IMG/VR virus record: IMGVR_UViG_3300032323_002909
Span: 1-64,000 of that record
Source of the DNA: a virus
Strand: one strand, 5' to 3'
DNA: 64,000 nucleotides
The notes below the pieces were generated by a model. It was given only the letters and a program-made list of their open reading frames with translations, had not been told where the DNA came from and made no database searches. Positions 1-64,000 of the stretch are shown piece after piece. How positions within the stretch are numbered: the stretch's first letter is position 1; each line of letters opens with the position of its first letter. A program made the translations under genes and the position numbers.

Positions 1-134
1 TAGTTGAGGAGTTTAAAGCGCATGAAGAAGTGCATATTGGTATGGTTGCTGGCTATCCTAGCGCAGAGCAATTACGTCGAGCAGCACAAAAAGCTTTAGA
101 ACGAGCAGATCGTATTGACAAAACAAAAACATAA
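1..134 (+). CDS. C-terminal end of an unknown protein (cut by window edge)
   Basis: An open frame (third frame) runs from the window edge to a TAA at 132-134 and encodes about 43 residues. The visible tail is helical and charged, with an Ala/Arg/Lys-rich stretch (QLRRAAQKALERADRIDK). The next gene starts 15 bp downstream on the same strand. The start lies outside the window and no family is recognised. Confidence 0.55.
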   Translation, partial: VEEFKAHEEVHIGMVAGYPSAEQLRRAAQKALERADRIDKTKT

Positions 135-148
135 TATATAATAGACAT

Positions 149-868
149 ATGAGCGAAAAATTTAAAAGCGTAGGAGAGATGATGGGTTATTTCACAAAAC
201 AAGAAATGATCCAAGAGCGATTTGTAGAGAAGCTAATGACAGCATACCCACAGCTTTTCCCAAAGGATGCTGATGGCAAGCCTAGAGAGCCTGACTGTGG
301 TGTGTGGTGTCCAGTTGGATGGCAACCTATGGTGGAAACTTTGTGTGGTCATATTAATGATTATGTGGAGAACAACAAAACATGGATTCCAAAATATGTC
401 GCATACTATGCCGTGTGTAATTGGATTTATAATTTTTTGTGTATTGGAAGAATTATGAAGTATCTTTCTAAAACCATTGATCCTGTGGTGTATCCCCTTA
501 ATGGGTGTCTTCTAGCTAGTGAAGTCGAAAAGATTAGAAAAGCATCACCATTCAGATCGTGGTTGACTCGTCTTGTGTGGAAGTTGGATTCATTTTTAAA
601 ACCAATCAAAAGATTTACCGAGAAACCAATCCCACCAGTCACTATCGAACAAGTCAAATCCAAGTTCGGAACCCTTAGATTCTATTACAGTGGTGGTGAC
701 AAACAAATAAACGGAATGGTATCGTTTGCTGAAATTCTTTCATCAACTATATGTGAAATCACTGGGACTAAAGGGAATCTATGTATTCATCGGGGTTGGT
801 ACAAGACGTTGTGCGAAGAAAAGACGAAAGATTTGGGTTATGTGGAGTGTGGAAAAATTGATCAATGA
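149..868 (+). CDS. Conserved phage protein with KFGTLRFYYSGGD motif
   Basis: This 239-aa protein has a C-terminal block around residues 170-235 (VKSKFGTLRFYY, then SGGD, then two Cys in a CEITG/CIHRGW context) that I recognise as recurrent in hypothetical proteins of large phages; its function is unknown. The start is supported by a TATAAT box at 137-142, six bases before the ATG, with no Shine-Dalgarno. The last 101 bp overlap the 3' end of the convergent homing endonuclease gene. Confidence 0.8.
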   Translation: MSEKFKSVGEMMGYFTKQEMIQERFVEKLMTAYPQLFPKDADGKPREPDCGVWCPVGWQPMVETLCGHINDYVENNKTWIPKYVAYYAVCNWIYNFLCIGRIMKYLSKTIDPVVYPLNGCLLASEVEKIRKASPFRSWLTRLVWKLDSFLKPIKRFTEKPIPPVTIEQVKSKFGTLRFYYSGGDKQINGMVSFAEILSSTICEITGTKGNLCIHRGWYKTLCEEKTKDLGYVECGKIDQ

Positions 869-1808
869 TATTTTTAAATTTTTCTTGTTTCCTCTTCATC
901 GCTACGAGAGGTTGTGGATCGTATAATAAATAGTATAGTTTTATCAGGTCTTTCTTTCTTGAAACCTGAATAATGTTGGTATGTCGTCTTTCAAAATTAC
1001 ACGAAAATATATCAATAGAATCAAAATAATTTTTAATGTCTTCTGCCATATTAGACTGACACGCTATGGTAAATCCACTAGAAGTTATACACCCATCGCC
1101 CTCAAATAACCCCAATATAAAAGCAGATTTAAATTTTTCATCTATTTTAGGCATATTTAAATTTTTGTATGTTTTGTTTATGGTAAGACCTAAATTTATC
1201 GCATCTTTATAAACTTTTCCCGATGTAATGTCCAAAGATGCTGCTCTGAGAGGGGTTTCGTATTTTTTATTGTTGATTGGGCTATGCATGTAACCACTAT
1301 TTTTCACAAAGTGAATTGGCTTATTAGTCTTTAAAAGATGGTGTTTCCAATTTTCAAGATAATCAATATCATCTTCTCTCAATCTAATCGCAATTAGATT
1401 GTTGTTTTTTGATATTGTGCCGTCAGCATATACAAGTCCCAAAAATTGAGCCTTTTCTTTGGTGTCTATAATTTCAAAAATTGATTCGTCTAAATCATAT
1501 TTTCGGTAGATCTTTCTCGTGAAAATAGAATACTTTTGTAATTGCTTGGTAATACAACTCTTACCGATGCCAGTTTTTTCTTGAATTTTTTCTATTGTCA
1601 GTCCTTGTTTGTAAAGATCACAAATTTCAGATGCTTTATTTTTGTCCAACCCAGACCCACGAAGCTCAACACCACCATCTTTTAATATTTTATAAATTGT
1701 ATTTGGCGACATTTTGAATTTTTTTTGTAATTCTGTTATTGTCATCGTCCTATTTAAATAGGCATTGCAGATAAAATCGTAGTGGTCTAAATTTTTAAAT
1801 TTTGTCAT
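768..1808 (-). CDS. LAGLIDADG homing endonuclease with N-terminal HTH repeats
   Basis: The 346-aa protein carries two LAGLIDADG-type helices: FLGLVYADG near residues 122-130 and FILGLFEGDG near 231-240. The acidic residues at their ends are the expected catalytic Asp positions. Two helix-turn-helix-like segments precede them (about residues 22-46 and 71-93), as in phage and intron LAGLIDADG enzymes that bind DNA through added HTH modules. It is a free-standing mobile gene: it runs against its neighbours and its last 33 codons are antisense to the upstream gene. It would cut a recognition site in related phages and spread by repair. The site cannot be told from this window. Confidence 0.9.
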   Translation of the reverse strand: MTKFKNLDHYDFICNAYLNRTMTITELQKKFKMSPNTIYKILKDGGVELRGSGLDKNKASEICDLYKQGLTIEKIQEKTGIGKSCITKQLQKYSIFTRKIYRKYDLDESIFEIIDTKEKAQFLGLVYADGTISKNNNLIAIRLREDDIDYLENWKHHLLKTNKPIHFVKNSGYMHSPINNKKYETPLRAASLDITSGKVYKDAINLGLTINKTYKNLNMPKIDEKFKSAFILGLFEGDGCITSSGFTIACQSNMAEDIKNYFDSIDIFSCNFERRHTNIIQVSRKKDLIKLYYLLYDPQPLVAMKRKQEKFKNIIDQFFHTPHNPNLSSFLRTTSCTNPDEYIDSL

Positions 1809-1870
1809 CTTATATCTTATTTAGTGTTGGGGGGTTGACTTTTAAAAAAACTAATGCATAATTAAAACAA

Positions 1871-2080
1871 ATGATTATTGATGGAACATTGGTGGTATCG
1901 TGGATTGCAGCTGTTGGCATGACTATTCTTATCGGGACAGGCATGTATCTTAGCATGCTAGACAAATATTATGAAGAACCTAGCATCAAGCATGGTCGCT
2001 TTTGGTTATGTCAAGGCATTTCTACGACTATAGCACTTGGTCTTTATTTAACGAAGATTGGAATTATTGTATGGCAGTAA
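1871..2080 (+). CDS. Small two-helix membrane protein
   Basis: This 69-aa protein has two hydrophobic stretches (about residues 7-29 and 48-67) with a short charged loop between them, so it is probably an inner-membrane hairpin. A TTGACT box at 1837-1842 and a CATAAT about 16 bp further on look like a host sigma70 promoter. The 3' end overlaps the pth2 start by 10 bp, suggesting translational coupling. No family is recognised. Confidence 0.6.
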   Translation: MIIDGTLVVSWIAAVGMTILIGTGMYLSMLDKYYEEPSIKHGRFWLCQGISTTIALGLYLTKIGIIVWQ

Positions 2081-2493
2081 AGACAAAACAAGTCATCGTG
2101 GTTCGCCGCGACTTAAAAATGAAACACGGTAAGATGGCGGCTCAAGTTGCACATGCAGCAATGAGCTTTCTTACTCGTGAAGGTCGGGTTGGTTGGCAAG
2201 CTGATATGCTCAACGATGTCTTTATGAATGATGACGACTCAATTGACAGGCACAATGGCGCAATACGTGATTGGCTTGCAAATAGTTTCACGAAAGTAGT
2301 TCTTGCTGTGGATAGTGAAGAAGAGTTGCGAGAGATTCTCTCAAAAGCAGAAGAATCTGGCATCATGGCGCATTTAGTTGTTGACAATGGTCGCACTGTG
2401 TTTAATAATATCCCCACCCCGACCTGCCTAGCACTTGGTCCTGATTGGAACGAGAACCTAGACGAGTTGGTGGGACATTTGAAGCTCTATTAA
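2071..2493 (+). CDS. pth2: Peptidyl-tRNA hydrolase, archaeal/eukaryotic Pth2 type
   Basis: Pth2 enzymes release peptides from prematurely dropped peptidyl-tRNA and recycle the tRNA. The 140-aa product matches the family in order: a first strand with VIVVRRDLKMKHGKMAAQVA (residues 8-27), KVVLAVDSEEEL in the middle, the DNGRT segment, and a C-terminal TPTCLALGP followed by LDELVGHLKLY. Length is normal for Pth2. I chose the ATG at 2071 because the family begins right there; the 23 residues upstream in the same frame are unlike Pth2 and lie inside the preceding gene. With six tRNAs, a CCA enzyme and an RNA ligase nearby, it fits a tRNA-maintenance role. Bacterial hosts normally use Pth1, so this copy is phage-borne. 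Confidence 0.9.
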   Translation: MAVKTKQVIVVRRDLKMKHGKMAAQVAHAAMSFLTREGRVGWQADMLNDVFMNDDDSIDRHNGAIRDWLANSFTKVVLAVDSEEELREILSKAEESGIMAHLVVDNGRTVFNNIPTPTCLALGPDWNENLDELVGHLKLY

Positions 2494-2508
2494 AAACTAC
2501 AATATAAT
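2491..2508 (+). promoter_or_regulatory. 18-bp class-A promoter-like element with a perfect TATAAT
   Basis: TAAAAACTACAATATAAT begins on the pth2 stop codon and ends six bases before the next ATG (2515). It is the most upstream copy of the element found more than 40 times between 7.8 and 20.8 kb. Here its last six bases are a perfect -10 hexamer, which shows how the other copies align. Confidence 0.65.
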
Positions 2509-2514
2509 CATAAT

Positions 2515-2676
2515 ATGACTAAAGAAGAAATCAAAGAACGAATCATCGCCATCATCGACAGCTATACAAAAGAAATGGAAGGCTATAGCTATTATGGTTC
2601 AAATCTAGGTGTAAGTCGCGACGACTATTCAGATATTGCAGAAGACATCTATAAAGAATTTGATATAATTGGATAA
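2515..2676 (+). CDS. Small acidic hypothetical protein
   Basis: This frame of 53 codons starts at an ATG six bases after the class-A element at 2491-2508. The product is acidic and helical (MTKEEIKERIIAII near the start). Its stop overlaps the region just before the next ATG at 2678. No family is recognised. Confidence 0.65.
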   Translation: MTKEEIKERIIAIIDSYTKEMEGYSYYGSNLGVSRDDYSDIAEDIYKEFDIIG

Positions 2677-2677
2677 C

Positions 2678-2854
2678 ATGAACATTGACAATACAATCGA
2701 CAAATTAAAGCGTAATCAGAAATTGATTATGGATTCTCTCAGAAGCAATCCGCAACTCACTGAAAACGATCTAAAAATCGTTAAATGGGCGTATACTCAA
2801 CGATTTAAAATGTTACAACGCGAAAAACAAAGAATGTTGAAAAAAATAACATGA
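2678..2854 (+). CDS. Small basic hypothetical protein
   Basis: This 58-aa, Lys/Arg-rich, fully helical product starts at the ATG at 2678, one base after the preceding stop, with TATAAT at 2663-2668. An upstream TTG in frame is less likely. Its end overlaps the next start by four bases (ATGA), which suggests translational coupling. Function unknown. Confidence 0.6.
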   Translation: MNIDNTIDKLKRNQKLIMDSLRSNPQLTENDLKIVKWAYTQRFKMLQREKQRMLKKIT

Positions 2855-3261
2855 AAAACAACAAAATCATCAAAGAAGTCACCAAAAACCTGAAAGAAAA
2901 CGCATTGGAAATGGAGCGCATGATGCGCTTCGTCGATGCATTCCGAAACATTGGCTTTCACATGTTCGACAGGTCTTCTGACGAACTCGGCAAAGAATTT
3001 CAAGAAGGACTTACAAAAATCCGTAACGCTATCTATGGGAAATATTGCCAGAACATGGTAAATTGTTTCATGTGGGTGGGTGCTGATGACGACATCAAAG
3101 ACTTGGCATTGGAAAAATTAGAAGAGCGTTTTGATGAGAAGAATAGGTATGCCGTGATGGACTTTTTGGAAAAGTATGGTAATTTACCCCATACGTGGAA
3201 AACCCAAGACGAAAAAGATTTGCGGGAAGAAGTGAAAGAGAAAATCAAAGAACAAAAGTAA
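2851..3261 (+). CDS. Hypothetical protein, helical, 136 aa
   Basis: The ATGA overlap with the previous gene fixes the start. The protein is charged and mostly helical, with a Met-rich segment around residues 20-40 and a strongly charged C-terminus. No motif was recognised. It sits in a run of small plus-strand genes. Confidence 0.7.
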   Translation: MKNNKIIKEVTKNLKENALEMERMMRFVDAFRNIGFHMFDRSSDELGKEFQEGLTKIRNAIYGKYCQNMVNCFMWVGADDDIKDLALEKLEERFDEKNRYAVMDFLEKYGNLPHTWKTQDEKDLREEVKEKIKEQK

Positions 3262-3289
3262 ATCGCCACTCAAATTATAATTAAATAAT

Positions 3290-3688
3290 ATGCCTAAAAA
3301 GAATCGACAAAAATGGCTCACTGATCAAATATCGGGTGACTGGAAAGACAAAGACTATATCATCGAGACTGTCTTGGTGCAATGCTTATTCCATTATGTC
3401 GAGCAAGAAATGAAAGGTGAATTGCCTGATCGCGGCTATTATGATGCAGACATAGCAGCAGGACATGTTAGTGAAGGCTATGCAAAAAATAGCTATGCTT
3501 GGAATGATGAGATTCGTAAGGTATATGCTTACTTCAAGACCGAACGTGCAGAGATTGAGCGAGAGATTGACGAGGCAACTGACGCGAACGAAATACAACG
3601 TGCAATCAAAGCAGAGAACGATCTTTATGAACGCGACACTGAGATGTTCAATGTGATCATTAAGTATCGTGGCTATATGTGGACATAA
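3290..3688 (+). CDS. Hypothetical phage protein, 132 aa
   Basis: The frame starts at an ATG directly after TTAAATAAT (3281-3289), the late-type box seen across the genome. The product has an early WKDKDYIIETVLVQCLFHYV segment and acidic helices with ERE and ERDTE stretches. Similar proteins with a W-KDKD beginning and a Y-V-E-x-E motif recur in phages, but I know no function. Confidence 0.7.
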   Translation: MPKKNRQKWLTDQISGDWKDKDYIIETVLVQCLFHYVEQEMKGELPDRGYYDADIAAGHVSEGYAKNSYAWNDEIRKVYAYFKTERAEIEREIDEATDANEIQRAIKAENDLYERDTEMFNVIIKYRGYMWT

Positions 3689-3709
3689 GGAACACCGATA
3701 TAATAAATT

Positions 3710-3931
3710 ATGAAAGATATCAGTAATAGTGTTGAGGATAATGTTCGGGTTAGTGTTTGGGATAGTGTTGGGGATAGTGTTTGGGATAGTGTTCGGGATA
3801 GTGTTCGGGGCAGTGTTCGGGGCAGTGTTCGGGGCAGTGTTTGGGGCAGTGTTCGGGATAGTGTTGGGGTTAGTGTTGGGGTTAGTGTTTGGGGCAGTGT
3901 TCGGGATAGTGTCAAAGAATATAAATTTTAA
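3710..3931 (+). CDS. Tetrapeptide-repeat protein 1 (SVxx repeats)
   Basis: This 73-aa product consists almost wholly of a four-residue repeat S-V-[RWGE]-[DGVA], encoded by a 12-bp DNA repeat, flanked by a short MKDIS start and a VKEYKF end. It is the first of five tandem paralogs (3710-4840). The frame was chosen because all five units share it, with an AATAAATT box before the ATG and the same end. The repeat would suit a regular beta structure with Ser/Val facing one way, but this is inference. Function unknown. Confidence 0.6.
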   Translation: MKDISNSVEDNVRVSVWDSVGDSVWDSVRDSVRGSVRGSVRGSVWGSVRDSVGVSVGVSVWGSVRDSVKEYKF

Positions 3932-3937
3932 TAAATT

Positions 3938-4186
3938 ATGAAAGATATCATTAGTAATAGTGTTGAGGGTAGTGTTCGGGTTAGTGTTGAGGATAGTGTT
4001 GGGGATAGTGTTGGAGTTAATGTTCGGGCTAGTGTTTGGGATAGTGTTCGGGATAGTGTTGGAGTTAATGTTTGGGGTAGTGTTCGGGGTAGTGTTTGGG
4101 GTAGTGTTTGGGGCAGTGTTCGGGATAGTGTTGGGGTTAGTGTTCGGGATAGTGTTTTGATTAGTGTCAAAGAATATAAATTTTAA
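3938..4186 (+). CDS. Tetrapeptide-repeat protein 2 (SVxx repeats)
   Basis: The second unit, 82 aa, starts at the ATG after AATAAATT, six bases past the previous stop. It has the same S-V-x-x register, with occasional Asn for Ser, and ends in VKEYKF. Blocks containing NVRAS and SVWDSVRDSV are shared with unit 3 at DNA level, which suggests unequal crossing-over between units. Confidence 0.6.
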   Translation: MKDIISNSVEGSVRVSVEDSVGDSVGVNVRASVWDSVRDSVGVNVWGSVRGSVWGSVWGSVRDSVGVSVRDSVLISVKEYKF

Positions 4187-4192
4187 TAAAAC

Positions 4193-4402
4193 ATGAAAGA
4201 TATCAGTAATAGTGTTGGGGCTAGTGTTAGCGATAGTGTCTGGGCTAGTGTTTGGGTTAGTGTTGAGGATAGTGTTGGGGATAGTGTTGGAGTTAATGTT
4301 CGGGCTAGTGTCTGGGCTAGTGTTTGGACTAGTGTTGAGGATAGTGTTTGGGATAGTGTTGAGAGTAGTGTTTTGATTAGTGTCAAAGAATATAAATTTT
4401 AA
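4193..4402 (+). CDS. Tetrapeptide-repeat protein 3 (SVxx repeats)
   Basis: The third unit has 69 aa. The box before the ATG is AATAAAAC instead of AATAAATT. Ala replaces Asp in many repeats (SVWASV), and the protein ends in SVKEYKF like units 1 and 2. Function unknown. Confidence 0.6.
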   Translation: MKDISNSVGASVSDSVWASVWVSVEDSVGDSVGVNVRASVWASVWTSVEDSVWDSVESSVLISVKEYKF

Positions 4403-4408
4403 TAAATT

Positions 4409-4597
4409 ATGACAGATATCATTAGTAATAGTGTTAGCGATAGTGTCTGGGCTAGTGTTGAGGATAGTGTCTGGGGTAGTGTTGAGGGTAGTGTTTGGAC
4501 TAGTGTTAGCGATAGTGTCTGGGCTAGTGTTGAGGATAGTGTCTGGGGTAGTGTTGAGGGTAGTGTTCGAGGTAGTGTCGAAGAATATAAATTTTAA
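4409..4597 (+). CDS. Tetrapeptide-repeat protein 4 (SVxx repeats)
   Basis: The fourth and shortest unit (62 aa) begins MTDIIS rather than MKDI. It contains an internal duplication of about 16 residues (SVSDSVWASVEDSVWGSVEG twice), direct evidence of recent repeat expansion. Glu replaces Lys in the terminal SVEEYKF. Confidence 0.6.
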   Translation: MTDIISNSVSDSVWASVEDSVWGSVEGSVWTSVSDSVWASVEDSVWGSVEGSVRGSVEEYKF

Positions 4598-4603
4598 TAA
4601 ATT

Positions 4604-4840
4604 ATGAAAGATAATATCGATAAAAGTGTTGAGGATAGTGTTGAGGATAGTGTTGAGGATAGTGTTCGGGTTAATGTTCGGGTTAATGTTCGGGATAGTG
4701 TTGAGGATAGTGTTGAGGATAGTGTTGAGGATAGTGTTTGGGCTAGTGTTTGGGCTAGTGTTCGGGATAGTGTTTGGGATAGTGTCTGGGGTAGTGTTCG
4801 GGTTAGTGTTCGAGGTAGTGTCGAAGAATATAAATTTTAA
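4604..4840 (+). CDS. Tetrapeptide-repeat protein 5 (SVxx repeats)
   Basis: The fifth unit (78 aa) starts MKDNIDKS and has runs of identical EDSV repeats flanking NVRV repeats, then ends SVEEYKF. The 12-bp DNA period keeps other frames open, including a hydrophobic FGIV reading, but only this frame has matched starts and ends in all five units. Confidence 0.6.
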   Translation: MKDNIDKSVEDSVEDSVEDSVRVNVRVNVRDSVEDSVEDSVEDSVWASVWASVRDSVWDSVWGSVRVSVRGSVEEYKF

Positions 4841-4846
4841 TAAATT

Positions 4847-5146
4847 ATGAGTGGAGGACATTTTGAATATCAGCAATATCGTATCGAAGATATTGCAAGA
4901 GGCATTGAGGAACTCGTTGCGAGCAATGATGATGAATCATTAAACGAATGGGGTGATCGTCGTGGATACGGCTATAATCCAGAAACTATAGAAAAGTTCA
5001 AATTAGCAGTTGACACTTTGAGAATTGCCGCTACAATGGCACAACGAATCGATTGGCTCGTAAGTGGTGATGATGGTGAAGATAGCTTTCATCGTCGTTG
5101 GGATGAAGAATTAAAAGAACTAAATACAAAAAATGAAACTAATTAA
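4847..5146 (+). CDS. Conserved phage protein, MSGGHFEY family
   Basis: The 99-aa product begins MSGGHFEYQQYRIEDIARGI and ends with RIDWLVSGDDGEDSFHRRW. I recognise this start and the RIDWL-SGDD-E-SF block from hypothetical proteins in many phages and some bacteria. No function is established. The ATG follows AATAAATT, and the 3' end overlaps the next start by 14 bp. Confidence 0.8.
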   Translation: MSGGHFEYQQYRIEDIARGIEELVASNDDESLNEWGDRRGYGYNPETIEKFKLAVDTLRIAATMAQRIDWLVSGDDGEDSFHRRWDEELKELNTKNETN

Positions 5147-5627
5147 AACACTAATACTAATGTTGATGTGTGCATCAGCATCTGCAACCAATGTCGCATA
5201 CAACGGTTCTGCTTTTCGCAGTGCTACGGTTTATGCAGATGGTAAATATACCTATAGCTACTCACTTGACTTGTGGAAGTTAACAAGTCAGGAGCTACAG
5301 AGTTTCAATGTATTTTGGTGCGGCGGCGCTACAGGTCATTCATTCAACAGCAGCATCGAATTTGACTCACTTGACAAGAGAGAAGATCAAGTTATCTTCT
5401 ATGACTTTGAAAGTGACGATGATGATGATGATGATGATGATGGAAACGAGACAATTACATTTTCGTTTAAGAGTATCAATGCTCCAGTTGATGGGATTGT
5501 AACTTACAAAGCGGGGGCGACTACATGGCAAACTGTCGCAAAAGTTCCATGTGCAGCTATACCCGAACCATCTTCCGCACTTCTTCTTGGATTATCCACC
5601 TTACTATTAACCTATCGTAGACGATGA
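5133..5627 (+). CDS. Secreted protein with PEP-CTERM exosortase sorting signal
   Basis: The 164-aa product has a signal peptide (basic start, hydrophobic residues 5-16, likely cleavage after the ASASA region near residue 18). Its tail is a textbook PEP-CTERM signal: Pro-Glu-Pro at residues 144-146, a hydrophobic helix, then Tyr-Arg-Arg-Arg. Exosortases cleave such proteins at the outer side of the inner membrane in Gram-negative bacteria that make exopolysaccharide. The mature part is beta-rich with a run of nine Asp encoded by GAC plus eight GAT. A phage gene of this kind implies an exosortase-bearing host and a product sent to the cell surface. Possible roles are altering the envelope, blocking other phages or being a captured host gene; these are guesses. 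Confidence 0.8.
   Translation: MKLIKTLILMLMCASASATNVAYNGSAFRSATVYADGKYTYSYSLDLWKLTSQELQSFNVFWCGGATGHSFNSSIEFDSLDKREDQVIFYDFESDDDDDDDDDGNETITFSFKSINAPVDGIVTYKAGATTWQTVAKVPCAAIPEPSSALLLGLSTLLLTYRRR
5418..5441 (+). repeat. (GAT)8 microsatellite inside the PEP-CTERM gene
   Basis: Eight perfect GAT copies encode part of the poly-Asp run. Slippage here would change length by whole codons and keep the frame. Confidence 0.9.
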
Positions 5628-5842
5628 CATTTATAAAAACCATAGTATTGATAATGCGCTTGTTCTGCGATCTATATGATAAGAATGAGAAAGTGATTGC
5701 GAATGAAGAGGGATCAAAAAGTGGATTAGAATCAAGTAAATCGGCTCTCATCGAAGACTTCAATCCACTTGACTCTGGTCCTCCAGAACCATTGCCAGTG
5801 ATATATATCACACCACCTCCTGTAACACGAAATGAACCTTAA
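5624..5842 (+). CDS. Small proline-rich protein with hydrophobic start
   Basis: This 72-aa frame overlaps the PEP-CTERM gene by four bases (ATGA). The N-terminus (TFIKTIVLIM) is hydrophobic and short, followed by a Ser/Asp/Pro-rich tail with PPEPLP and TPPPV. It could be a small exported or membrane-tethered partner of the preceding protein, but no family is recognised. Confidence 0.5.
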   Translation: MTFIKTIVLIMRLFCDLYDKNEKVIANEEGSKSGLESSKSALIEDFNPLDSGPPEPLPVIYITPPPVTRNEP

Positions 5843-5853
5843 AAAATAAATTT

Positions 5854-6846
5854 ATGAAATTAGCAAGTATTGAAAAAATTATATCAGTAACACATCATGA
5901 TAACGCAGATGCTCTTGACATTGTTAAGGTCTTGGGTTACGAATGTATTGTGCAGCGTGGAACACATAAAGAAGGAGAAGAAGTAATTCTGATTCAACCT
6001 GATACTATTCTACCTGATGCACCTTGGAGCGAAACTTTCAAGGCACGTAGTAGTCGTGTCAAAGCGTGTAAATTGCGTGGACGTTGGAGTTTTGGTATCG
6101 TCATGCCCATTTTCGAATTGATACCATTAGATATTGTCGATATACTCAATGTCGGTGATGAAGTATCACATCTCATTGGTGTGACTAAATACGAACCACC
6201 ATTGCCAAAAGATTTGCAAGCAGCAGGTTATTTACCCAAAGGATTACCAAAGACCGATGAGGAGCGTTGGCAAAACATTGACAATATCCCATTTGGTTCG
6301 ATGTGTGATATCACTCTCAAATACGATGGCTCATCACTGACTGTATTTGCACGTAAGAACGAAGATGGAGAATGGGAAACAAGTATCTGCTCAAGATCAC
6401 TGTGTCTGAAAGATGATTGTCAAAATCAATACACGATTGCCGCAGAAAAATATGATCTTGTTAAAAAACTACTGGATTATTGTCAGAAGCACGATGTGAG
6501 TCTTGCTTTGCGTGGCGAACTTTATGGTTCTGGTATTCAAGGTCATGGCAAGAATCCGCATAGTAAATTACCATTGGGGTTTGCAGCGTATAACATTTAT
6601 AACATGGACACCTTCAAATATGAATCTCGTAATACACCACACCATTACACCAAAGTTTGCGAAGAGTTGGGTATTGAAACCGTTAAGATTCTTGAAAAAG
6701 ATGTTGTCTTCACAGAAGAACATATTCGCAAATACAGTGTTGATATTGATCAAATTGATGGTAAATCATACGAAGGTGTTGTCGTGAAGTTCCACGATGG
6801 AGGTAGCTTCAAAATTATCAATCTGAAATATGATGAAAGAAAATAA
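5854..6846 (+). CDS. RNA ligase, Rnl5/DRB0094-like (OB domain plus nucleotidyltransferase)
   Basis: ATP-dependent RNA ligases seal nicked RNA through a Lys-AMP intermediate. The 330-aa product has an N-terminal OB-like domain (residues 1-110, with a GEEVILIQPD-TILPD segment) as in Deinococcus RNA ligase. The nucleotidyltransferase domain follows: motif I KYDG with the predicted nucleophile Lys156, a motif III-like LRGELYGSG near residue 208, motif IV YEGVVVKF and a motif V-like KIINLKY near the C-terminus. The ATG follows AATAAATTT. Phages use such ligases to repair tRNAs cut by host defence nucleases, which fits the nearby tRNA genes, but substrate choice cannot be read from sequence. Confidence 0.88.
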   Translation: MKLASIEKIISVTHHDNADALDIVKVLGYECIVQRGTHKEGEEVILIQPDTILPDAPWSETFKARSSRVKACKLRGRWSFGIVMPIFELIPLDIVDILNVGDEVSHLIGVTKYEPPLPKDLQAAGYLPKGLPKTDEERWQNIDNIPFGSMCDITLKYDGSSLTVFARKNEDGEWETSICSRSLCLKDDCQNQYTIAAEKYDLVKKLLDYCQKHDVSLALRGELYGSGIQGHGKNPHSKLPLGFAAYNIYNMDTFKYESRNTPHHYTKVCEELGIETVKILEKDVVFTEEHIRKYSVDIDQIDGKSYEGVVVKFHDGGSFKIINLKYDERK

Positions 6847-6849
6847 ATT

Positions 6850-7080
6850 ATGAAAGAATACGATGAAATTATCAAACAAATACGCAAAGAAGTCCAAGAT
6901 CTTGCTCTTGAACAAGACGTATTGTATAATGCTCTCAAAAAATCATTACCAAAATTGACAGAACGTGCTGAAGATTTTCTTTTCGATTACATCTTCAACA
7001 ATGGTGACGACTACACTTACGAAGATCATCTGAAAAAGATATTTGATGAAAAAATACCATTTGACATTTTTGAAAAATAA
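6850..7080 (+). CDS. Hypothetical acidic protein, 76 aa
   Basis: The ATG lies after AATAAATT, three bases past the RNA ligase stop, so the two are probably co-expressed. The product is acidic and helical with an aromatic C-terminal half (FLFDYIFNNGDDYTYEDHL). No family is recognised. Confidence 0.65.
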   Translation: MKEYDEIIKQIRKEVQDLALEQDVLYNALKKSLPKLTERAEDFLFDYIFNNGDDYTYEDHLKKIFDEKIPFDIFEK

Positions 7081-7094
7081 ACTAAAATAATAAC

Positions 7095-7550
7095 ATGAAC
7101 ATCGCACAAGGATTAAAAGAAAAGAATCGCATCGCAGGTCGCATCGCCGAACTTGAAAAGAAAATCGTTAAGAACAATAGGTATCAAAGCAATCGTCCAC
7201 CTGTGGATGATGTTGATGAACTTTTTGGACGTTTAACGCTAGAAAAGGCAAGTCTCGTAAGGCTTAAAAATCAACTTGCTGTTGCCAATGCTGGTATCTC
7301 TGGAGAACTTGCTGATCTTGCCGAAACAAAAGGCATGATTAAGTTTCTGGAAGGTCTGCAAACTGGTGTGAGTGGTTATCCAATTCAAACCCATGATTAT
7401 AACACCAATCGTTTGGTTGATTCCGAATTTACTATTGAATATGCTCTCGATCAAAAAGAAGTAGACCAACACATTTCCTCATATCGCAACCTTGCTGAAA
7501 AGTTACAAGATGCCATTGATAACTATAATGCAACCACGAAATTGAAGTAA
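7095..7550 (+). CDS. Hypothetical coiled-coil protein, 151 aa
   Basis: The start follows CTAAAATAATAAC, a late-type box. The N-terminal 35 residues (GLKEKNRIAGRIAELEKKIV) and residues 50-80 have heptad-like Leu/Ile spacing typical of coiled coils. The rest is mixed. It directly precedes the structured RNA at 7556-7767. Function unknown. Confidence 0.65.
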   Translation: MNIAQGLKEKNRIAGRIAELEKKIVKNNRYQSNRPPVDDVDELFGRLTLEKASLVRLKNQLAVANAGISGELADLAETKGMIKFLEGLQTGVSGYPIQTHDYNTNRLVDSEFTIEYALDQKEVDQHISSYRNLAEKLQDAIDNYNATTKLK

Positions 7551-7555
7551 AACTT

Positions 7556-7767
7556 TTGTCGGCTCAAGTGGATGAGATGATCTCGTGTCCTCGCGACACG
7601 ACCAATTCTGAACTGAGCTTGGTAAGCTAAAGATATTGAAAACGACATTGAACGCTATCATCGCTTTGTAGCAAAAATTCAAAACTCAAGATGCTGTTTT
7701 CAAAAATCAAATCTTAAAGCATAAACCTTAAATCACAGTCTATCAGATCTGAAGTTTGAGCCGACAA
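7556..7767 (+). ncRNA. Candidate structured RNA closed by a perfect 12-bp stem
   Basis: TTGTCGGCTCAA (7556-7567) and TTGAGCCGACAA (7756-7767) are exact reverse complements 188 bases apart, extendable by two G-U pairs. Near the 5' side CGTGTC/GACACG forms a further hairpin with loop CTCGC. No convincing frame fills the interval. It lies just upstream of the tRNA cluster. It does not match tmRNA, RNase P, group I introns or known tRNA-linked phage RNAs as far as I can judge. The strand is taken from the neighbours; the complementary strand would fold equally well. Confidence 0.5.
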
Positions 7768-7802
7768 TCCTTAAAAACCACAAGATAATCATCGCACACA
7801 AT

Positions 7803-7940
7803 ATGAAAAAATACATTTATCGCATTTGGAATTTCTTTAGACCGTTCGAGCAACCAAAATATGGTGCTAAAATCTTTCAACAGAAAAGTTGGCTTGAAAA
7901 ACAGGTAAATGAAGAGTTGATAAAAATAAAATATCAATAA
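7803..7940 (+). CDS. Small basic aromatic protein, 45 aa
   Basis: This 45-codon frame is preceded by a class-A element (TAAAAACCACAAGATAAT, 7772-7789) 13 bases before its ATG. The N-terminus (MKKYIYRIWNFFRPF) is basic and aromatic and may associate with membrane; the rest is charged. No family is recognised. Confidence 0.5.
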   Translation: MKKYIYRIWNFFRPFEQPKYGAKIFQQKSWLEKQVNEELIKIKYQ

Positions 7941-8043
7941 ATAGTATTGACAACTCAAACAGTTATGATAAATCTTTTTAACTGCGTGGGTAGTCCCATC
8001 GGAAAATGGTTGTGATACCGTTACAACTACAAAAATATAAAAA

Positions 8044-8118
8044 GCTACCATCGTCTATCGGTTAGGATAAATGGTTTTCATCCATTAGAGCGGGGTTCGA
8101 TTCCCCGTGGTAGTGCCA
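8044..8118 (+). tRNA. tRNA-Glu (UUC)
   Basis: A full cloverleaf is present. The acceptor stem GCTACCA pairs with TGGTAGT, the anticodon stem AATGG/CCATT encloses loop TTTTCAT (anticodon TTC), and the T-arm has GTTCGAT. The 3' CCA is encoded (8116-8118). It is the first of four tRNAs in this cluster. Confidence 0.92.
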
Positions 8119-8129
8119 ATTTAGAGCGG

Positions 8130-8195
8130 CTCTTGTGTCTAGGAAGAGTCTCCAAAGAGTCAAGGTTATGACTTGCTGCCGTTAACTCGGAACGG
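8130..8195 (+). other. Three consecutive hairpins between tRNA-Glu and tRNA-Tyr
   Basis: The spacer holds CTCTT/AAGAG (8130-8148), AGTCA/TGACT (8158-8173) and CCGTT/AACGG (8179-8195). The spacing recalls a cloverleaf, but there is no clear acceptor stem, no TTC T-loop and no CCA. It may be a decayed tRNA or a processing element. Confidence 0.3.
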
Positions 8196-8210
8196 ACTCA
8201 ATTTTCAAAA

Positions 8211-8295
8211 GGGTAGGTAAAGCTAGTGGCTCTAGCAGCGAGACTGTAAATTTCGTCTCTTCGGAGGGGTGGATCAATACCACACCTGCCCACCA
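8211..8295 (+). tRNA. tRNA-Tyr (GUA), class II with long variable arm
   Basis: Acceptor GGGTAGG pairs with CCTGCCC (one G-U), and CCA is encoded at 8293-8295. The anticodon stem CGAGA/TTTCG encloses CTGTAAA (anticodon GTA). A long variable arm fits Tyr. The T-stem has one mismatch and the T-loop (ATCAATA) is atypical. Confidence 0.82.
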
Positions 8296-8311
8296 ATTTT
8301 ATAATACCAAA

Positions 8312-8389
8312 GCCTTGGTATCGGAACTGACTTCTAATCAGTAGCACCGTAACGGATCAATGGAGGTTCGAGTCCTCTCCAAGGCACCA
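8312..8389 (+). tRNA. tRNA-Arg (UCU) with unusual D-side
   Basis: The acceptor stem GCCTTGG/CCAAGGC is perfect and followed by ACCA. The T-arm GGAGG-TTCGAGT-CCTCT is good. The anticodon arm ACTGA-CTTCTAA-TCAGT gives UCU with T33 and A37. Only seven bases lie between acceptor and anticodon stems, too few for a D-arm, while 19 bases with a small CCG/CGG hairpin lie between anticodon and T-arms. Total length (78) is normal, so this is a strange layout that could also reflect an inactive tRNA. Confidence 0.7.
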
Positions 8390-8397
8390 CTTTCAAT

Positions 8398-8474
8398 CGT
8401 CCAGTAGCTCAGGTGGTAAGAGCGCGTGCCTTATAAGTGCGAGGTCATGGGTTCAAAACCCATCTGGACAACCA
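8398..8474 (+). tRNA. tRNA-Ile (UAU)
   Basis: TAGCTCAG marks the D-arm, the anticodon stem CGTGC/GTGCG encloses CTTATAA (anticodon TAT), and the T-arm is ATGGG-TTCAAAA-CCCAT. CCA is encoded. The first acceptor pair is C-A. AUA codons are common in AT-rich phage genes, so this tRNA would help translate them. Confidence 0.88.
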
Positions 8475-8485
8475 CTTAAACAAAA

Positions 8486-8590
8486 ATGACACTTATAGCA
8501 ATAATACTTACACTTTTTTCACTGGAAACTAGAACAATTATTTTACCACTTGCAACTGTTGGAGCATGGATATACGTTTGGATGCATTAA
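8486..8590 (+). CDS. Single-pass membrane peptide, 34 aa (paralog of 16055-16153)
   Basis: The short frame encodes a hydrophobic peptide with the pattern LFSLETRTI then a second hydrophobic half ending in WIYVW. A second copy at 16055 has the same layout (LFALESRSI, then SSWIYYF), which supports both as real genes. The stop codon is the first triplet of the next class-A element. Confidence 0.55.
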   Translation: MTLIAIILTLFSLETRTIILPLATVGAWIYVWMH

Positions 8591-8618
8591 AAACCACATT
8601 ACCATAACCACACACGAT

Positions 8619-8798
8619 ATGAGACAATACACAAACCGATTGATTGAATTAGTAGAGGAAGGTATCTTAGATGCTGAAAACGTAATGAGAGCTTGTCTTA
8701 GTTATATGTCAGAGCATGAAGTTCAAGACCTATGTGAGAGTGAAGGATATATCGAGGAAGAGGAAGAAGATGAATCTGGTATTCCTTGGGAAGAATAA
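8619..8798 (+). CDS. Acidic small protein, YMSE family (paralog of 15149-15337)
   Basis: The 59-aa product has ELVEEGILDAENVMRACLSY followed by MSEHEVQDLCE and an acidic tail. This helical pattern recurs in phage hypothetical proteins, and a second copy lies at 15149. The start is the ATG at 8619, 13 bases after the class-A element; upstream in-frame codons cover that element and are not used. Confidence 0.7.
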   Translation: MRQYTNRLIELVEEGILDAENVMRACLSYMSEHEVQDLCESEGYIEEEEEDESGIPWEE

Positions 8799-8848
8799 AA
8801 ACCACATTAAAGTAATTGCGCTCCCTGCAACAACAACCATAAACACAC

Positions 8849-9130
8849 ATGACTAACCAAATTGATACAAGCAACCCACGTCACGCCGCAGCATACACGC
8901 TTGCAGCAGGACATTTTCTCTCTGACCTTGGAGGCTACGAGGGTATGGAATTGGAAACCCTTCTCAACCTCGATGAGGATGATGCAACTCCAGAGCAGTT
9001 GGCGAAACGCAGCAAGATCATTCTGTGGGGTGTCTTTGAAAGAGGATGTGACCGTATGGATGATCCATATCTTTACGTTGCTGACATTATTGAGATGTTG
9101 GCACTTGATTTTCTCAACTTCAACGCCTAA
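8849..9130 (+). CDS. Hypothetical acidic protein, 93 aa
   Basis: The start follows a class-A element (8796-8813). The protein is acidic and helical (ELETLLNLDEDDATPEQLAK). Another open frame exists one base over, but its protein is basic and low in quality. No family is recognised. Confidence 0.65.
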   Translation: MTNQIDTSNPRHAAAYTLAAGHFLSDLGGYEGMELETLLNLDEDDATPEQLAKRSKIILWGVFERGCDRMDDPYLYVADIIEMLALDFLNFNA

Positions 9131-9187
9131 TAAAAACCACATTAAAGTAATTGCGCTCCCTGTAACAATAAACAACTAACTACTACT

Positions 9188-9388
9188 ATGACCTACAAAG
9201 TATTTAATGCCAACCTCGTCTTAGGTGAGAATCATGTTCAATCAAATCTCCGCACTATCTTGACTCGAAAAGAGACTGATGTGATTGAGAGTCTGATGCT
9301 TGCCCTCTCTAATGCAGGTATCGAGCTTCCCATCAAGGAAACACAAATTGCGTTGGAGGCTTGTGCCGACGCCTTGGGTAACAACTAA
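9188..9388 (+). CDS. Hypothetical protein, 66 aa
   Basis: This frame follows the class-A element at 9131-9148, whose downstream bases (AAAGTAATTGCGCTCCCTG) match those after the previous copy, showing duplication of the leader. The product is helical and slightly acidic. The next gene lacks its own element and is probably co-transcribed. Confidence 0.65.
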   Translation: MTYKVFNANLVLGENHVQSNLRTILTRKETDVIESLMLALSNAGIELPIKETQIALEACADALGNN

Positions 9389-9414
9389 TCAACAACAACT
9401 AACTAACTACTACT

Positions 9415-9918
9415 ATGCCAAACTGGAACGAAAATCGCCTTGTAATCAAAAACGACACTCCTGCTCTACGTGACTATCTCAAAGAGAACGGCTTGAGCTT
9501 CAAGAAAATTGCGCCACCCGCTTGTCCAGAAGAGCGCGATGAAACTGGATGGAACATCGTTGCCGCTCAAACTGCTGCTTGGGGAACTAAGTGGGATCTG
9601 GATGACAACGAACAAAAACACGCTGCCAACGATCTTATCGAAAACGGTGAATGCAGATTCGATACCGCTTGGTCTCCTCCTATTGAGGCTATCGCCAAAC
9701 TCTCAGAACAGTTCCCAGAAGTTGATTTTGAGCTTCATTACAACGAACCAGGCTGTGCCTTTTATGGGACTGCTTACATCTCTGATGGCGTGGTCAATGA
9801 TGAATGCTCTAACATTGGAGACAAAGACGATTATTTCTCGTTCTTGGTTGAGTTTATGGGTCATGATCAAGAGGATGCGGAAGAAGCCGCAGGTCTTCAT
9901 GAAGACGAAGAAGAATAA
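9415..9918 (+). CDS. Ferredoxin-like DUF1281/YubB-type protein
   Basis: The 167-aa product begins MPNWNENRLVIK, has WGTKWDL near residue 55 and F-D-T-A-W-S-P-P near residue 83, then FELHYNEPGCAFYG. These match the DUF1281/YubB (Api92-like) family of ferredoxin-fold proteins in plasmids and phages. Family members usually have MPNWC; here Cys is replaced by Asn. The C-terminus is strongly acidic. Function is not established. Confidence 0.82.
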   Translation: MPNWNENRLVIKNDTPALRDYLKENGLSFKKIAPPACPEERDETGWNIVAAQTAAWGTKWDLDDNEQKHAANDLIENGECRFDTAWSPPIEAIAKLSEQFPEVDFELHYNEPGCAFYGTAYISDGVVNDECSNIGDKDDYFSFLVEFMGHDQEDAEEAAGLHEDEEE

Positions 9919-9972
9919 ACTTTCTATTGCATGGTAGTAAGTCCTCTCCCCTTGGTGGTGCTTGGGGAGAGG
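9918..9972 (+). other. Conserved hairpin element 1
   Basis: AACTTTCTATTG (9918-9929) precedes a perfect 9-bp stem CCTCTCCCC/GGGGAGAGG (9943-9951 and 9964-9972) with a 12-base loop containing TGGTGGT. The same arrangement recurs at 16450-16517. No T-tract follows, so it is not a plain terminator; attenuation, RNA stability or a small RNA are possible. Confidence 0.55.
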
Positions 9973-10009
9973 CAATCTTAAAAACCACATTACCATAACC
10001 ACACACGAT

Positions 10010-10405
10010 ATGATTACCAAAAACAATATGATCCCCACATTTACTCCAGATCAAAAAATCGAAAATCTCAAACTTGCTATCAAGGCACTGAGGGAGAATC
10101 CGATAAAGGCAAAACATAAAATGACAGATGAGTTGGGTGGTCGATGCTGCCTATGTGTCATTGCTCATGTTGCTGAAGATATCTGTGGTGTCAAGAGGAA
10201 TACTTTCTGTGACTTTCTAACACCAAATATCAATTTGAATAAAATTTTTCCATTCGATAATGTTAATGTCGGTGATAACATATTCTTACAAGGAGAATAT
10301 GCTAGTAATTGGAACGATGGGTGTAATGTAAAGGAAAAGACCCATGCAGAAATTGCTGACATGATCGAAGAGGAATTTATGATTACTGAAAAATCTCCAC
10401 TATGA
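10010..10405 (+). CDS. CCLC-motif hypothetical protein, 131 aa (paralog of 11279-11653)
   Basis: The protein has a helical start (NLKLAIKALRENP), then GGRCCLCVIAHVAED, and near the end ASNWNDG and EKTHAEIADMIEEEF. All are shared with the paralog 1.3 kb downstream. The vicinal Cys-Cys and nearby His could bind metal, but this is inference. The ATG at 10010 follows the class-A element at 9979 with 13 bases between; a second Met is 6 residues in. Confidence 0.72.
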   Translation: MITKNNMIPTFTPDQKIENLKLAIKALRENPIKAKHKMTDELGGRCCLCVIAHVAEDICGVKRNTFCDFLTPNINLNKIFPFDNVNVGDNIFLQGEYASNWNDGCNVKEKTHAEIADMIEEEFMITEKSPL

Positions 10406-10596
10406 ACCAACATACATTTGCTGATCCATCAGATTATTTTCTAAAAATTACTACCCAAGATGGGAAAGAGATTATTATAGAAGATTACGATTATGTCAAG
10501 AACATCGACAACACATTACATTATTTCAAAAATAATGAGGTAATCGCTAAAGGTATTTTCGGCATATCATGCAAAAAATATCCTAAGACTGTGTAA
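10402..10596 (+). CDS. Hypothetical protein, 64 aa
   Basis: It overlaps the previous gene by four bases (ATGA), a translational-coupling arrangement unusual in this region where most genes have their own element. The product is beta-rich (DGKEIIIEDYDYV). No family is recognised. Confidence 0.6.
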   Translation: MNQHTFADPSDYFLKITTQDGKEIIIEDYDYVKNIDNTLHYFKNNEVIAKGIFGISCKKYPKTV

Positions 10597-10623
10597 AAAC
10601 AACTATACTATTGCACCCACAAT

Positions 10624-10770
10624 ATGAACGAAGAACTTGTGACACTACGAAATGAGTTGGCAGATATTTACGAAGAGGTTGAACAATCTCATGGTAAGAA
10701 ATTGCACAAACTAATGGAGAAGGCTTACGAAATTCAAGATAAGATCGCAGAACTCGAAGGACAACTGTAA
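10624..10770 (+). CDS. Small helical protein, 48 aa
   Basis: This frame of 48 codons follows a divergent class-A element (TAAAAACAACTATACTAT at 10594). The product is a single amphipathic helix with heptad-like spacing (LRNELADIYEEVEQ and LEGQL). Its stop starts the next element. Confidence 0.55.
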   Translation: MNEELVTLRNELADIYEEVEQSHGKKLHKLMEKAYEIQDKIAELEGQL

Positions 10771-10794
10771 AGACCACATTAAAATCACGCTATC

Positions 10795-11010
10795 ATGTTG
10801 AAAGAACTTAAACTGTCAAGAGATAAGAACGGTAACAAAATCGTCGTCGTTAAAGTCGATGGTCATCGTGCATTCAGTATTCAAACGAACGGTAACTTGT
10901 CAACGACTCATGTCCATGGCATCACCGAAAACACTTTGACACACATCAAACAATATGTTGATGCCTATGGCACACCTGCACAAAAACGTGCAGTTGAGGA
11001 CATTTTCTAA
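10795..11010 (+). CDS. Hypothetical protein, 71 aa
   Basis: The start lies nine bases after the class-A element at 10768-10785. The product is beta-rich at first (KIVVVKVDGHRAFSIQ), then helical. The YGTPAQKRAVEDI ending resembles helical ends in other phage hypotheticals. Function unknown. Confidence 0.65.
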   Translation: MLKELKLSRDKNGNKIVVVKVDGHRAFSIQTNGNLSTTHVHGITENTLTHIKQYVDAYGTPAQKRAVEDIF

Positions 11011-11032
11011 AAAACCACATTACAATAAGCGC

Positions 11033-11257
11033 ATGATCGAATACATCAAGATTCCTTGTTCTGATTCTTCTCGCATGGCAATCAACATCACAAAGAATGG
11101 TGAACCATTTGGACAACTCTGGTCTTGGAAAGATACCAAGATCGAGCAACATCCTTGGCATGTTCGTCTTCTGAATGGTCGATACAAGATTGAATGGGGA
11201 AAGAATAAATCCCACGCATTGAAGACTCTCAAGACATGGGTAGAATCCCATGCATAA
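11033..11257 (+). CDS. Hypothetical protein, 74 aa
   Basis: The ATG at 11033 is six bases after the class-A element (11008-11026). Tryptophan-rich middle (QLWSWKDT, HPWHV). Upstream in-frame codons cross the element and are not coding. No family is recognised. Confidence 0.62.
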   Translation: MIEYIKIPCSDSSRMAINITKNGEPFGQLWSWKDTKIEQHPWHVRLLNGRYKIEWGKNKSHALKTLKTWVESHA

Positions 11258-11278
11258 AAACCACATTATCATACTACC

Positions 11279-11653
11279 ATGATCGAACTGAAACAAACAT
11301 TCACGGAAGAACAAAAGAAAGAGAACCTTCGTCTTGCTATCAAAGCACTTAGGGAGAATCCCAAGAAAGCATTGGAAGAAATGCAGGACGAAAACGGTGG
11401 TCGATGCTGCCTGTGCGTTATGGCACATGTTGCAGAAGACATCATGGGCTATGAGAGGGATGAACTATGCGGCACTATGAGTCCATTGTTCAAAATGTCT
11501 GATGTGTTCGCAGTCCAAGAATTGGATATGTATCCAGATAATGTCAAGGTTGGTGAATACCTTGCCAGCAGATGGAACGATGGTGGCAATAATATCGAAG
11601 AAAAGACCCATGTCGAAATTGCTGACATGCTTGAGAAGGAATATCTGCAATAA
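11279..11653 (+). CDS. CCLC-motif hypothetical protein, 124 aa (paralog of 10010-10405)
   Basis: It shares LRENP, GGRCCLCVMAHVAED, SRWNDGG and EKTHVEIADMLEKEY with the gene at 10010. The middle segments differ, so the copies are old or under diversifying pressure. Function unknown. Confidence 0.72.
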   Translation: MIELKQTFTEEQKKENLRLAIKALRENPKKALEEMQDENGGRCCLCVMAHVAEDIMGYERDELCGTMSPLFKMSDVFAVQELDMYPDNVKVGEYLASRWNDGGNNIEEKTHVEIADMLEKEYLQ

Positions 11654-11674
11654 AAACCACATTAGAATAGCGAC

Positions 11675-11836
11675 ATGCAACACCTCGTATTTGTAATTCA
11701 CGAAAAATACATCACCTATCGTATGAACGGTCAAAATGGTTCACATCCACTGTGTGGAGATTGCGCCATGGCAGTCATCGACTATCTGAAAAGACTCATA
11801 ACGCATAAGACATGCGAAATCATCAACCATAACTAA
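11675..11836 (+). CDS. Small hypothetical protein with CGDCAM motif, 53 aa
   Basis: The ATG follows a class-A element (11651) by six bases. The product has a beta-rich start (MQHLVFVIHEKYITYRM), a CGDC motif and a Lys-rich helix. The C-x-x-C could be redox-active or bind metal; this is not tested. Confidence 0.55.
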   Translation: MQHLVFVIHEKYITYRMNGQNGSHPLCGDCAMAVIDYLKRLITHKTCEIINHN

Positions 11837-11842
11837 AATCAC

Positions 11843-12004
11843 ATGAAAGAAATTACACCAGAAGATTTGATTGCTTTACGCGAAGAAGAAAGCATTCTTG
11901 ATACCATTCTTCAGATCGGCAAGATTCGTGAATACTTTCCCGAAAAGGCAGATGCTGCTCTGGAAGCTATCAAGGGCATTCATGCCACTCTTTGGGAAGA
12001 ATAA
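11843..12004 (+). CDS. Small acidic helical protein, 53 aa
   Basis: It starts six bases after the previous stop without a full element and so is probably co-transcribed. The product is helical and acidic (EDLIALREEESILDTIL). No family is recognised. Confidence 0.55.
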   Translation: MKEITPEDLIALREEESILDTILQIGKIREYFPEKADAALEAIKGIHATLWEE

Positions 12005-12025
12005 AAACCACATTAGAATACACTC

Positions 12026-12340
12026 ATGCACAAGATTACAAAACAAAAGATGGTAGACTTCATCATGGCACAACCAGATAGTCGTCCAGTAAATATGCTC
12101 ACAAATTTGTTCACACATGGCGAAGATGAATGTGGTTGTCTGATGGTGGAATATGTCAAAGACCTATTTGAAATTGAAAAGGGACAAATTGCTGCTGGTA
12201 TAACCAATATAAGTATCAAAAATGATGACACGAAAATAAAATGTGTCGCGGAACTAGATTTTTCCATGCGAAACTTATTACAATCTTCTTTTGTCAATCC
12301 ATCCAAAACATTTGGTGAACTGAAGAAATGCCTTCTGTAA
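12026..12340 (+). CDS. Hypothetical protein, MAQPDSRPVNM motif, 104 aa
   Basis: The protein starts MHKITKQKMVDFIMAQPDSR and has a CGCLMVEYVKD motif near residue 37. The AQPDSR and CGC-M-x-Y elements recur in phage hypotheticals. The ATG follows a class-A element (12002) by six bases. Function unknown. Confidence 0.65.
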   Translation: MHKITKQKMVDFIMAQPDSRPVNMLTNLFTHGEDECGCLMVEYVKDLFEIEKGQIAAGITNISIKNDDTKIKCVAELDFSMRNLLQSSFVNPSKTFGELKKCLL

Positions 12341-12382
12341 AAACCACATTACAATCCACACAACAAACAAGCACACACTATT

Positions 12383-12859
12383 ATGGGACTCGACATGTAT
12401 CTTAACCGCACGAATCGCACCAATCACACAATCGAAGAATTGCAGGAGATTGACCACGATGGAATAACGCCAGAAAGCCCAGAAGCTGCGCCGTTTCTGC
12501 CTCTCCGCAAGTATGAATATCTGGAGGATGTTTATAGCATCTTTCATCTGGTCGCATACTGGCGCAAATTCAACGCCTTACACAACTGGTTTGTCACTCG
12601 TGTGCAAGGTGGCGTTGATGAGTGCCAACTGTCAGAAATCGACGAGGAGACTCTTGTCGAACTGATTGATGACCTCAAAGCTGTCAGCAAGGGAGAAGTC
12701 ATTGAAGACTTAGAACCTGTCTCTGGTTTCTTCTTTGGTTCTACTGACAAGGATGAGTATTACCTTGAGCAGATCAATCATGCTCTGAATACTTTCGAGG
12801 ATGTTTTGAAGACCTTCGACTTCAAGAAATACCGACTCTTCTACCGCGCCAGTTGGTAA
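12383..12859 (+). CDS. Conserved MGLDMYL-family protein
   Basis: The 158-aa product begins MGLDMYLNR and has HLVAYWRKFNALHNWFV around residues 55-71, a GFFFGSTDKDEYY block near 114 and a C-terminal YRASW. This family is widespread in phages and bacteria and remains uncharacterised. The start is certain from the family; the class-A element lies at 12338. Confidence 0.85.
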   Translation: MGLDMYLNRTNRTNHTIEELQEIDHDGITPESPEAAPFLPLRKYEYLEDVYSIFHLVAYWRKFNALHNWFVTRVQGGVDECQLSEIDEETLVELIDDLKAVSKGEVIEDLEPVSGFFFGSTDKDEYYLEQINHALNTFEDVLKTFDFKKYRLFYRASW

Positions 12860-12880
12860 AAACTACATTAGAATCGTGCC

Positions 12881-13300
12881 ATGTCCGATACATACTACCG
12901 CAACGACACACCACAAAAAGTCCGTGATATTCTCGAAAATGCTCGTATATCAAATACCAGAGTCAAACTTTACTATGGTGATACCAAAAACGGTAAAGAT
13001 TGGATGGAAGAACATCACACAACAGGAAGAATTGGTCGTTCCACTGGTAGAGTGAAGATTCCTATTCTTTTGAGTAACTCACGTTCTCGTGGTGGCGTTG
13101 CAATTTCTGACAACAGCATAGTCAGAATCAAAGTGAATGGTCAAGAAGTCTATCGCCATCCACAATATCACCAGAAGAAGATTGAAATCGTTCGTGATGA
13201 AAAAAATGGTTATGAATACAGTATCAATCTTGATGGGGTGATTTATTCAAGACACAAGACATACAAAAGCGCGCAGTTACTTGCTGGTAAGCTATCGTAA
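12881..13300 (+). CDS. Conserved phage hypothetical protein, 139 aa
   Basis: The start (TPQKVRDILENAR), then RVKLYYGDTKNGKDWMEEH and a TGRIGRSTG block are typical of a phage/plasmid protein family with small beta domains. The second half (KKIEIVRDEKNGYEYSINLD) looks like another beta unit. The class-A element lies at 12857. Function unknown. Confidence 0.72.
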   Translation: MSDTYYRNDTPQKVRDILENARISNTRVKLYYGDTKNGKDWMEEHHTTGRIGRSTGRVKIPILLSNSRSRGGVAISDNSIVRIKVNGQEVYRHPQYHQKKIEIVRDEKNGYEYSINLDGVIYSRHKTYKSAQLLAGKLS

Positions 13301-13321
13301 AAACTACATTAGAATCGTGCC

Positions 13322-13681
13322 ATGCCCACGAAAGTTCGAGTCTACTTTAACCTCCACAAGAAACTCCTGTCCGTTCAAACCAAGGTGAATGGACGATGGA
13401 AAGTCATCAAACATGTTGACGGGATTGCCTTGCGAGATGTTTGTTTTAAGGTCAGTGAAGTAGGAAGACAAAGAGTATTACGTGAAAAACGTAAGAATGT
13501 CCATGCTTTCATTGAGGGCGAAGAATGCCCTTTGTATGGTGACATCAACCGAAAACTTGATTGCAAAGTCACTTACAACCCTTACAAGTATGAAAAGTTC
13601 ACTACTTGTGAAAAATATGTTGACAAAGCAGAATATGCCCGTATTATTGGGCGCACAATCTTAGCAATCAATCCACAATAA
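13322..13681 (+). CDS. Hypothetical protein, 119 aa
   Basis: The protein starts MPTKVRVYFNLHKKLLSVQ and is basic and beta-rich, with a KVRVYFNLHKK-LSVQ pattern seen in other phage hypotheticals. The leader from the class-A element (13298) to the ATG is identical to that of the previous gene (ACTACATTAGAATCGTGCC), evidence of leader duplication. Confidence 0.7.
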   Translation: MPTKVRVYFNLHKKLLSVQTKVNGRWKVIKHVDGIALRDVCFKVSEVGRQRVLREKRKNVHAFIEGEECPLYGDINRKLDCKVTYNPYKYEKFTTCEKYVDKAEYARIIGRTILAINPQ

Positions 13682-13685
13682 CACC

Positions 13686-13832
13686 ATGAAGAATATCAAA
13701 GCATTCATCTTAGGAGTAATCGAATTTAGAAGTCACATGACCACCAGTGTCAGCAATGATCTGATTGAAGTCTATGATCGTGGAAGAGAACTAGCACACC
13801 GTTTGACCTTTCGCAAATTTGAACAGGAATAA
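13686..13832 (+). CDS. Small hypothetical protein, 48 aa
   Basis: This frame starts five bases after the previous stop with no element of its own. The product is helical and basic (VIEFRSHMTTSVSNDLIEVY); that segment resembles short phage proteins I have seen, but no function is known. Confidence 0.6.
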   Translation: MKNIKAFILGVIEFRSHMTTSVSNDLIEVYDRGRELAHRLTFRKFEQE

Positions 13833-13853
13833 AAACCACATTAGAATCGTGCC

Positions 13854-13922
13854 ATGCCTGAAATTAACGACAACGACCTACAAGACTACATCGACTACAT
13901 CGTTTTCGGTGTGACAAAATGA
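13854..13922 (+). CDS. Micro-protein, 22 aa
   Basis: An ATG six bases after a class-A element (13830) opens a 22-codon acidic frame (NDNDLQDYIDYI). Its stop lies in the first copy of the GTGACAAAATGACGCAG repeat. Real status is uncertain, but element and spacing match those of the clear genes. Confidence 0.4.
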   Translation: MPEINDNDLQDYIDYIVFGVTK

Positions 13923-13951
13923 CGCAGTAAAGACCACAATAGAATAACGCT

Positions 13952-14236
13952 ATGACCAGAAACGGACTAATCAATCAGTTACTAATCACCAAACAAGTCG
14001 ATGCTCGATACATGGATGAATATGGAGATATCCACATGGAAAGTCTCGATGTTAGCTATCATCCTGTCTATGAACATGGAGGAGAATACATGGGAGAACA
14101 TTTCCTATTTGAATGGGAAGATGGTGGTGCTACTCTGTGGGTAGATGAAATGGATGAACTGGAGTATTCGGGAGACGAATGGGTATCTTTCCATGATCCT
14201 AACTATGGAACAATCGAGTTCAAGATACCCACGTAA
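13952..14236 (+). CDS. Hypothetical acidic protein, 94 aa
   Basis: It follows the class-A element at 13928. The protein is acidic and aromatic (HPVYEHGGEYMGEHFLFEW, DELEYSGDEWVSF), probably a compact beta fold. No family is recognised. Confidence 0.65.
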   Translation: MTRNGLINQLLITKQVDARYMDEYGDIHMESLDVSYHPVYEHGGEYMGEHFLFEWEDGGATLWVDEMDELEYSGDEWVSFHDPNYGTIEFKIPT

Positions 14237-14267
14237 AAACTACAATAGAATAGTGCCACAATGAATG

Positions 14268-14349
14268 GCAAGGTGGTGGAATTGGTAGACACTACAGACT
14301 TAAAATCTGTTGTTCATTTGAACGTGAGGGTTCGAGTCCCTTCCTTGCT
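14268..14349 (+). tRNA. tRNA-Leu (UAA), no encoded CCA
   Basis: Acceptor GCAAGG pairs with CCTTGC, the D-arm contains GGTGGAATTGGTAGAC, and the anticodon stem ACAGA/TCTGT encloses CTTAAAA (anticodon TAA). The long variable arm and T-arm (GAGGG-TTCGAGT-CCCTT) are typical of Leu. The sequence after the discriminator is ACT, so CCA must be added after transcription, which fits the phage CCA enzyme at 25110-26624. A class-A element at 14234 ends 16 bases upstream. Confidence 0.88.
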
Positions 14350-14376
14350 ACTTAAAGACTACAATAGAATCATAGC

Positions 14377-14565
14377 ATGACCGAAAACGAAAAACTGAGA
14401 AACGAAAACTGGGAACTTCAAAAGCGCATGAATGACTACCGTGGTGCGCTTTGCTTTCTCTCTGGTTACTTTATGGTAAGTGAACCATTGGTTCGTCGTA
14501 AGATTGAGCAGTTCCTAAAGGATGAGGATTTGGCGAAATTCGCAGACTTCAGTGGAGAGGAATAG
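14377..14565 (+). CDS. Hypothetical helical protein, 62 aa
   Basis: It follows the class-A element at 14353. The N-terminus (MTENEKLRNENWELQKRMND) reads as a short coiled coil, followed by an aromatic segment. No family is recognised. Confidence 0.6.
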   Translation: MTENEKLRNENWELQKRMNDYRGALCFLSGYFMVSEPLVRRKIEQFLKDEDLAKFADFSGEE

Positions 14566-14591
14566 AAGAATAGTGAGACAAAATGACGCAG

Positions 14592-14653
14592 TAAAAACTA
14601 TATTAAACTAACGAAACGCGCTATCGAAAAAATGTTGGTCGTGACATAGCGCG
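14592..14653 (+). ncRNA. Class-A element followed by a hairpin; possible small RNA
   Basis: TAAAAACTATATTAAACT (14592-14609) is followed after seven bases by CGCGCTAT (14617-14624) and ATAGCGCG (14646-14653), a perfect 8-bp stem with a 21-base loop. No frame longer than five codons starts here. The position of the hairpin matches that of a start codon in other units, so this may be a small RNA transcribed from its own promoter. Confidence 0.4.
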
Positions 14654-14689
14654 ACAAAATGACACACTTACTGTGACAAAATGACGCAG

Positions 14690-14707
14690 TAAAGACCACA
14701 TTAGAAT
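14690..14707 (+). promoter_or_regulatory. Class-A element upstream of tRNA-Met
   Basis: TAAAGACCACATTAGAAT ends seven bases before the tRNA 5' end at 14715. A copy in front of a tRNA supports a role in transcription, because a translation signal would be useless here. Confidence 0.65.
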
Positions 14708-14714
14708 AATTTAT

Positions 14715-14790
14715 GCGCTTGTAGCTCAGTGGTTAGAGCAGGGGTCTCATAAACCCTTGGTCACTGGTTCAAATCCAGTCGGGCGCACCA
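14715..14790 (+). tRNA. tRNA-Met (CAU)
   Basis: Acceptor GCGCTTG pairs with CGGGCGC (G-U pairs), the D-arm has TAGCTCAGTGGTTAGAGC, and the anticodon stem GGGGT/ACCCT encloses CTCATAA (anticodon CAT). The T-arm is good and CCA is encoded at 14788-14790. Elongator Met is likeliest; a lysidine-type Ile tRNA is not excluded. Confidence 0.9.
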
Positions 14791-14818
14791 CTCATAAAAA
14801 CCACATTAAACTACACCC

Positions 14819-15127
14819 ATGATATTAAACTTAACACCACACTCGATTACTGACACGGTGACTAACACCACATTTCCACCACACGGTTCTACTGTTCCCA
14901 GAGTAGCAACGACCTCTATCCAAGTGGGTGATATTGATGGAATACCATTGTTTGCCACGACCTTTGGTGACGTTCAAGATGCTCCACCAATTCAAGATGG
15001 TGTGTTCTACATCGTCAGTCTATTGGTAAAACAGGCATTACCACATCGTAAGGACTTGCTATCACCAGGAACTCTCGTTAGAGATGACAAGGGCAACCCC
15101 ATTGGATGCAAGGGATTCAACGCATAA
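14819..15127 (+). CDS. Conserved phage protein, 102 aa
   Basis: The protein starts MILNLTPHSI, has a GIPLFATTFGDV segment and YIVSLLVKQALPHRKDLLSPG, then VRDDKGNPIGCKGF at the end. This order (N-L-T-x-H, G-I-P, Y-I-V-S, P-x-R-x-D-L, P-G, G-C) recurs in small phage and bacterial proteins. Function is unknown. The class-A element lies at 14795. Confidence 0.75.
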   Translation: MILNLTPHSITDTVTNTTFPPHGSTVPRVATTSIQVGDIDGIPLFATTFGDVQDAPPIQDGVFYIVSLLVKQALPHRKDLLSPGTLVRDDKGNPIGCKGFNA

Positions 15128-15148
15128 AAACCACATTAAACTGCACTT

Positions 15149-15337
15149 ATGTCACGCTACTACACAAACCAACTGCTGGAAATGATCGAAGAAGGTATCC
15201 TTGATAAGGACACTGTTATTAACGCCTGTCTCTCATACATGTCTGAAGCTGAAGTTCAGGACATGATGGAATCGAATGAGTTCATCGAAGAAGAGGAAGA
15301 AGAGGAGGACGAGGAAGAAGAGGAAGAAGAGGAGTAA
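15149..15337 (+). CDS. Acidic YMSE-family protein (paralog of 8619-8798)
   Basis: The 62-aa product shares EEGILDKDTVINACLSY, then MSEAEVQDM, with the 8619 gene and ends in a nearly pure Glu/Asp tail. The tail is coded by a GAA/GAG/GAC tract that is likely prone to length change. Function unknown. Confidence 0.72.
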   Translation: MSRYYTNQLLEMIEEGILDKDTVINACLSYMSEAEVQDMMESNEFIEEEEEEEDEEEEEEEE

Positions 15338-15352
15338 AAACCACCTTAAACT
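15335..15352 (+). promoter_or_regulatory. Class-A element upstream of candidate ncRNA
   Basis: TAAAAACCACCTTAAACT starts on the preceding stop codon. No coding frame follows; the next features are RNA hairpins from 15361. Confidence 0.6.
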
Positions 15353-15360
15353 ATTGCCAC

Positions 15361-15527
15361 GCCAGTTAATCACTGGCTAGTCGGGGGTGCGAAGCCGATG
15401 ATGAAGCACTGTGATTGGTGTAAAACACTGTAGGTAAATCCTCGCTAGGGGGAGCGTCATCCTTATGTCCCAGAGGGAAACCGTTGAAGGGGCATAGTCT
15501 TTCGAGACAAGGGAATCCCCACCATCT
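15361..15527 (+). ncRNA. Candidate structured RNA in a gene slot
   Basis: Between two class-A elements there are 167 bases with no usable plus-strand frame but several clean hairpins: GCCAGT/ACTGGC (15361-15377), CGCT/AGCG (15443-15456), TCCC/GGGA (15468-15478), and GTCT-TTCG-AGAC with a UUCG tetraloop (15497-15508), the last enclosed by GGGG/CCCC (15489-15520). It is richer in G+C than nearby leaders. It does not match a riboswitch, tmRNA or group I intron known to me. It starts about eight bases after its element, as genes do. Confidence 0.55.
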
Positions 15528-15554
15528 TAAAAACCACATTAAACTGATGGCGTT

Positions 15555-15674
15555 ATGAAATACAAACACTGCACTATCCTCAAGGCAATCACTGGTTACA
15601 ATGTATATTCTTGCAATGACATTCACAATGTCTCTTCTATTACAGAAGCAAAAACACTCATCGACAGTCTGTAA
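15555..15674 (+). CDS. Micro-protein, 39 aa
   Basis: An ATG nine bases after the class-A element (15528) opens a 39-codon frame with two Cys and a Ser/Thr-rich middle. Its stop begins the next element. No family is recognised. Confidence 0.5.
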   Translation: MKYKHCTILKAITGYNVYSCNDIHNVSSITEAKTLIDSL

Positions 15675-15702
15675 AAACCACATTAAACTACTACCACACC
15701 AT

Positions 15703-16026
15703 ATGAAATACAACTGGAAACCTGTTATTAATTCGTTCTTCACCATCGCACTCGCCCATGGGTTCACCCTCCACACTGTAGACAACGGTGATGGCGAGGA
15801 TGTTCTTATGAATACCATCGAGGAAGCAGTGGAAGAAGTCGCTGCCACGGATCAATCTCACGTGGTTCTACTTGCTCCTGATGGCAAGCGTGTGTGGTTC
15901 TTTCTGGTTCTTGGCAACGAGCCATACGAAACGATCTGTGACTACTCTGTCTATGATCTGGCAGACGATGTGCATGCGGAGTTCTCAGACGAATGGGAAG
16001 GCAAACCCTGCCCACAAATCGCATAA
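15703..16026 (+). CDS. Hypothetical acidic protein, 107 aa
   Basis: I chose the ATG at 15703, which follows the class-A element (15672). The protein starts MKYNWKPVINSFFTIALAHG and contains AATDQSHVVLLAPDGKRVWF and an acidic end. The pattern resembles a small alpha/beta domain found in phage hypotheticals. Function unknown. Confidence 0.65.
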   Translation: MKYNWKPVINSFFTIALAHGFTLHTVDNGDGEDVLMNTIEEAVEEVAATDQSHVVLLAPDGKRVWFFLVLGNEPYETICDYSVYDLADDVHAEFSDEWEGKPCPQIA

Positions 16027-16054
16027 AAACCACCGCAAACTATTGCCGCACCTT

Positions 16055-16153
16055 ATGCTGATTCTGATATTACTTTCCTTATTTGCGCTGGAATCGCGCT
16101 CTATAGTATTTGCTGTTGCAATAATAAGTTCTTGGATTTACTACTTCATCTGA
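16055..16153 (+). CDS. Single-pass membrane peptide, 32 aa (paralog of 8486-8590)
   Basis: The frame starts after a class-A variant (TAAAAACCACCGCAAACT at 16024). It shares the Leu-rich start, the LE-S/T-R motif and the WIY ending with the 8486 peptide. One membrane helix, or a helical hairpin broken by the charged LESR, is expected. Confidence 0.55.
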   Translation: MLILILLSLFALESRSIVFAVAIISSWIYYFI

Positions 16154-16184
16154 TAAAAACCACATTAAACTACTGACACACCTT

Positions 16185-16451
16185 ATGACAAACACCGACA
16201 TTATTACTAAGTTCCTCAATGGCGCAATCACTGGCAAGATTCGTCGCACTAACTCCTACACAGGGGGAAATCACACTCCCTTGTTCATCGAGGGCGATAC
16301 CCTCTTTTCCTATGGTCATCACTATGAACTGGCAAAGCGCATGCCTGACGGTTCTGTGTGGGTGAACAATACACGCTACAGCGCAACCACAAGCAAGCAT
16401 GCTTCACTGGTTCGTTCCGTAGCGATTCGCAAGGGCATTGCCCTTTCCTAA
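16185..16451 (+). CDS. Conserved phage protein, 88 aa
   Basis: The protein has LFIEGDTLFSYGHHYELAKR near residue 45 and WVNNTRYSATTSKHASLVRS near 70. The SYG-H-x-x-L-A and YS-x-T-T-x-K-H elements recur in small phage and plasmid proteins. Function unknown. The class-A element lies at 16154. Confidence 0.72.
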   Translation: MTNTDIITKFLNGAITGKIRRTNSYTGGNHTPLFIEGDTLFSYGHHYELAKRMPDGSVWVNNTRYSATTSKHASLVRSVAIRKGIALS

Positions 16452-16517
16452 CTTTCTATTGGTTGACATGGCAAAAGTCCTCCCTCTCTGGTGGTTCGGA
16501 GAGGGGGGCAAGCCATG
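16450..16517 (+). other. Conserved hairpin element 2
   Basis: AACTTTCTATTG (16450-16461) matches element 1 at 9918. A 10-bp stem CCTCCCTCTC/GAGAGGGGGG (16479-16488 and 16499-16508, one G-U) has a loop with TGGTGGT, and an outer stem CATGGC/GCCATG (16467-16472, 16512-16517) closes it. The compensating changes between copies suggest that structure is conserved. Confidence 0.6.
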
Positions 16518-16545
16518 GTAAAAACCACATTAAACTGATGACGTT

Positions 16546-16767
16546 ATGATTCACCTAGCAACACTGCCGCAATACTACCGCACCCGCAAGGGTATCTCTA
16601 TGATCGTGCGTGATTACAACCTACCCTCTGGCAATGCCAAGGGCAAGGGCAACCGTGCGAAACGCCGCCAAGGTCTCTACGTTCCCAACCCCGACCACAT
16701 GAAGCCCTTTGGTCTCATTGGTATGGATCGTGGACAGATCGCTGCCATGATGAAACGCCCTGCATAA
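16546..16767 (+). CDS. Small basic protein, 73 aa
   Basis: The product is Lys/Arg/Gly-rich in the middle (GNAKGKGNRAKRRQGLY), suggesting nucleic-acid contact, and ends in MMKRPA. The class-A element lies at 16519. No family is recognised. Confidence 0.6.
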   Translation: MIHLATLPQYYRTRKGISMIVRDYNLPSGNAKGKGNRAKRRQGLYVPNPDHMKPFGLIGMDRGQIAAMMKRPA

Positions 16768-16791
16768 AAACCACATTAAACTAATGTCGCC

Positions 16792-16947
16792 ATGCTAACA
16801 ATCAATAAAACTTACTACATCAATGGGAAAGCAGTCGTTTTTCTTGGAGAATCAGACGTTAAAGGCAAAGGCTTTTTTCGAGAGCTTGGAGAACCTGACA
16901 CTTTCTTTTCTTATCCCATTTACAAGGTAAGAAAACGCCCTGCATAA
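16792..16947 (+). CDS. Small hypothetical protein, 51 aa
   Basis: It follows the class-A element at 16765. Its last codons (AAACGCCCTGCA) and the following element repeat the end of the previous gene exactly, so the two genes share a recombined 3' end (both finish Lys-Arg-Pro-Ala). Function unknown. Confidence 0.6.
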   Translation: MLTINKTYYINGKAVVFLGESDVKGKGFFRELGEPDTFFSYPIYKVRKRPA

Positions 16948-16968
16948 AAACCACATTAAACTACTACC

Positions 16969-17211
16969 ATGCCCACTGCAACTATCAACCCCAAAGAGAT
17001 CGCGGTAACTCACACCGTGCGTCCCGATGTTAATCGCGAGTTCCTCACCGTCGAATGTCCTAACGGATGGGATGACGTGAAAAAACTCACAAAGAAAGTC
17101 CTGACCTATGAGGATCGCAAGTTCACCTTTTGTAGTTGGAACTCTGACTACAACTACGCATCGTTTGTGTGTCCGTTGAATGGAAAACCATCTATCGCCA
17201 CCATCTCCTGA
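16969..17211 (+). CDS. Conserved phage protein, CPNGWDDVKKL motif
   Basis: The 80-aa product has VECPNGWDDVKKLTKKVLTY at about residues 27-46 and FTFCSWNSDYNYASF after it. I recognise the CPNGWDDVKKL block from short phage and plasmid proteins of unknown function. The class-A element is at 16945. Confidence 0.75.
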   Translation: MPTATINPKEIAVTHTVRPDVNREFLTVECPNGWDDVKKLTKKVLTYEDRKFTFCSWNSDYNYASFVCPLNGKPSIATIS

Positions 17212-17243
17212 GATGGTAAAAACCACCTTAAACTGACTGTGCC

Positions 17244-17417
17244 ATGAATTGGATCAAAGTAAATGATGAGGACGTGTTACACGTCTGGGTAAATGATGAG
17301 ACGAACGAAGAAGTGGAGGTCTCTCCTGACTTCTACGAAAACAACGGTGAACCCTGTGACGACTGTGGCAATGTCCTGAGATATTCCCACACACTGGTAA
17401 AAACCACATTAAACTGA
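17244..17417 (+). CDS. Small acidic protein with CDDC motif, 57 aa
   Basis: This frame is unusual because it reads through most of the next class-A element (17398-17415) and stops at the TGA just inside its end. The product is acidic with a single C-x-x-C. A class-A element at 17217 precedes it. Confidence 0.5.
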   Translation: MNWIKVNDEDVLHVWVNDETNEEVEVSPDFYENNGEPCDDCGNVLRYSHTLVKTTLN

Positions 17418-17424
17418 CTGTGCC

Positions 17425-17799
17425 ATGACTACCATCGAGTTCGACAAAGTTATTACCACCGCTCAATCCAAAACGATCCCTAGCAATGCGCTGGGGATCA
17501 TGAGCATCGCACCAGTCTATGACTGCAATACGCACAAAAACGTGCGTGGTAAAGTCATGCTCTCCTTTCGAATGAGCATTGACAGCACCCGCAATGCAAT
17601 CGAAAATCACAAGATCCTACTCGCTGAAGCACCCTTGGTGCAAGCGTGGTTTCCATCGTATCGTGTTCCATCGCTGGCTCAAATTGAATCGCATCTTAAA
17701 ACGGTTCATCGCATGACTGCCAGCATCAAGCGCGAGGGAGCGATTGCTGAAAGGTCTTTACCATCACCACTCATCGGCATGATGGGCAAGTGGGCGTAA
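17425..17799 (+). CDS. Hypothetical protein, 124 aa
   Basis: The ATG lies nine bases after the class-A element (17398). The leader ACTGACTGTGCC is shared with genes at 17244, 18743 and 19004. The protein is mixed alpha/beta with a basic C-terminal half. No family is recognised. Confidence 0.68.
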   Translation: MTTIEFDKVITTAQSKTIPSNALGIMSIAPVYDCNTHKNVRGKVMLSFRMSIDSTRNAIENHKILLAEAPLVQAWFPSYRVPSLAQIESHLKTVHRMTASIKREGAIAERSLPSPLIGMMGKWA

Positions 17800-17823
17800 A
17801 AACCACATTAAACTTACTGTGCC

Positions 17824-18384
17824 ATGACTACCATGACCACCACCGATACTGCCTCCCCTCGTCAGACGTTCGCCCTTTTCTGTGCCACTGGCAAGGACTG
17901 GCGAAACGCAAACCTATCTCGCGAACAGGTCTCTGCCATGCTTACCGCATGCCAAAGCGTTCGCGGTAACAAGGCTGCTGCACTGGCAATCTGCGAAAGC
18001 GTATTGTCAGGCAAGCCATTGCCATCACCAGCACCAGCAACCCCTTCATGGCAAGCTATCTATGATGAAGCGTGTGCTGCTGGCAAGGCTGCTGCTGAAG
18101 CATGCAAGCCTGAGCCTATGTATGTCGAAGGCTATTCACGACCCATCATGGGTGGCGTTTGTGGCTTCGCTGGGGTGAAGTTTCCCGATGCTCGCAAACC
18201 GTTTGCCAAGTGGCTGGTAAAGCAAGGCATCGCTCGTAAGAACTACGGCACGGGTGTCTATGTCAATATGGGATTCGAGATCGGTGGGCAATCCCTAACG
18301 ATCAAGGAGCATTATGCCAGCGCGTTTGCCAGCGTATGCGCAAAGCACGGTATCGAATGCCGCATGGATAGCCGCATCGACTGA
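17824..18384 (+). CDS. Hypothetical protein with GFAGVKFPDARKPF motif, 186 aa
   Basis: The first 90 residues are Ala/Thr-rich and helical with a proline linker near 68-76. The second half has VCGFAGVKFPDARKPFAKWL, then YGTGVYVNM and GGQSLTIKEHYASAFASV. This order (G-F-A-x-V, R-x-x-F-x-x-W-L, Y-G-x-G, Q-S) is shared by phage and bacterial proteins of unknown function. The gene is richer in G+C than the virion genes. Class-A element at 17797. Confidence 0.7.
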   Translation: MTTMTTTDTASPRQTFALFCATGKDWRNANLSREQVSAMLTACQSVRGNKAAALAICESVLSGKPLPSPAPATPSWQAIYDEACAAGKAAAEACKPEPMYVEGYSRPIMGGVCGFAGVKFPDARKPFAKWLVKQGIARKNYGTGVYVNMGFEIGGQSLTIKEHYASAFASVCAKHGIECRMDSRID

Positions 18385-18410
18385 TCGTAAAAACCACAAT
18401 AAGATCATGG

Positions 18411-18435
18411 CACGGCAAGTCACCTACTTGCCGTG
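18411..18435 (+). other. Leader hairpin 1 between class-A element and start codon
   Basis: CACGGCAAGT and ACTTGCCGTG form a perfect 10-bp stem with a five-base loop, 17 bases before the ATG at 18452. A similar ATGGCACGG-based hairpin lies before the gene at 20271. Translation control or mRNA protection is possible. Confidence 0.5.
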
Positions 18436-18451
18436 TTTAACTACTACCATT

Positions 18452-18718
18452 ATGAGAACACTTGTCCTTAAAACTGTTAGCCATAACTGCAAAGTCTTGG
18501 CGTTTGTATTGAATCGTTGTTACGATCACGTGGCACGGGTGCTGCCTACCATCACACTGATTGTCACGGCACTGGCAATGCTCATCGCTCCCACGCTCAT
18601 CTTGATGGCAATCATCATGCTAAAGCCTGTTGGCGCGATGCTGGCACTGCTTCTGCTGTTGCTTTTCACGTCCTGTAGCTCATGCGTGTTCATGTTGGAC
18701 TACGTGCAACGCCGATAA
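18452..18718 (+). CDS. Two-helix membrane protein, 88 aa
   Basis: Two long hydrophobic segments (about residues 31-50 and 55-77) are separated by a short KP turn, so the protein should form a membrane hairpin. The end has a Cys pair (SCSSC). I prefer the ATG at 18452, after the leader hairpin. An in-frame ATG at 18407 lies one base after the element and would translate through the hairpin. Holin-like size and shape are noted, but lysis genes lie elsewhere. Confidence 0.6.
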   Translation: MRTLVLKTVSHNCKVLAFVLNRCYDHVARVLPTITLIVTALAMLIAPTLILMAIIMLKPVGAMLALLLLLLFTSCSSCVFMLDYVQRR

Positions 18719-18742
18719 AAACTACCTTAAACTGACTGTGCC

Positions 18743-18979
18743 ATGATTGACTATTCAACAAAACCTATGTGCGAAGACGCACCCTGCTGCGGGTGCTGCG
18801 GTCGGGATCGTTTTGAACCTGACTACGGCGATGAGTCTTTTGATTGGATGATGCCACCAAACGGTGCATTTTTCGACGACCAAGATGAGGAAGACTACAG
18901 TCACCAGTGCGATGAGATGGGTGAGGAAGACCGTTACCTTGATGCGTCTTGGGAAGATCGCTTTGATTGCGAAGCGTAA
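18743..18979 (+). CDS. Acidic Cys-rich protein, 78 aa
   Basis: The protein has APCCGCCG near residue 13 and long Asp/Glu-rich stretches. Cys-Cys-x-Cys-Cys suggests metal binding. It starts MIDYS, and the next gene starts MIDYV with the same leader, so their 5' ends share an origin. Class-A element at 18716. Confidence 0.65.
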   Translation: MIDYSTKPMCEDAPCCGCCGRDRFEPDYGDESFDWMMPPNGAFFDDQDEEDYSHQCDEMGEEDRYLDASWEDRFDCEA

Positions 18980-19003
18980 AAACCACCTTAAACTGACTGT
19001 GCC

Positions 19004-19234
19004 ATGATTGACTATGTCTCTACCAGCGAGGGTGAAGGTTACTTCACCGTGAACGGCAAGCGTGGGTTCTCCTGCGCTTGCGTATTGGATATGTTCCTAC
19101 GTGGGATTAAAGCAAGCGCAACGGCATTGCCTATTCTCACCGAGTGGAAAGCCAAAAAGGGTGTTAAAGCAATACGTGCTGAAGCAGCATGGGAGCGTTT
19201 CGCAAACGACAACCCAGAGCTAAGTCACCTGTAA
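19004..19234 (+). CDS. Hypothetical protein, 76 aa
   Basis: The start and leader match the previous gene (ACTGACTGTGCC then ATGATTGACTAT). The body differs: a CAC motif followed by a basic helical half (TEWKAKKGVKAIRAEAAWERF). No family is recognised. Confidence 0.65.
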   Translation: MIDYVSTSEGEGYFTVNGKRGFSCACVLDMFLRGIKASATALPILTEWKAKKGVKAIRAEAAWERFANDNPELSHL

Positions 19235-19258
19235 AAACTACCTTAAACTGTCCATACC

Positions 19259-19543
19259 ATGAATACCATGTCACACACCACCACCGCTACTACCATCGCT
19301 ACCATGCTCACCGCTATGGAAAAAGACGCTCACGCTATTTACGCTGCTGCTCGTGCGCATGCTGCTGATACTGCTGCTGCTGCTCGTGCGCATGCTGCCT
19401 ATCTTAGTTACGCCCCCAATCCTGATGCTGCTGCGCATGCACGTGCGCATGCTGCTTATGATGTTGCCGTCGAAGCTGAACGCGCTCGGAATGTTGCTGC
19501 GCGGGTTCTTTATGCTATGACTAACCCGATCTGTGGTTGTTAA
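19259..19543 (+). CDS. Alanine/histidine-rich helical protein, 94 aa
   Basis: From residue 27 on it is built of near repeats ARAHAAYD/ARAHAADT, encoded by a G+C-rich GCTGCTGCTCGTGCGCAT-type DNA repeat. A single long helix is expected. The start (MNTMSHTT) and leader are shared with genes at 19871 and 20493. Confidence 0.6.
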   Translation: MNTMSHTTTATTIATMLTAMEKDAHAIYAAARAHAADTAAAARAHAAYLSYAPNPDAAAHARAHAAYDVAVEAERARNVAARVLYAMTNPICGC

Positions 19544-19567
19544 AAACCACAGTAAACTGTCCATGCC

Positions 19568-19846
19568 ATGAATATCACCATCACATCCGCACCCGCGCCA
19601 GCATTCAACTGGAAAGAATTTAAGGCAGCTACCCTTGCCAAGGGCAAGCTACCATATGCCATCTGGTATGCCAAATCAGGGGTCGAGTGCTACGTATGCA
19701 CCGATGACAGCGACTTGAACTCAGTCATCAACGACTGCCGCGCAGGTGCCTCCATCATGGAGGAGAGCTATTTCGAGTGTTACGTCGATAGCAGTGGCAA
19801 GTTCTATTCCGAAAAGTCCCGCTGGTGCGGAGTCTATAGAGGTTAA
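19568..19846 (+). CDS. Hypothetical protein, 92 aa
   Basis: It follows the class-A variant at 19541 (TAAAAACCACAGTAAACT). It has four Cys spread over a mixed alpha/beta sequence and a helical middle (DLNSVINDCRAGASIMEE). No family is recognised. Confidence 0.65.
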   Translation: MNITITSAPAPAFNWKEFKAATLAKGKLPYAIWYAKSGVECYVCTDDSDLNSVINDCRAGASIMEESYFECYVDSSGKFYSEKSRWCGVYRG

Positions 19847-19870
19847 AAACCACCTTAAACTGTCCATACC

Positions 19871-20203
19871 ATGAATACCATGACACACGCCACACCCGCC
19901 CACGCGAAATATGCCACCCGCCTCGAACTCCACCACGACTGGAAAGTCGTGCGTGGGATCGTTTTGAACCTCTGCGATGCGATGGAGCAATTAAACTCCA
20001 CTGACGCAGATGACTCGCTACTACAGTGGAGCAACCTGAGCAGCAGCAAGTCTGCTTATGGCTTCGCACGGAAAGCACTGCGCGAGGTCGTGCTTGCACA
20101 GTTCAATTTCGATCTTGATACGGTCGATGTGAACTGGGGAGGTGCTGGTGGTAGTTGGGCAAACGATGTCAAAGAGGTGCTTGTGCAGCACCTAGTTGCC
20201 TGA
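19871..20203 (+). CDS. Hypothetical protein, 110 aa
   Basis: The first codons repeat those at 19259 (MNTM-H). The body is helical with a Ser/Leu-rich middle (DDSLLQWSNLSSSKSAYGF). The stop (TGA) is followed directly by the next class-A element. No family is recognised. Confidence 0.65.
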   Translation: MNTMTHATPAHAKYATRLELHHDWKVVRGIVLNLCDAMEQLNSTDADDSLLQWSNLSSSKSAYGFARKALREVVLAQFNFDLDTVDVNWGGAGGSWANDVKEVLVQHLVA

Positions 20204-20225
20204 TAAAAACCACCTTAAACTGATG

Positions 20226-20249
20226 GCACGGTGAGGCGTCTCACCGTGC
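20226..20249 (+). other. Leader hairpin 2 between class-A element and start codon
   Basis: GCACGGTGAG and CTCACCGTGC form a perfect 10-bp stem with a GCGT loop, 21 bases before the ATG at 20271. It shares ATGGCACGG with hairpin 1, though the stems differ further in, as expected if pairing matters more than sequence. Confidence 0.5.
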
Positions 20250-20270
20250 TACCCAATAACTACTGAACTT

Positions 20271-20468
20271 ATGAAAAGCATTACTCATCACCAAGTCAAG
20301 ATCACAAAAGCAAAAGTCATCGCTAGCAAGCGCGGCGTGACGCAAGGGGGATTGAACATCTCACTTGTCAATGGTATCAAAGTCCTGTGGCAAGCCAAGG
20401 GCAACAAGGTGGCAGTGTTCTCATCACCCTTGGAAGGTGAGCAGAACCTACTCGGAACTCTGGCATAA
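20271..20468 (+). CDS. Small basic beta-rich protein, 65 aa
   Basis: A basic N-terminal half (HHQVKITKAKVIASKRGV) is followed by beta strands (KVLWQAKGNKVAVFSS). It could bind nucleic acid. It is expressed through the hairpin leader from the element at 20204. No family is recognised. Confidence 0.6.
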   Translation: MKSITHHQVKITKAKVIASKRGVTQGGLNISLVNGIKVLWQAKGNKVAVFSSPLEGEQNLLGTLA

Positions 20469-20492
20469 AAACCACAGTAAACTGTCCATACC

Positions 20493-20729
20493 ATGAATAC
20501 CATGCCACACACACTCTGGAGCTTGTCCCGCGAGCAAGGTTTCACCTATGCGCCCAAGGGACTGAGTCAAGTCTATGCCGTTGTCCCGATGTCACACGGT
20601 GACTTCGCTGCCGTCATGCACGGTCTCGAACACCTTAGCGACCACAGTATCAGGCAACGCTACCAAGACGGCAATCGAATGATTGTCATCTTGGACAAGG
20701 CAAGCCAAGGTGTCCCATACGGTAATTAA
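20493..20729 (+). CDS. Last gene of the small-gene array, 78 aa
   Basis: The leader and first four codons copy those at 19259 and 19871 (CTGTCCATACC then ATGAATACCATG). The body has PMSHGDFAAVMHGLEHL and ends basic. An intrinsic terminator follows. No family is recognised. Confidence 0.65.
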   Translation: MNTMPHTLWSLSREQGFTYAPKGLSQVYAVVPMSHGDFAAVMHGLEHLSDHSIRQRYQDGNRMIVILDKASQGVPYGN

Positions 20730-20747
20730 AAACAACCGCTGATTCTC

Positions 20748-20783
20748 AGCCCTCAGTGTCTTCGGACGCTGGGGGCTTTTTTT
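20748..20783 (+). terminator. Intrinsic terminator at the end of the small-gene array
   Basis: AGCCCTCAGTGTC and GACGCTGGGGGCT pair around a UUCG tetraloop, followed by seven Ts. It is the only strong Rho-independent terminator found in the array and closes the plus-strand transcription from 8 to 20.7 kb. Confidence 0.9.
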
Positions 20784-20810
20784 GTTTTTAGGCATAGGTG
20801 GTTTTTACGA

Positions 20811-20869
20811 GGGGGGGGGGTCTGTTAGGAATAGGATAAAAACTACATCGGGGTGGGTGGGTAGGGGGG
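20811..20869 (+). other. G-rich boundary: ten-G run and G-quadruplex motif
   Basis: Positions 20811-20820 are ten consecutive G. At 20850-20869 four G-tracts of at least three are separated by one- or two-base loops (T, T, TA), a canonical G-quadruplex pattern. It follows TAAAAACTACAT (20837-20848), the upstream half of a class-A element whose -10 half is replaced by the G-tracts. Just before, at 20800-20810, the reverse strand carries GTAAAAACCAC. Confidence 0.75.
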
Positions 20870-20873
20870 TGCC

Positions 20874-21044
20874 ATGGCTAAAAATTTTTTTTATATATTT
20901 TTTGGAATTTTCCTTATAGCGCTCCTATTTTATAAAAATTTTTTTTATATATTTTTTGGAATTTTCCCATTAATCCCGTCATCCATCCCCATTTACAATC
21001 TATTTATCAACCAACCGTTTTCCAAAGAAGAGTCCAGACCATAG
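20874..21044 (+). CDS. Possible membrane protein, 56 aa, with internal repeat
   Basis: An ATG four bases after the G-quadruplex motif opens a 56-codon frame. The first 35 residues are hydrophobic and contain KNFFYIFFGIF twice, because of the 35-bp direct repeat 54 bases (18 codons) apart. The 3' end overlaps the convergent ParB-like gene by 52 bp. It could be chance reading through AT-rich repeats. Confidence 0.35.
   Translation: MAKNFFYIFFGIFLIALLFYKNFFYIFFGIFPLIPSSIPIYNLFINQPFSKEESRP
20879..20967 (+). repeat. 35-bp AT-rich direct repeat, two copies
   Basis: Copies at 20879-20913 and 20933-20967 are identical (TAAAAATTTTTTTTATATAT and the following 15 bases). Each holds long A/T runs and TATATAT. 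Together with the G-rich tracts this makes a sharp compositional boundary. Confidence 0.85.
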
Positions 21045-21364
21045 TAATCTCCATCTAGAAAATCAAGTTTGACTGTTCCTTTTCTTGATATCTGGTGATC
21101 AGAGGGGAGGATTTTCACATTCATGTAAGCTTCTCCTTCGATTATGGCTTGTAATAAACGGTGGTGTCCATCAGCAACGATATATTTACTTTTATCTTTA
21201 TAAGCTGTTATGGGACTTTTATCAGAAGAATATTGTCCTTTACGTAAGGAATCAACGGCAACTTCCATATTGACTTTGTCTGGTAATAGATTTTCAATTG
21301 CTATTTTTTTCAAACCTGTTTGATTTGATTCCCTTAGACAATAATATTTTTGAAAAGTCAACAT
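20993..21364 (-). CDS. ParB-like nuclease-fold protein with capsid-targeting-like N-terminus
   Basis: The 123-aa product has IENLLPDKVNMEVAVDSLRK followed by PITAY and IVADGHHRLLQAII, the core of ParB/sulfiredoxin-like domains (the ADGHHR box). Usual length for a bare ParB N domain. The N-terminus MLTFQKYYCLRES is nearly identical to the next gene and resembles the T4 capsid-targeting peptide, with L-R-E as a possible gp21 cleavage site. The start follows TTAAATAATCAT. It may be a packaged DNA-acting protein; catalysis is unproven. Confidence 0.7.
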   Translation of the reverse strand: MLTFQKYYCLRESNQTGLKKIAIENLLPDKVNMEVAVDSLRKGQYSSDKSPITAYKDKSKYIVADGHHRLLQAIIEGEAYMNVKILPSDHQISRKGTVKLDFLDGDYYGLDSSLENGWLINRL

Positions 21365-21368
21365 ATGA

Positions 21369-21794
21369 TTATTTAATTGTTGTTATTTTATGACCTACGT
21401 GAATGTATCCGTTTTTTGAATCAACTGGATACATCCCTATTTTTGGAATGGAGATTGCAGGGAATTCTGCAATCAATTCTTCGCCCACGAAGAACTGTAA
21501 TTTATTGTCTCTGTGCTTTACCATAATAACAACATCGGGGTGTTTGTGTGGAAGTGATATTATTTCTTTATAGATTGGTTCATTGACAAAGGAAATCGCA
21601 TCTGATTCAAAATTTGAACCTGTGTATTTCTGACGATATATTGTTCCTGTCTTACCAAGTTTATATATAGATCCTCTTTCTGTTTCAAATTCATATACGG
21701 GATTTGCTTTATCTTGTTCTTTTTCTTTTCGTTGCATCAGCATCTGTTCTCGAAAGGATTCCCTTAGACAATAATATTTTTCGAAAGATATCAT
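21369..21794 (-). CDS. Unknown protein with capsid-targeting-like N-terminus
   Basis: I chose the ATG at 21794, directly after ATAAATAATCTT; upstream codons read through that box. The first residues MISFEKYYCLRES copy the downstream gene. The rest is beta-rich (SIYKLGKTGTIYRQKY, VVIMVKHRDNKLQFFVGEEL) and unknown. The duplicated 5' region with different bodies suggests swapping of cargo behind a fixed targeting peptide. Confidence 0.65.
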   Translation of the reverse strand: MISFEKYYCLRESFREQMLMQRKEKEQDKANPVYEFETERGSIYKLGKTGTIYRQKYTGSNFESDAISFVNEPIYKEIISLPHKHPDVVIMVKHRDNKLQFFVGEELIAEFPAISIPKIGMYPVDSKNGYIHVGHKITTIK

Positions 21795-21808
21795 AAGATT
21801 ATTTATAT

Positions 21809-22960
21809 TTATATTTGTTCTTGTCTCCATGAATAGTCTATTTTCTTTTCAGGTAGATCTTTTAATGGTATGTCTAGAAATGTCTTTTCTATATCTGCCA
21901 TTTCGTTTCTCATGGTTTCTTTGACGCTTGAGAAGATTTGTTTTAAGGAGTCCATATCTTTTCTACTCACTGTTCTATATAGGTTATAGTATGATTCATC
22001 TGTGCCATCTAGATATTGTTTGTTGAAATCCCATATTGGGTCATTTCCATAAGGATCTGTAGTTTGTCCATCTTCCATCATGTCTACGAATTTATTAAAT
22101 GTTCGGTCTATATAATAAATTTCATTTTTATTTCTGAGCATCTTTTCATTTTGTGATATTCGTAGTTTGATCAAGTCATCTACGTTTTTTAATTTAAATC
22201 TTTTGATAAGTTTTGCTATTATTTTTTTGGCATAGATAGATGGTTTGCTATGGCTTCTGCGTATTTCATTATTGATTTTATATCCTAGATTTAATCTTGC
22301 ATTGTAATTGGTATATTCACGATCAACATCTTTTAATTGGGTTAAAAATAATAATATATTTCTTATATCTGTTTTTTTGTAGAATTTGCCGTATCGTTTG
22401 TATGGTTCTGATATTTTTATTGTATCAGGAATATTTGGTTGGGGGTCTTTATTCGTGGAGAAATTATTATAACTGGTGTAATAAACGAAGGGGATACCAT
22501 CTCTTTTGCAGATGTCTTCTACTTCTTTTAAGGTGTTCATGTAGGAACTTTCTGGATTACACCATGTTATGACTTCCATTATATATTTTTTAGCGTTTGG
22601 TATTGTTGGTTGGTCTGAATAGATACGGTCTTCCATTTCGCTTATACCTTCACCACGATTTTTGATATTTGAATTTGACCAGTAATCAAATGCCTTGCCC
22701 TTGTGTCTAGTGTTCAAAAGATCACCATTTAATTTAAATATGACACCGCTGGGATTGTTTTCGGAATAATTGTTGAATTTGCTACGGGCGGTGGACATGT
22801 AGAATGTTTTTCCACTTTTGGAGGTATCGGTACCTGTCTCCATTCCCAACGAGAACATATTTGATTTCAATATTTTTAAGGGTTCTCTGGTATAGTGCCA
22901 AACTATACCTGTGATGGATTCGCAATAGAGTTCGAAGTATCTTTTGAAGTTTGGCAGCAT
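21809..22960 (-). CDS. Possible ADP-ribosyltransferase-fold protein with targeting-like N-terminus
   Basis: The 383-aa protein has WHYT near residue 22, YMSTARS near 54-60, a beta strand VIFKLNGDLL and then GISEMEDRIYSDQPTI near 106-120. The order H-x-T, S-x-x-R, E-x-E-D-R matches phage proteins that I associate with ART-like folds of polyvalent proteins; the assignment is tentative. The rest is helical. The N-terminus (MLPNFKRYFELYCES) fits the targeting-like pattern, and the ATG follows CTAAATAATAGAA. T4 itself packages an ART (Alt) behind such a peptide, which makes the parallel attractive. Confidence 0.5.
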   Translation of the reverse strand: MLPNFKRYFELYCESITGIVWHYTREPLKILKSNMFSLGMETGTDTSKSGKTFYMSTARSKFNNYSENNPSGVIFKLNGDLLNTRHKGKAFDYWSNSNIKNRGEGISEMEDRIYSDQPTIPNAKKYIMEVITWCNPESSYMNTLKEVEDICKRDGIPFVYYTSYNNFSTNKDPQPNIPDTIKISEPYKRYGKFYKKTDIRNILLFLTQLKDVDREYTNYNARLNLGYKINNEIRRSHSKPSIYAKKIIAKLIKRFKLKNVDDLIKLRISQNEKMLRNKNEIYYIDRTFNKFVDMMEDGQTTDPYGNDPIWDFNKQYLDGTDESYYNLYRTVSRKDMDSLKQIFSSVKETMRNEMADIEKTFLDIPLKDLPEKKIDYSWRQEQI

Positions 22961-23019
22961 TTCTATTATTTAGTATTGTATTTTGGATTTGTTCATGTTA
23001 TTAATAGTTAAATAATAAT
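22961..23019. promoter_or_regulatory. Divergent late-type promoter pair
   Basis: CTAAATAAT on the minus strand (22973-22965) and TTAAATAAT on the plus strand (23008-23016) face away from each other and each lies 3-4 bases from its start codon. They resemble the T4 late -10 TATAAATA. The spacing would put transcription starts at or near the ATG. Confidence 0.65.
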
Positions 23020-24621
23020 ATGTTTAATGATATAAGAAACTTAGAACTTATTGTTGAGAATATCTACGGTGAGTTACTTCTCGAAAATAGAATCAACCGA
23101 TATCTTCCGATGTTTGCTAAAATATCAGAAAAAGGCGATGGTTCTGAGTATTTAGAGGATATTAAATCAATTATCAATGTCTTTAAAAAGGATAATCGAA
23201 TCGTGTGGATGTTGAAACAATATAGAAACAATATTGTTAATTCTTCTCCTAGAAGAGCACACACCATGTTGGATGCGCAGTTGGAGGAATTTAAACATTT
23301 CTATTCGATGAATATTCCCAAAATCGATAATTTTCAGAATTATGATAATATAAATGTTGATAACCTTCTTGCGAAATTTGACGAATACGAAAAGGAAAAC
23401 AAGGTCGATGATGAATGGGTTCCTATCAGCGAGGACATCACACCAATCATTGATTATAAAAATGGGTGGATATGGTATTCCTTGAATAAAGAATATTGTA
23501 GGTTGGAAGGGGGTGCTATGGGTCACTGTGGAAATACCGCAGCATGGAGAAGTGGTGACACTGTATTATCATTACGATTTGTGAAAAATGTCAATGGTGT
23601 TCTTTATGGTAGACCATCCCTGACATTCATTCGTCATGGTGATGGTTATCTCGGAGAAATGAAAGGTCGTGCCAACGAGAAGCCAAATAGCAAGTATCAT
23701 GATATGATCGTGGATCTATTGTTGACCAAAAATGGTGGGGAGTTTTATATTCAAGGTATTGAAGGTGGAGGATATGCGCCTGAGAAAAATTTTGCTGTGA
23801 GCGATCTTTCTCCACAGTTAAAAGAAAAACTGTTTGCTGTTCGTCCTGAACTTAAAACTCTTAGAGATATCTATGATATGAATGGTAATCAGGTCACGGA
23901 AGAATTGATAGAAGCTATCAACGGTGTTTTGGAGAAATATAAGAAAAGACCGAAGAATGTGACATATGGTAACAATGGTAAACGAAATATCGCGATTGTT
24001 GAGATATGGGACGATTGGGAAGATATGTATTCTGATATATACGATTTCCCCGAAAATCTTGAAAATTATTCTGGTTATATTAAAGGAGATGATTTTTTTG
24101 ACATAGGAAATTTTACCATCGACAAATCAGAACTCGAAAATTTATATAACCGTATGGATGTTGATGAAGATGAATTGAGAACATACATAGCTGAAAACTA
24201 TGGCGAGGACGCAGAGTTCCCGATAGATTTATTTGAATTTTTATATGACAACGATGATCCGATTATTGGTGACATAAGAGAGGCAATTCATTCTGGTTAT
24301 GAAAGAGGTGCTGAAAGCGAACTATATAAATATTTCAGATTAGGTATCGATGATATGGTAATTCAATACGAACATCCAAGTGACCCTGAAGGTGATTATT
24401 TGGATGGTTATGTGACACTGGAAGATGAATCGATATTCAAACCCATTTCTTTAACTTTTACCATGAATGAATTTTTAATCATACTTGAAGAAAGAATAAG
24501 ATTCGGCGACAACGCCAAAACTACAGGTGATATGGATGTTCCTTATTATGGATTTAACGATTATGATGAATCAGCAGCGAAAGAAAAATTGAGAGAGATT
24601 CACCCACTTATTTTCAAATAA
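23020..24621 (+). CDS. Large unknown protein with EGGAMGHCG motif
   Basis: This 533-aa protein starts MFNDIRNLELIVENIYGELLL, a targeting-like region ending in an L-L-E site. Around residues 150-230 is a block WIWYSLNKEYCRLEGG, AMGHCGNTAAW, LSLRFVKNVNG, LTFIRHGDGYLGEMKGRAN. The E-G-x-x-M-x-H-C pattern recalls PcfJ-like proteins and is seen in other large phage hypotheticals. The C-terminal half is acidic. It may be a packaged protein; activity unknown. Confidence 0.65.
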   Translation: MFNDIRNLELIVENIYGELLLENRINRYLPMFAKISEKGDGSEYLEDIKSIINVFKKDNRIVWMLKQYRNNIVNSSPRRAHTMLDAQLEEFKHFYSMNIPKIDNFQNYDNINVDNLLAKFDEYEKENKVDDEWVPISEDITPIIDYKNGWIWYSLNKEYCRLEGGAMGHCGNTAAWRSGDTVLSLRFVKNVNGVLYGRPSLTFIRHGDGYLGEMKGRANEKPNSKYHDMIVDLLLTKNGGEFYIQGIEGGGYAPEKNFAVSDLSPQLKEKLFAVRPELKTLRDIYDMNGNQVTEELIEAINGVLEKYKKRPKNVTYGNNGKRNIAIVEIWDDWEDMYSDIYDFPENLENYSGYIKGDDFFDIGNFTIDKSELENLYNRMDVDEDELRTYIAENYGEDAEFPIDLFEFLYDNDDPIIGDIREAIHSGYERGAESELYKYFRLGIDDMVIQYEHPSDPEGDYLDGYVTLEDESIFKPISLTFTMNEFLIILEERIRFGDNAKTTGDMDVPYYGFNDYDESAAKEKLREIHPLIFK

Positions 24622-24624
24622 CAC

Positions 24625-25098
24625 ATGAAAACATTCTTAGAATCATTTTATGATATACAGGAGTTAACTCCTCATACCAAGTTCTCAGATGTAAAAGGTA
24701 TGGAATATCTGAAGGTCTATCGTTCTTCGGCAAGACCAAATAAACACAATTATGCAGGGGGTTCACACGCTGGAACATTACAGCAAGCGTTGATCAGAGC
24801 AGATTATATGATCAACGATGAAGAAAAATACGATGAATATTATCTTTATGAATTAATTATTAGATTGGGTAGAGTATATCCATCTCTTTTAAAAGATGAT
24901 GGTAGTAATCATGGATATGATTACGTATCCGATATGAAAGACTATGACACTGCTTTCTACAAAAATACTGGAGAAGGCGACATCAGAAATGAGAACCTTT
25001 CAGTCATCATAATCAATCCTGATTCTATTATTAGTTCCAAAATGAGTTCTGTATTATCAAAAGAATACTTGTTAAGCAAACAAAATATGTTATATTAA
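24625..25098 (+). CDS. Unknown protein with targeting-like N-terminus, possible ART-like toxin fold
   Basis: The 157-aa product starts MKTFLESFYDIQE, very like T4 internal-protein N-termini (MKTYQEF), with I-Q-E as a possible cleavage site. It continues YLKVYRSSARPN, GGSHAGTLQQALIRAD, YYLYELIIRLG and ends with SVIIINPDSIISS. An H-x-G-T-x-x-x-A-x-x-R element is common in small effector-like domains, some ART-like, but this is weak. It starts three bases after the previous stop, so the two form an operon. Confidence 0.55.
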   Translation: MKTFLESFYDIQELTPHTKFSDVKGMEYLKVYRSSARPNKHNYAGGSHAGTLQQALIRADYMINDEEKYDEYYLYELIIRLGRVYPSLLKDDGSNHGYDYVSDMKDYDTAFYKNTGEGDIRNENLSVIIINPDSIISSKMSSVLSKEYLLSKQNMLY

Positions 25099-25109
25099 AT
25101 AAAATAATT

Positions 25110-26624
25110 ATGAAGTCATTTAAAAATTTTTACACTGAACAATATATTGAGGATTTCGATCAAAATTGGCAGAAGGCTGTGAACTCGTCCGAAGAACTTC
25201 GGGTGGCATTGGATTTGATCAAAAATATTAAATCCAAACACCAAGGGGAGATTTATATCGTCGGTGGTGTTCCTAGAGATATTTTAATGGGTAATGATAT
25301 CGATGATGTGGACATGGCGACCAATATTCCATTTGAAAAGATTGCACAAGATTTTGATATTAGAAACATTTCAAAGAATGATTCTCAGCCAGTGTATACC
25401 ATTTTATGGAAAGGTTATAATTTTGATTTGGCAAAATTTAGAGAAGATTCTGGTGATCTTGGTAGACAAAACAACGTATCTACTGAAACGGATTCATTCG
25501 AAGCAGATACCCGTAGAAGAGACTTAACGATCAATTCTTTTGGACTTGATGAAAATGGTTCGATTGTCGATTATCAGGGCGGTCTAGAAGATCTTAAAAA
25601 CAAGATTGTTCGTGCTGTGGGTGATCCTAAGAAAAGATTTTTGGAAGATGCTACCAGAATTTTGCGGGTATTTCGATTTGCAGCTAAAATGGATTTTGAT
25701 ATTGAAGAGAATACCAAAAGAGCAGCCATCGAATTGAAGAAATTACTCCAAGATCCCAAGGCAATTTCGAAAGAAAGTATCTCAAAAGAATTTTACAAGT
25801 CTGCCAAAAGTGGAAAAACACTTGCAAACTTTTTGAAAAAATTACAGGACACTGGAATTCTACATGATATTCTTCCAGAGTTTACTAGCATGGAAGGCTT
25901 TGACCACGATCCCCAACACCACCCCGAAGGAGAGTCTCAAGTTCTGGGTCATATATATGAATGCTTGAGAGTTTCACCTTACACAGATCCTGTCATCAAT
26001 TTAGCAGTTCTGTTTCACGATTTCGGCAAAGCTACGACTCGTGGTAGTAAACCAAACGGATTTAGTAATTATTATGGGCATGAAGCAGCGGGTGTTCCCA
26101 TCGTGGAAAATATTTTCGAACGTTTACTCTTCACTGAATTATCTCCGAGTGATAAGAAAAATATTCTGAGCGCAGTGGGCAAGCATATGCTTGTGCATAA
26201 TCTCGATAAATTAAACATTAAAACATTGACGAAATTAATTCAAGATCCATCATGGGAAACTATCAAAGCTGTTGGATATTGCGATGAAGCATCAAGAGGA
26301 GATCAATTATTCAACAAACAAGAGTTTGAAGATAAAATAAAAAGAGCCGAAGAAAAAGTTTCCAATATTGGAGCCAATCAGGATGATACTCGTAAGCGAT
26401 TAAAACAATATTTCGATGGTAAAAAATTAATGGAATGGTTTCCTGTTCTCAAAAATGACAAGACCAAATTCAAAGATATTGTGGAGGCATTGAACGAATA
26501 CGTATTGGAAACTCTTAATAAAGGTAATACGCCCAACGATGATGAGATGCGAGAAATCGCAGGTGATATATTAGGGACTGGTAGATTCAATGAATCTTTC
26601 AAAAGATATTTAAAGTCTCTATAA
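25110..26624 (+). CDS. cca: CCA-adding tRNA nucleotidyltransferase with HD domain
   Basis: CCA enzymes add or repair the 3' CCA of tRNAs. The 504-aa protein has the class II head IYIVGGVPRDILMGNDIDDVDM (residues 48-69, catalytic Asp66 and Asp68), the RRRDLTINSFGL box, VDYQGG-LEDLKN, RFLEDATRILRVFRF and a C-terminal HD domain (FHDFGK near 302-307) as in bacterial enzymes with phosphohydrolase activity. About 45 residues precede the head, starting MKSFKNFYTEQY, which fits the targeting-like pattern. At least one phage tRNA (Leu) lacks encoded CCA. The start follows TTAAATAAAATAATT. The enzyme assignment is firm; packaging is inference. Confidence 0.92.
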   Translation: MKSFKNFYTEQYIEDFDQNWQKAVNSSEELRVALDLIKNIKSKHQGEIYIVGGVPRDILMGNDIDDVDMATNIPFEKIAQDFDIRNISKNDSQPVYTILWKGYNFDLAKFREDSGDLGRQNNVSTETDSFEADTRRRDLTINSFGLDENGSIVDYQGGLEDLKNKIVRAVGDPKKRFLEDATRILRVFRFAAKMDFDIEENTKRAAIELKKLLQDPKAISKESISKEFYKSAKSGKTLANFLKKLQDTGILHDILPEFTSMEGFDHDPQHHPEGESQVLGHIYECLRVSPYTDPVINLAVLFHDFGKATTRGSKPNGFSNYYGHEAAGVPIVENIFERLLFTELSPSDKKNILSAVGKHMLVHNLDKLNIKTLTKLIQDPSWETIKAVGYCDEASRGDQLFNKQEFEDKIKRAEEKVSNIGANQDDTRKRLKQYFDGKKLMEWFPVLKNDKTKFKDIVEALNEYVLETLNKGNTPNDDEMREIAGDILGTGRFNESFKRYLKSL

Positions 26625-27494
26625 TTACATTATAGATACGGTTCCTATATGAGAACCAACATAATAATCGAATAATTGCTCTAGAATTGGTTTGAATTCG
26701 TATTCGATTAAATTGTTTGCGGTATCTTCGTCTTGTAATTTATACATTCGACCTGTGTTTCTACCCCATGCTTTTTTATTATCGCTCATTAGAATTTCGG
26801 GGGCTGGATTTAAATTTAATTCTCCATCATGTAACAACCAATATGCGAAACATTCGTGGTAAAATTCTGCGGGTCTGGGTAAAAGTTCCCTTCGAGCACT
26901 TCTAAATTTACCGATTTTTTGAAATAAATCTCTGATCGAATACATTTCAGAATATCTTAAATTAGTATATGCGGGTGTGTTCATACCATAGCATTCTAAA
27001 ATTTCTTTTAGAATTCTTGATATTTCCCTATCATAATATTTGATACTGTTATCATTTTGTCTACTACGAAATGTAGCAGCAAACGCATGTCCGATCCTAT
27101 GAGTTATCGTCCAAGGTGTCAGTGGAACTTTCTCAGCTGCTGCATTATTGGTAAAAATAACAGTAACTTCGTTATCATCTGGAAGTGGGAAGTCACGTCC
27201 TGCTTTAACACCAATTAGTTCTTCCAATTGGTTGATATCCACAATTCCTCTTTCTGCTTGCTTCCAAGCATTTGGTAACTTGACAAAATATAAATTAAAA
27301 TCCCAATTGCTTATATTGTTATATTTTTGTTCTAGTTTTTTCAAACCTGCGGGAGAAGACAAAATTCCTATAGAAGCTTTATCATAACCATGGCGATTTT
27401 TTTTATCATCCCATTTACCAATTTTTTTCAAATTGGTTAGAGCCATCTCATTATAGATAGCTTCAAAATTTTCTATATCTTTTTTAAATCCCAT
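26625..27494 (-). CDS. Possible zincin-like protein of polyvalent type, targeting-like N-terminus
   Basis: The 289-aa product has WTITHRIGHAF near residues 128-138 and, later, EFYHECFAYWLL near 208-219. This gives an H-x-x-x-H helix and a following Glu-containing helix as in metallopeptidases, but the catalytic Glu of HExxH is Arg here, so peptidase activity is doubtful. The N-terminus (GFKKDIENFEAIYNEM) fits the targeting-like pattern. The ATG follows TTAAATAATAGC. The stop abuts that of the convergent cca gene. Confidence 0.5.
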   Translation of the reverse strand: MGFKKDIENFEAIYNEMALTNLKKIGKWDDKKNRHGYDKASIGILSSPAGLKKLEQKYNNISNWDFNLYFVKLPNAWKQAERGIVDINQLEELIGVKAGRDFPLPDDNEVTVIFTNNAAAEKVPLTPWTITHRIGHAFAATFRSRQNDNSIKYYDREISRILKEILECYGMNTPAYTNLRYSEMYSIRDLFQKIGKFRSARRELLPRPAEFYHECFAYWLLHDGELNLNPAPEILMSDNKKAWGRNTGRMYKLQDEDTANNLIEYEFKPILEQLFDYYVGSHIGTVSIM

Positions 27495-27515
27495 GCTATT
27501 ATTTAATAAATAAAA

Positions 27516-27740
27516 TCAATCCTTATGTTGTTTTTCCATTTTGGTGTAATATTTGGGATCTTCCTCGACGTGTTGCTTTGAAATAGTCCTAGCTATTTTT
27601 TTACCCTCTTTAGTGTTTCTTTTTTTAGGAGCGATGTGCTCTTGTTCGACTTCTTCACCTTTTTCAATTTCTTGTTCTGGTAAATCTTTTTTATTTACTT
27701 TTTTCATGTATTCATCGAAGAATTTGTCGAATTTTTTCAT
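27516..27740 (-). CDS. Small basic/acidic protein with targeting-like N-terminus, 74 aa
   Basis: The ATG at 27740 follows GATAAATACTATT; it gives MKKFDKFFDEYMKK, close to the targeting-like pattern. The rest is highly charged and probably disordered. T4 internal head proteins are also small and basic. No family is recognised. Confidence 0.6.
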   Translation of the reverse strand: MKKFDKFFDEYMKKVNKKDLPEQEIEKGEEVEQEHIAPKKRNTKEGKKIARTISKQHVEEDPKYYTKMEKQHKD

Positions 27741-27782
27741 AATAGTATTTATCATTTATTTCAAATACTATTAAATATAAAT
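27741..27782. promoter_or_regulatory. Divergent late-type promoter pair
   Basis: GATAAATAC on the minus strand (27753-27745) and TTAAATATAAAT on the plus strand (27771-27782) serve the small charged gene and the large gene at 27783. The plus box touches the ATG, implying a leaderless message if it works as a -10. Confidence 0.6.
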
Positions 27783-29576
27783 ATGCATGTTTCAGACGAT
27801 TTAGAATTGGTTTATTTATATGAACAAATTATTACAGAAGGATTGGAAGATAAAATTCCCAAATTGATCAATTTGGTTCCTAATAACATAGAAAATAAAG
27901 AAGACTATATTCGTTGGGCTGCTGAAACTTTCGACCCTACTAAAAATTCGGAATATATCACATGGGTTTTGCGAATGTTGAAAAGTGGTGTTATAAGTGG
28001 CGAAGAAGATAGTGATAAAGTTAAAGAACGTTTATTAAACTTCACTGAGCTTAAAAGAAAACCACAATTTCCAAAAGATAAAAGAGATATTAATTCCTAT
28101 AAATCATATGGTGATTTAGCTGAAACATTAGATGAATTTCAGGGAATAAAGACCAAAGGCGAAGTGAAACGAGAGTCTTTGGAAGAAGGTATTGAATTTA
28201 TCGACTCATCTAGCGGCGAAGAAGGTAAGGGTACAAACTTATATATCGTAACAACTGAAGAGGCAGCTGCAAAATACTTTAGGCAAACTGAATGGTGCGT
28301 CAAAGATCCTAGATTTTTTAATAATTATGGACCACCATATTATTTCTTTACAGAAGATGGGGAACCAAAAACTTTATTACATTTAAATTCTAATCAATGT
28401 ATGGATGTGAGGGATCGCCCAACAGATTTAGATCGTGATGAGAAAGAATTGATGGAATCCGAAAAAATGACGAATTATGTCATGGAAAATGATAACTCGG
28501 ATGCAGCGCTATCATTTTACACCGAGAAAGTTGGTGGGGGTTATGATGATGCAATTAGCAATATTTTTTGGGGAAAAATAGATAGTCTCATGAAAGGAGC
28601 TAATTCGGAATTAGAAATGTTCAGTATCAACGAACCATATAGTACAGATGATCTCGAATATTACGAACCAGAGGGTTATGGATATATCGAATATGACATG
28701 TCTCCTTATGAAGATTATATAAATGACCGAGATTTTCTTAACGCTTTAGCTGATGTTTTGAATAAATTTGATATATATCCAGATGAATTTTCATATAGCG
28801 AACCAATTTCACAAGATTTGAAAGGCATCGGATTTAATATCAGAAATGAAAATAATTATTATAGAAGAGATTCGATAGTCGATAAATTAGAATCTTTTAT
28901 AAGAGAATTAGAAGGTATCGAACGAAACTTCAATATTGACTCATTCGGAGAACATCTTCAAGAAGTAATGATTGATAAAGGATATTTATCTTCGGATTGG
29001 AGTAATTTTAAAAATAAAGTATCTTTAAACGATATTCAGTTTAAAAATTTTGAAAGAAGTGGTGGTTCTACTGATATTTTTAAAAGTAATCCAGTAGATG
29101 TGGGTTCCTTTGTGAAGGGCGCAAAAGACTTTACTATATCATCAGATTTGACCAAAAAATATAGACGGGATCAACACCCGTATGTTTTAGTATCAGAATT
29201 CTTAAAACCATTCATTTCTCGTGGATTGGAAGTTAGAATTACAGATGGGGCAATGAAGATGGGATTTAGTTACGAGCCAATGTATGAAAAAGATAAAACT
29301 GGTAGAGAATACGTTCGGGGATTGAAAGCAATTAAAGATTTTGATACCCACTTCGAGTTTTATGCGGATCAAATCAGAAACTTTTTTGAGAAGTATGTGA
29401 CCCCATATTTAGAAAATAAAGCCGATGGTAGTGATGATTATAACATACCATCAGATATAAAAATACCACTAATACAAATTAAAAGCAGAAAAGAAAGTGG
29501 TGAGCAAATGACATTAGATTTACACGAGAAGAGAATACAAAATTATGTCAATTGCTTAAAATTAAAAAACTGGTAA
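27783..29576 (+). CDS. Large unknown protein with TEWCVKDPRFFNNY motif
   Basis: The 597-aa product begins MHVSDDLELVYLYEQIITEG, with I-T-E as a possible cleavage site. Around residues 150-215 it has NLYIVTTEEAAAKYFRQTEWC, VKDPRFFNNYGPPYYFF and LLHLNSNQCMDVRDRP, a domain I have seen in other large phage hypotheticals with a T-x-W-C box. The rest is acidic. Like the gene at 23020, it sits among candidate packaged proteins. Activity unknown. Confidence 0.62.
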   Translation: MHVSDDLELVYLYEQIITEGLEDKIPKLINLVPNNIENKEDYIRWAAETFDPTKNSEYITWVLRMLKSGVISGEEDSDKVKERLLNFTELKRKPQFPKDKRDINSYKSYGDLAETLDEFQGIKTKGEVKRESLEEGIEFIDSSSGEEGKGTNLYIVTTEEAAAKYFRQTEWCVKDPRFFNNYGPPYYFFTEDGEPKTLLHLNSNQCMDVRDRPTDLDRDEKELMESEKMTNYVMENDNSDAALSFYTEKVGGGYDDAISNIFWGKIDSLMKGANSELEMFSINEPYSTDDLEYYEPEGYGYIEYDMSPYEDYINDRDFLNALADVLNKFDIYPDEFSYSEPISQDLKGIGFNIRNENNYYRRDSIVDKLESFIRELEGIERNFNIDSFGEHLQEVMIDKGYLSSDWSNFKNKVSLNDIQFKNFERSGGSTDIFKSNPVDVGSFVKGAKDFTISSDLTKKYRRDQHPYVLVSEFLKPFISRGLEVRITDGAMKMGFSYEPMYEKDKTGREYVRGLKAIKDFDTHFEFYADQIRNFFEKYVTPYLENKADGSDDYNIPSDIKIPLIQIKSRKESGEQMTLDLHEKRIQNYVNCLKLKNW

Positions 29577-29596
29577 TATATAATTACCAGTTTTTT
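29564..29596. terminator. Bidirectional intrinsic terminator
   Basis: AAAAAACTGGTAAT and ATTACCAGTTTTTT form a perfect 14-bp stem with a five-base loop and A/T runs on both sides. It lies between two convergent genes and overlaps the last codons of the plus-strand one, so it can stop transcription both ways. Confidence 0.88.
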
Positions 29597-29601
29597 ATCA
29601 A

Positions 29602-29928
29602 TTATCTATTATCTCCAGAACCAGATATTTTATTTCTCTGTTGTCGAGAATATAATTTATCCAAATTCATTTGGGCGATTTCTTGCAATGGATAACCAAG
29701 ATCTTTGGCGAGAACCGCACAATACCACAGGACATCGCCAATTTCTTTTGCAATTTCTTTTTTGTGGTCGTCAGTAAATACGCCATTATTGTCGCGTAAT
29801 ACTTTCTTAACTTTATCCGAAACTTCACCAGCCTCTCCAGTAAGTCCTAGTGTTGGATAAATAATGGATTGTCCTTCACCATAAATAGCAGTGCTTGAAG
29901 CATTTTTTTGATATTCATTTAAGTTCAT
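29602..29928 (-). CDS. mazG: MazG-like nucleotide pyrophosphohydrolase
   Basis: MazG-type enzymes hydrolyse NTPs to NMP and pyrophosphate. The 108-aa protein has the all-alpha single-domain layout: LGLTGEAGEVSDKVKKVLRD with the E-x-x-E half at about 31-35, and KEIAKEIGDVLWYCAVLAKDLG with the E-x-x-D half. Length fits a single MazG domain. It overlaps the upstream gene by four bases (ATGA), so it is the end of a three-gene operon. Confidence 0.9.
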   Translation of the reverse strand: MNLNEYQKNASSTAIYGEGQSIIYPTLGLTGEAGEVSDKVKKVLRDNNGVFTDDHKKEIAKEIGDVLWYCAVLAKDLGYPLQEIAQMNLDKLYSRQQRNKISGSGDNR

Positions 29929-30218
29929 GAATCTATCTTATCATTGTCCAAATATTTGTCAAATAGCATTGTGATATAATCCGCAAACCAACACACTGAA
30001 GATGAATAAAATCCCCACATTGTCATCATTGGTAATGAACCACCCCAAAAACAACCAAAAAAACAGCCAACCCAAAATCCCAAACACATGCAACATTTAA
30101 AAAGTTTTTCGAAAAAATCTTTTCTGGATAAAAATTTTCTAATAGGGTCTAAAATAGACCCATATTTAAGAATAAAACAACACCCTATTAATACAAATGT
30201 TTGGAAAAACAATTCCAT
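29925..30218 (-). CDS. Small Cys-rich membrane protein, 97 aa
   Basis: I chose the ATG at 30218, two bases after the previous stop. Hydrophobic segments lie at about residues 1-18, 45-62 and 65-85. KLFKCCMCLGFWVGCFFG matches a short phage/bacterial membrane-protein pattern (C-x-x-C-LGFW-G). Function unknown. Confidence 0.68.
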   Translation of the reverse strand: MELFFQTFVLIGCCFILKYGSILDPIRKFLSRKDFFEKLFKCCMCLGFWVGCFFGCFWGGSLPMMTMWGFYSSSVCWFADYITMLFDKYLDNDKIDS

Positions 30219-30219
30219 A

Positions 30220-30417
30220 TTAACCAAGAATAAGTTTTTGGTTTTCGATAGTTTTTACACCATCCGAAATCAGCAAAGCTTCATCTTTTTTAACTATAAT
30301 TTTATTACCAAAATCATCAGTAATTTCAACCATACCATCCTGTAATTCTGTAACTACAGGACATCCACGACCTTTGCAGCACAATTTAACACTATTATCA
30401 TTTATAATTTTAATCAT
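30220..30417 (-). CDS. Small CCKGRGCP-motif protein, 65 aa
   Basis: KLCCKGRGCPVVTEL near residues 11-25 and a following DDFGNKIIVKKDEAL resemble a small beta protein seen in T4-like phages of cyanobacteria and others. The Cys residues may bind metal. The ATG follows CTAAATATTACTGTT. It heads the mazG operon. Confidence 0.65.
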   Translation of the reverse strand: MIKIINDNSVKLCCKGRGCPVVTELQDGMVEITDDFGNKIIVKKDEALLISDGVKTIENQKLILG

Positions 30418-30462
30418 AACAGTAATATTTAGTAGGGTTATATTCTTTTACAATAACATTTA

Positions 30463-31098
30463 TCAATATTTAAATGCTTCTAGTGAATATTTAAAAGGAT
30501 TATTCGGTAATTGTCTTACTTGTTGTAACATTTCTTCGGCAACCATTCTGGTCTCAAGTTGGGTATCGGATTTCAATCTCAATCCCCAGAAATGGAAATA
30601 AGCCAGTAAACTACCTGTCCAAATAAATTGTGTTTCTAATGCTAGTGGAAGTATAATTCTAGCTTGTTCCTTAGCTACACCAGCTTCACACAACTCAGAA
30701 TAAAGAGATGCGCCGTCTTGGATATGTTGTTCTATTTTTTCTAAAAGATCTTTTCGTTCTAAAAATCCTTCACTTCCTTGTTTAGAAGATTTTGATTGTT
30801 TTCGGAGATGATCAATTTTCCAGTATTTGTCACTGAAATCAACATATCTACCACTAATACTATTCGCCGATAAACCGACCTGATGTTTGAACAATTGCCT
30901 TTCTACAAAGATGGGGCATTCGATTCTGAATTGTAATTGTGGATGTCTAAACGGAGCGGTATGTTTATGTTCGACGAGATACTTGATAAGTTTAGCATCT
31001 CTATCGTCAAAGAGTTCCTTTACTTTACCGTAACTAACACGTGCAGCATTCACAACCATCAGGTCATCTCCAAAGTAATTTATTAATTCAATTTTCAT
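30463..31098 (-). CDS. thyX: Flavin-dependent thymidylate synthase ThyX
   Basis: ThyX makes dTMP from dUMP with FAD and methylene-tetrahydrofolate. The 211-aa protein has HTAPFRHPQLQFRIECPIFV, then the signature region RQLFKHQVGLSANSISGRYV, and IILPLALETQFIWTGSL. Family signature is R-H-R-x7-S; here it reads K-H-Q-x7-S, a variant also met in phages. The ATG follows a TATAAAAATA box, and farther up a TTGACA with TATAAT at short spacing is visible. Confidence 0.9.
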   Translation of the reverse strand: MKIELINYFGDDLMVVNAARVSYGKVKELFDDRDAKLIKYLVEHKHTAPFRHPQLQFRIECPIFVERQLFKHQVGLSANSISGRYVDFSDKYWKIDHLRKQSKSSKQGSEGFLERKDLLEKIEQHIQDGASLYSELCEAGVAKEQARIILPLALETQFIWTGSLLAYFHFWGLRLKSDTQLETRMVAEEMLQQVRQLPNNPFKYSLEAFKY

Positions 31099-31155
31099 TA
31101 TTTTTATAGAAAATATAATAACATTATATCTATCGTTGTCAAGTTAAATAATAGT
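31099..31155. promoter_or_regulatory. Divergent promoter region thyX / DUF1353
   Basis: The minus strand holds TTGACA and TATAAT upstream and TATAAAAATA just before the thyX ATG. The plus strand holds TTAAATAATAGT (31144-31155) touching the next ATG. Confidence 0.55.
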
Positions 31156-31563
31156 ATGTCCACTATTAATAAAAAAATATTTCCAGATGATGTCGAATTA
31201 AAAGATATGGGTATCTATAACAATACTAGAAAATTTAAACTTTTGAAAGATTTTCGTTGTATTTATAATGACCATAAAATTACTGTCAAGAAAGGATTCA
31301 TCACAGATGGTGTATCTTCTCCAAAATTTGCGTGGCCCATTGTAGGACCATTTGGTAACGCCTTTACTGCTGCGTTAGTCCATGATTGGTGTTTCTCACC
31401 TTATAATGAAAAGTATTCTTGGAAGGAATCGAATTGGCTCTTTCTTCAACTAATGAAAGAATCGGGAGTTGGATTTGCTATGAGATGGGCTATTTATAGT
31501 GCTGTCGTAGCAGGATCTTTTCCAATGTGGTTAAATAGATTTGAAAATTATGGACTCAAATAA
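31156..31563 (+). CDS. DUF1353 family protein
   Basis: The 135-aa product has GFITDGVSSPKFAW followed by NAFTAALVHDWCF and WLFLQLMKESG, the DUF1353 signature (D-G-x-S-x-P, H-D-x-x-Y/C). The family is common in phages next to lysis or tail genes; no activity is established. The ATG follows TTAAATAATAGT. Its 3' end overlaps the endolysin start by 14 bp. Confidence 0.85.
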   Translation: MSTINKKIFPDDVELKDMGIYNNTRKFKLLKDFRCIYNDHKITVKKGFITDGVSSPKFAWPIVGPFGNAFTAALVHDWCFSPYNEKYSWKESNWLFLQLMKESGVGFAMRWAIYSAVVAGSFPMWLNRFENYGLK

Positions 31564-32326
31564 TAAAAATGATTTAGTAAAACGTGTTCAACGTTTACTA
31601 GGAGTCGGCGCAGATGGTGTCGCTGGAAATGTAACATGGCGAGCAATTGAGGGGCGAATTACTGGTAATAATTTGGGGTCTACTAATAAACAGCGCATAA
31701 TAAATGTGCAAAAATTTTTAAAATTAAAAGACGATGGTATCGATGGATTAATTACTTGGAACGCTATTTTAAATACTTTGTCTCAAACGCCATCATCCAC
31801 CACAGTAATTACACAAAATAGTAATTATTCTGAAACTATTAAACTTTCCAATCAAACCAATGGTAAGTATGCGCAGTCCATAAAACCAGAAGCTATTGTT
31901 CTACACCATACAAGTGGGAATTATGAAGGCTCTATAGCGTGGACAAATAGGGTATTTAATGAAAAAGGAAAGCGTTTGTATGGGTCTTATCATTGTATTG
32001 TTGCAAGAGATGGTAGACGAACTATTACAAATTCAGATACAAACAGGGCATATCACGCAGGTCCATCTATATTTAAAGGTAAAACAAATTTAAATAATTG
32101 GTCTTTGGGTGTGGCATGGGAACGAGACACTTACAGTGAACCTTTATCCAATGCCGCTATTGAAAGTGCTTTGGAATATATTTTACCAAGAATGAAAAAA
32201 TGGGGAATTACTCCTGACAATGTTACCGACCATAGAACAGTTGCTCCCAATCGAAAAGATGATTTGGCTCCCAAAGAATATGCGAAGTTTATGAAAATAC
32301 TTCGTGAACGATGGGAAAAATATTAA
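31550..32326 (+). CDS. Endolysin: two peptidoglycan-binding repeats plus N-acetylmuramoyl-L-alanine amidase
   Basis: The 258-aa protein starts with two PG_binding_1-like repeats (VKRVQRLLGVGADGVAGNVT and IINVQKFLKLKDDGIDGLIT). A type-2 amidase domain follows, with zinc ligands in IVLHHTSGNYEG, the RAYHAGPS loop and TDHRTVAPNRKDDL. It cuts the amide bond between muramic acid and the stem peptide at lysis. I chose the ATG at 31550; an in-frame TTG lies nine bases earlier. It has no signal peptide, so a holin is expected. Confidence 0.9.
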   Translation: MDSNNKNDLVKRVQRLLGVGADGVAGNVTWRAIEGRITGNNLGSTNKQRIINVQKFLKLKDDGIDGLITWNAILNTLSQTPSSTTVITQNSNYSETIKLSNQTNGKYAQSIKPEAIVLHHTSGNYEGSIAWTNRVFNEKGKRLYGSYHCIVARDGRRTITNSDTNRAYHAGPSIFKGKTNLNNWSLGVAWERDTYSEPLSNAAIESALEYILPRMKKWGITPDNVTDHRTVAPNRKDDLAPKEYAKFMKILRERWEKY

Positions 32327-32628
32327 TTTAATCGTTGTTTTATTTTTGATAGGGCTAAACGCACCGCATTATGTTCGGACGAGTCGCCCTCAAATTCTTT
32401 TTCTACATCTGCAATGATTTCGAGAATATTTGATGGTTCTTCTTCTTGTTCACCATATACATGAGATGTTACCATGGGTGGTGCGACCCCTATAGTTTGT
32501 TTATTATAAGAAAGTTTTGTCCCAGCACTTTGAGGAGTTTCTTGATTTTTTACTCTTTGTGGGGGATTGAAACCAGTTTGATATTCTAAAATTAAATCGG
32601 AATATATGTTTTGTAAAAATTTATCCAT
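32323..32628 (-). CDS. Unknown protein with targeting-like N-terminus, 101 aa
   Basis: The product starts MDKFLQNIYSDLILEY, fitting the targeting-like pattern with I-L-E as a possible cleavage site. The middle is Pro/Gln-rich and likely disordered; the end is helical. The ATG follows TTAAATAATATC. The stop overlaps that of the convergent endolysin by four bases. Confidence 0.58.
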   Translation of the reverse strand: MDKFLQNIYSDLILEYQTGFNPPQRVKNQETPQSAGTKLSYNKQTIGVAPPMVTSHVYGEQEEEPSNILEIIADVEKEFEGDSSEHNAVRLALSKIKQRLN

Positions 32629-32676
32629 GATATTATTTAATTTGCAATTCTAAAAAAACATGTTATATAATATATT
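32629..32676. promoter_or_regulatory. Divergent promoter region between 32628 and clpP
   Basis: TTAAATAATATC lies on the minus strand next to the ATG at 32628. On the plus strand TTATATAATATATT (32663-32676) touches the clpP ATG. Confidence 0.5.
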
Positions 32677-33285
32677 ATGAATGTTTTGTCCGATAAATAT
32701 GCTACCAACGTTTCTTTAGACGATAACGAAGATGCTGAAATCGATACTAATTCAACGATTGAAATTATATCTAATAAAATTTTATTTTATGGAGACATTA
32801 CCGAATCCAATATTCTTCAGCTTAACAAAAACCTTTTTATATTGGATTCTAAACTTCAACGCCTTAAACATTCGCTCGATGGTTATGAGCCTGTTATAGA
32901 ATTACATTTAAATACTTTTGGTGGTTCGGTCTATGCAGCGTTGGCAACCGTTGATACCATCCGCAATTTGAAGACCAAGGTTCATACGTATGTTGATGGT
33001 AGTGTCGCTTCTGCTGGAACATTGATAAGCATAATAGGTGGAAAAAGATTTATGGGTAGCCATGCCCACTTATTGATACATCAATTGAGTGATGGTATGT
33101 ATGGCAAATTTCAAGAGATGGCTGATACAATGTATAATTGCACGAATCTCATGAACATGTTAAAAAATTATTATAAAAAATATACCAAAATCCCAATGAA
33201 AAAATTTGATGATTTAATTAAAAAGGACATTTGGTTATCCGCTGATGAATGTCTTCAGTATGGAATTATTGACGAAATTATTTGA
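32677..33285 (+). CDS. clpP: ClpP-like serine protease
   Basis: The 202-aa protein has HLNTFGGSVYAALATVDTI, VDGSVASAGTLISIIG with the nucleophile Ser112, HLLIHQLSDGMYG with His135, and a third-residue candidate Asp in KKDIWLSADECLQYGIIDE. Length and order match ClpP. No phage Clp ATPase is seen here, so it may work with a host unfoldase, process phage proteins itself or mature capsid parts. The first 30 residues are acidic and variable. Confidence 0.9.
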   Translation: MNVLSDKYATNVSLDDNEDAEIDTNSTIEIISNKILFYGDITESNILQLNKNLFILDSKLQRLKHSLDGYEPVIELHLNTFGGSVYAALATVDTIRNLKTKVHTYVDGSVASAGTLISIIGGKRFMGSHAHLLIHQLSDGMYGKFQEMADTMYNCTNLMNMLKNYYKKYTKIPMKKFDDLIKKDIWLSADECLQYGIIDEII

Positions 33286-33390
33286 ATAATGTTCTTGCTT
33301 TCACAATCCACTATGCTAGTATTTAGCACATCGAGCAAGAAAAAATGAATACGATAAACATTATTTTCTGGGGCTAAATAATAGACGATC

Positions 33391-34365
33391 ATGAGTATTT
33401 ACGACGAACAAATTAGTAGAAAACCAAACAAATATCCTTGGACAGAACAATTCATTAAAGTTATGCATGACGGTTTTTGGACTGATAAAGAATTCAGTTT
33501 TAAAACCGATTTACACCAATTCAAAACTGCATTAAACGATAAAGAACGCGAAATTATTGTCAGAACTTTATCCGCTATTGGGCAAATTGAAGTTGCTGTC
33601 AAAACATTTTGGGCTAAACTAGGAGAGAATTTACCACACCCATCTCTATCCGATCTTGGTTATGTGATGGCGAATGTTGAAGTCATACACAACAATGCAT
33701 ACGAGCGTCTATTATCCGTATTGGATATGGAAGATATTTTCGAGGAGAATCTTAAATTGGAGTGGATACAAGGACGAGTGAAGTATCTCAAAAAGTATAC
33801 TCATCGTTTCTACAAAGATTCCAAGAAACAATATTTATATGCTCTCATTTTATTCACTCTTTTTGTAGAGAATGTTTCTTTATTTTCACAATTTTATATT
33901 ATCAATTGGTTTGCTAAGAATAAAAATGTTTTGAAGGACACTGATCAACAAGTTCGTTATACAAGAAACGAAGAAGCTATCCACGCTATGGTTGGCATGA
34001 AAATTATCAATACCATTCGCGAAGAGCATCCTGAATTATTCGATGAGGAATTAGAGGAGCGTATCGCACATGAATCAGAGCAAGCGTTTTTAGCAGAAAG
34101 CAAAATCATCGATTGGATGGTCAACGGTATTGACGAGAGTGGTTTGTCTGCACCTATTCTCAAAGAATTTATCAAAAATAGGATAAATGAATCGTTGGCG
34201 GGTATCGGATTTAAAAAAGTGTTTGATGTCGATCAGACTTTGTTAGATGAAACATTCTGGTTTGACGAGCAAGTTCTTGCTCCAAACATGACGGATTTTT
34301 TTAATTCTAGACCAGTGGAATACGCTAAAAATTCACAATCTTACGACGAAGACGAATTATTTTAA
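33391..34365 (+). CDS. nrdB: Ribonucleotide reductase class I beta subunit NrdB
   Basis: NrdB holds the di-iron/tyrosyl radical cofactor used by NrdA. The 324-aa protein has EVIHNNAYERLL (Glu and His ligands and the radical Tyr position), LFVENVSLFSQF and RNEEAIHAMVG for the remaining ligands. The gene lies three bases before nrdA, so they form an operon. CTAAATAATAGACGATC precedes the ATG; an upstream TTGCTT with TAGTAT could be an early promoter. Confidence 0.93.
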   Translation: MSIYDEQISRKPNKYPWTEQFIKVMHDGFWTDKEFSFKTDLHQFKTALNDKEREIIVRTLSAIGQIEVAVKTFWAKLGENLPHPSLSDLGYVMANVEVIHNNAYERLLSVLDMEDIFEENLKLEWIQGRVKYLKKYTHRFYKDSKKQYLYALILFTLFVENVSLFSQFYIINWFAKNKNVLKDTDQQVRYTRNEEAIHAMVGMKIINTIREEHPELFDEELEERIAHESEQAFLAESKIIDWMVNGIDESGLSAPILKEFIKNRINESLAGIGFKKVFDVDQTLLDETFWFDEQVLAPNMTDFFNSRPVEYAKNSQSYDEDELF

Positions 34366-34368
34366 TAT

Positions 34369-36021
34369 ATGACAAGAGACAAATACTATTGGTTAAATGA
34401 TGACTCCATTAAATTTTTGGAGAGGGGATATCTAGAAGAAGGACAAACACCTTTATCTAGAATTGAGAAGATCGCGTTAACAGCGCAAAATATTTTAGGT
34501 ATTGAGGGATTTGCTGATAAGTTTATAGATTATATGTCTAGAGGTTATTACAGTCTTGCAACGCCTGTATGGATGAATTTTGGTAACAAAAGAGGCAACC
34601 CAATCTCCTGTTTTAATAGCCATATTGGAGACAGCATAGAAGACTTCTTGATTAAACAGGCAGAGGTCGGTATGATGACAAAAGTTGGCGGCGGCACTTC
34701 TGGATACTTTGGCGATATTAGACCACGTGGTTCTAAAATTAGCACAGGTGGGACGGCAGAGGGAGCAGTGCGTTGTATGGAACTATTCGATACTGTTACT
34801 AGTATCGTGAGTCAAGGAAGTGCTAGACGTGGCAGTTTCGCAGCTTATCTACCAATTGATCATGGTGACTTCGATGAATTTATGAAGATTCGTTCTGAGG
34901 GACATCCTATCCAAGAAATGTCTATCGGTGTAACAATTCCTGAAGGATGGATGCAGTCGATGATTGACGGTGATAAAGAAAAACGCCGCCGATGGGCAGC
35001 AGTAATTAAAAAGCGTTCTGAGACAGGATACCCATATATTTTCTTCACTGATAATGCTAATAATAATAAACCACAAGTTTATAAAGATAAAGGTTATCAA
35101 CTCAATGCATCTAATTTGTGCTCCGAAATCTTTCTTCCATCTACAAAAGACGAATCGTTTGTTTGCTGCTTATCTTCGCTAAATTTACTATGGTGGGATG
35201 AAATCAAAGAAACAGATGCTATTGAAACTTTGGTCATGTTCTTGGATGCAGTGATGACAGAATTCATCGAGAAAACAAAAGATGATAGACTTATGGAAGC
35301 TGCTCATAAGTTCGCTAAGAACCACAGAGCATTGGGTATGGGCGTTTTGGGCTATCATAGTTATTTGCAATCCAAAATGATTCCATGGGAAAGCGTGGAC
35401 GCTCATTTTGAAAATATATCTATCTTTTCGACAATTAGTGTACGTGCTGATAAAGCTACTAAATTATTAGCTGAAAAATTTGGCGAACCTGAAGTTCTTA
35501 AAGGTTATGGTCGTAGAAATACTACAACTATTGCTATTGCACCCACCACATCGAGTAGCTTCATTCTAGGTCAAGTGAGTCCAAGTATTGAACCATTGAA
35601 TAGTAATTATTTTGTGAAGAATCTTGCTAAAGGAAACTTTACATATCGCAATCCAAAATTGGTTGAGGTCTTGAATGAGAAGGGTAAAGATAATAAAGAA
35701 GTTTGGAAAAGTATTTTGATCCATGGTGGTAGTGTTCAACATTTAGATTTCTTAAGCCAAGATGAAAAAGATGTCTTTAAAACATTCGCAGAGCTTTCGC
35801 AAAAAGAAGTAGTGATTCATGCTGCACAAAGGCAACCATTTATTGACCAAGGACAATCACTGAATGTGATGATTCCAGCAAATACCAAACCAAAAGAAAT
35901 CAATGAATTGATGATTTTCGCATGGGAAAATGGAATCAAATCTTTGTATTATCAAAGAAGCTCCAATCCGTCTCAAGATTTGGCTCGATCCATTCTGACA
36001 TGCAAATCATGTGAAGGATGA
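34369..36021 (+). CDS. nrdA: Ribonucleotide reductase class I alpha subunit NrdA
   Basis: NrdA reduces NDPs to dNDPs. The 550-aa protein has SLATPVWMNFGN, CFNSHI with the first redox Cys, NLCSEI with the catalytic Cys flanked by Asn and Glu, and a C-terminal CKSC pair for re-reduction. It lacks the N-terminal ATP-cone, so overall activity is not allosterically shut off by dATP. No glutaredoxin or thioredoxin gene is seen nearby. The stop abuts the convergent baseplate gene with no gap. Confidence 0.94.
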   Translation: MTRDKYYWLNDDSIKFLERGYLEEGQTPLSRIEKIALTAQNILGIEGFADKFIDYMSRGYYSLATPVWMNFGNKRGNPISCFNSHIGDSIEDFLIKQAEVGMMTKVGGGTSGYFGDIRPRGSKISTGGTAEGAVRCMELFDTVTSIVSQGSARRGSFAAYLPIDHGDFDEFMKIRSEGHPIQEMSIGVTIPEGWMQSMIDGDKEKRRRWAAVIKKRSETGYPYIFFTDNANNNKPQVYKDKGYQLNASNLCSEIFLPSTKDESFVCCLSSLNLLWWDEIKETDAIETLVMFLDAVMTEFIEKTKDDRLMEAAHKFAKNHRALGMGVLGYHSYLQSKMIPWESVDAHFENISIFSTISVRADKATKLLAEKFGEPEVLKGYGRRNTTTIAIAPTTSSSFILGQVSPSIEPLNSNYFVKNLAKGNFTYRNPKLVEVLNEKGKDNKEVWKSILIHGGSVQHLDFLSQDEKDVFKTFAELSQKEVVIHAAQRQPFIDQGQSLNVMIPANTKPKEINELMIFAWENGIKSLYYQRSSNPSQDLARSILTCKSCEG

Positions 36022-37794
36022 TTATGATTCTCTAGGATATTTCTTCTCATGAACTTGAGGATACGCAACGGCAACGGAATTATGTCTATTAATTCCGTTG
36101 TTTTGTGCCTCTTTTCTAACACCACTATTCGACTTAGTCAGGTTCAATGGTAAATTATTGAAATGATGTCCGTGCGGAGGAGACACAATAATATCGGGAA
36201 CAGGTAGAGCAAAGACGGGCCAAATACCTGCACTACTACCACTAGCAATGACACATTCACCAATCAACAATGTTCTAGGTGCTAAAGTATTAAATGTACT
36301 ATAAAGAATCGTGTCTTCTGTTTGTTGAACTTCCAGTGGTGCAGTAACGTGTTGTAGATACGTTTCACCTTCTACTGATAGCCCCCCACCCACAATTAAA
36401 TTATTTTTAACACCGAGGGAAGATTCAACATATACCTGTCTATCTGTGCGCAGTGTTATAGTTTTTAAAGACTGTATCTCAACACCTGCTTCCGAACCAA
36501 TATGAATACCATGGGAAGCGTTCATCATCAATTGTTTGAATCCGACTCTCATTATAGTGCCACCCATTTCCATGGAACCAGAAGTTTTTAAAGATATACC
36601 ACCAGAACCAACATTTCTCACATAAGAATTTCCAACTATTTTTACATCTTTACCACAGGGAAAATTAGATGCATTATCAATTTCTTCTAAAAGAGGAATA
36701 TAATCATGATTTTTATACGCGCCCGTATCAGAAACCAACATTTCAAATGGTTGGCTTCTACCTTTCTCATCAATTTTTACAGATGGGTAATCATTAAATA
36801 TCGCACCAATGGTTTCCAACTTATTCCGTTTCAAGACAACGTGTTCGTCTCCACCGTCTCCCATTTTGGATTCTATATCCGTAAGAATCGGTTGCATCTC
36901 TTTAACATAATCATCAATTTTTAAAGTATCTGGATCTGTTGCCCATTGTCCATTTTCTGTAGCTGCTGAAACTTGAGCACCGAATTCCATAACAGCAGGT
37001 GCTGCGGAACCATTTTCCCCAGCACTTTTCGATATATCATTTAAAGTTATTTTCTTAGCCGATGGCATTTCTCCTATTCTTTTGGAAATAGGAGCGTATG
37101 AATTAACATCATTAGTTAAAAATTTAACTGATGGTATTTTTTGATAACCACTAAAAATGCTTTCCACTGTATACGTTTCTGAGCCTATAACGGGGTTATC
37201 AGCGCGTTTACCATCCAGAGGTATAGTTTGACCATTTGGTATAGAAATGCCGCCACGCTTAATTTTAAATTTAGCATTACCTGCTGCAATAATAGCGAAA
37301 GCTTCTTTCCATTCGTCATATGCCCTAAGTTCGCTTTCGTCTTTAAAACCTTTAAAAATATATGACGTGCCACCAATTCTTTTATTATAATCACCTCCGA
37401 TATATTCACTACAATCGCCTTTGATTGTTTCGAATTTATCATTGACTACTAATGTTTGTTTGTTATTAGTAGCCAATTCAGAATTAACCAAATTATTAAT
37501 ATTAAAATTACTGCCTGATCTTTGAGATATTTGTATCCCTTCATTGTCAGAAGTATTGTTTATAGTAATAGATGCTCCTCTTTGATTTAAAATAAAACGA
37601 TTGCGATATTTTTTAGATATTTTAGGTGCTCTATTACTCTCAGATGTTTGTGTATCGTTGTTAGCTGTTTGGGTGTTGTCGGTAGATGTATCTACACATG
37701 GAATAATTATATTCGATAAATCAGAATTGCATTTGTTATCAAATCCTTTATTTTTTCCATTACTGGTATTTTGATTATATTTTTTTGTTGCCAT
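36022..37794 (-). CDS. Baseplate hub needle/beta-helix protein, gp5 C-terminal-like
   Basis: The 590-aa protein has a low-complexity, Asn-rich start, a middle domain with SEYIGGDYNKRIGG and FKGFKDESELRAYDEWKEAF, and a C-terminal part made of short beta repeats (VKIVGNSYVRNVGSGGISLK, TIMRVGFKQLMMNASHGIHI, TITLRTDRQVYVESSLG). These resemble the triple-stranded beta-helix needle under the T4 gp5 hub. It starts two bases after the gene for the hub OB-fold protein, so a split gp5 is likely. No lysozyme domain is visible. Confidence 0.7.
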   Translation of the reverse strand: MATKKYNQNTSNGKNKGFDNKCNSDLSNIIIPCVDTSTDNTQTANNDTQTSESNRAPKISKKYRNRFILNQRGASITINNTSDNEGIQISQRSGSNFNINNLVNSELATNNKQTLVVNDKFETIKGDCSEYIGGDYNKRIGGTSYIFKGFKDESELRAYDEWKEAFAIIAAGNAKFKIKRGGISIPNGQTIPLDGKRADNPVIGSETYTVESIFSGYQKIPSVKFLTNDVNSYAPISKRIGEMPSAKKITLNDISKSAGENGSAAPAVMEFGAQVSAATENGQWATDPDTLKIDDYVKEMQPILTDIESKMGDGGDEHVVLKRNKLETIGAIFNDYPSVKIDEKGRSQPFEMLVSDTGAYKNHDYIPLLEEIDNASNFPCGKDVKIVGNSYVRNVGSGGISLKTSGSMEMGGTIMRVGFKQLMMNASHGIHIGSEAGVEIQSLKTITLRTDRQVYVESSLGVKNNLIVGGGLSVEGETYLQHVTAPLEVQQTEDTILYSTFNTLAPRTLLIGECVIASGSSAGIWPVFALPVPDIIVSPPHGHHFNNLPLNLTKSNSGVRKEAQNNGINRHNSVAVAYPQVHEKKYPRES

Positions 37795-37796
37795 AG

Positions 37797-39044
37797 TTAT
37801 TTGTTTTCGAAATCGTTTGGATAATAACTTGATGCTCCCGATTGATTATCTGTTCTATTTAGTACAGAAAGTCCCCGAAGATCTTGTGTAACGCCAAAGT
37901 AAACGGGAAAATTTAAATCTCCCATATAATGGAATACCCAAACTTTAGAACCAACTTCTGGTATTCCTATAGCTCCTTTCGGTTTATTGCTATGATTTTG
38001 AGGAGCAAAACCATGAGAATATGGATTAGCTTTCATACTGGAACTATCATTTGGTAGTCCAAACACATCACTTATTTTGGTTTTGATAAATTCATATATT
38101 TGAGCGGGTGCTTGGGACAACACCCCATCTCTAGTGATACCGTTTAATGATGGTGATTCCCATGTAGATGAACTATCGGTATTGACATCATTATCATCTA
38201 CTGGTGGTAACAATGATGGGGCATCTTCTATAGGTGGTTCGGATGGTAATTCACTTGTTGCTATTTTATCAGGCGGTGTTTCTTCTGGAATATCTGGAGA
38301 TTTGCCTAATTTTTGAAAAGATGTTATCTTACCACCCCAAGAATTATTTCCATTGTTTCTTCTGTAAACATCGATGGTGGGTGGTAAAGGTCCAGTTCTT
38401 TTGTCATAAGAAGGTACTGTATCACCGTATTGTAACACCAGTGTCCCTTTAGTCGTAGATATTCTAAACCAGTCGTTATGCTGTAAGCCTAGAGATGTTG
38501 CCAAACTTTTAGATATAGCAGCCGATTTTTCGTCAGTTAAACGATTGTTTCGATGACCTATACCGTTACTACTATAGGTATCAGGAGTTGAATCTGAGGC
38601 GTATCCATAATTCGATAATTTGATAGGAGGATCAAATTGTGTAACGCCACCAACATCTACCAAACTAAGATTTTCGGGATCTTCGACATAACCTTCAGCG
38701 TAATTACCATCGGACAGCGTTGCTGTGACATTGTCGCCTTCTCTAGCTGACCTAGATGATCCAGATTCGCCTACCAATGGATAACAAGGTTCTGCCCATG
38801 GTATATTTTCGGCAATTTTATCTACAATTGTGGGATCACTCCAACTATCAACACCAGGTGCCTTGATATTAATTTCATCTAAAGTTCCTAACCATTCTTC
38901 AAACGGTTGATTGGATAATTCTGGTATATAAACTTTGACCCTGTTTAATTTCAAAGGGTCGTCATTTTTAATAACGATGCCTCTATAAAATGATTCATCG
39001 ATTCTTTTTGACTCTGCACCTGAACCACCACCTCTATTAAACAT
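37797..39044 (-). CDS. Baseplate hub protein with gp5-like OB-fold
   Basis: The 415-aa protein has FYRGIVIKNDDPLKLNRVKV (residues 20-39) and YIPELSNQPFEEWLG, the start of gp5/VgrG-type OB-folds, then PWAEPCYPL. Near the C-terminus KVWVFHYMGDLNFPVYFGVT continues the fold after a long Pro/Ser/Asp-rich insertion of about 120 residues. The N-terminus of T4 gp5 is similar in order. The ATG follows TTAAATAGTATTAT. Confidence 0.8.
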   Translation of the reverse strand: MFNRGGGSGAESKRIDESFYRGIVIKNDDPLKLNRVKVYIPELSNQPFEEWLGTLDEINIKAPGVDSWSDPTIVDKIAENIPWAEPCYPLVGESGSSRSAREGDNVTATLSDGNYAEGYVEDPENLSLVDVGGVTQFDPPIKLSNYGYASDSTPDTYSSNGIGHRNNRLTDEKSAAISKSLATSLGLQHNDWFRISTTKGTLVLQYGDTVPSYDKRTGPLPPTIDVYRRNNGNNSWGGKITSFQKLGKSPDIPEETPPDKIATSELPSEPPIEDAPSLLPPVDDNDVNTDSSSTWESPSLNGITRDGVLSQAPAQIYEFIKTKISDVFGLPNDSSSMKANPYSHGFAPQNHSNKPKGAIGIPEVGSKVWVFHYMGDLNFPVYFGVTQDLRGLSVLNRTDNQSGASSYYPNDFENK

Positions 39045-39122
39045 ATAATACTATTTAATAGTAGAATAGATTATTCAACCATGTGTTATAGTATAAAAAT
39101 ATAGACAGAATGTGTCTATAAA

Positions 39123-39575
39123 TTAATATCCTAGTAATCTTTTTCTACGAGTTTCGGGAATTGATACCGAAATGGTTTCCGAAAATGCCGAAGTAGGAAT
39201 TGTCGTGACCGTGCTAAGGAAAGGAAACACCGAAAAGGTATTATCATTATTCACAATAGCCATCGTGGAATTGTGTAAAGAAGATGGAATACTGAACACC
39301 GAACCCAGAATATTAACCGTAATATTAGGAACATTGGTAAGGGAAAAACCTGATGCAGTATTAACAGTTGTTCCCATCGAAACTTCAATAGGAGTAAATG
39401 CTAAACCAATATCAGAAGTTGATAAAGATATTGTTCCGATTTGACGTGCTGATACGAGAACAGAATCACCCGAAAGATAGGTAACACCAGTAGCTGACAG
39501 AGCAGCATTTGTAATATTAGGAACGCCAGTCTTTTGCGCGGAGAGAATATTGGAAGAGAATGTGTAGATGCTCAT
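39123..39575 (-). CDS. Small beta-rich virion protein candidate, 150 aa
   Basis: The sequence is Ser/Thr/Val-rich with few charges until the end (TRRKRLLGY) and reads as beta strands throughout. Position among structural genes and a late-type box (CTAAATAATATCAT) suggest a virion part, perhaps head decoration or fibre. No family is recognised. Confidence 0.6.
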   Translation of the reverse strand: MSIYTFSSNILSAQKTGVPNITNAALSATGVTYLSGDSVLVSARQIGTISLSTSDIGLAFTPIEVSMGTTVNTASGFSLTNVPNITVNILGSVFSIPSSLHNSTMAIVNNDNTFSVFPFLSTVTTIPTSAFSETISVSIPETRRKRLLGY

Positions 39576-39671
39576 ATGATATTATTTAGTCGTTTTGATT
39601 ATTTTTTTACAGAATTATTATTCTACCCCTGATTCTGTTTGTGTTTATCTCGCTAGTTACTAAATAATAAC
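39576..39671. promoter_or_regulatory. Divergent late-type boxes around the start of a GIY-YIG gene
   Basis: CTAAATAATATCAT on the minus strand (39589-39576) and CTAAATAATAAC on the plus strand (39660-39671) each touch a start codon. The homing endonuclease therefore carries the same late-type signal as virion genes. Confidence 0.6.
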
Positions 39672-40475
39672 ATGAACATAAATATCAAAGAAAAGAGGTT
39701 GTATATAGTAAGAAACCTAATTAATGGGAAGGTTTATGGCGGCAAGCACTACTGGAGTCCTGATACCAAATATATGGGTTCTGGTTATGCGCTGAAAAAA
39801 GCTTTTGAAAAGTATGGTAAAGAAAATTTTAAAATTCGTTGGTTAAAATTGAAAATAAAATCTTCGGAACATTTAGATCAATTGGAAATACGAATGATTC
39901 GTTTATTAAAACACATTTTTAGAAACAGATGTTACAATATTCAAAAAGGTGGATGTGGTGGTTACTTTACTTATTACATGAGTGATATCGAAAAACAAAA
40001 AGTTTTTAGAAAAATTAGTGAGGGTAAGAAAAGGCAATATGCAAATGGGTTTACAGAAGAACAATTGTTGGGGCATAAAAAAGCCAATCAAAGTAAAAAA
40101 CATAGAATGGACAACGATCCAGATTATTATAATGCCGTTTATATTAAAGGTAATGAAAAAAGAGTGAACTCTTTAAAAGAACGTAGAAAAGCACTTGGTT
40201 TAACTCAAAAAGAAATTGATAGACATAAAGATTTGATAAAATATAGTCAGAAAATAACTACTTATAAAATATTATATCCAAATGGTTTTGAAGTTGTTGA
40301 GACTAAAACTATCACAGAATTCATGGAAACTTATAAAACTGAATATAATATTTTTATAGATGCTAGAAGAAATGGTAAATTCGTTTTTAAACGTAGAACT
40401 TCGATGACTAAACATCCTTTTCCACCAAATACTGAATTGTATATTATAAATGAAGTTCGAGGATGTGATATATAA
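39672..40475 (+). CDS. GIY-YIG homing endonuclease
   Basis: The 267-aa protein starts with KRLYIVRNLINGKVYGGKHY, then YMGSGYALKKAFEKYGKENF and LEIRMIRLL. These fit the phage GIY-YIG type in which the second half reads V-Y-G/I-G-K-H, with GSG and the later Glu as expected. The C-terminal part is basic with repeats typical of DNA-binding modules. It lies on the plus strand between the capsid and hub genes, so it is a mobile insertion. Confidence 0.82.
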   Translation: MNINIKEKRLYIVRNLINGKVYGGKHYWSPDTKYMGSGYALKKAFEKYGKENFKIRWLKLKIKSSEHLDQLEIRMIRLLKHIFRNRCYNIQKGGCGGYFTYYMSDIEKQKVFRKISEGKKRQYANGFTEEQLLGHKKANQSKKHRMDNDPDYYNAVYIKGNEKRVNSLKERRKALGLTQKEIDRHKDLIKYSQKITTYKILYPNGFEVVETKTITEFMETYKTEYNIFIDARRNGKFVFKRRTSMTKHPFPPNTELYIINEVRGCDI

Positions 40476-40482
40476 AAACGAG

Positions 40483-40514
40483 GAAACCGCGAGGTCTTCG
40501 GCACTCGCGGTTTC
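40483..40514. terminator. Intrinsic terminator between homing endonuclease and capsid gene
   Basis: GAAACCGCGAG and CTCGCGGTTTC form a perfect 11-bp stem with a loop containing TCTTCGG. A/T-rich bases lie on both sides, so it may stop transcription of both convergent genes. Confidence 0.85.
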
Positions 40515-40562
40515 AAAATATTTTTGGTTGTAACTACTTGAGCTTCAACTATTTATAATTTA

Positions 40563-42068
40563 TTATAAATATGTCGAAACCGAACCAGGTGTAAACGCAG
40601 TACCGAGACCTTTAACGATGATCAAATGGTAGTAAAGATTAGCACCGAAAATGTTATTCACGATACCATAGCGGGTCATAAGACCAACGCGAGGCGCGAA
40701 ATCATTTGGGCCAATCGTTCTTTGCACCATAATGGGGATATATGGGCAGTAGATAATACCAGTGTCATAGTATTCAGAACCTTTGTAACCCAACAGAGCA
40801 TACTCAACACCATTTCCACCGTTAGGCGAATTCGTGTAGGAGTTATTGTTTCTGTAGAGAGTAGTGTTCTGAACTTCAGTCCGAGTATCACGATAAACCG
40901 TCCAGCGGCTACCAACAGTACCAACTTTCGACACACCTACGCCAGCCGTGGAAACGGTTCCACCAACTTCAAATACTTTGAAGTCAGGAAGCATTTCAAG
41001 GATGCTGCATACACGTGGGGTGGCGATAACAAAGTTAGCAGCACCTCTACGGTTACGAGCAGCCATACGACCACTTTCGATGAGCAAGCGTTGATAGAAG
41101 GTAAGATTTCTTTCAGCAGTCCAACGACCATCCGCACTAACAGGGCTCCAAATGGAGAAACCTGCGCCAGCCCCAGCATTGAAGGCTGTTTGGATCATGC
41201 GCATCACAACTTCACGGTCGATTTCGGCTTGGATCTCATACGACATAGCATTCGTAAGTTCACCATCGATATCGATACCGTTCATGTTTTTGATGTCTTG
41301 CTCCAATTCAACCGACCAACGAGTAGCCAATCTACGTGTTCCAGCAACAACAGCGGATTTGTCGAACTTCAACTCGATTTGAGGGATTTTGCCCGTCAAT
41401 TCGTAGTTATTCAGAAGTTCAGCAATACCACGGTCTTGATCTGCGAAGCTCCAATGTTCGGTATTACCCGAAAGGAAGTTCGAAGACGTGCCAGTAAAGC
41501 GTGTATCCAGAAGTTGATAACCAAGTTCGTCACTAGTGGAACTAGTGTCATTCAACGAGGGGAGTCCAGCAGCATCAGATCCAGTGTAGGCAGCTTTTAA
41601 TTGTTCTCCAAACGAAGAACCGTTACCACCACCAGAAGGCTTACCGTCGATACTACCATCGCTCAGAGTATCACCTTGGTAGGCGTAACGAAGAGCAAAA
41701 GCAAGACCAACAGGTCCACCCATAGGCTGAACACCAACGATTTCGTTGGAGATCAATTCAGGGAAAGTGCGTCGAATCATAGGAATCAGAATCTTTGGAA
41801 GACGAGCATCGCCAGTAGCATAGCTATCGCTGTTAGCGATGCCATTACCGACACTACCAGTCGCACCAAACACGCCACCAGAAGCAGCAATGTTAGATTC
41901 TTGAAAGCACCACTGTTCTTGGTTCTCCAAAAGCATAGCGGTCGTTTTGTAAACGTGCTCATTTTGGATAGCAGGAATCGAGTTCGAGCTATAGTCCAAA
42001 ACTTTGCGCCATTTATTAACGGCTTGTTGCATTTTTGAAGTGTTTATATCAGATTGTGGGATATTCAT
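40563..42068 (-). CDS. gp23: Major capsid protein gp23
   Basis: The 501-aa protein matches the T4 major capsid family: KWRKVLDYSS near residue 19, TTAMLLENQEQW near 42, LPKILIPMIRRTFPELISNEIVGVQPM near 93-119 and GLAFALRYAY. The first 50-65 residues should be removed by gp21 during maturation; LLE and related sites are present. The order downstream of gp21 and gp22 is that of T4. The ATG follows TCAAATATAT. Confidence 0.96.
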   Translation of the reverse strand: MNIPQSDINTSKMQQAVNKWRKVLDYSSNSIPAIQNEHVYKTTAMLLENQEQWCFQESNIAASGGVFGATGSVGNGIANSDSYATGDARLPKILIPMIRRTFPELISNEIVGVQPMGGPVGLAFALRYAYQGDTLSDGSIDGKPSGGGNGSSFGEQLKAAYTGSDAAGLPSLNDTSSTSDELGYQLLDTRFTGTSSNFLSGNTEHWSFADQDRGIAELLNNYELTGKIPQIELKFDKSAVVAGTRRLATRWSVELEQDIKNMNGIDIDGELTNAMSYEIQAEIDREVVMRMIQTAFNAGAGAGFSIWSPVSADGRWTAERNLTFYQRLLIESGRMAARNRRGAANFVIATPRVCSILEMLPDFKVFEVGGTVSTAGVGVSKVGTVGSRWTVYRDTRTEVQNTTLYRNNNSYTNSPNGGNGVEYALLGYKGSEYYDTGIIYCPYIPIMVQRTIGPNDFAPRVGLMTRYGIVNNIFGANLYYHLIIVKGLGTAFTPGSVSTYL

Positions 42069-42127
42069 ATATATTTGACTTTCTATTCACATTGTTCAGG
42101 ATTTCTCCTCATAGTGCGGGTGAAAAA

Positions 42128-43012
42128 TTACTTTTTAAACGTCATCGATTCGAGAGCGCTTAAATAAGGATCGTTTTCCTCTACTTTATTACTTACTCTT
42201 TCCGTAATAATTTTTTGAGTTTTTACAAAATCAGGCTTGTGTTTGCGGTTTTGTAGAGCTTGCTCCTTAATGATTTCCAATTGCTTCTTCTCTTGATTTT
42301 CAAAAAGACGCACGGTGTAATCAAAGTTTTCTTTGATAAATTTAAGAGATTTATCAGAAAGTGCTTTTTGGACGAAGTTTTTCTTCGACTCAGGGAACTT
42401 AGAAGTTTTAGCTTCGAGGAAAAGTTTAACTTGTGCGTTGTTCTTTTCTTCGGTAAGCAAGTTCAGATTGTTTTTAAGTTCAGCATTTTCTTTGCGAAGT
42501 TGATCCATTTCAGTTTTACCTTCAATGATTGCACCAGACAAAGATTTGTCCATGAGTGCATAGTCAATCGAGAATACTTTACGAAGATTTTCCAGAACTT
42601 TGAAAGCGGTTTTATTTTTAACAGCCGTTTCTAAATCTTTTTTGGGAAAAGACTCAACCAAGAATGTGTCGAGATATTCACTAATAGATTCAGTAAGTTG
42701 TTTTTTGAACTTTACAAGATCACCTTGTTGTTCTCTTTCATACTTTTTAACAACTTTAACAAGTTTAGCAGTCTTGTCTCTATCAAAAGCTTCCATGAGT
42801 TTTTTCATTTTCACAGTGCGGTCGTTATCAAGCGTGACCATGAGAGTTTTCAATTTTTCAGCATAAACTTCATCCTGTTCTAAAAGTGCTGATTCTACTG
42901 CTAGATCAATTTTACTTTCTAACGACTCTTGGATGGCTTTGACCGATTCATCGCTCAGACCCAAATTTTTTTGAATTTCTTCAGAGAAAAGATTCTGTTT
43001 GTTTTTCTTCAT
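42128..43012 (-). CDS. gp22: Prohead core scaffold protein gp22
   Basis: The 294-aa protein is charged and almost wholly helical with long heptad stretches, typical of gp22. It includes EEIQKNLGLSDESVKAIQES at the start and a LRKENAELKNNLNLLTEEKN coiled coil. It fills the head during assembly and is degraded by gp21. The position between gp21 and gp23 is that of T4. The ATG follows TATAAATAAT, an exact match to the T4 late box. Confidence 0.92.
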   Translation of the reverse strand: MKKNKQNLFSEEIQKNLGLSDESVKAIQESLESKIDLAVESALLEQDEVYAEKLKTLMVTLDNDRTVKMKKLMEAFDRDKTAKLVKVVKKYEREQQGDLVKFKKQLTESISEYLDTFLVESFPKKDLETAVKNKTAFKVLENLRKVFSIDYALMDKSLSGAIIEGKTEMDQLRKENAELKNNLNLLTEEKNNAQVKLFLEAKTSKFPESKKNFVQKALSDKSLKFIKENFDYTVRLFENQEKKQLEIIKEQALQNRKHKPDFVKTQKIITERVSNKVEENDPYLSALESMTFKK

Positions 43013-43026
43013 AATATTATTTATAG
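43013..43026 (-). promoter_or_regulatory. T4-like late promoter before gp22
   Basis: CTATAAATAATATT touches the gp22 ATG and contains TATAAATA, the T4 late -10 sequence. It is the closest match to T4 in the window and sets the alignment for other TAAATAAT boxes. Confidence 0.72.
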
Positions 43027-43047
43027 ATTTAATGATATTTTTTTGAT

Positions 43048-43374
43048 TTAGAATAAAGGTTTTTCAATTTCCTGAGAAATTAATTTTTGAAGTTTATTAT
43101 TGATAATATTTGAAAGATGTTTTTGAGCATCCGCATGATGTTCGCCCAAAATACATTCAACGAATTTAAAAATTTCTGAAGATTCTTTCACGCATTTTTT
43201 GCCTGTCTTTTCTTCATTATCCATATCAGCATCTTTCTTACGTGCATAAGAACCTTTACCTTTTTTTGGTTTTTCGACTTTGGTTGCAGGTGCGAATCTT
43301 TTACGCTCCTTTACTTTAGGAGCTTTGATAGTCACCTTTCCATCTTTTTTAAGATCTTTGAATTTTTTATTCAT
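43048..43374 (-). CDS. Small prohead core-type protein, 108 aa
   Basis: The N-terminal 60 residues are Lys-rich with KPKKGKGSYARKK, a short motif I recognise from small proteins in T4-type head clusters. The C-terminal 40 residues (FKFVECILGEHHADAQKHL) form a helix like small core proteins near gp67/gp68. It lies between gp21 and gp22. It may combine two short proteins that are separate in other phages. Confidence 0.65.
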   Translation of the reverse strand: MNKKFKDLKKDGKVTIKAPKVKERKRFAPATKVEKPKKGKGSYARKKDADMDNEEKTGKKCVKESSEIFKFVECILGEHHADAQKHLSNIINNKLQKLISQEIEKPLF

Positions 43375-43390
43375 AATATTATTTATCTTA

Positions 43391-44053
43391 TTAAATCGAA
43401 TTTATGAAATTGATGATTTGTTGACGCAAATAATTATCCATATCTTTTCTTGGAAGTTTGCTAATACCTTTTTCAAAATTCTCATATACCTCTTCAAAAG
43501 AACCATCATGCTCGATGACGAAAGTTTTAGATTCCAAAATGCCATTCACAAATGCTTTTGGATAAGATGGATCTGCTACTGCATCGATAGCTACTAAGTG
43601 CATATTTTGCACGAGATTATAATCTCTATTTTCAGATAATTGACCAAGTGCTCTTGTTGACATACCAATTTTAACACCGTCATTTATAAGAGATCTTAAA
43701 ATTTGACCAGTTGGTGTAGATAAGACACGGGCTTTGCCTACAAAATAATCATCCACTTCAGTTAATTCTGTCACCAAATGACAAGCTCTTTCGAGATTAA
43801 CATCGGCACTAGCAGGGTGATTCAACTCCCCCATAGCTCTACCTGGAACAACCATTTCATTAATATATCTCTGAACTTCGCTTCTAGTATCATCCAACTT
43901 ATACATCCTTTTATTTTTGTTTACGATATTGCAACCAATAAATGGTCCTTTGACGTAAAGATTGGATGCGCTGTTTCTATTCGATTCCTCGCGAATAATT
44001 TCAAAGTTATCGAAAACGTCAGGATTTTCTGCTATCAGCTTTAATTTTAACAT
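43391..44053 (-). CDS. gp21: Prohead core protease gp21
   Basis: The 220-aa protein has the T4 prohead protease order: NLYVKGPFIGCNIVNKNKRM, then RAMGELNHPASADVNLERA with catalytic His79, and VKIGMSTRALGQL with the nucleophile Ser132; VAIDAVADPSYPKAFV follows. It cleaves capsid, core and packaged proteins after (I/L)-x-E. That specificity is important for the targeting-like peptides seen at 21-32 kb. Confidence 0.94.
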   Translation of the reverse strand: MLKLKLIAENPDVFDNFEIIREESNRNSASNLYVKGPFIGCNIVNKNKRMYKLDDTRSEVQRYINEMVVPGRAMGELNHPASADVNLERACHLVTELTEVDDYFVGKARVLSTPTGQILRSLINDGVKIGMSTRALGQLSENRDYNLVQNMHLVAIDAVADPSYPKAFVNGILESKTFVIEHDGSFEEVYENFEKGISKLPRKDMDNYLRQQIINFINSI

Positions 44054-44086
44054 ATTATTATTTAAGGTTATGTATGAAAAAATTCA

Positions 44087-44551
44087 CTAATTTAATTCTT
44101 TTTCGGTTATTATAATAAAATCCATATCATTTTTTTTCGCAAATTCTTTAGCATACTTCCATTTATCACAATTATTTCTCCAAGCTACTTGCTCATAAAG
44201 AAGATTTGATTTCTTTTTACCACGTGTCGCCTTGGGTTCTTGCGTTTGTTTATATGGTTTTACTTCTATCAAATATTTTTTTATATTAGATCCCTCTTTT
44301 ATTTTAACGTAGGCATCTATGAAATATTTTCGATTTTTATTTTGAACCGAATCAAAATATGGAATAGCGATTTCCTCACTATTCCATTCCAAAACATTTG
44401 AGTTATTATCAGCCCATCTAAACAATTTTAATTCCAAACCAGAACGATAAATTATATTATCTAATTTACCCACGTATTTTTGTGGAAATTTTGGATTGTA
44501 ATATCCCTGATAGAATTTTTTATTTCTTTTAGATAATCCTAAATTACCCAT
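44087..44551 (-). CDS. gp4: Head completion nuclease-like protein gp4
   Basis: The 154-aa protein matches T4 gp4: YRSGLELKLFRWADNNSNVL, EEIAIPYFDSV and RKYFIDAYVK, KYLIEVKPYKQT. The D-x-x-x and E-V-K residues form the nuclease-like core. It acts at a late step of head filling. Its start overlaps the previous gene by eight bases. Confidence 0.9.
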   Translation of the reverse strand: MGNLGLSKRNKKFYQGYYNPKFPQKYVGKLDNIIYRSGLELKLFRWADNNSNVLEWNSEEIAIPYFDSVQNKNRKYFIDAYVKIKEGSNIKKYLIEVKPYKQTQEPKATRGKKKSNLLYEQVAWRNNCDKWKYAKEFAKKNDMDFIIITEKELN

Positions 44552-44927
44552 TATTCAGATTAGTTTCAGTATCTGTGATTAATTCTGGAACTGGCTCAAC
44601 AATCTGTGGCAGTAGATCCATAAGCTCTTCCTGTGTCAACTCTTGAACATCAGGAATCAATCCTTCTTCAATAGCAGCAAGTAGTCTTAATGACCACAAT
44701 GCTGTATATGCTTTTCTGCCATCAACAAGATCAGTCAGAGAAGCTGTTTCGGGGAATCTTAAAGCCCTTAATCTTGTATGCTCTGAGTCATCCCATCCAC
44801 ACGCTATAGTTGTTACTGTTAAAAGCCCATCTGTTGCTTCTTCACCATACTGCTCATTGAGTGTTGGTAATTGTTCTATTAGTGCTTCTGGAAAAGCAAA
44901 TGTTTTAAATTCTGTTGAGTATTTCAT
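44544..44927 (-). CDS. Hypothetical acidic protein, 127 aa
   Basis: The protein is acidic and helical with LDLVDGRKAYTALWSLRLLA-type segments in the middle and a Pro/Glu-rich end. It lies between the fibre paralogs and gp4, where a fibre-assembly or head-completion partner would fit. No family is recognised. The ATG follows CTAAAATAATATT. Confidence 0.6.
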   Translation of the reverse strand: MKYSTEFKTFAFPEALIEQLPTLNEQYGEEATDGLLTVTTIACGWDDSEHTRLRALRFPETASLTDLVDGRKAYTALWSLRLLAAIEEGLIPDVQELTQEELMDLLPQIVEPVPELITDTETNLNNG

Positions 44928-44957
44928 AATATTATTTTAGTCTGTTGTTTGGATATG

Positions 44958-45746
44958 TCAATATACCCACTGAAAAGAATTATCTTCAAATAGCGTTTTT
45001 CTCAATAATGTCTCCAATGATTTATAATCTGCTTGTTGGAAAATATTGTTGTTTATATGTATTAAAAATGCATTCATACCACTATCCAGATATGTATAAC
45101 TAGAACTTGTTGTTAGTCCTGTGAGTGTCTGTGTTGTTGTGCCATAGTTTAATCCGATTGTGTTAGGGTTTGACACATAACCTGTTGTATTACCAACAGC
45201 ATTTCTAGAGAATCCTGTAAAGGCTACAAAATCTCTATTATTGTTACCGCCTATATTACCACGAAAAACAACTCCACCTTTTACAGTATCAAAATAGGTA
45301 AACCAATCAGTATTAGCTGATACTGTACCACCTAGCCATGATCCAGCGTCAGAAAAATGACCAATTAAACGCTGATTAACTCTAGTAAACAAGCCACCAA
45401 CACAACACATAGTACCTGTAAAATTATTTGGTACATATGTCAAACTTGTAAAATTTATACTAGTAGTTATACCATTTGGTGTCCACCTTGAAGCGTTTGA
45501 AACAGTACCATTAAAAATACCTAGTCCACCTAAGCTATAAACAGTTGTACCTGCCCCAGCATTATGAATGCTTCTCATGGGGTAACAAACCATAGAATTC
45601 CACAATCCTAATTTTTTAATACCAATTACAAACTTATTAATCTGTCTCAAGTTTTCAGGTAATATAGTCTTACCGCTACCAGCTTTAACCCTAGCAGCAT
45701 AAGCAAGTGTATCGTTATCTAATCCGTATGTTCTTGTTCTTGGCAT
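44958..45746 (-). CDS. Fibre/adhesin paralog 5
   Basis: The 262-aa protein has the shared N-terminal pattern of a five-gene family (TYGLDNDTLAYAARV, INKFVIGIKKLGLWNSMVCY, PMRSIHNAGAGTTVYSLGGL) and a beta-rich body. The C-terminus ends in an LLRKTLFEDNSFQWVY-type helix, unlike the GLP ending of the others. Probably a tail-fibre tip or receptor-binding protein. No catalytic motif is seen. Confidence 0.65.
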   Translation of the reverse strand: MPRTRTYGLDNDTLAYAARVKAGSGKTILPENLRQINKFVIGIKKLGLWNSMVCYPMRSIHNAGAGTTVYSLGGLGIFNGTVSNASRWTPNGITTSINFTSLTYVPNNFTGTMCCVGGLFTRVNQRLIGHFSDAGSWLGGTVSANTDWFTYFDTVKGGVVFRGNIGGNNNRDFVAFTGFSRNAVGNTTGYVSNPNTIGLNYGTTTQTLTGLTTSSSYTYLDSGMNAFLIHINNNIFQQADYKSLETLLRKTLFEDNSFQWVY

Positions 45747-45747
45747 A

Positions 45748-46563
45748 TTATGGTAGGTTTAGATTTTTACCGACTGTTTCTTTAATTAGTTTGTTAATAG
45801 AGAATACTTGTGAAGCAGAAAATCTTTTCTTTGCTATGAAGCACACACTAGCTGTTCCTATGTATCCACCGTTTCTAGTAAAAGATAATGTTATAGTTGC
45901 TGAGTTATAAGGTATAGTTGCAGCATTCGTGTTAGATGTTGCTGCTGATACACCATTTCTATATATTATCGTTCTTTCTCCAAGTCTACCTGTGTATATC
46001 CATGAATTGAACCCTGATAATGTATTTTCAGATAATGTAGCAAATGAACCAGCAAATCCAAATTCACCACCAAACCCAGTTCTAGGAGCAAACCAAATTA
46101 AAGAGTTACTAGATGAACCATCGACTCTCACTCCTGTTGCTAATAACCAGCCACCAACGTTACCTCCAGTAGTTGGCATAGTACCTATAAATCCTGCTGA
46201 TATTTCTGTCAAATCTACAACAAATCGTGGACCTGTCATACCAGCACCTAAAGGAAATATACACCCAGTATCACCACCAGTCACTGTTGCTGTGAATGTA
46301 CTAATTTGTTGGTTGTATTCAAAGTTTAGAGTTTTAAGAGGTACTACACGACGATCTGCTATTGAATTGTATTTGTTGCTATACAACCAAATTATCATAT
46401 CATTCCATACCCCTAAATCCTTCAACCCGATTACAAAGTTATCAATATCAACAGCATCAGAATTAGATATATCAGAAAGACCACTAGCCAATCTGTATAT
46501 ATTAACGATATTAAGATACCGCTTTGTATCAACATCAAATGTATATTTTCTTTCTGTTGGCAT
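45748..46563 (-). CDS. Fibre/adhesin paralog 4
   Basis: The 271-aa protein has a diverged family N-terminus (KYTFDVDTKRYLNIV, IDNFVIGLKDLGVWNDMIIW) and the family helix INKLIKETVGKNLNLP at its end. The middle differs from paralogs 3 and 5. It starts one base after the previous stop (TAAT-ATG), so it is translated in series with its neighbours. Confidence 0.65.
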   Translation of the reverse strand: MPTERKYTFDVDTKRYLNIVNIYRLASGLSDISNSDAVDIDNFVIGLKDLGVWNDMIIWLYSNKYNSIADRRVVPLKTLNFEYNQQISTFTATVTGGDTGCIFPLGAGMTGPRFVVDLTEISAGFIGTMPTTGGNVGGWLLATGVRVDGSSSNSLIWFAPRTGFGGEFGFAGSFATLSENTLSGFNSWIYTGRLGERTIIYRNGVSAATSNTNAATIPYNSATITLSFTRNGGYIGTASVCFIAKKRFSASQVFSINKLIKETVGKNLNLP

Positions 46564-46564
46564 A

Positions 46565-47392
46565 TTATGGTAATCCTAATCCTTTACCGATTGTTGTTTT
46601 TAGTAAATTATATAATGCTGAATCTTGACTATCTGTAACTAAACTGTTTGATAAAAATACAAAGGAAGCTGTCAAGTTTAAAGCGACACCGTAACCACCA
46701 AATCTTACAAATCTAGGGTTAGAGCTATTCCAATCGCTTCCTGATGATGATTGATTTACTTGATTGGTATTAAGTGTAAATCTAGCTGTTGAGCCAGATG
46801 TGGGTCTTATAGAAAAGTAATGCCGACCAGTTCTAGTGACAGGCGTAGACGCACCCCCACCAGTGTTTGTAGAACTAAATGAGCTAACGCCAGGGGGCCA
46901 TAAATTTACATAAGTATTTATATTTTGTGCGCCAGTGCCACCTGAATTACCTATAGAAAATTGTCTACCACTTACATTAATTCCAGCAGTAAACCAATAC
47001 CCAGCGTTATTTCCTAAATCTGTAGCATTTTTTAACACTGCTCCGTAAGCAACTGGAGCTACACCGATATCTCTTATAGCTGTACTAAAAAGGTTACCAG
47101 AAGATGTAACCCTGGTAATACCTTCCGTACTCCATGTAGCAGAATCCAGTAAAGTAGCATCTGCTACCTGCCCACCACCCAAACTTAAAACTGTAGAGCT
47201 TCTCCCAATATTATGAATAGATCTCATAGGATAGCATACCATATTTTGCCATAGATTTAACTGCTTCAATCCCTTTACAAAATTATCTATATCTGCTACA
47301 TCAGTAGGAGCTAATTCTCTACCATAAGCATATAATCTTCTTAGATATTGCCTTGTCTCGTTTTGTAAGCCGTATGATTTTGATTGTATCAT
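46565..47392 (-). CDS. Fibre/adhesin paralog 3
   Basis: The 275-aa protein shares YGLQNETRQYLRRL, IDNFVKGLKQLNLWQNMVCY and PMRSIHNIGRSSTVLSLGG with paralog 5 and ends YNLLKTTIGKGLGLP. The body is Gly/Ser/Thr-rich. It overlaps the upstream gene by four bases (ATGA). Confidence 0.65.
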   Translation of the reverse strand: MIQSKSYGLQNETRQYLRRLYAYGRELAPTDVADIDNFVKGLKQLNLWQNMVCYPMRSIHNIGRSSTVLSLGGGQVADATLLDSATWSTEGITRVTSSGNLFSTAIRDIGVAPVAYGAVLKNATDLGNNAGYWFTAGINVSGRQFSIGNSGGTGAQNINTYVNLWPPGVSSFSSTNTGGGASTPVTRTGRHYFSIRPTSGSTARFTLNTNQVNQSSSGSDWNSSNPRFVRFGGYGVALNLTASFVFLSNSLVTDSQDSALYNLLKTTIGKGLGLP

Positions 47393-48228
47393 AAATTAAA
47401 TCTACTTCTCAAAAGGTTATAACTTGTTGTAAGTTCTGCTTGTGTTAATGCTCTATTATAAACTTTTAAGTTGTGTAGCCTCATAGATTGACTTGTCCCA
47501 TTTAGAATCCCGTTAAAACTTAGGTTAGAATTTGTAATAGGTGGTATGTAAGTCCTTCCTGTTTGACTTACCGACAAAACTCCATTGAGATGAACTGACG
47601 CTGTGTTTGTTGTTGTGTTATATGAGATTGTTAAGTTAACTGGTGATCCGTATGTTATTGAGTTTGTAGGAGTATTTAAACCAAAAACATTAGCAGTACC
47701 ACCTGGCACACTTTCACCATTCCAAAATGCAATGCTTCTATTTGATGGTGTAAATCCACATCTAAACCCTCGTGTTAGATACGCTTCATTGAAAAATAAC
47801 GAACTAGAAAATGGACCAGTTCCACTTAGTATAGTAACCCAACTATCAATAGTGAATGCTCCTGTTATACCATTGCTATTCCATGCTACTCCACCAGATT
47901 GACTGTTATTTAAAAAAATTGAACCACCATTGGAGTTATCATATTGAAGAGTTGATGGAAGAACAGCATTAAACGAACGATTTATTAAATTTTGGAAAGT
48001 TGTAGATACAAGTGGAAAGCTAGCAGGTATTGAAGCATCCATCCATATACTAGGTAAGAGTGAATATTCGATAAGCTGTGTTGGTGTCATCGACCAGTTG
48101 AAATTTTTTTGAGTTATGCAAAAATTATTAACTGTCTGAATAGGTACTGTTGGTGTAATACCTCTCACCTCACAAGCCTTCAGATATTCTTTCGTCTCTT
48201 TCTCTAAATTGTAATATCTTTTTGCCAT
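47389..48228 (-). CDS. Fibre/adhesin paralog 2 with LamG-like domain
   Basis: The 279-aa protein keeps the family start (YYNLEKETKEYLKACEVRG) but has a different body. From about residue 60, LPSIWMDASIPASF, GAFTIDSWVTILSG, VNLTISYNTTTNTASVHLNG and MRLHNLKVYNRALTQAEL follow the order of LamG/concanavalin-like jelly rolls, often sugar-binding. This suggests glycan recognition by the tail. Confidence 0.68.
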   Translation of the reverse strand: MAKRYYNLEKETKEYLKACEVRGITPTVPIQTVNNFCITQKNFNWSMTPTQLIEYSLLPSIWMDASIPASFPLVSTTFQNLINRSFNAVLPSTLQYDNSNGGSIFLNNSQSGGVAWNSNGITGAFTIDSWVTILSGTGPFSSSLFFNEAYLTRGFRCGFTPSNRSIAFWNGESVPGGTANVFGLNTPTNSITYGSPVNLTISYNTTTNTASVHLNGVLSVSQTGRTYIPPITNSNLSFNGILNGTSQSMRLHNLKVYNRALTQAELTTSYNLLRSRFNL

Positions 48229-48231
48229 ATA

Positions 48232-49194
48232 TTAGGGTAGTCCGAGGTTTGAGCCGAGGGTTGATTTTACTAAATTGTTTAAACTTGATATTTGAACGGC
48301 ATTGAGTGCTATATTGTTAAAGCAAGCACCAAAGCCTACATAGCCTTTTGAATGACCAAAACTATCTTGCACCCCATCATCCATAAACGTAAATCCTTGA
48401 TCAGATAGAATTGCAGGAGAACCAAAGGTGGAATTGCTATTTGCAAAAGATCCATTTTTGTATGCTAATAAAGCACCACTATTAAACACTAAAGCATGAG
48501 TATGGTATTTGTTATATTCAAGTAATGAATTGGTTTGGGACCATGTGGTAGTGCTAGAAGGATTTGTATCACCACACTCACTTTGATATTCAAACCCCCC
48601 AAACCCCATACCTCTAAAAGTACCAAATTGACCAAAACGAGTAGGTGCATTCCATGTTGTTATAAAGTGTCCGCGTTCTACAACAACAGATCCTGGCTCT
48701 GTTAAACCAGCTACAAATAATGTTTTTTGCCTGTAATTAGTTTGTGCTAAGTTACTTACAATCATTCTAGGTCTTGCTACACTGCCAGAAAAATATAATC
48801 CAGATATATCCCATGTTGGACTGTTTTGAGCGGTACCGTTAAATATCCCTAAGCCGCCCATACTGTAAACCGTGGTGCCAGTGCTAGCATTTTGATAATT
48901 TCTCATCGCCCAAGCTACCATATTCTGCCAAAGACCTAATGCCTTCACACCTCTTGTAAACCAAAGCACTTCACATCTACCTAAAGGATTAGTGACTCCT
49001 GCTCTAGCAAGATAAGCATCACCATCAGTATCATTAAATCCTAGACTAAATCTAGACCAATCGCCAGATCTCTTCAAGCTCTCAACTCTATCATTGATAG
49101 TTTTTACAGTAGACGGAGATACAATAATGCCATTCTCAGCCTGAAGGCGGTTGATATATGCTTTGACTTCATTTTGTATCCCATAGTATTTCAT
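48232..49194 (-). CDS. Fibre/adhesin paralog 1
   Basis: I chose the ATG at 49194, which overlaps the preceding TGA by one base (TGATG). The 320-aa protein has the family start YYGIQNEVKAYINRL, an added segment of about 40 residues (FSLGFNDTDGDAYLARAG), then GVKALGLWQNMVAWAMRNYQ and TTVYSMGGLGIFNGT, and ends LVKSTLGSNLGLP. The body is probably a receptor-binding beta domain. Confidence 0.66.
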   Translation of the reverse strand: MKYYGIQNEVKAYINRLQAENGIIVSPSTVKTINDRVESLKRSGDWSRFSLGFNDTDGDAYLARAGVTNPLGRCEVLWFTRGVKALGLWQNMVAWAMRNYQNASTGTTVYSMGGLGIFNGTAQNSPTWDISGLYFSGSVARPRMIVSNLAQTNYRQKTLFVAGLTEPGSVVVERGHFITTWNAPTRFGQFGTFRGMGFGGFEYQSECGDTNPSSTTTWSQTNSLLEYNKYHTHALVFNSGALLAYKNGSFANSNSTFGSPAILSDQGFTFMDDGVQDSFGHSKGYVGFGACFNNIALNAVQISSLNNLVKSTLGSNLGLP

Positions 49195-49934
49195 CAAACA
49201 CCTTCCCAAAAAATGTATTGTCCTGATAGTCCAGATAATGTATTAACTGAAACATCCCCCTTGTATCTATCATCAGAAAACTTCTCTCCTCTGCCATCAT
49301 ATGCTGCTGTTCCTGGATATAACATAAAGTTAAATGAGTTCTGGTTGCATCCTAGACCATATTTAACATATAGTGGTTGTGTTCCTAGATTTTGTCCGAA
49401 TAGTGTAATTCTATTTGAGTTAGCTGATAGCACCTGTGTACCTACACCTGTAAGAGCAGTACCTAGTGTTGCTCCAGTTAGGAAGTTGGAAACAGAACCA
49501 TAACCAATATCAAATGTAGTCACACTATCAATATCTTTATCCAAGTCTCCTTGTAGTGCCATCGCTCCTCCTGTCTGAGCATCAATAGTAATAAAGGCAT
49601 TTGTACCTGTTAAAGCAGGGACAGCAGATATAGAAGTGATAGGAGAGTATGATGTAGCATCAAAGTATCTTGCATAAACTGGTGCTGTTAAGTCATCAAC
49701 AAATATCTGAAGTCTATCTGTACTCAACATTGAAGTTGTTGTAGCACTCAGTGTAAGAACATTACCAGTTAAAAATCCACCTCTAGTTGGATCTGCAAAG
49801 TTATAAATTATAGAATTCCGTGTTACATTGGTGATCAATAGAATTTGATCCAGTGTAATATTTGGATAACTGGTAATCTGCACTCTACCTACAGGTGATG
49901 CAGAAAAGGAATATGATGTTGTTAAGGTCTTCAT
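49194..49934 (-). CDS. Virion protein candidate, 246 aa
   Basis: The protein is beta-rich, with Ser/Thr-rich strands and few charges (SYSFSASPVGRVQITSYPNI at the start). It lies between the long fibre and the fibre paralogs, so it may be a fibre connector. The ATG follows TTAAATAATAAAAGATA. No family is recognised. Confidence 0.6.
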   Translation of the reverse strand: MKTLTTSYSFSASPVGRVQITSYPNITLDQILLITNVTRNSIIYNFADPTRGGFLTGNVLTLSATTTSMLSTDRLQIFVDDLTAPVYARYFDATSYSPITSISAVPALTGTNAFITIDAQTGGAMALQGDLDKDIDSVTTFDIGYGSVSNFLTGATLGTALTGVGTQVLSANSNRITLFGQNLGTQPLYVKYGLGCNQNSFNFMLYPGTAAYDGRGEKFSDDRYKGDVSVNTLSGLSGQYIFWEGV

Positions 49935-49958
49935 TATCTTTTATTATTTAATTCGAAA

Positions 49959-50426
49959 TTATCCTACTGCAATAGCCATTGCTATAGCAAATGTTTCTGT
50001 TGATAGTTTTGATCCACTTGCAAATGCATCACCTGATGCACTTAAATTGCCTGATACTGTTAGGCGTTCATTAGGAGCGGACGTTCCGATACCAACATTG
50101 CCAATATTGTTAACTGCTATTCTAGTTGCTCCTGAAGTATTAAAAAAGATAGTACCACTATTAAAAATAATACCTGTTGTAGTATCCAGAGTATACAGGA
50201 GTCTATTTCCCCATATATCTCCAACAACATGAAGTGCAACAGATGGAGAAGCTGTACCTATACCAACTCTATTATTAACACTATCCACAACCAGTGTATT
50301 TGTATCAACTGTTAAATTGCCTGATACACTTACTGATTTGGTAAATGCAATACTAGCACCAGCATTCAGATTATTGAGTGCTGCATTAGCTGCTAGTGAG
50401 TTATTTGTGATTCTTGTTGTTGGCAT
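49959..50426 (-). CDS. Tail-fibre-type protein with NRVGIGT repeats
   Basis: The 155-aa protein contains SVNNRVGIGTASPSVALHV and IGNVGIGTSAPNERLTVSG, the short G-I-G-T repeats common in phage fibre and spike proteins that carry a chaperone or trimeric stalk. It starts five bases after the large fibre gene, in the same operon. Confidence 0.75.
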   Translation of the reverse strand: MPTTRITNNSLAANAALNNLNAGASIAFTKSVSVSGNLTVDTNTLVVDSVNNRVGIGTASPSVALHVVGDIWGNRLLYTLDTTTGIIFNSGTIFFNTSGATRIAVNNIGNVGIGTSAPNERLTVSGNLSASGDAFASGSKLSTETFAIAMAIAVG

Positions 50427-50430
50427 AAAA

Positions 50431-53400
50431 TTATCCTATTATTTCAGTTTCAATATAACTACCTGCTAAACAAGTAACAGTTCCAGTTCCCGCATACGCA
50501 TTCCAGTTAAAATTTGTTGTGCCATTAACTAGAGGTTTTAAAATCATTTCGACTTCTATTGTTTGGTTTTGATTAGCTGCAGTATTTGCTATCCCTAGTA
50601 CGCTGAAAGGATTGGCTGATACTAGAATATTGTTAGCAATAATACCACCACTTCTCTTTAACAAAAGCAAACCAAATTCACTATTCACACCGCCAATGCC
50701 AGCAGCTACTTGAGCACCACCAGCACCCACCACTTGTACAAATAACTTGATTCTATATATATTTCCTGTTAAGAGCGGAAGTGTTAATACAGGGTCAATT
50801 TGCCCAGCAAGAGTAGGCGTAGATCCAACAGCACGAACTAAATCTACTGTTCTTATTGCCCGTTGAATGCCAGCTAATGATAGAAATGTATATCCTGTGC
50901 AGTCACTCAGCACACCATTATTAATAGTTGGATTTGTCAACGTTAAATTCGGAGCCAACTTAGCACTCGTTACACTACCATCACTTGGAATCAACTCCCC
51001 GACTTGTAGCGTATTTGTTGGTGCTATTACTACTGCTTTTGCTCCACTTGCTAATGGATCGGTGAATATGATATTTCCAGCACTTAAAGTATAGTCAACG
51101 CTTGGTTCTTGTAATGCACCATCAATAGCAACAATAAGTGCTGATGGATTGGTTAAGCTACCAGCACCAGAAAGTGGAAATGATGAAAGAACACCATTAC
51201 CAGTAATAGTTGTTCGTGTAGGTGTAACTACAGTAGCAACTCTATTGCCATTTGAATAGATATCACCAGCAGACAAGTTTCCAGCACTGACTGTTCCATT
51301 GATAGTAACATCGCCAGTTACATTAAAACCTGATAGTTCGTATTGTTTGATATCAATTACTGTGATATTAGCAGAGAGAGCATCGAGATGGTTAGTAAAG
51401 ATTCTATCAGCAGAAAGTGAACTAACCGAGAGTGTTTTAGTATTACGCCAGACACCACTTAGAGCATCGTATGATAAAACATCACCACCAGATAAGTTAG
51501 TAATTCTTACATTGTGAAGTTCATCGATCTCATAACCATTATCAACCTTAACAAAGATCTTACCTTCGTTTTGATGAGCATATACAACAAAACCAACAAC
51601 TACTGTATGATTAGGTGCTTGTGGTTTGATATTAGTGAGTCTACCAGCAGTGAATGGTGATAGGAATAATACATCACCATCGATCCATGTTTCACCTTGA
51701 AGGCTACCAGTAGTGTTAATTTTACGAACAAGACCGCTTGTTGTAACGAAGCCTTCTTCATTTCTTACAATAGTTTCTGTTACCAGTCCAAGTGTATCAA
51801 CACTATTCGGGTCATTATTTGCTTGTGCTAATACAACTGCTAGTCTCTGACCTTGAGCACCTCCTTCAGCAGTAGATCTAATTCTTACTACACTATACTG
51901 TGATTCTAGTAAATCAGAAGCAGTTTTATTAACAACTCTAGCAATAGACTCCTGACCGAGTTGAAGCGTAACATTTCCACCCTTTAATCCAAGATCAAGA
52001 GTACCATCCGTATCATTCCATGTAAGTCTACCAGGTCTTGATGATAGTGCTGTATTGGTAGTGAACTGGATACTTTCAACATTTAAGTCGCCACCTGAAA
52101 CTCTACCACCACTTAAAGCTGTGATTGAGCCATTAACAATCAAGTTGCCGTTCATGGTTCCTCCATCTTGGTATTGAGTAGCGTTTGTTCCACCGCCACT
52201 AGCATATACCGCAACGTATCGTCTTAAATCCGTTTTATAATTTTCAAATTTATCATGGATTTTTTTATTCCATTCTTTTTCAATAGCATCCCAATCTTTT
52301 ACAATTTTTTCTTTATTTTTAGATTCTATTATATATTCAACAGGTTTTTCATTTTTAAGCTGTCGAATTTCTGCTAATAAATTATCTCTACTTTCTTGAA
52401 ATAAATTTTGAAAATATGAACGTGCTTCGTCGGTAATATCTAAAGTTTCTTCTTTGATATTTTGTATTTTATCATCGAAATAGCCAATTACTTCTTGCTC
52501 GGTTTCAGCAATTTTCTTTTCTAAATTTTCATTTATTTCGATAATTTTCTTATCTACATTACCAACTCTAGATAGAGCTTTTTGAACACCTTTATTAATG
52601 GTGTTGTTCAATTCTATATTAGAATCTCTAATAGTATCAATTTCTCTATTGACTTGCTCAAGTAAAGATATATCAGCTTTTTTATCTAATTTTTTATTTA
52701 AATTTTTATCAATTGTTGATACTTTATCAACAACATCAGATGCAATACTACCAAGTTTTTCTTCTAACTTGTGGGTTATATTCTTTTCGTAAAGTTCTTT
52801 TACTAATTTTTTAATCGTAGTATCAAATAATTTGGAAGAATCCTCAAAATTATTTTTTAATGATTCTCTTAAAGAATTACTAATATCTTGAATTTTGAGA
52901 TCGATTCCATCACGAATCTCTTTAAATCTATCATCATTTTCAAAAATAATATCTTTTTTAATTTTATTTGAAATCTTGATAAATTCTTCAACTAAATTTT
53001 CACGAGATTCACTTAATACTTTTTGAAGCGCTTTCTGTCGTCTGACACTTTCATTTTTAATATCTTGAATTTTTTTTAATTTATTCTTTTCTAAAATTTC
53101 TAAAGACTTCTTAGTAGCGTCTTTTTTAATTTTATTAATCTCTTCGATGATTTGTTGTTTTTTATTATCTACTACATCATCATTTTTTATTGAAAATGAT
53201 TCTTCGATTGTAGTGATTATTTCATCCTCCTCTACATTTTCTTCAATTTTGTCTAAAATGGAAGAGGGATCGGAACTCGGATTAAAATATATTTCTTGTT
53301 TCCCTTTTATAAGGACAAAGGGATGTTCAGCAGAAAGATCATCGTTTTCAACGATAATAGAAACAATCGGGTTTCCATTGTCTTCGGAAACCTTCTCTGC

Positions 53401-53529
53401 TACATATTTTCTACCGTTTATCTCGACCTCATAAACACCGAAGAAAATTTCATCAAAATTTTCAACTTGTAAGATGTTGAGAGGGGAGTTAGACGAGGTA
53501 TAATTGACCTCTTCGCTAAACAATCTCAT
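50431..53529 (-). CDS. Large tail-fibre protein with coiled-coil stalk, 1032 aa
   Basis: Residues 1-100 are a compact N-terminal domain (EIFFGVYEVEINGRKYVAEK). Residues about 110-420 are a long charged coiled coil. From about 450 on, the protein has fibre-type repeats (GGTMNGNLIVNGSITALSGG, GDVTINGTVSAGNLSAGDIY) and a domain with VVLAQANNDPNSVDTLGLVT, and a beta-rich C-terminal head. It is probably the main fibre. The coiled coil suggests a trimer. The ATG follows CTAAATATTACAG. Confidence 0.8.
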   Translation of the reverse strand: MRLFSEEVNYTSSNSPLNILQVENFDEIFFGVYEVEINGRKYVAEKVSEDNGNPIVSIIVENDDLSAEHPFVLIKGKQEIYFNPSSDPSSILDKIEENVEEDEIITTIEESFSIKNDDVVDNKKQQIIEEINKIKKDATKKSLEILEKNKLKKIQDIKNESVRRQKALQKVLSESRENLVEEFIKISNKIKKDIIFENDDRFKEIRDGIDLKIQDISNSLRESLKNNFEDSSKLFDTTIKKLVKELYEKNITHKLEEKLGSIASDVVDKVSTIDKNLNKKLDKKADISLLEQVNREIDTIRDSNIELNNTINKGVQKALSRVGNVDKKIIEINENLEKKIAETEQEVIGYFDDKIQNIKEETLDITDEARSYFQNLFQESRDNLLAEIRQLKNEKPVEYIIESKNKEKIVKDWDAIEKEWNKKIHDKFENYKTDLRRYVAVYASGGGTNATQYQDGGTMNGNLIVNGSITALSGGRVSGGDLNVESIQFTTNTALSSRPGRLTWNDTDGTLDLGLKGGNVTLQLGQESIARVVNKTASDLLESQYSVVRIRSTAEGGAQGQRLAVVLAQANNDPNSVDTLGLVTETIVRNEEGFVTTSGLVRKINTTGSLQGETWIDGDVLFLSPFTAGRLTNIKPQAPNHTVVVGFVVYAHQNEGKIFVKVDNGYEIDELHNVRITNLSGGDVLSYDALSGVWRNTKTLSVSSLSADRIFTNHLDALSANITVIDIKQYELSGFNVTGDVTINGTVSAGNLSAGDIYSNGNRVATVVTPTRTTITGNGVLSSFPLSGAGSLTNPSALIVAIDGALQEPSVDYTLSAGNIIFTDPLASGAKAVVIAPTNTLQVGELIPSDGSVTSAKLAPNLTLTNPTINNGVLSDCTGYTFLSLAGIQRAIRTVDLVRAVGSTPTLAGQIDPVLTLPLLTGNIYRIKLFVQVVGAGGAQVAAGIGGVNSEFGLLLLKRSGGIIANNILVSANPFSVLGIANTAANQNQTIEVEMILKPLVNGTTNFNWNAYAGTGTVTCLAGSYIETEIIG

Positions 53530-53567
53530 CTGTAATATTTAGTAAAATGATACGAATGTCAAGTAAT

Positions 53568-54530
53568 TTATCTTTTCATATCGGTATATTCTTTTCGACT
53601 CAACGGTATATATTCTATAACATCACCATGTTTGAAACAATGTTTACTATTCGACTGTCTTTTTGTCGTATGGGTATATACTTTTTTTAGTTTATATAAA
53701 AACAAAGATGATGCGTTAGTTTTATTTATGAACTCTGATTCATTTAAATAAATATCATAAAATATTCCATTAACAAGCAGTTTGAAGGGTTTTGATATAG
53801 GATATATGTAATCATCTCCTTTAATATCTTTCAATTTTTTATTTTTTCGTGGATGTTGATAATCCTTTGAATATATTTCATTAAATTTTTTACCTTTTCT
53901 AGGGTCAACATAGTTTGGATTGTTGGTTCTTTCTTGTATAGTTTTTCCTTTTTGTTTCTCGGATTGTCTCGCGAACGATGCAAGTTCTTTTTCGGTAAAT
54001 CCGATGGTGACAATTCGTTCGCGTTTATTCGCCGCTCTATTAAGTTCTTTATCGGTGAATAACCTCATCTTCAACCTATTTCTAAAGTTGTCTTTGCCTT
54101 TTTTTCTATTTTCGGGAGTATTCATAGCGGCAACACCTTTAATCCTCGCTATTTTTTCAGCATCGGATAGCCCATATTTAGCAATTCTTTCTTTTATAGA
54201 ATTTGCGCGTTTTATTTTAGCAGTATGTGTTCTAAATCTAGAAGTATCTATATTAGCATCTTCGATTATTAAATTCGCAAACTCGTCAGATTCCACAATA
54301 TTCCACATGGTCGAATACTTTTTACCCTCTTCTGATATCACCATTCTATCGTCCGATTCTTTCAATATTATCGTGTGAATATTTTTACCATATTTAGCAA
54401 TATGTTTTTTCCAAAGTAATCCCGATCCATTATATTTAAAACAAGACAACTTTTCGCCAAAATGATAGCACAGGTATTTCAAACCAGTAATTTCATGCTG
54501 TTTTAATAACAAATAGTGTTTTTTACTCAT
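53568..54530 (-). CDS. Homing endonuclease, GIY-YIG-derived (Seg/Hef-like)
   Basis: The 320-aa protein starts HYLLLKQHEITGLKYLCYHF, then KYNGSGLLWKKHIAKYGKNI, the arrangement in phage endonucleases with a modified GIY-YIG core (K-Y-x-G-S-G followed by W-K-x-H). The rest is Lys/Arg-rich with repeated DPRKGKKF, HPRKNKKL boxes, likely DNA-binding modules. It lies between neck and fibre genes on the same strand as them, with its own TTAAATATATAA box. Confidence 0.75.
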   Translation of the reverse strand: MSKKHYLLLKQHEITGLKYLCYHFGEKLSCFKYNGSGLLWKKHIAKYGKNIHTIILKESDDRMVISEEGKKYSTMWNIVESDEFANLIIEDANIDTSRFRTHTAKIKRANSIKERIAKYGLSDAEKIARIKGVAAMNTPENRKKGKDNFRNRLKMRLFTDKELNRAANKRERIVTIGFTEKELASFARQSEKQKGKTIQERTNNPNYVDPRKGKKFNEIYSKDYQHPRKNKKLKDIKGDDYIYPISKPFKLLVNGIFYDIYLNESEFINKTNASSLFLYKLKKVYTHTTKRQSNSKHCFKHGDVIEYIPLSRKEYTDMKR

Positions 54531-54568
54531 TTATATATTTAATGAGTAAAGGTGAATTTGAAAATTAC

Positions 54569-55711
54569 TCAACTTACTAACATAAGCGGTGGATCATAGT
54601 CACCGAAGCCACCATCCATCAACAATTCTTCCAAAGTCTTTTTCTCCTCGATACCCTCAGACAATATCGTTTCACCATTTAAAGTGCCTCCACCTGGTAA
54701 AGATACCCCTGTAATTTTAGTGAGAATACGACCCCACATTACCTTTGACAGTGCGGTGGCGTATTCCAAAACCCATTTTTCTTTGATCAAATCTCTCAAT
54801 GGTTTTTCAACATAACATGTCAAGAGACCATAGAATTGCGTATTTCTTGGTTGAGGAATCAAGCGTAAATATTGCGTTCTCGAATCAAAATAAATATCCC
54901 TACGAGTAGCAAACATTTTTTCTCTCGTATCGATCCAATCTTTTACTGTGTGCCAAGACAGAATATCAAAACCATAATTACCCAGAGAATAAGCATGGAA
55001 AGATTGTTGTGCCATTGTTTGTTCTACGGAGAATAGAGTGTTGACACCAGTTGTTGAACCTTCTTCAAACGCGATAACATCGATTACTTTACGATAATCC
55101 ATAACATCATAATCAAACATATTATTGAATGCTGTGACATCTTCTTGCGGCTCACACTGCACTGTAAAAGGTTTTTGATAAGATTCTTTGAAATAAACAC
55201 TCAAAGATGGGTTGAAATCAATTAATAAATCATAGGTTGTTTTGTCTATGATTTCCATTGTTGTTATACCTTCTGATGGCACAACCGAACTCAACGAAGA
55301 CGAAGCACTAAAATAAGAATTGGGTATCGTGGACAGAGAAATATACAACGATTCAGGTCTTTTGATTTCAAAATCTGGTTGTGGTCCTTGTCTTTTATTT
55401 TGTAATTTTTCAGATGGAGTGTAACCAGAATTTGCTACCGTGAATAATGTGTCTAATCTGATGCCTCCGTTTTTATCATAAATTCTACTATCAAAAATCA
55501 AATATTCTTTTGAATAACCAGCATATTTGGTATACATATCTAGAGCCATCGATATAGCTTCGTGCAATTGGTCGTAGTGCAACTCAACATTAATCATTGG
55601 ATGTCCCAACATTCTAAGGATTCTTTCACCCAATCTCTGATAACATTCTATTTTAGAATTCAGATTGGTTGACATGAAAGCTGAAATTGGCTCTATTTGG
55701 CATAAACTCAT
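54569..55711 (-). CDS. gp13: Neck protein gp13-like
   Basis: The 380-aa protein has RLGERILRMLGHPMINVELH followed by YDQLHEAISMALDMYTKYAG, which aligns with the start of T4 gp13 (L-R-R-L-G-x-P-I-I-N-V-E-L then D-Q-I-x-x-x-I). gp13 closes the filled head and joins it to the tail. I chose the ATG at 55711 after CTAAATAATGGT; eight codons upstream in frame cover that box. It is longer than T4 gp13 (309 aa). Confidence 0.8.
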   Translation of the reverse strand: MSLCQIEPISAFMSTNLNSKIECYQRLGERILRMLGHPMINVELHYDQLHEAISMALDMYTKYAGYSKEYLIFDSRIYDKNGGIRLDTLFTVANSGYTPSEKLQNKRQGPQPDFEIKRPESLYISLSTIPNSYFSASSSLSSVVPSEGITTMEIIDKTTYDLLIDFNPSLSVYFKESYQKPFTVQCEPQEDVTAFNNMFDYDVMDYRKVIDVIAFEEGSTTGVNTLFSVEQTMAQQSFHAYSLGNYGFDILSWHTVKDWIDTREKMFATRRDIYFDSRTQYLRLIPQPRNTQFYGLLTCYVEKPLRDLIKEKWVLEYATALSKVMWGRILTKITGVSLPGGGTLNGETILSEGIEEKKTLEELLMDGGFGDYDPPLMLVS

Positions 55712-55752
55712 ACCATTATTTAGTGAAAATATCAAAATGGATAAATAATAGT
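55712..55752. promoter_or_regulatory. Divergent late-type boxes, gp13 / 99-aa... repeat protein
   Basis: CTAAATAATGGT on the minus strand (55723-55712) and ATAAATAATAGT on the plus strand (55741-55752) each touch a start codon. Only 17 bases separate them, the most compact divergent pair in the window. Confidence 0.62.
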
Positions 55753-56049
55753 ATGTCTTTTGAATCTAATAACGGCACAACTTATTTGAAATTATCTTGT
55801 GGTATTCCCTCTGAGGTAGGTTGGAGTTTGTCCGCGAATAACGGAACAAAATATTTATATCTTTCGGCGAATGATTTTATTCTTTGGGGTCAAAGCACTG
55901 TGTTTATTCATCCATCATCAAATAATACCAATAATTATTATTTTTTAGTTTGTCAAAGACCCACTGATACTACTTGGTCGCCGTTATCCAATAACAGTAC
56001 AAAATTTTATTACAATTCTGCTTATAATTGTATTACTTTCTGTGCTTAA
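55753..56049 (+). CDS. Small beta-repeat protein, 98 aa
   Basis: The start at 55753 follows ATAAATAATAGT. The protein has internal repeats of S/A-N-N-G-T-x-Y-L-x-L-S followed by W-S (residues 4-14, 26-36 and degenerate copies at 56-66 and 80-90). A small beta-propeller-like or solenoid decoration protein is possible. It is one of only three plus-strand genes in the virion region (the others: the adjacent gene at 56067 and the GIY-YIG gene at 39672). Confidence 0.65.
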   Translation: MSFESNNGTTYLKLSCGIPSEVGWSLSANNGTKYLYLSANDFILWGQSTVFIHPSSNNTNNYYFLVCQRPTDTTWSPLSNNSTKFYYNSAYNCITFCA

Positions 56050-56066
56050 ATTTTATAAATAATAAC

Positions 56067-56741
56067 ATGAGTTTTTGGAAATTAATAACAGAAAATATTG
56101 AAGCAGTTGCAGGTATTTTCGGGGTCATAACCAGCATTATGGTATTTTTGATTAAAGGTAAAAAATATATTATCGAAAAATATAAAAAACATAAAGAATA
56201 TTCCAAATCCAAATATTTGATTCCTGAAACTCTACAAGAAATAAAACAGTGTGTCATCAGTCTAGATGATCGTGTTAAGAGAGTAGAATACGAAATTTCT
56301 CCGAATAGTGGTGGTTCCATGAAGGATTCCATGAATATTGTAAAGGCTGAAATTGAAGCTATGTTCTGGTTGAATCCAAAACCGTCATTTCGTACAACAT
56401 CTAAAGGAATGAATATTCAAGTAAATGAATCATATTGTCATTTATGCTCAACGTCTTCCGAAGAACTGTTGAAGCAAAATTGGAAAAATTTTATAGAAGA
56501 TGAAGAACAATTGGATGACTTCATGAGACGGTGGGAATATTCTTCAAACAGCATGTCTCAATATTCTGGTAAATTAAAATTTAAAAATTTTAGAAATGAA
56601 AGCTTGGGCGAATGGATTATAAAAATTAGACCATTGGGACCAATAGAAGGCGGTAAAGATTATCTATGGCATGGTTCAATATTACCATCCGACGATACCG
56701 CTAAAGAGTATGCTAAAAGCTACAATATACCGTATCATTAA
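56067..56741 (+). CDS. Membrane-anchored protein with PAS-like domain
   Basis: The start at 56067 follows ATAAATAATAAC. The 224-aa product has one membrane segment (about residues 10-27, VAGIFGVITSIMVFLIKG), a basic helix, a linker, and from about residue 115 a PAS-like block: MNIQVNESYCHLCSTSSEEL, LKQNWKNFIEDEEQLDDFM, SGKLKFKN, EWIIKIRPLG and YLWHGSI. The order fits a PAS fold (N-x-x-Y-C-x-L-x-x-x-S-x-E-E-L-x-x-x-x-W). No output domain follows. Sensing, holin-like regulation or interference with host signalling are possible roles. Confidence 0.65.
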   Translation: MSFWKLITENIEAVAGIFGVITSIMVFLIKGKKYIIEKYKKHKEYSKSKYLIPETLQEIKQCVISLDDRVKRVEYEISPNSGGSMKDSMNIVKAEIEAMFWLNPKPSFRTTSKGMNIQVNESYCHLCSTSSEELLKQNWKNFIEDEEQLDDFMRRWEYSSNSMSQYSGKLKFKNFRNESLGEWIIKIRPLGPIEGGKDYLWHGSILPSDDTAKEYAKSYNIPYH

Positions 56742-58562
56742 TTATCCAGGAGCGGTTTCACCAGCAGGTGCTTCGGGCGTTTCAGCGGGTTCTGTTTCAG
56801 CACCAACATCAGTACCTTCTTCACCACCAAGTGTAGCACCAGAGCCACTAAAATCAGGAGGCATTCCACCGCCACCCATGCTGCCACCCATTTCGCCTCC
56901 ACCCATTTCACCGCCACTTTCAGCGGATTGAGCAAGCATTTCTTTCCAATTCGGACCGCTAGATTTAATCTGTTCGATTTCGAACATGAATTCGGCTTCG
57001 TTTCGTAAAAAGTGACGATTTGCCAAGATATCAGAATCTTTCCAATCTAGATATTTTTTCATGGCAAATGTGGTCGATACTAATTCGTTGTTTGATATAT
57101 TATTAAATGTGTCTATTTTGAGATTAAGCTTTTGACTTTCTCTCATATCATAGAAATTAGTAGGAACATTGAATTCTATTCTAAGATTATCATCGAATAG
57201 ATCATTTTCATCAAACATTTCTTTGAATTTTAAATGAGTAATAAATGCTCGTTTAATACCTTGAGCAAATCTTTGTTGTTGACGAATAATCATTTTCGCA
57301 AATTTTAATTCTTCACGAAGCATTTCTGTGCCGTCACTATAACCTGTCTCATTGTTCAAACGAGAAGTTGGAGTTTTCAAAGAACGATAAAGCTTTTTAA
57401 TAAACCAATCTAAAACATCAAGATTTCCATCTGATGGTTGACCACCAAATGTTTCGACTGATGTTCCTTCCTGTCCTTGCCTTTTAGCAAACCAAAAGGA
57501 ATCCAAGGTGGATTGTGGTGCATATTTCTTAACAATGTCTCCTTGGTCGATATCAAAAGTCTTAGTTGACCAATATTGGGATTGTAGCTTGCGTAGGTAT
57601 GCTTCTGCCTGTGGGACTGGCAACTTACCCACATCCACGTTAAATAAGAAACGCAACGGCGCATGTACCATTCTATGGATAACCACAGAATCTTCGATCA
57701 TCGATAATTGCCTGTATGCTCGTCGGCAATTCTCGACAAATGGAATTATAAAATCTTTGGTCTCATTATATTGACCACTGTTGATATAGAGAATCTGATT
57801 CTTTTCGAAAGGAATATATTCATATTTTTCAACTTTTCTATTATCAACAGCTGAAAATATTGGCTTTTTATAAATAAAAGCTTTGACCAACATAGTTTGA
57901 ATGTTGTCATATACTGGGTCGAATTGATCAGCGGGTAGATTTTTGACAGCAACTACGCCTTGTTTGATATAATCATCTTTCAGAATCAACTCGAAAAATA
58001 ATTCACCTTCAATTAAAAATTGTCGAAAATAATGCCACCCATTATCTTCCAGTTCCAACATCGCCACAAATTTGGAAAATTCTTTTTGTAGCTCTTCTTT
58101 TTTCTCCGAATCTAATTCAGCGTTTTTAAACTTAAGTGTTACAATTTCACCATTTTCATCGACATTAATAGTTTCGTCACAGATTTCATCTAATGCATCA
58201 GAAACTTCCGAGAACGCTGCGATCATTCTATAATCTCTCAAGCGACCAGGTTTTTCCTCTGATGCTTGGGAATACATCAAGTCAGTAAAAGTTTTATCCT
58301 GATAAATCGCAGAAAACGCAGTGTTGTTCCAATCATTATTAAGCGCTACAGAGTTTCTTGCTATAGCTTCGGGTTTACGCATCCCGATTTTTTGGAAATG
58401 CTTATATTTAGCATTTTTAGTTTCGTCTATATTTTGTTCAGCATAACCATTACGATTTTTCAAATAAGACTGAACATTTCTGTCGAATGTAGATCCCCGT
58501 CCATCACTTCCGACGAATGATCTATTTTGAGATTGTGTAGATGAACTATCTGCTCCAGCCAT
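56742..58562 (-). CDS. gp20: Portal protein gp20
   Basis: The 606-aa protein matches T4 portal proteins: YRMIAAFSEVSDALDEICDE, IDQGDIVKKYAPQSTLDSFW, FAKRQGQEGTSVETFGGQPS and LDVLDWFIKKLYRSLKTPTS RLNNE. The dodecameric portal is the DNA entry channel and starts head assembly. The C-terminus is Gly/Met/Pro-rich. The ATG follows TTAAATAATAAAT. Confidence 0.95.
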   Translation of the reverse strand: MAGADSSSTQSQNRSFVGSDGRGSTFDRNVQSYLKNRNGYAEQNIDETKNAKYKHFQKIGMRKPEAIARNSVALNNDWNNTAFSAIYQDKTFTDLMYSQASEEKPGRLRDYRMIAAFSEVSDALDEICDETINVDENGEIVTLKFKNAELDSEKKEELQKEFSKFVAMLELEDNGWHYFRQFLIEGELFFELILKDDYIKQGVVAVKNLPADQFDPVYDNIQTMLVKAFIYKKPIFSAVDNRKVEKYEYIPFEKNQILYINSGQYNETKDFIIPFVENCRRAYRQLSMIEDSVVIHRMVHAPLRFLFNVDVGKLPVPQAEAYLRKLQSQYWSTKTFDIDQGDIVKKYAPQSTLDSFWFAKRQGQEGTSVETFGGQPSDGNLDVLDWFIKKLYRSLKTPTSRLNNETGYSDGTEMLREELKFAKMIIRQQQRFAQGIKRAFITHLKFKEMFDENDLFDDNLRIEFNVPTNFYDMRESQKLNLKIDTFNNISNNELVSTTFAMKKYLDWKDSDILANRHFLRNEAEFMFEIEQIKSSGPNWKEMLAQSAESGGEMGGGEMGGSMGGGGMPPDFSGSGATLGGEEGTDVGAETEPAETPEAPAGETAPG

Positions 58563-58592
58563 ATTTATTATTTAAGGACAATTACTAATATT

Positions 58593-59675
58593 TCAATAAG
58601 AACTTACCCATGCAACTTCATTCGCAGTGATAAATACAGCATTTCCATTAAAATTGTTAAAATAGTCAGCACTGAGTGATATGGATGCCACATTATTATC
58701 TATTGTAGTGATCACATTATCAGGTAATTTGTAAGCAGATATGGTAGGGGACTTCACAGTATCGATTTCAACATAATTTAATTCAGGTATTGACGTGTTA
58801 GCACTCAGATACCATGTATTATTATAATTTAGATTTTTACCATAAAATGTAAAAAATTTATCATTCAAATCTGAAACCACTAATGGACTTTCCCGAGGAT
58901 TACCATTTATAAAATAATTAGTTAAATCTGGATAAGCACCCACTGAAAGTGATTCAGTCTGAACACCGATTGCGCTGATAGAATCAAATAGATTATAATC
59001 ACAAAATCTGTCACTGACTGGAAGTGCATGAAAGTCTGCATTTATTTTATAAATCGGAGATTGTTTAGGATTATCATAGTTTTTGAATAACCAACCCTTG
59101 ATAGTAAAGTTTGTTTCGGCAGAAATTCTCCATTTTACATCTGGTGATAGATCTTTTGGATTATTGTAACTTATATTACCAGACCATTGAATTTCAGAAC
59201 GGATTTCGTCTAAAAATGGTAAATTAAATTTTTCGGGGAATTTCCAAGATACTATAATATACGGATTACAATTTACCACGAAATTTTGAATAATTTGATC
59301 TAGATCTTCTTTGAAATAACAAATTATATTAACGTTCAATTCTAAATTAACTGGTATGGGAGTCGGTATTTTCACTAACCCATTATTAACATCTAGTTGT
59401 TTTCGATATAAAAATTGATCTTTGTTTTGTATACGATTTGCGTCTCTACTGAGACTTGTTTGTTCTATAGTAACAACAGGAAGTGATAGAGTTTTGGCTC
59501 TATCACTCAAGTCTTGAAGCACTCTATGCTTCGGTCCGTGGACGTATCTTACCTCTATTTTTTCTTTTTCAACTCTAGTTCTCGCATCATATCGATACAG
59601 AAAAGCATCATCAAAAGCAGATACGAAGAGATTAAGGAGTTGAGAGTTTTCAAAAAAGTATGAGTAATCGTTCAC
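58593..59675 (-). CDS. gp15: Tail sheath stabilizer/completion protein gp15-like
   Basis: The 360-aa protein has YFFENSQLLNLFVSAFDDAF at the start, then VNLELNVNIICYFKEDLDQI and WRISAETNFTIKGWLF, in the order of T4 gp15 (a YFYN-type start, I-Y-x-L-x-I-x-x-x-x-E-D-x-x-Q-I, and L-T-F-x-V-x-G-W-x-x). gp15 caps the tail. The start codon is GTG at 59675, after CTAAATAGTTAT; the overlapping ATG would stop at once. Confidence 0.75.
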   Translation of the reverse strand: MNDYSYFFENSQLLNLFVSAFDDAFLYRYDARTRVEKEKIEVRYVHGPKHRVLQDLSDRAKTLSLPVVTIEQTSLSRDANRIQNKDQFLYRKQLDVNNGLVKIPTPIPVNLELNVNIICYFKEDLDQIIQNFVVNCNPYIIVSWKFPEKFNLPFLDEIRSEIQWSGNISYNNPKDLSPDVKWRISAETNFTIKGWLFKNYDNPKQSPIYKINADFHALPVSDRFCDYNLFDSISAIGVQTESLSVGAYPDLTNYFINGNPRESPLVVSDLNDKFFTFYGKNLNYNNTWYLSANTSIPELNYVEIDTVKSPTISAYKLPDNVITTIDNNVASISLSADYFNNFNGNAVFITANEVAWVSSY

Positions 59676-59698
59676 ATAACTATTTAGTCGTATGTTGA

Positions 59699-60838
59699 TT
59701 AGAAGAATCCAATTTTACGCTCTTCAAATGAGTTAGCAACGCTGGTCACTTTTTGGTGATTGAATAATTCAGCCAATGTCATTTCATTATCAACTTCGAT
59801 GTCTAGATTACAGTGGTCTGCCAATCGTTGACACTCTGATATACTAAGTTTATCAAATTTGTATTCCATGAATAATCTTCCTTTGCGAAGGAGTGCTGGA
59901 TCAATTTTTGTCAATTCACAATTAAACGTGCAGATGACTTTCATTTTCATCGAATCTTTCAAAAATCCATCGGTAATACCGAGTATATTCTGAGTACCAG
60001 AATTTCTATCAACTGATAAAATTTCTTCAGCATCTTCAATCAATAATACACTACCTTGATTGTCTAGCATAAATGAGATGAACGATGGTTGTGAAATCAC
60101 AGAAACCATAGAAGGTGGAATATAAATAACATCATACTTGCATTTGGTAATCAAATTTTTAATAAAATTAGATTTTCCAGTGCCTGGTAAACCGTGTAAT
60201 AACAGCAGATTTTCAGTATCATCTAATGTGACAAAGTTCAACATTTTATCATATGGAAACTTATCACCATAATACAAATCATATCTATCATCTAGAATTG
60301 GAATATCGTTGAATGATGTTTTTAATTTAGTCAACCCTTGGCTATTTTGCGAGATCATATAAAACTCTTTTTGAGTAGAATATTCAAATATAATATCCAA
60401 ATTCAAAAATTCATTCAAGAAATTTAAAATTTTCTCTTTATTTTCCAATAGTGGAGTAAAGACAATAAGTATACCTTCCGAGTCACGAGGAGTCTCAAAT
60501 TCAAAAGGTATAATGAGATTATCAGGAACAGGAGAAGGATTGATAGATATTGATATCAACATCGAAAAATCATCATTGAAATAATGTCCAAGTTCATATT
60601 CATGAATGTTATATTGTCTAACAGTATTGAACGCATGCTTTTTAAGAAACTCATGCAATTTATGAATATATTTTTCAGATATCGAATAATTTTTTATGTG
60701 TATCGATGTCGATGATAAATTACCATATTTTTGCTCAAACAATGATGGATATTCCGATTGAAGAGTAAATGGTTTCACAACATCGACCCAATAAATGTTA
60801 TCGAGACATTTTAGTATTTCTTGTATATTATTAATCAT
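59699..60838 (-). CDS. AAA+ ATPase, BCS1/spastin-like
   Basis: The 379-aa protein has a unique N-terminal half and an AAA+ domain from about residue 205: Walker A LLHGLPGTGKSNF, Walker B SVLLIEDAEEIL, sensor 1 ICTFNCEL, and an arginine finger in LLRKGRLF. The type suggests remodelling of a protein complex. I chose the ATG at 60838; it lies five bases after the helicase stop, so the two are translated together. Confidence 0.82.
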   Translation of the reverse strand: MINNIQEILKCLDNIYWVDVVKPFTLQSEYPSLFEQKYGNLSSTSIHIKNYSISEKYIHKLHEFLKKHAFNTVRQYNIHEYELGHYFNDDFSMLISISINPSPVPDNLIIPFEFETPRDSEGILIVFTPLLENKEKILNFLNEFLNLDIIFEYSTQKEFYMISQNSQGLTKLKTSFNDIPILDDRYDLYYGDKFPYDKMLNFVTLDDTENLLLLHGLPGTGKSNFIKNLITKCKYDVIYIPPSMVSVISQPSFISFMLDNQGSVLLIEDAEEILSVDRNSGTQNILGITDGFLKDSMKMKVICTFNCELTKIDPALLRKGRLFMEYKFDKLSISECQRLADHCNLDIEVDNEMTLAELFNHQKVTSVANSFEERKIGFF

Positions 60839-60843
60839 ATTTT

Positions 60844-62469
60844 TCAATTAAATCTTTCAGTAAAGAATTTAGGAAGTTTATTACTGTTTCTAACCATAGC
60901 ATCATAAATGCTACCGTCAAGTATATATGTATCACAATAATCATTTTCATTTCTCACGCTTCGTCCACACGCTTGAACGAGTGTCTTGAACATCGCATTA
61001 GAATACCAATCCTTATCAAGTTTCATCAGTTTTTCAACACGAACATCCTTAACAGGGGGCCACGGAGCTTTCAGTATAATTTGGAATCTAGATAGATCAT
61101 CTTTCAAATCTACCCCATATGTCATTGATGGTGATACTAAAACAGTTGGGTGATCACTATCTTCATGCATTTCCAATAGTTGTTCATTGTTAACACCTGT
61201 TTCCCTAACAAGCAATCTATCAGATTTTATATTTTCTCTGATATAATCAGTCAAATATTGGGTGTGGGTATGTATAATACCCTTTTCATTTGGGTGATTG
61301 TCTAGAATGCCACGAATTTGTTTCATCAATTTGGGCAACATATCCTTGAGATTTTTATTATTCAATTTTTGAGCCGCCATAATATAAATTGGCGATTTCT
61401 CAGGATTAAAATCAGATGGTATATGGATGTATTCGTAATCGGTAATACCTAAAGATTTGCAGTAAGCAACAACATCAATGATGGTCGCAGAAAGTATTAC
61501 AACTTTCTCAGCGTGTCTAAACAAATGTTTAGATAAAACATCGACTTTGAGTGGAATAAATCGAATTTTAGAATCTAATCTTTCTATAATATATTCACTA
61601 TCATAAAATGTTTCATGTAAAAGACCTAGAGAATTTTGAAGATTTGTCAATTTAGTATATTCACTCTTTTTCTTATTAAAGGTAATTATATCTTTTTTGA
61701 AATCATTTTCAGAAAACCATGATTTATAATTCTCGACAGATTTGGTAACATTCACCAACAAATTCTCGATCCACGAAAGGATTTTAATTTTATTACCAGT
61801 ATCATTTGGCAATGATGACACCAAAGTCTGTGTTTTCATCAAAAATGTGATGTCAATTTCGGCAGTAAATTGAGATACCAATTGCTCTTCTAATTCAGAT
61901 CCTTCATCACAAACCATAATTTCTCGTCTTTTCAAATGATTTGGTAAAGAAAAGAACATACTGTAATTCAGTGTTGAAAATTTTGAAGTCAACATTTTAT
62001 TACGTTCGTTATAATATGGGCAACGATTAACCGCCCAACATTCATCACGCTGTCTTGGACTATGTATACAAGGCGCGACATCAACAGATAATGTATCGTC
62101 GATACCACATTGATAATTACTTTTACCTTTCAACAAACCACTATCATCGAATGTGTTGTGATATTGGTCTTGAAGTGATTTCGTAATCGTAAGTGCGTAG
62201 CATCCAAACGATTTAAAATTTGACATCAATTGCTCGCCATTTTCTCCAAATATTGTGTATCTGTTCACATAAGATGCAAAATCTTCAGGAATTTCTCTAG
62301 ATGCATTGCCTAGAGTTTTGGCGATATGTGTTTTCCCTGCGCCTGTGTCCGCATGGACAATTACAAATTTTTTACCATTATTGAATGCCTTTTCAATTTC
62401 ATTCAATGCATGTGATTGTTTATCTCTTGGTTGGTATCCCTCTGGAAATTTAAATATTAAATTGTTCAT
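60844..62469 (-). CDS. DinG/XPD-like DEAD helicase with possible Fe-S cysteines
   Basis: The 541-aa protein has Walker A HADTGAGKTHIAK, a DEGS box (motif II), LSATIID (motif III) and CGRSVRNENDYCD (motif VI). Between motifs I and II four Cys (in YQCGID, APCIHS, DECWAV, NRCPYY) are spaced as in XPD/DinG helicases that hold a 4Fe-4S cluster. It would unwind DNA 5' to 3' in repair or replication. A TTGACA upstream could be part of an early promoter. No signal peptide. Confidence 0.85.
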   Translation of the reverse strand: MNNLIFKFPEGYQPRDKQSHALNEIEKAFNNGKKFVIVHADTGAGKTHIAKTLGNASREIPEDFASYVNRYTIFGENGEQLMSNFKSFGCYALTITKSLQDQYHNTFDDSGLLKGKSNYQCGIDDTLSVDVAPCIHSPRQRDECWAVNRCPYYNERNKMLTSKFSTLNYSMFFSLPNHLKRREIMVCDEGSELEEQLVSQFTAEIDITFLMKTQTLVSSLPNDTGNKIKILSWIENLLVNVTKSVENYKSWFSENDFKKDIITFNKKKSEYTKLTNLQNSLGLLHETFYDSEYIIERLDSKIRFIPLKVDVLSKHLFRHAEKVVILSATIIDVVAYCKSLGITDYEYIHIPSDFNPEKSPIYIMAAQKLNNKNLKDMLPKLMKQIRGILDNHPNEKGIIHTHTQYLTDYIRENIKSDRLLVRETGVNNEQLLEMHEDSDHPTVLVSPSMTYGVDLKDDLSRFQIILKAPWPPVKDVRVEKLMKLDKDWYSNAMFKTLVQACGRSVRNENDYCDTYILDGSIYDAMVRNSNKLPKFFTERFN

Positions 62470-62523
62470 AGTTTCTGCATCGCGGCAATACTTTGCTGCT
62501 GAACAGAAGCATATAACAATATT

Positions 62524-62853
62524 TCAAGATGTCAACACAAATAAATAATTGTTGAAAAATTTTGAAGAGTCGTTTTTTTTCATAGTCATCATTTTCCAGT
62601 AAGATTCTTCAGTTCTAGGGCAAAACGCGCTCAATGAATAATCAAAAATATAACCATCATTTGTACTTTTCACATTGTATGGATAAGAAATTTCCCATTC
62701 TTTAACTTCATCATCCATTTCTATTTTAAATTTGATGAAATTTTGTTTTACGTTAAACATATGTATTTTACCATGTTTTATCGTTTTGTCGTTTAGAACA
62801 AAAGATATTTCACGGAAAATCATATTTTTTAAATATTTTTCTATCCTATCCAT
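62524..62853 (-). CDS. Conserved phage hypothetical protein, 109 aa
   Basis: The protein is beta-rich at first (EISFVLNDKTIKHGKIHMFN), then VKEWEISYPYNV and DGYIFDYSLSAFC. I recognise the order (N-D-K-x-x-x-x-G-K, then Y-P-Y-N-V, F-D-Y) from T4-like phages of marine bacteria. Function unknown. Overlaps the upstream gene by 13 bases. Confidence 0.68.
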   Translation of the reverse strand: MDRIEKYLKNMIFREISFVLNDKTIKHGKIHMFNVKQNFIKFKIEMDDEVKEWEISYPYNVKSTNDGYIFDYSLSAFCPRTEESYWKMMTMKKNDSSKFFNNYLFVLTS

Positions 62854-63257
62854 GTGTCAATTACGTTATCTAAATCCATATACCTCATTTTTTCTTGTGG
62901 GCTAAGCGTCATTATAGATTCGTTGAAATATTCCCAGAACCTATCATCAGCAGGTATTTTTTGCATCAAATAGCATTCATCCATATTCACGTTACGATAA
63001 TCTTGCATCATGATGTCCCAAGTAACTAATAAATTATGTTTTCGATCATCAATTTTCTTAGGTACAAAAGAACCACGGTAATTTAATACTCTCAAACCGT
63101 TTTCAGACCTGAGAATCTCCGTACTATTAGTACAGAGCATCTGCCGTAATAGTGGTCTATTAGGGGCTCGTTCTGGTCGTCTACGAACTATCAATATATC
63201 ACATACGTTTCTATTGAGCATCCGTAGGAGACCCAATCTAGTTATCTTTTGAAGCAT
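62841..63257 (-). CDS. Conserved phage protein, WYL_2/SH3-like, 138 aa
   Basis: The protein has RPLLRQMLCTNSTEILRSEN, GLRVLNYRGSF, then HNLLVTWDIMMQDYRNVNMD ECYL and a C-terminal IPADDRFWEYFN. The V/L-x-W-D-I-x-x-Q-D-Y-R block is typical of a T4-type phage protein that may take an Sm/SH3-like WYL_2 fold. Function unknown. The start overlaps the preceding gene by 20 bases. Confidence 0.65.
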   Translation of the reverse strand: MLQKITRLGLLRMLNRNVCDILIVRRRPERAPNRPLLRQMLCTNSTEILRSENGLRVLNYRGSFVPKKIDDRKHNLLVTWDIMMQDYRNVNMDECYLMQKIPADDRFWEYFNESIMTLSPQEKMRYMDLDNVIDTWIG

Positions 63258-63657
63258 TTACTTCACAAACGCCAAACATGCGCTGCTCGTTCAAGAACAA
63301 ACCGTTCTTAATTTTACCGTGTCCCTTTACATGTAAGTTAGTAATAGGGATACCCATGTTATTCGGAAATACTACGATGTCGCCGATTTCTGTATACCGA
63401 ACACTTGGTCCTTTTAGAATGACTTTACCCTTACGCCATGCATTATGAATTTGAGATACAGGCACTGCAATTCCACCTCTTAAAATATAATCACCGCCTT
63501 CGCCGCCAGTATGCAGGTCGCAATATTCGACCAATACTGCATCGTCATACAACTTGGACAATACATAATCATCTAAGCCGAAGTCACTTGGAAGTGAACT
63601 GTCGCTAAGATCAATATGCGATTTTTGAGGAGCTAATACATCAATAGATATAGACAT
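63238..63657 (-). CDS. GroES/gp31-like co-chaperonin
   Basis: The 139-aa protein has AVLVEYCDLHTGGEGGDYIL, then RGGIAVPVSQIHNAWRKGKV, ILKGPSVRYTEIGDIVVFPN and LNEQRMFGVCEV. This follows GroES/gp31: a mobile loop region, G-K-V-x-x-x-G-P, x-G-D-x-V-x-F-P-N and an ending F-L-N-E-x-R-x-F-G-V. gp31-type proteins replace host GroES on GroEL to let capsid protein fold. The mobile loop is Gly-rich. The ATG follows ATAAATATTAAC. Confidence 0.78.
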   Translation of the reverse strand: MSISIDVLAPQKSHIDLSDSSLPSDFGLDDYVLSKLYDDAVLVEYCDLHTGGEGGDYILRGGIAVPVSQIHNAWRKGKVILKGPSVRYTEIGDIVVFPNNMGIPITNLHVKGHGKIKNGLFLNEQRMFGVCEVNASKDN

Positions 63658-63692
63658 GTTAATATTTATTGATATAATCTATATGTCAATAG

Positions 63693-63950
63693 TTATTTTT
63701 TCTTTTTAGAAATATATTTGATGTTTTTCTTTTTTAATTTGGGTATTATATTCCTATAAAATAAAAATTTATCATCATCATTATCAAATATTTGAGTATA
63801 CTTATTCAAAGTATTATTAGCATAATGCAATAGCTCGGGACTATAAAAACTCAAATAACGAGTTGTCATATAAGGTGAAAATTCATCCAATAATTCACTG
63901 GTGATTTCTTTTTTGTCTTCGTATAATAAATTGTTGATGGTATCAAACAT
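63693..63950 (-). CDS. Possible clamp-loader small subunit, gp62/A-type
   Basis: The 85-aa protein has LLDEFSPYMTTRYLSFYSPE LLHYANNTLN near residues 20-50 and KFLFYRNIIPKLKKKNIKYI near the end. Many T4-type phages have a short clamp-loader A subunit with S-P-F-I-x-N-R-x-L-S-Y, A-N-x-M-N and a Lys-rich K-K-R-F-x-K-W end, and this matches in order. The evidence is pattern-based and no large subunit gene lies in the window. Confidence 0.5.
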   Translation of the reverse strand: MFDTINNLLYEDKKEITSELLDEFSPYMTTRYLSFYSPELLHYANNTLNKYTQIFDNDDDKFLFYRNIIPKLKKKNIKYISKKKK

Positions 63951-64000
63951 AAAAAATATTCATGTCATTACGATATATATCTTGATAATACCGCAATGGT

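Follow-up and report, generated by a model that had tools for sequence, protein, structure and literature searches.

Probable per-gene promoters with a phage-specific box in an uncultured relative of phage T4

Why would nearly every gene in one part of a phage genome carry its own copy of an 18-base element, usually placed on the stop codon of the gene before, and what would read it? Here we analyze this element in a window of 64,000 nucleotides (positions 1 to 64,000 of IMG/VR record IMGVR_UViG_3300032323_002909). The source is an uncultured relative of phage T4: a gp23-like capsid, a gp20-like portal, a gp55 late sigma and TAAATA late promoters are all present, placing it in the T4 superfamily. 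A phage-encoded PEP-CTERM protein (TIGR02595 match over the cut-off) suggests an exosortase-bearing host; a genome scan with this protein for the host gave no match, and capsid matches in MAGs pointed to unrelated phyla and were rejected as probably misbinned. Compared at the DNA level with cultured phages in a distant search, the array yielded short scattered matches alone (∼2% of the query).

A scan with TAAAAACCACATTAAACT (up to 3 mismatches) gave 36 matches, all on the + strand, compared with 0.29 on average and never more than 2 in shuffled sequences. An iterated weight matrix, applied to the entire 150,461-base record, found 41 good + strand copies, at 2491, at 7772, and 39 within 8588-20483. 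Besides these it gave copies at 20837 (degenerate) and 20790 (weak, - strand), with no comparable copy in the other 130 kb of the record. The first-pass annotation, which had proposed a motif search over the full genome and related phages, counted more than 40 elements; this holds for the record as a whole, whereas the interval it assigned to them contains 39 plus the degenerate copy. The features are as follows, with copies numbered as the good copies of the matrix scan and +1 denoting the predicted transcription start.

2491..2508, +, copy 1, TAAAAACTACAATATAAT, ATG at +1
7772..7789, +, copy 2, -10 GATAAT, ATG at +8
8588..8605, +, copy 3, ATG at +8, dense array begins
8796..8813, +, copy 4, leader of 29 bases
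9131..9148, +, copy 5, leader of 33 bases
9979..9996, +, copy 6, behind a hairpin, ATG at +8
10595..10610, +, diverged copy TAAAAACAACTATACT before gene 10624, seen by eye, under the matrix threshold
10768..10785, +, copy 7, ATG at +4
11009..11026, +, copy 8, ATG at +1
11255..11272, +, copy 9, ATG at +1
11651..11668, +, copy 10, ATG at +1
12002..12019, +, copy 11, ATG at +1
12338..12355, +, copy 12, leader of 21 bases
12857..12874, +, copy 13, ATG at +1
13298..13315, +, copy 14, ATG at +1
13830..13847, +, copy 15, ATG at +1
13928..13945, +, copy 16, ATG at +1
14234..14251, +, copy 17, upstream of tRNA-Leu (14267-14351)
14353..14370, +, copy 18, ATG at +1
14592..14609, +, copy 19, upstream of a non-coding hairpin
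14690..14707, +, copy 20, upstream of tRNA-Met (14715-14790), the sole copy lacking a purine at offset 7
14795..14812, +, copy 21, matches the consensus perfectly, ATG at +1
15125..15142, +, copy 22, matches the consensus perfectly, ATG at +1
15335..15352, +, copy 23, upstream of the 169-base non-coding region 15359-15527
15528..15545, +, copy 24, ATG at +4
15672..15689, +, copy 25, ATG at +8
16024..16041, +, copy 26, -10 CAAACT, ATG at +8
16154..16171, +, copy 27, ATG at +8
16519..16536, +, copy 28, behind a strong hairpin, ATG at +4
16765..16782, +, copy 29, ATG at +4
16945..16962, +, copy 30, ATG at +1
17217..17234, +, copy 31, ATG at +4
17398..17415, +, copy 32, ATG at +4
17797..17814, +, copy 33, ATG at +4
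18388..18405, +, copy 34, predicted transcript starts with a 9-bp hairpin (18412-18434)
18716..18733, +, copy 35, ATG at +4
18977..18994, +, copy 36, ATG at +4
19232..19249, +, copy 37, ATG at +4
19541..19558, +, copy 38, ATG at +4
19844..19861, +, copy 39, ATG at +4
20204..20221, +, copy 40, predicted transcript starts with an 8-bp hairpin (20228-20247)
20466..20483, +, copy 41, ATG at +4
20748..20783, +, strong intrinsic terminator, 13-bp stem and T run, array end
20837..20854, +, degenerate copy without a -10 box, past the terminator
115..142, +, for comparison, ordinary promoter TTGACA-16-TATAAT, ATG149 at +1, no box
23009..23014, +, for comparison, late-type TAAATA, ATG23020 at offset 6

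The placement on stop codons was described correctly: 30 copies have an ORF that ends close by, and its stop coincides with the first base of the element in 24 of them and lies one codon before it in 3 more. Genes 9415, 11843 and 13686 lack a copy of their own, as had been listed, and so does 10402. The copies stand before many small unknown ORFs and tRNAs, with a consensus specific to the phage; those preceding non-coding RNA (tRNA-Leu, tRNA-Met, the hairpin at 14616 and the region 15359-15527) are real, whereas the description of the last region as structured is unsupported, its 169 bases folding no better than shuffled sequences (z -0.6). A pattern scan for this region at 15.4 kb gave single matches to one short word and nothing more. 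The array is closed by the strong intrinsic terminator at 20748-20783, and none comparably strong lies within it.

Each copy consists of an upstream block and a -10 hexamer. In the block, AAARACYAC, which had been reported to stay fixed, six positions are indeed invariant in all 41 copies (A-23, A-22, A-21, A-19, C-18 and A-16), while the others differ in 1 to 8 copies. The whole box of this phage, AAAAACCAC, lies at about -24 to -15 and ends 2-3 bases above the -10, positions -15 to -13 being C, A/C and mostly T. In the hexamer, A-11 and T-7 are present in 41/41 copies and T-12 in 39/41, with positions -10 and -8 free to vary; many hexamers agree with TATAAT at four of six positions only, and the perfect TATAAT noted at 2503-2508 is correct. 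A -35 TTGACA and an extended -10 TGn are absent, with at most 0.22 bit per base above -25 in the 41 copies, in line with the earlier statement that there is no -35.

Seven bases below the -10, a predicted +1 is marked by a pyrimidine at -1 (39/41) and a purine at +1 (40/41), while bases -6 to -2 vary. The full pyrimidine/purine step is found in 39/41 copies and, leaving out those with ATG at +1, in 26/28; counting distinct contexts only, it is found in 19/21, compared with 21% of control TAnnnT hexamers (P about 2e-11). The predicted RNA of copies 34 and 40 begins with a perfect hairpin, but in the DNA the stem reaches beyond +1 by one to three bases on the upstream side; these hairpins thus fit the start site and do not prove it. 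From its sequence signature, the array element is very probably a promoter; the role in transcription proposed earlier, with a -10 box and a fixed block about 10 bases above it, is supported both by these +1 statistics and by the relatives described below.

The ATG stands exactly at the predicted +1 in 13 copies, about a third, and most other leaders are 3 or 7 bases, so that element and ATG are for the most part separated by 6, 9 or 13 bases (ATG at +1, +4 or +8) and not by the 8-16 bases first given. The first-pass annotation had missed that the start codon often coincides with the predicted +1. No Shine-Dalgarno signal was seen, as had been noted for the array, and this extends throughout the phage. 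In each of the six contigs that carry a box, the ATG lies at +1 more often than at any other position (12/40, 39/63, 78/115, 3/5, 41/60 and 41/64), and in the relatives it does so in most copies. The -10-to-ATG spacing thus puts the ATG at the predicted +1 without a Shine-Dalgarno sequence, because of which the layout of one promoter per gene fits leaderless translation.

An exact pattern scan of IMG/VR with the phage's own box found 74 contigs with a single match apiece and no array. Among uncultured relatives located through the capsid protein, four contigs contain equivalent arrays of 60-115 promoter-like copies, with AAAAACTAG, TTAAAACCGA, AAACACTA or TAGAATTAAGA in place of AAAAACCAC at about -24 to -15. 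Each phage uses one box version uniformly, and the version differs among phages while the -10 and the start geometry remain constant; all boxes are A-rich on the left, and it is the right half that differs. A-11 and T-7 are conserved in 347/379 block copies from six contigs, and the pyrimidine/purine start signature recurs in the relatives (19/24, 30/37, 2/2, 11/18 and 14/23), being far lower at offsets 6 and 8. In six relatives' copies an exact TTGACA lies 16 bases above the -10 (about 0.3 expected), marking the hexamer as a sigma70-type -10.

The separation from host sigma70 promoters drawn in the first-pass annotation is not supported: the -10 obeys sigma70 rules, a few relatives' copies pair the box with TTGACA, and the ordinary TTGACA-16-TAnnnT promoters of the phage share the -10-to-ATG distance of the array copies. 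The block itself is found in 0/9 of these ordinary promoters. The late TAAATA promoters form a class separate from the array, with gp55 and clamp genes present, and in these phages they, like the TTGACA promoters, place the ATG at about +1.

We consider it probable that the array consists of per-gene sigma70-type promoters at or near the start codon, combined with a phage-specific reader of the block. Each copy would serve as the promoter for the next gene, usually built onto the preceding stop codon. Host RNA polymerase with a sigma70-type factor would melt the -10 box (TAnnnT) and, in vivo, begin transcription at the seventh base beyond it, on the start codon or a few bases upstream, so that the mRNA would be leaderless or nearly so. 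Lacking a Shine-Dalgarno sequence, a gene within a longer RNA would be poorly translated, hence the need for its own promoter. The block at -24 to -15 would substitute for the -35 element, and is most likely bound by a lineage-specific phage-encoded protein working with RNA polymerase, so that the entire pre-late gene set would answer to its own box. Extending this to a clade of uncultured T4-superfamily phages, in which the pre-late set is run by a box between the -35 position and the -10, the box and its polymerase-riding reader co-evolve as a private lineage code, and messages are mostly leaderless or nearly so, is a proposal to which we give even weight for and against.

A phage-encoded, RNA-polymerase-associated reader, as suggested in the first-pass annotation, is the favoured idea, and candidates were sought among 48 proteins common to the relatives G003, G005 and G007 and missing from G015. 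No block reader was found among the conserved proteins scanned of the box-bearing phages: the scanned shared proteins are phosphoesterases, RNA ligases, homing endonucleases, ThyX and unknowns, with no clear regulator. One sigma-like protein alone was found, a late sigma of the T4 gp55 type, and it suits the separate TAAATA promoters. The HTH protein at 768-1808 seemingly contains two LAGLIDADG motifs (GLVYADG and GLFEGDG, by eye) and is likely to be a homing endonuclease, and the HEYAH-motif protein A4, which adjoins the array in relatives, looks like a metalloprotease. For a multisubunit polymerase beta subunit, PF00562 gave no match in five records, with controls matched in 14 and the window's record being a fragment; for a single-subunit RNA polymerase, PF00940 gave no match, nor did its control. 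Neither motA nor asiA had a match in five records, with no control above the cut-off.

An unmodified host polymerase could also read these promoters, the block being a direct contact or an A-rich spacer that offsets the missing -35, and its versions reflecting different hosts or neutral drift homogenised by copying. The sigma70-type -10, the +1 signature, the occasional TTGACA and the A-rich left side of every box agree with this, as does the likeness of neighbouring copies, which in three phages exceeds that in shuffled order (0/2000 shuffles); local copying means that the copies are not fully independent. T4 early promoters, too, have extra conserved positions and are read by the host polymerase (PMC2988021). 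We nevertheless think this reading unlikely: the block is missing from the phage's ordinary TTGACA promoters, and the right half of the box changes between related phages while the -10 and the late promoters do not. A block of 10 almost unchanging bases at -24 to -15 is not known as a sigma70 element. It is more doubtful still that the block is an operator, at which a phage repressor would bind just above the -10 of all pre-late promoters for simultaneous shut-off, as at stoperators. A single identical site in the spacer of each promoter would be well placed for steric block, and box versions would track the repressor, but most copies, without a -35, would be weak promoters unaided, no repressor was identified, and the block is not palindromic like the usual dimer site.

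The fixed distance to the ATG, and a strong terminator at the end of the array only, would also be expected of an RNA element, a cleavage or ribosome-loading signal turning one long transcript into leaderless messages. In relative G003, moreover, two tRNA genes, at 59626 and 59721, follow the -10 without a gap; a transcript starting at +7 would lack part of their sequence, so these tRNAs must come from read-through. The A-11/T-7 rule, the TTGACA at 16 bases in some relatives' copies and the pyrimidine/purine step, present even where no ATG follows, are traits of DNA promoters, making an RNA element very improbable. Finally, the elements could be recombination joints, stop-promoter modules for copying or swapping gene cassettes, alike through copying and not through function. 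The likeness of adjacent copies fits this, as do the stop codons that the box provides in one frame or two; if copying were the whole explanation, positions -10, -8 and -6 to -2 would be frozen as well, yet these vary while A-11, T-7 and +1 are fixed, and we give this explanation the least credence of all. Cassette copying may well be the mode of array growth beside a promoter role.

If per-gene promoters with a phage-specific reader are the right account, this phage would be a clear example in which transcription seems to begin on or close to start codons from array, sigma70-type and late promoters alike, and this would account for nearly every array gene having a promoter to itself. The switchable box is a natural experiment on the joint change of a regulator and its sites, about 100 in number, and the differences in box between phages make a private phage promoter code testable. 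The block reader, if real, would represent a novel type of polymerase-appropriating factor that could be put to use as an orthogonal promoter system, and the short motif can serve for recognising and annotating early regions in this uncultured phage group.

Among known systems, the GcrA and related sigma2-domain activators (PMC7403470), which bind sigma-RNA polymerase and read promoter DNA, provide a model for a reader near the -10, by analogy only. The SAS/ESAS of Cluster K mycobacteriophages (PMC3203893) resemble the array in combining a short repeat just before many start codons with an upstream repeat in subcluster-specific versions, but SAS is linked to translation initiation, while the array shows a promoter signature and no Shine-Dalgarno-like sequence. 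The earlier distinction from T4 early, MotA-dependent and late promoters is upheld, there being no GTTTAC-like -35, no block at the MotA-box position and no TAAATA. T4-type late promoters (TATAAATA; gp55, gp33, gp45) are a separate class in this phage. In T4 middle promoters (AsiA/MotA), a phage element also replaces the -35 beside a sigma70 -10, but the MotA box has its centre at -30, some 12 bases upstream of the -10, whereas only two or three bases separate the end of the array block from the -10. T4-like early promoters (T4, RB69, RB49, RB43, 44RR and Aeh1; PMC1524935, PMC2988021) are similar in being many, strong and placed before small unknown genes and tRNAs, with a consensus specific to each genome, conserved A-11 and T-7, and a variable -12 (PMC1524935). 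They carry a -35 (GTTTAC), TGn and UP regions, in contrast to the fixed block of the array at -24 to -15, and differ from the array with its ATG at or near +1 and no Shine-Dalgarno sequence seen. Judged by these features, the array elements probably belong with the T4-type pre-late promoters, in a novel form in which box versions differ between relatives and the start codon often lies at the predicted +1.

Allowing up to three mismatches, the consensus of the 18-bp promoter-like element has 36 matches, every one on the + strand, compared with 0.29 in shuffled sequences. The motif search over the full record and related phages proposed in the first-pass annotation bore the element out, giving 41 good copies by weight matrix in the whole 150,461-base record, with arrays in relatives too; the other 130 kb of the record contained no good copy. 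The window covers the first 64 kb of this record, which is from an uncultured virus. The relatives are ∼205 kb in length, and thus the record is probably incomplete. The copies and other features of the region are as follows.

2491 and 7772: outlying copies of the element
8588-20483: dense array of 39 copies
20748-20783: strong intrinsic terminator, downstream of the array
20790-20860: past the terminator, part of the box (the fixed block of the element) in reverse orientation, a G run and a degenerate copy, resembling a decaying array edge
768-1808: adjoining the array, HTH protein, probably a homing endonuclease because of two motifs that look LAGLIDADG-like by eye
3710-4850: run of five small ORFs encoding tetrapeptide repeats (VRDS, VWGS and similar), each beginning after a near-identical TAAATTATG-like leader
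5133-5627: phage protein carrying a PEP-CTERM sorting signal (TIGR02595 above its cut-off), a hint that the host bears an exosortase
8312-8386: fifth tRNA gene (Rfam, above threshold), missed by ARAGORN
9943-9972: strong intergenic hairpin directly before copy 9979 (60-base stretch, -23.5 kcal/mol), no T run
16465-16517: strong intergenic hairpin directly before copy 16519 (70-base stretch, -34.6 kcal/mol), no T run

A role of the two hairpins in 3' end protection or processing is possible. On the + strand within the array, no terminator comparable in strength to that at 20748-20783 was found.

Alignment of the 41 copies on the last base of the element reveals a fixed or nearly fixed block (T-24, A-23, A-22, A-21, A/G-20, A-19, C-18, C/T-17, A-16, C-15). 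Two semi-variable bases separate this block from a hexamer in which T-12 (39/41), A-11 (41/41) and T-7 (41/41) are conserved and the middle is variable. Information upstream of -25 is almost zero, hence the element has no -35. With +1 set as the seventh base downstream of the hexamer (offset 7), 39/41 of the window's copies have a pyrimidine at -1 and 40/41 a purine at +1. Among copies that lack an ATG at +1, 26/28 show this step, compared with 28/134 of the control TAnnnT hexamers taken from the same DNA; counting distinct contexts once gives 19/21 (P ∼ 2e-11). Thirteen copies have the ATG at +1, ten at +4 (14 when ATGs out of frame are passed over) and six at +8. A copy also lies upstream of tRNA-Leu, of tRNA-Met and of each of two non-coding stretches, and in two copies a perfect hairpin would open the RNA from +1, with the DNA stem reaching slightly upstream.

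A query with the capsid protein retrieves many uncultured relatives, the closest cultured capsids being those of cyanophages (∼32%). The relatives compared here are listed below.

G002: 96,954 bases, capsid 91%, AAAAACTA[GCA] array
G003: 207,489 bases, capsid 85%, AAAAACTA[GCA] array
G004: only the edge of an array visible
G005: 206,590 bases, capsid 72%, TTAAAACCGA box
G007: 202,205 bases, capsid 74%, AAACACTA box
G015: more distant, capsid 60%, no box, TTGACA promoters with ATG near +1; also a repeated word, GATTGGGATAGT, similar to the leader at 3710-4850

In all box-bearing relatives (G002-G005 and G007), the box ends 2 or 3 bases above TAnnnT. A-11 and T-7 are present in 63, 115, 60 and 64 copies of G002, G003, G005 and G007, respectively, in which the ATG is commonest at +1 (39, 78, 41 and 41 copies). 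The pyrimidine/purine step is most frequent at offset 7, also where ATG is absent. A mid-array gene as query returned 25 loci, a few of them from the same phage or near-identical, with AAAAACTAG (16), TTAAAACCGA (2), AAACACTA (4), TAGAATTAAGA (1) or no box (2). In relative L246, the TAGAATTAAGA box lies immediately above the -10, upstream of protein genes and downstream of tRNA genes. At record positions 59626 and 59721 of G003, a tRNA gene follows the -10 hexamer without a gap, and therefore neither gene can be started from that promoter. From sequence, the element is established, together with the rules for its -10 and +1, its geometry and its lineage-specific versions.

Six box copies (G003, G005, G007) carry an exact TTGACA 16 bases above the -10 (∼0.3 expected), which connects the hexamer with sigma70-type recognition and locates the box within the spacer. 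The only sigma-like protein found in these phages was gp55, and no beta-subunit gene was found in a search that detected its controls; a single-subunit polymerase, MotA and AsiA were also sought, with negative results but no working positive control. The window's phage belongs to the T4 superfamily, encoding a gp23-like capsid, a gp20-like portal, a clamp and a late sigma gp55 (3.6e-14 to T4 gp55). Outside the array, TAAATA with ATG at offset 6 is frequent (31 genes in one count, ∼0.4 expected; 40 in another). Exact TTGACA promoters with the ATG close to +1 precede nine ORFs; seven have the layout TTGACA-16-hexamer-6-ATG, and none (0/9) has the box. All three promoter classes thus seem to share one geometry, in which transcription starts at or near the ATG. 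Shine-Dalgarno-like words are no commoner upstream of starts (5/163) than in a control stretch (8/163).

The best reading is that host polymerase with a sigma70-type factor would act with a phage factor reading the box, starting transcription at or just upstream of the ATG of a single gene. The RNAs should extend towards the terminator, and in the absence of Shine-Dalgarno sites good translation would be limited to the gene nearest the 5' end; each array gene would therefore need its own promoter. We infer the firing of the element in infected cells, its timing, and the translation of leaderless messages. Neither the reader protein of the box nor the host was found in our searches. The promoter usually begins on the stop codon of the preceding gene, and the G003 box provides a stop codon in either of two frames, TAA at -24 (49 genes) or TAG at -17 (29 genes). 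In G000, G002 and G003, copies resemble their neighbours more than they resemble distant copies (0/2000 shuffles), so local copying accounts for at least part of the array's growth.

A search of the open-access literature found no paper describing the element. Early promoters of T4-like phages have a phage-specific consensus, lie upstream of many unknown genes and tRNAs, and retain A-11 and T-7 (PMC1524935), while in middle promoters a MotA box ∼12 bases above the -10 takes the place of the -35 (PMC2988021). The array works like both, but fits neither definition, as it lacks a -35 and its box sits immediately above the -10, and is thus a variant that differs from the known T4-like early and middle promoters.
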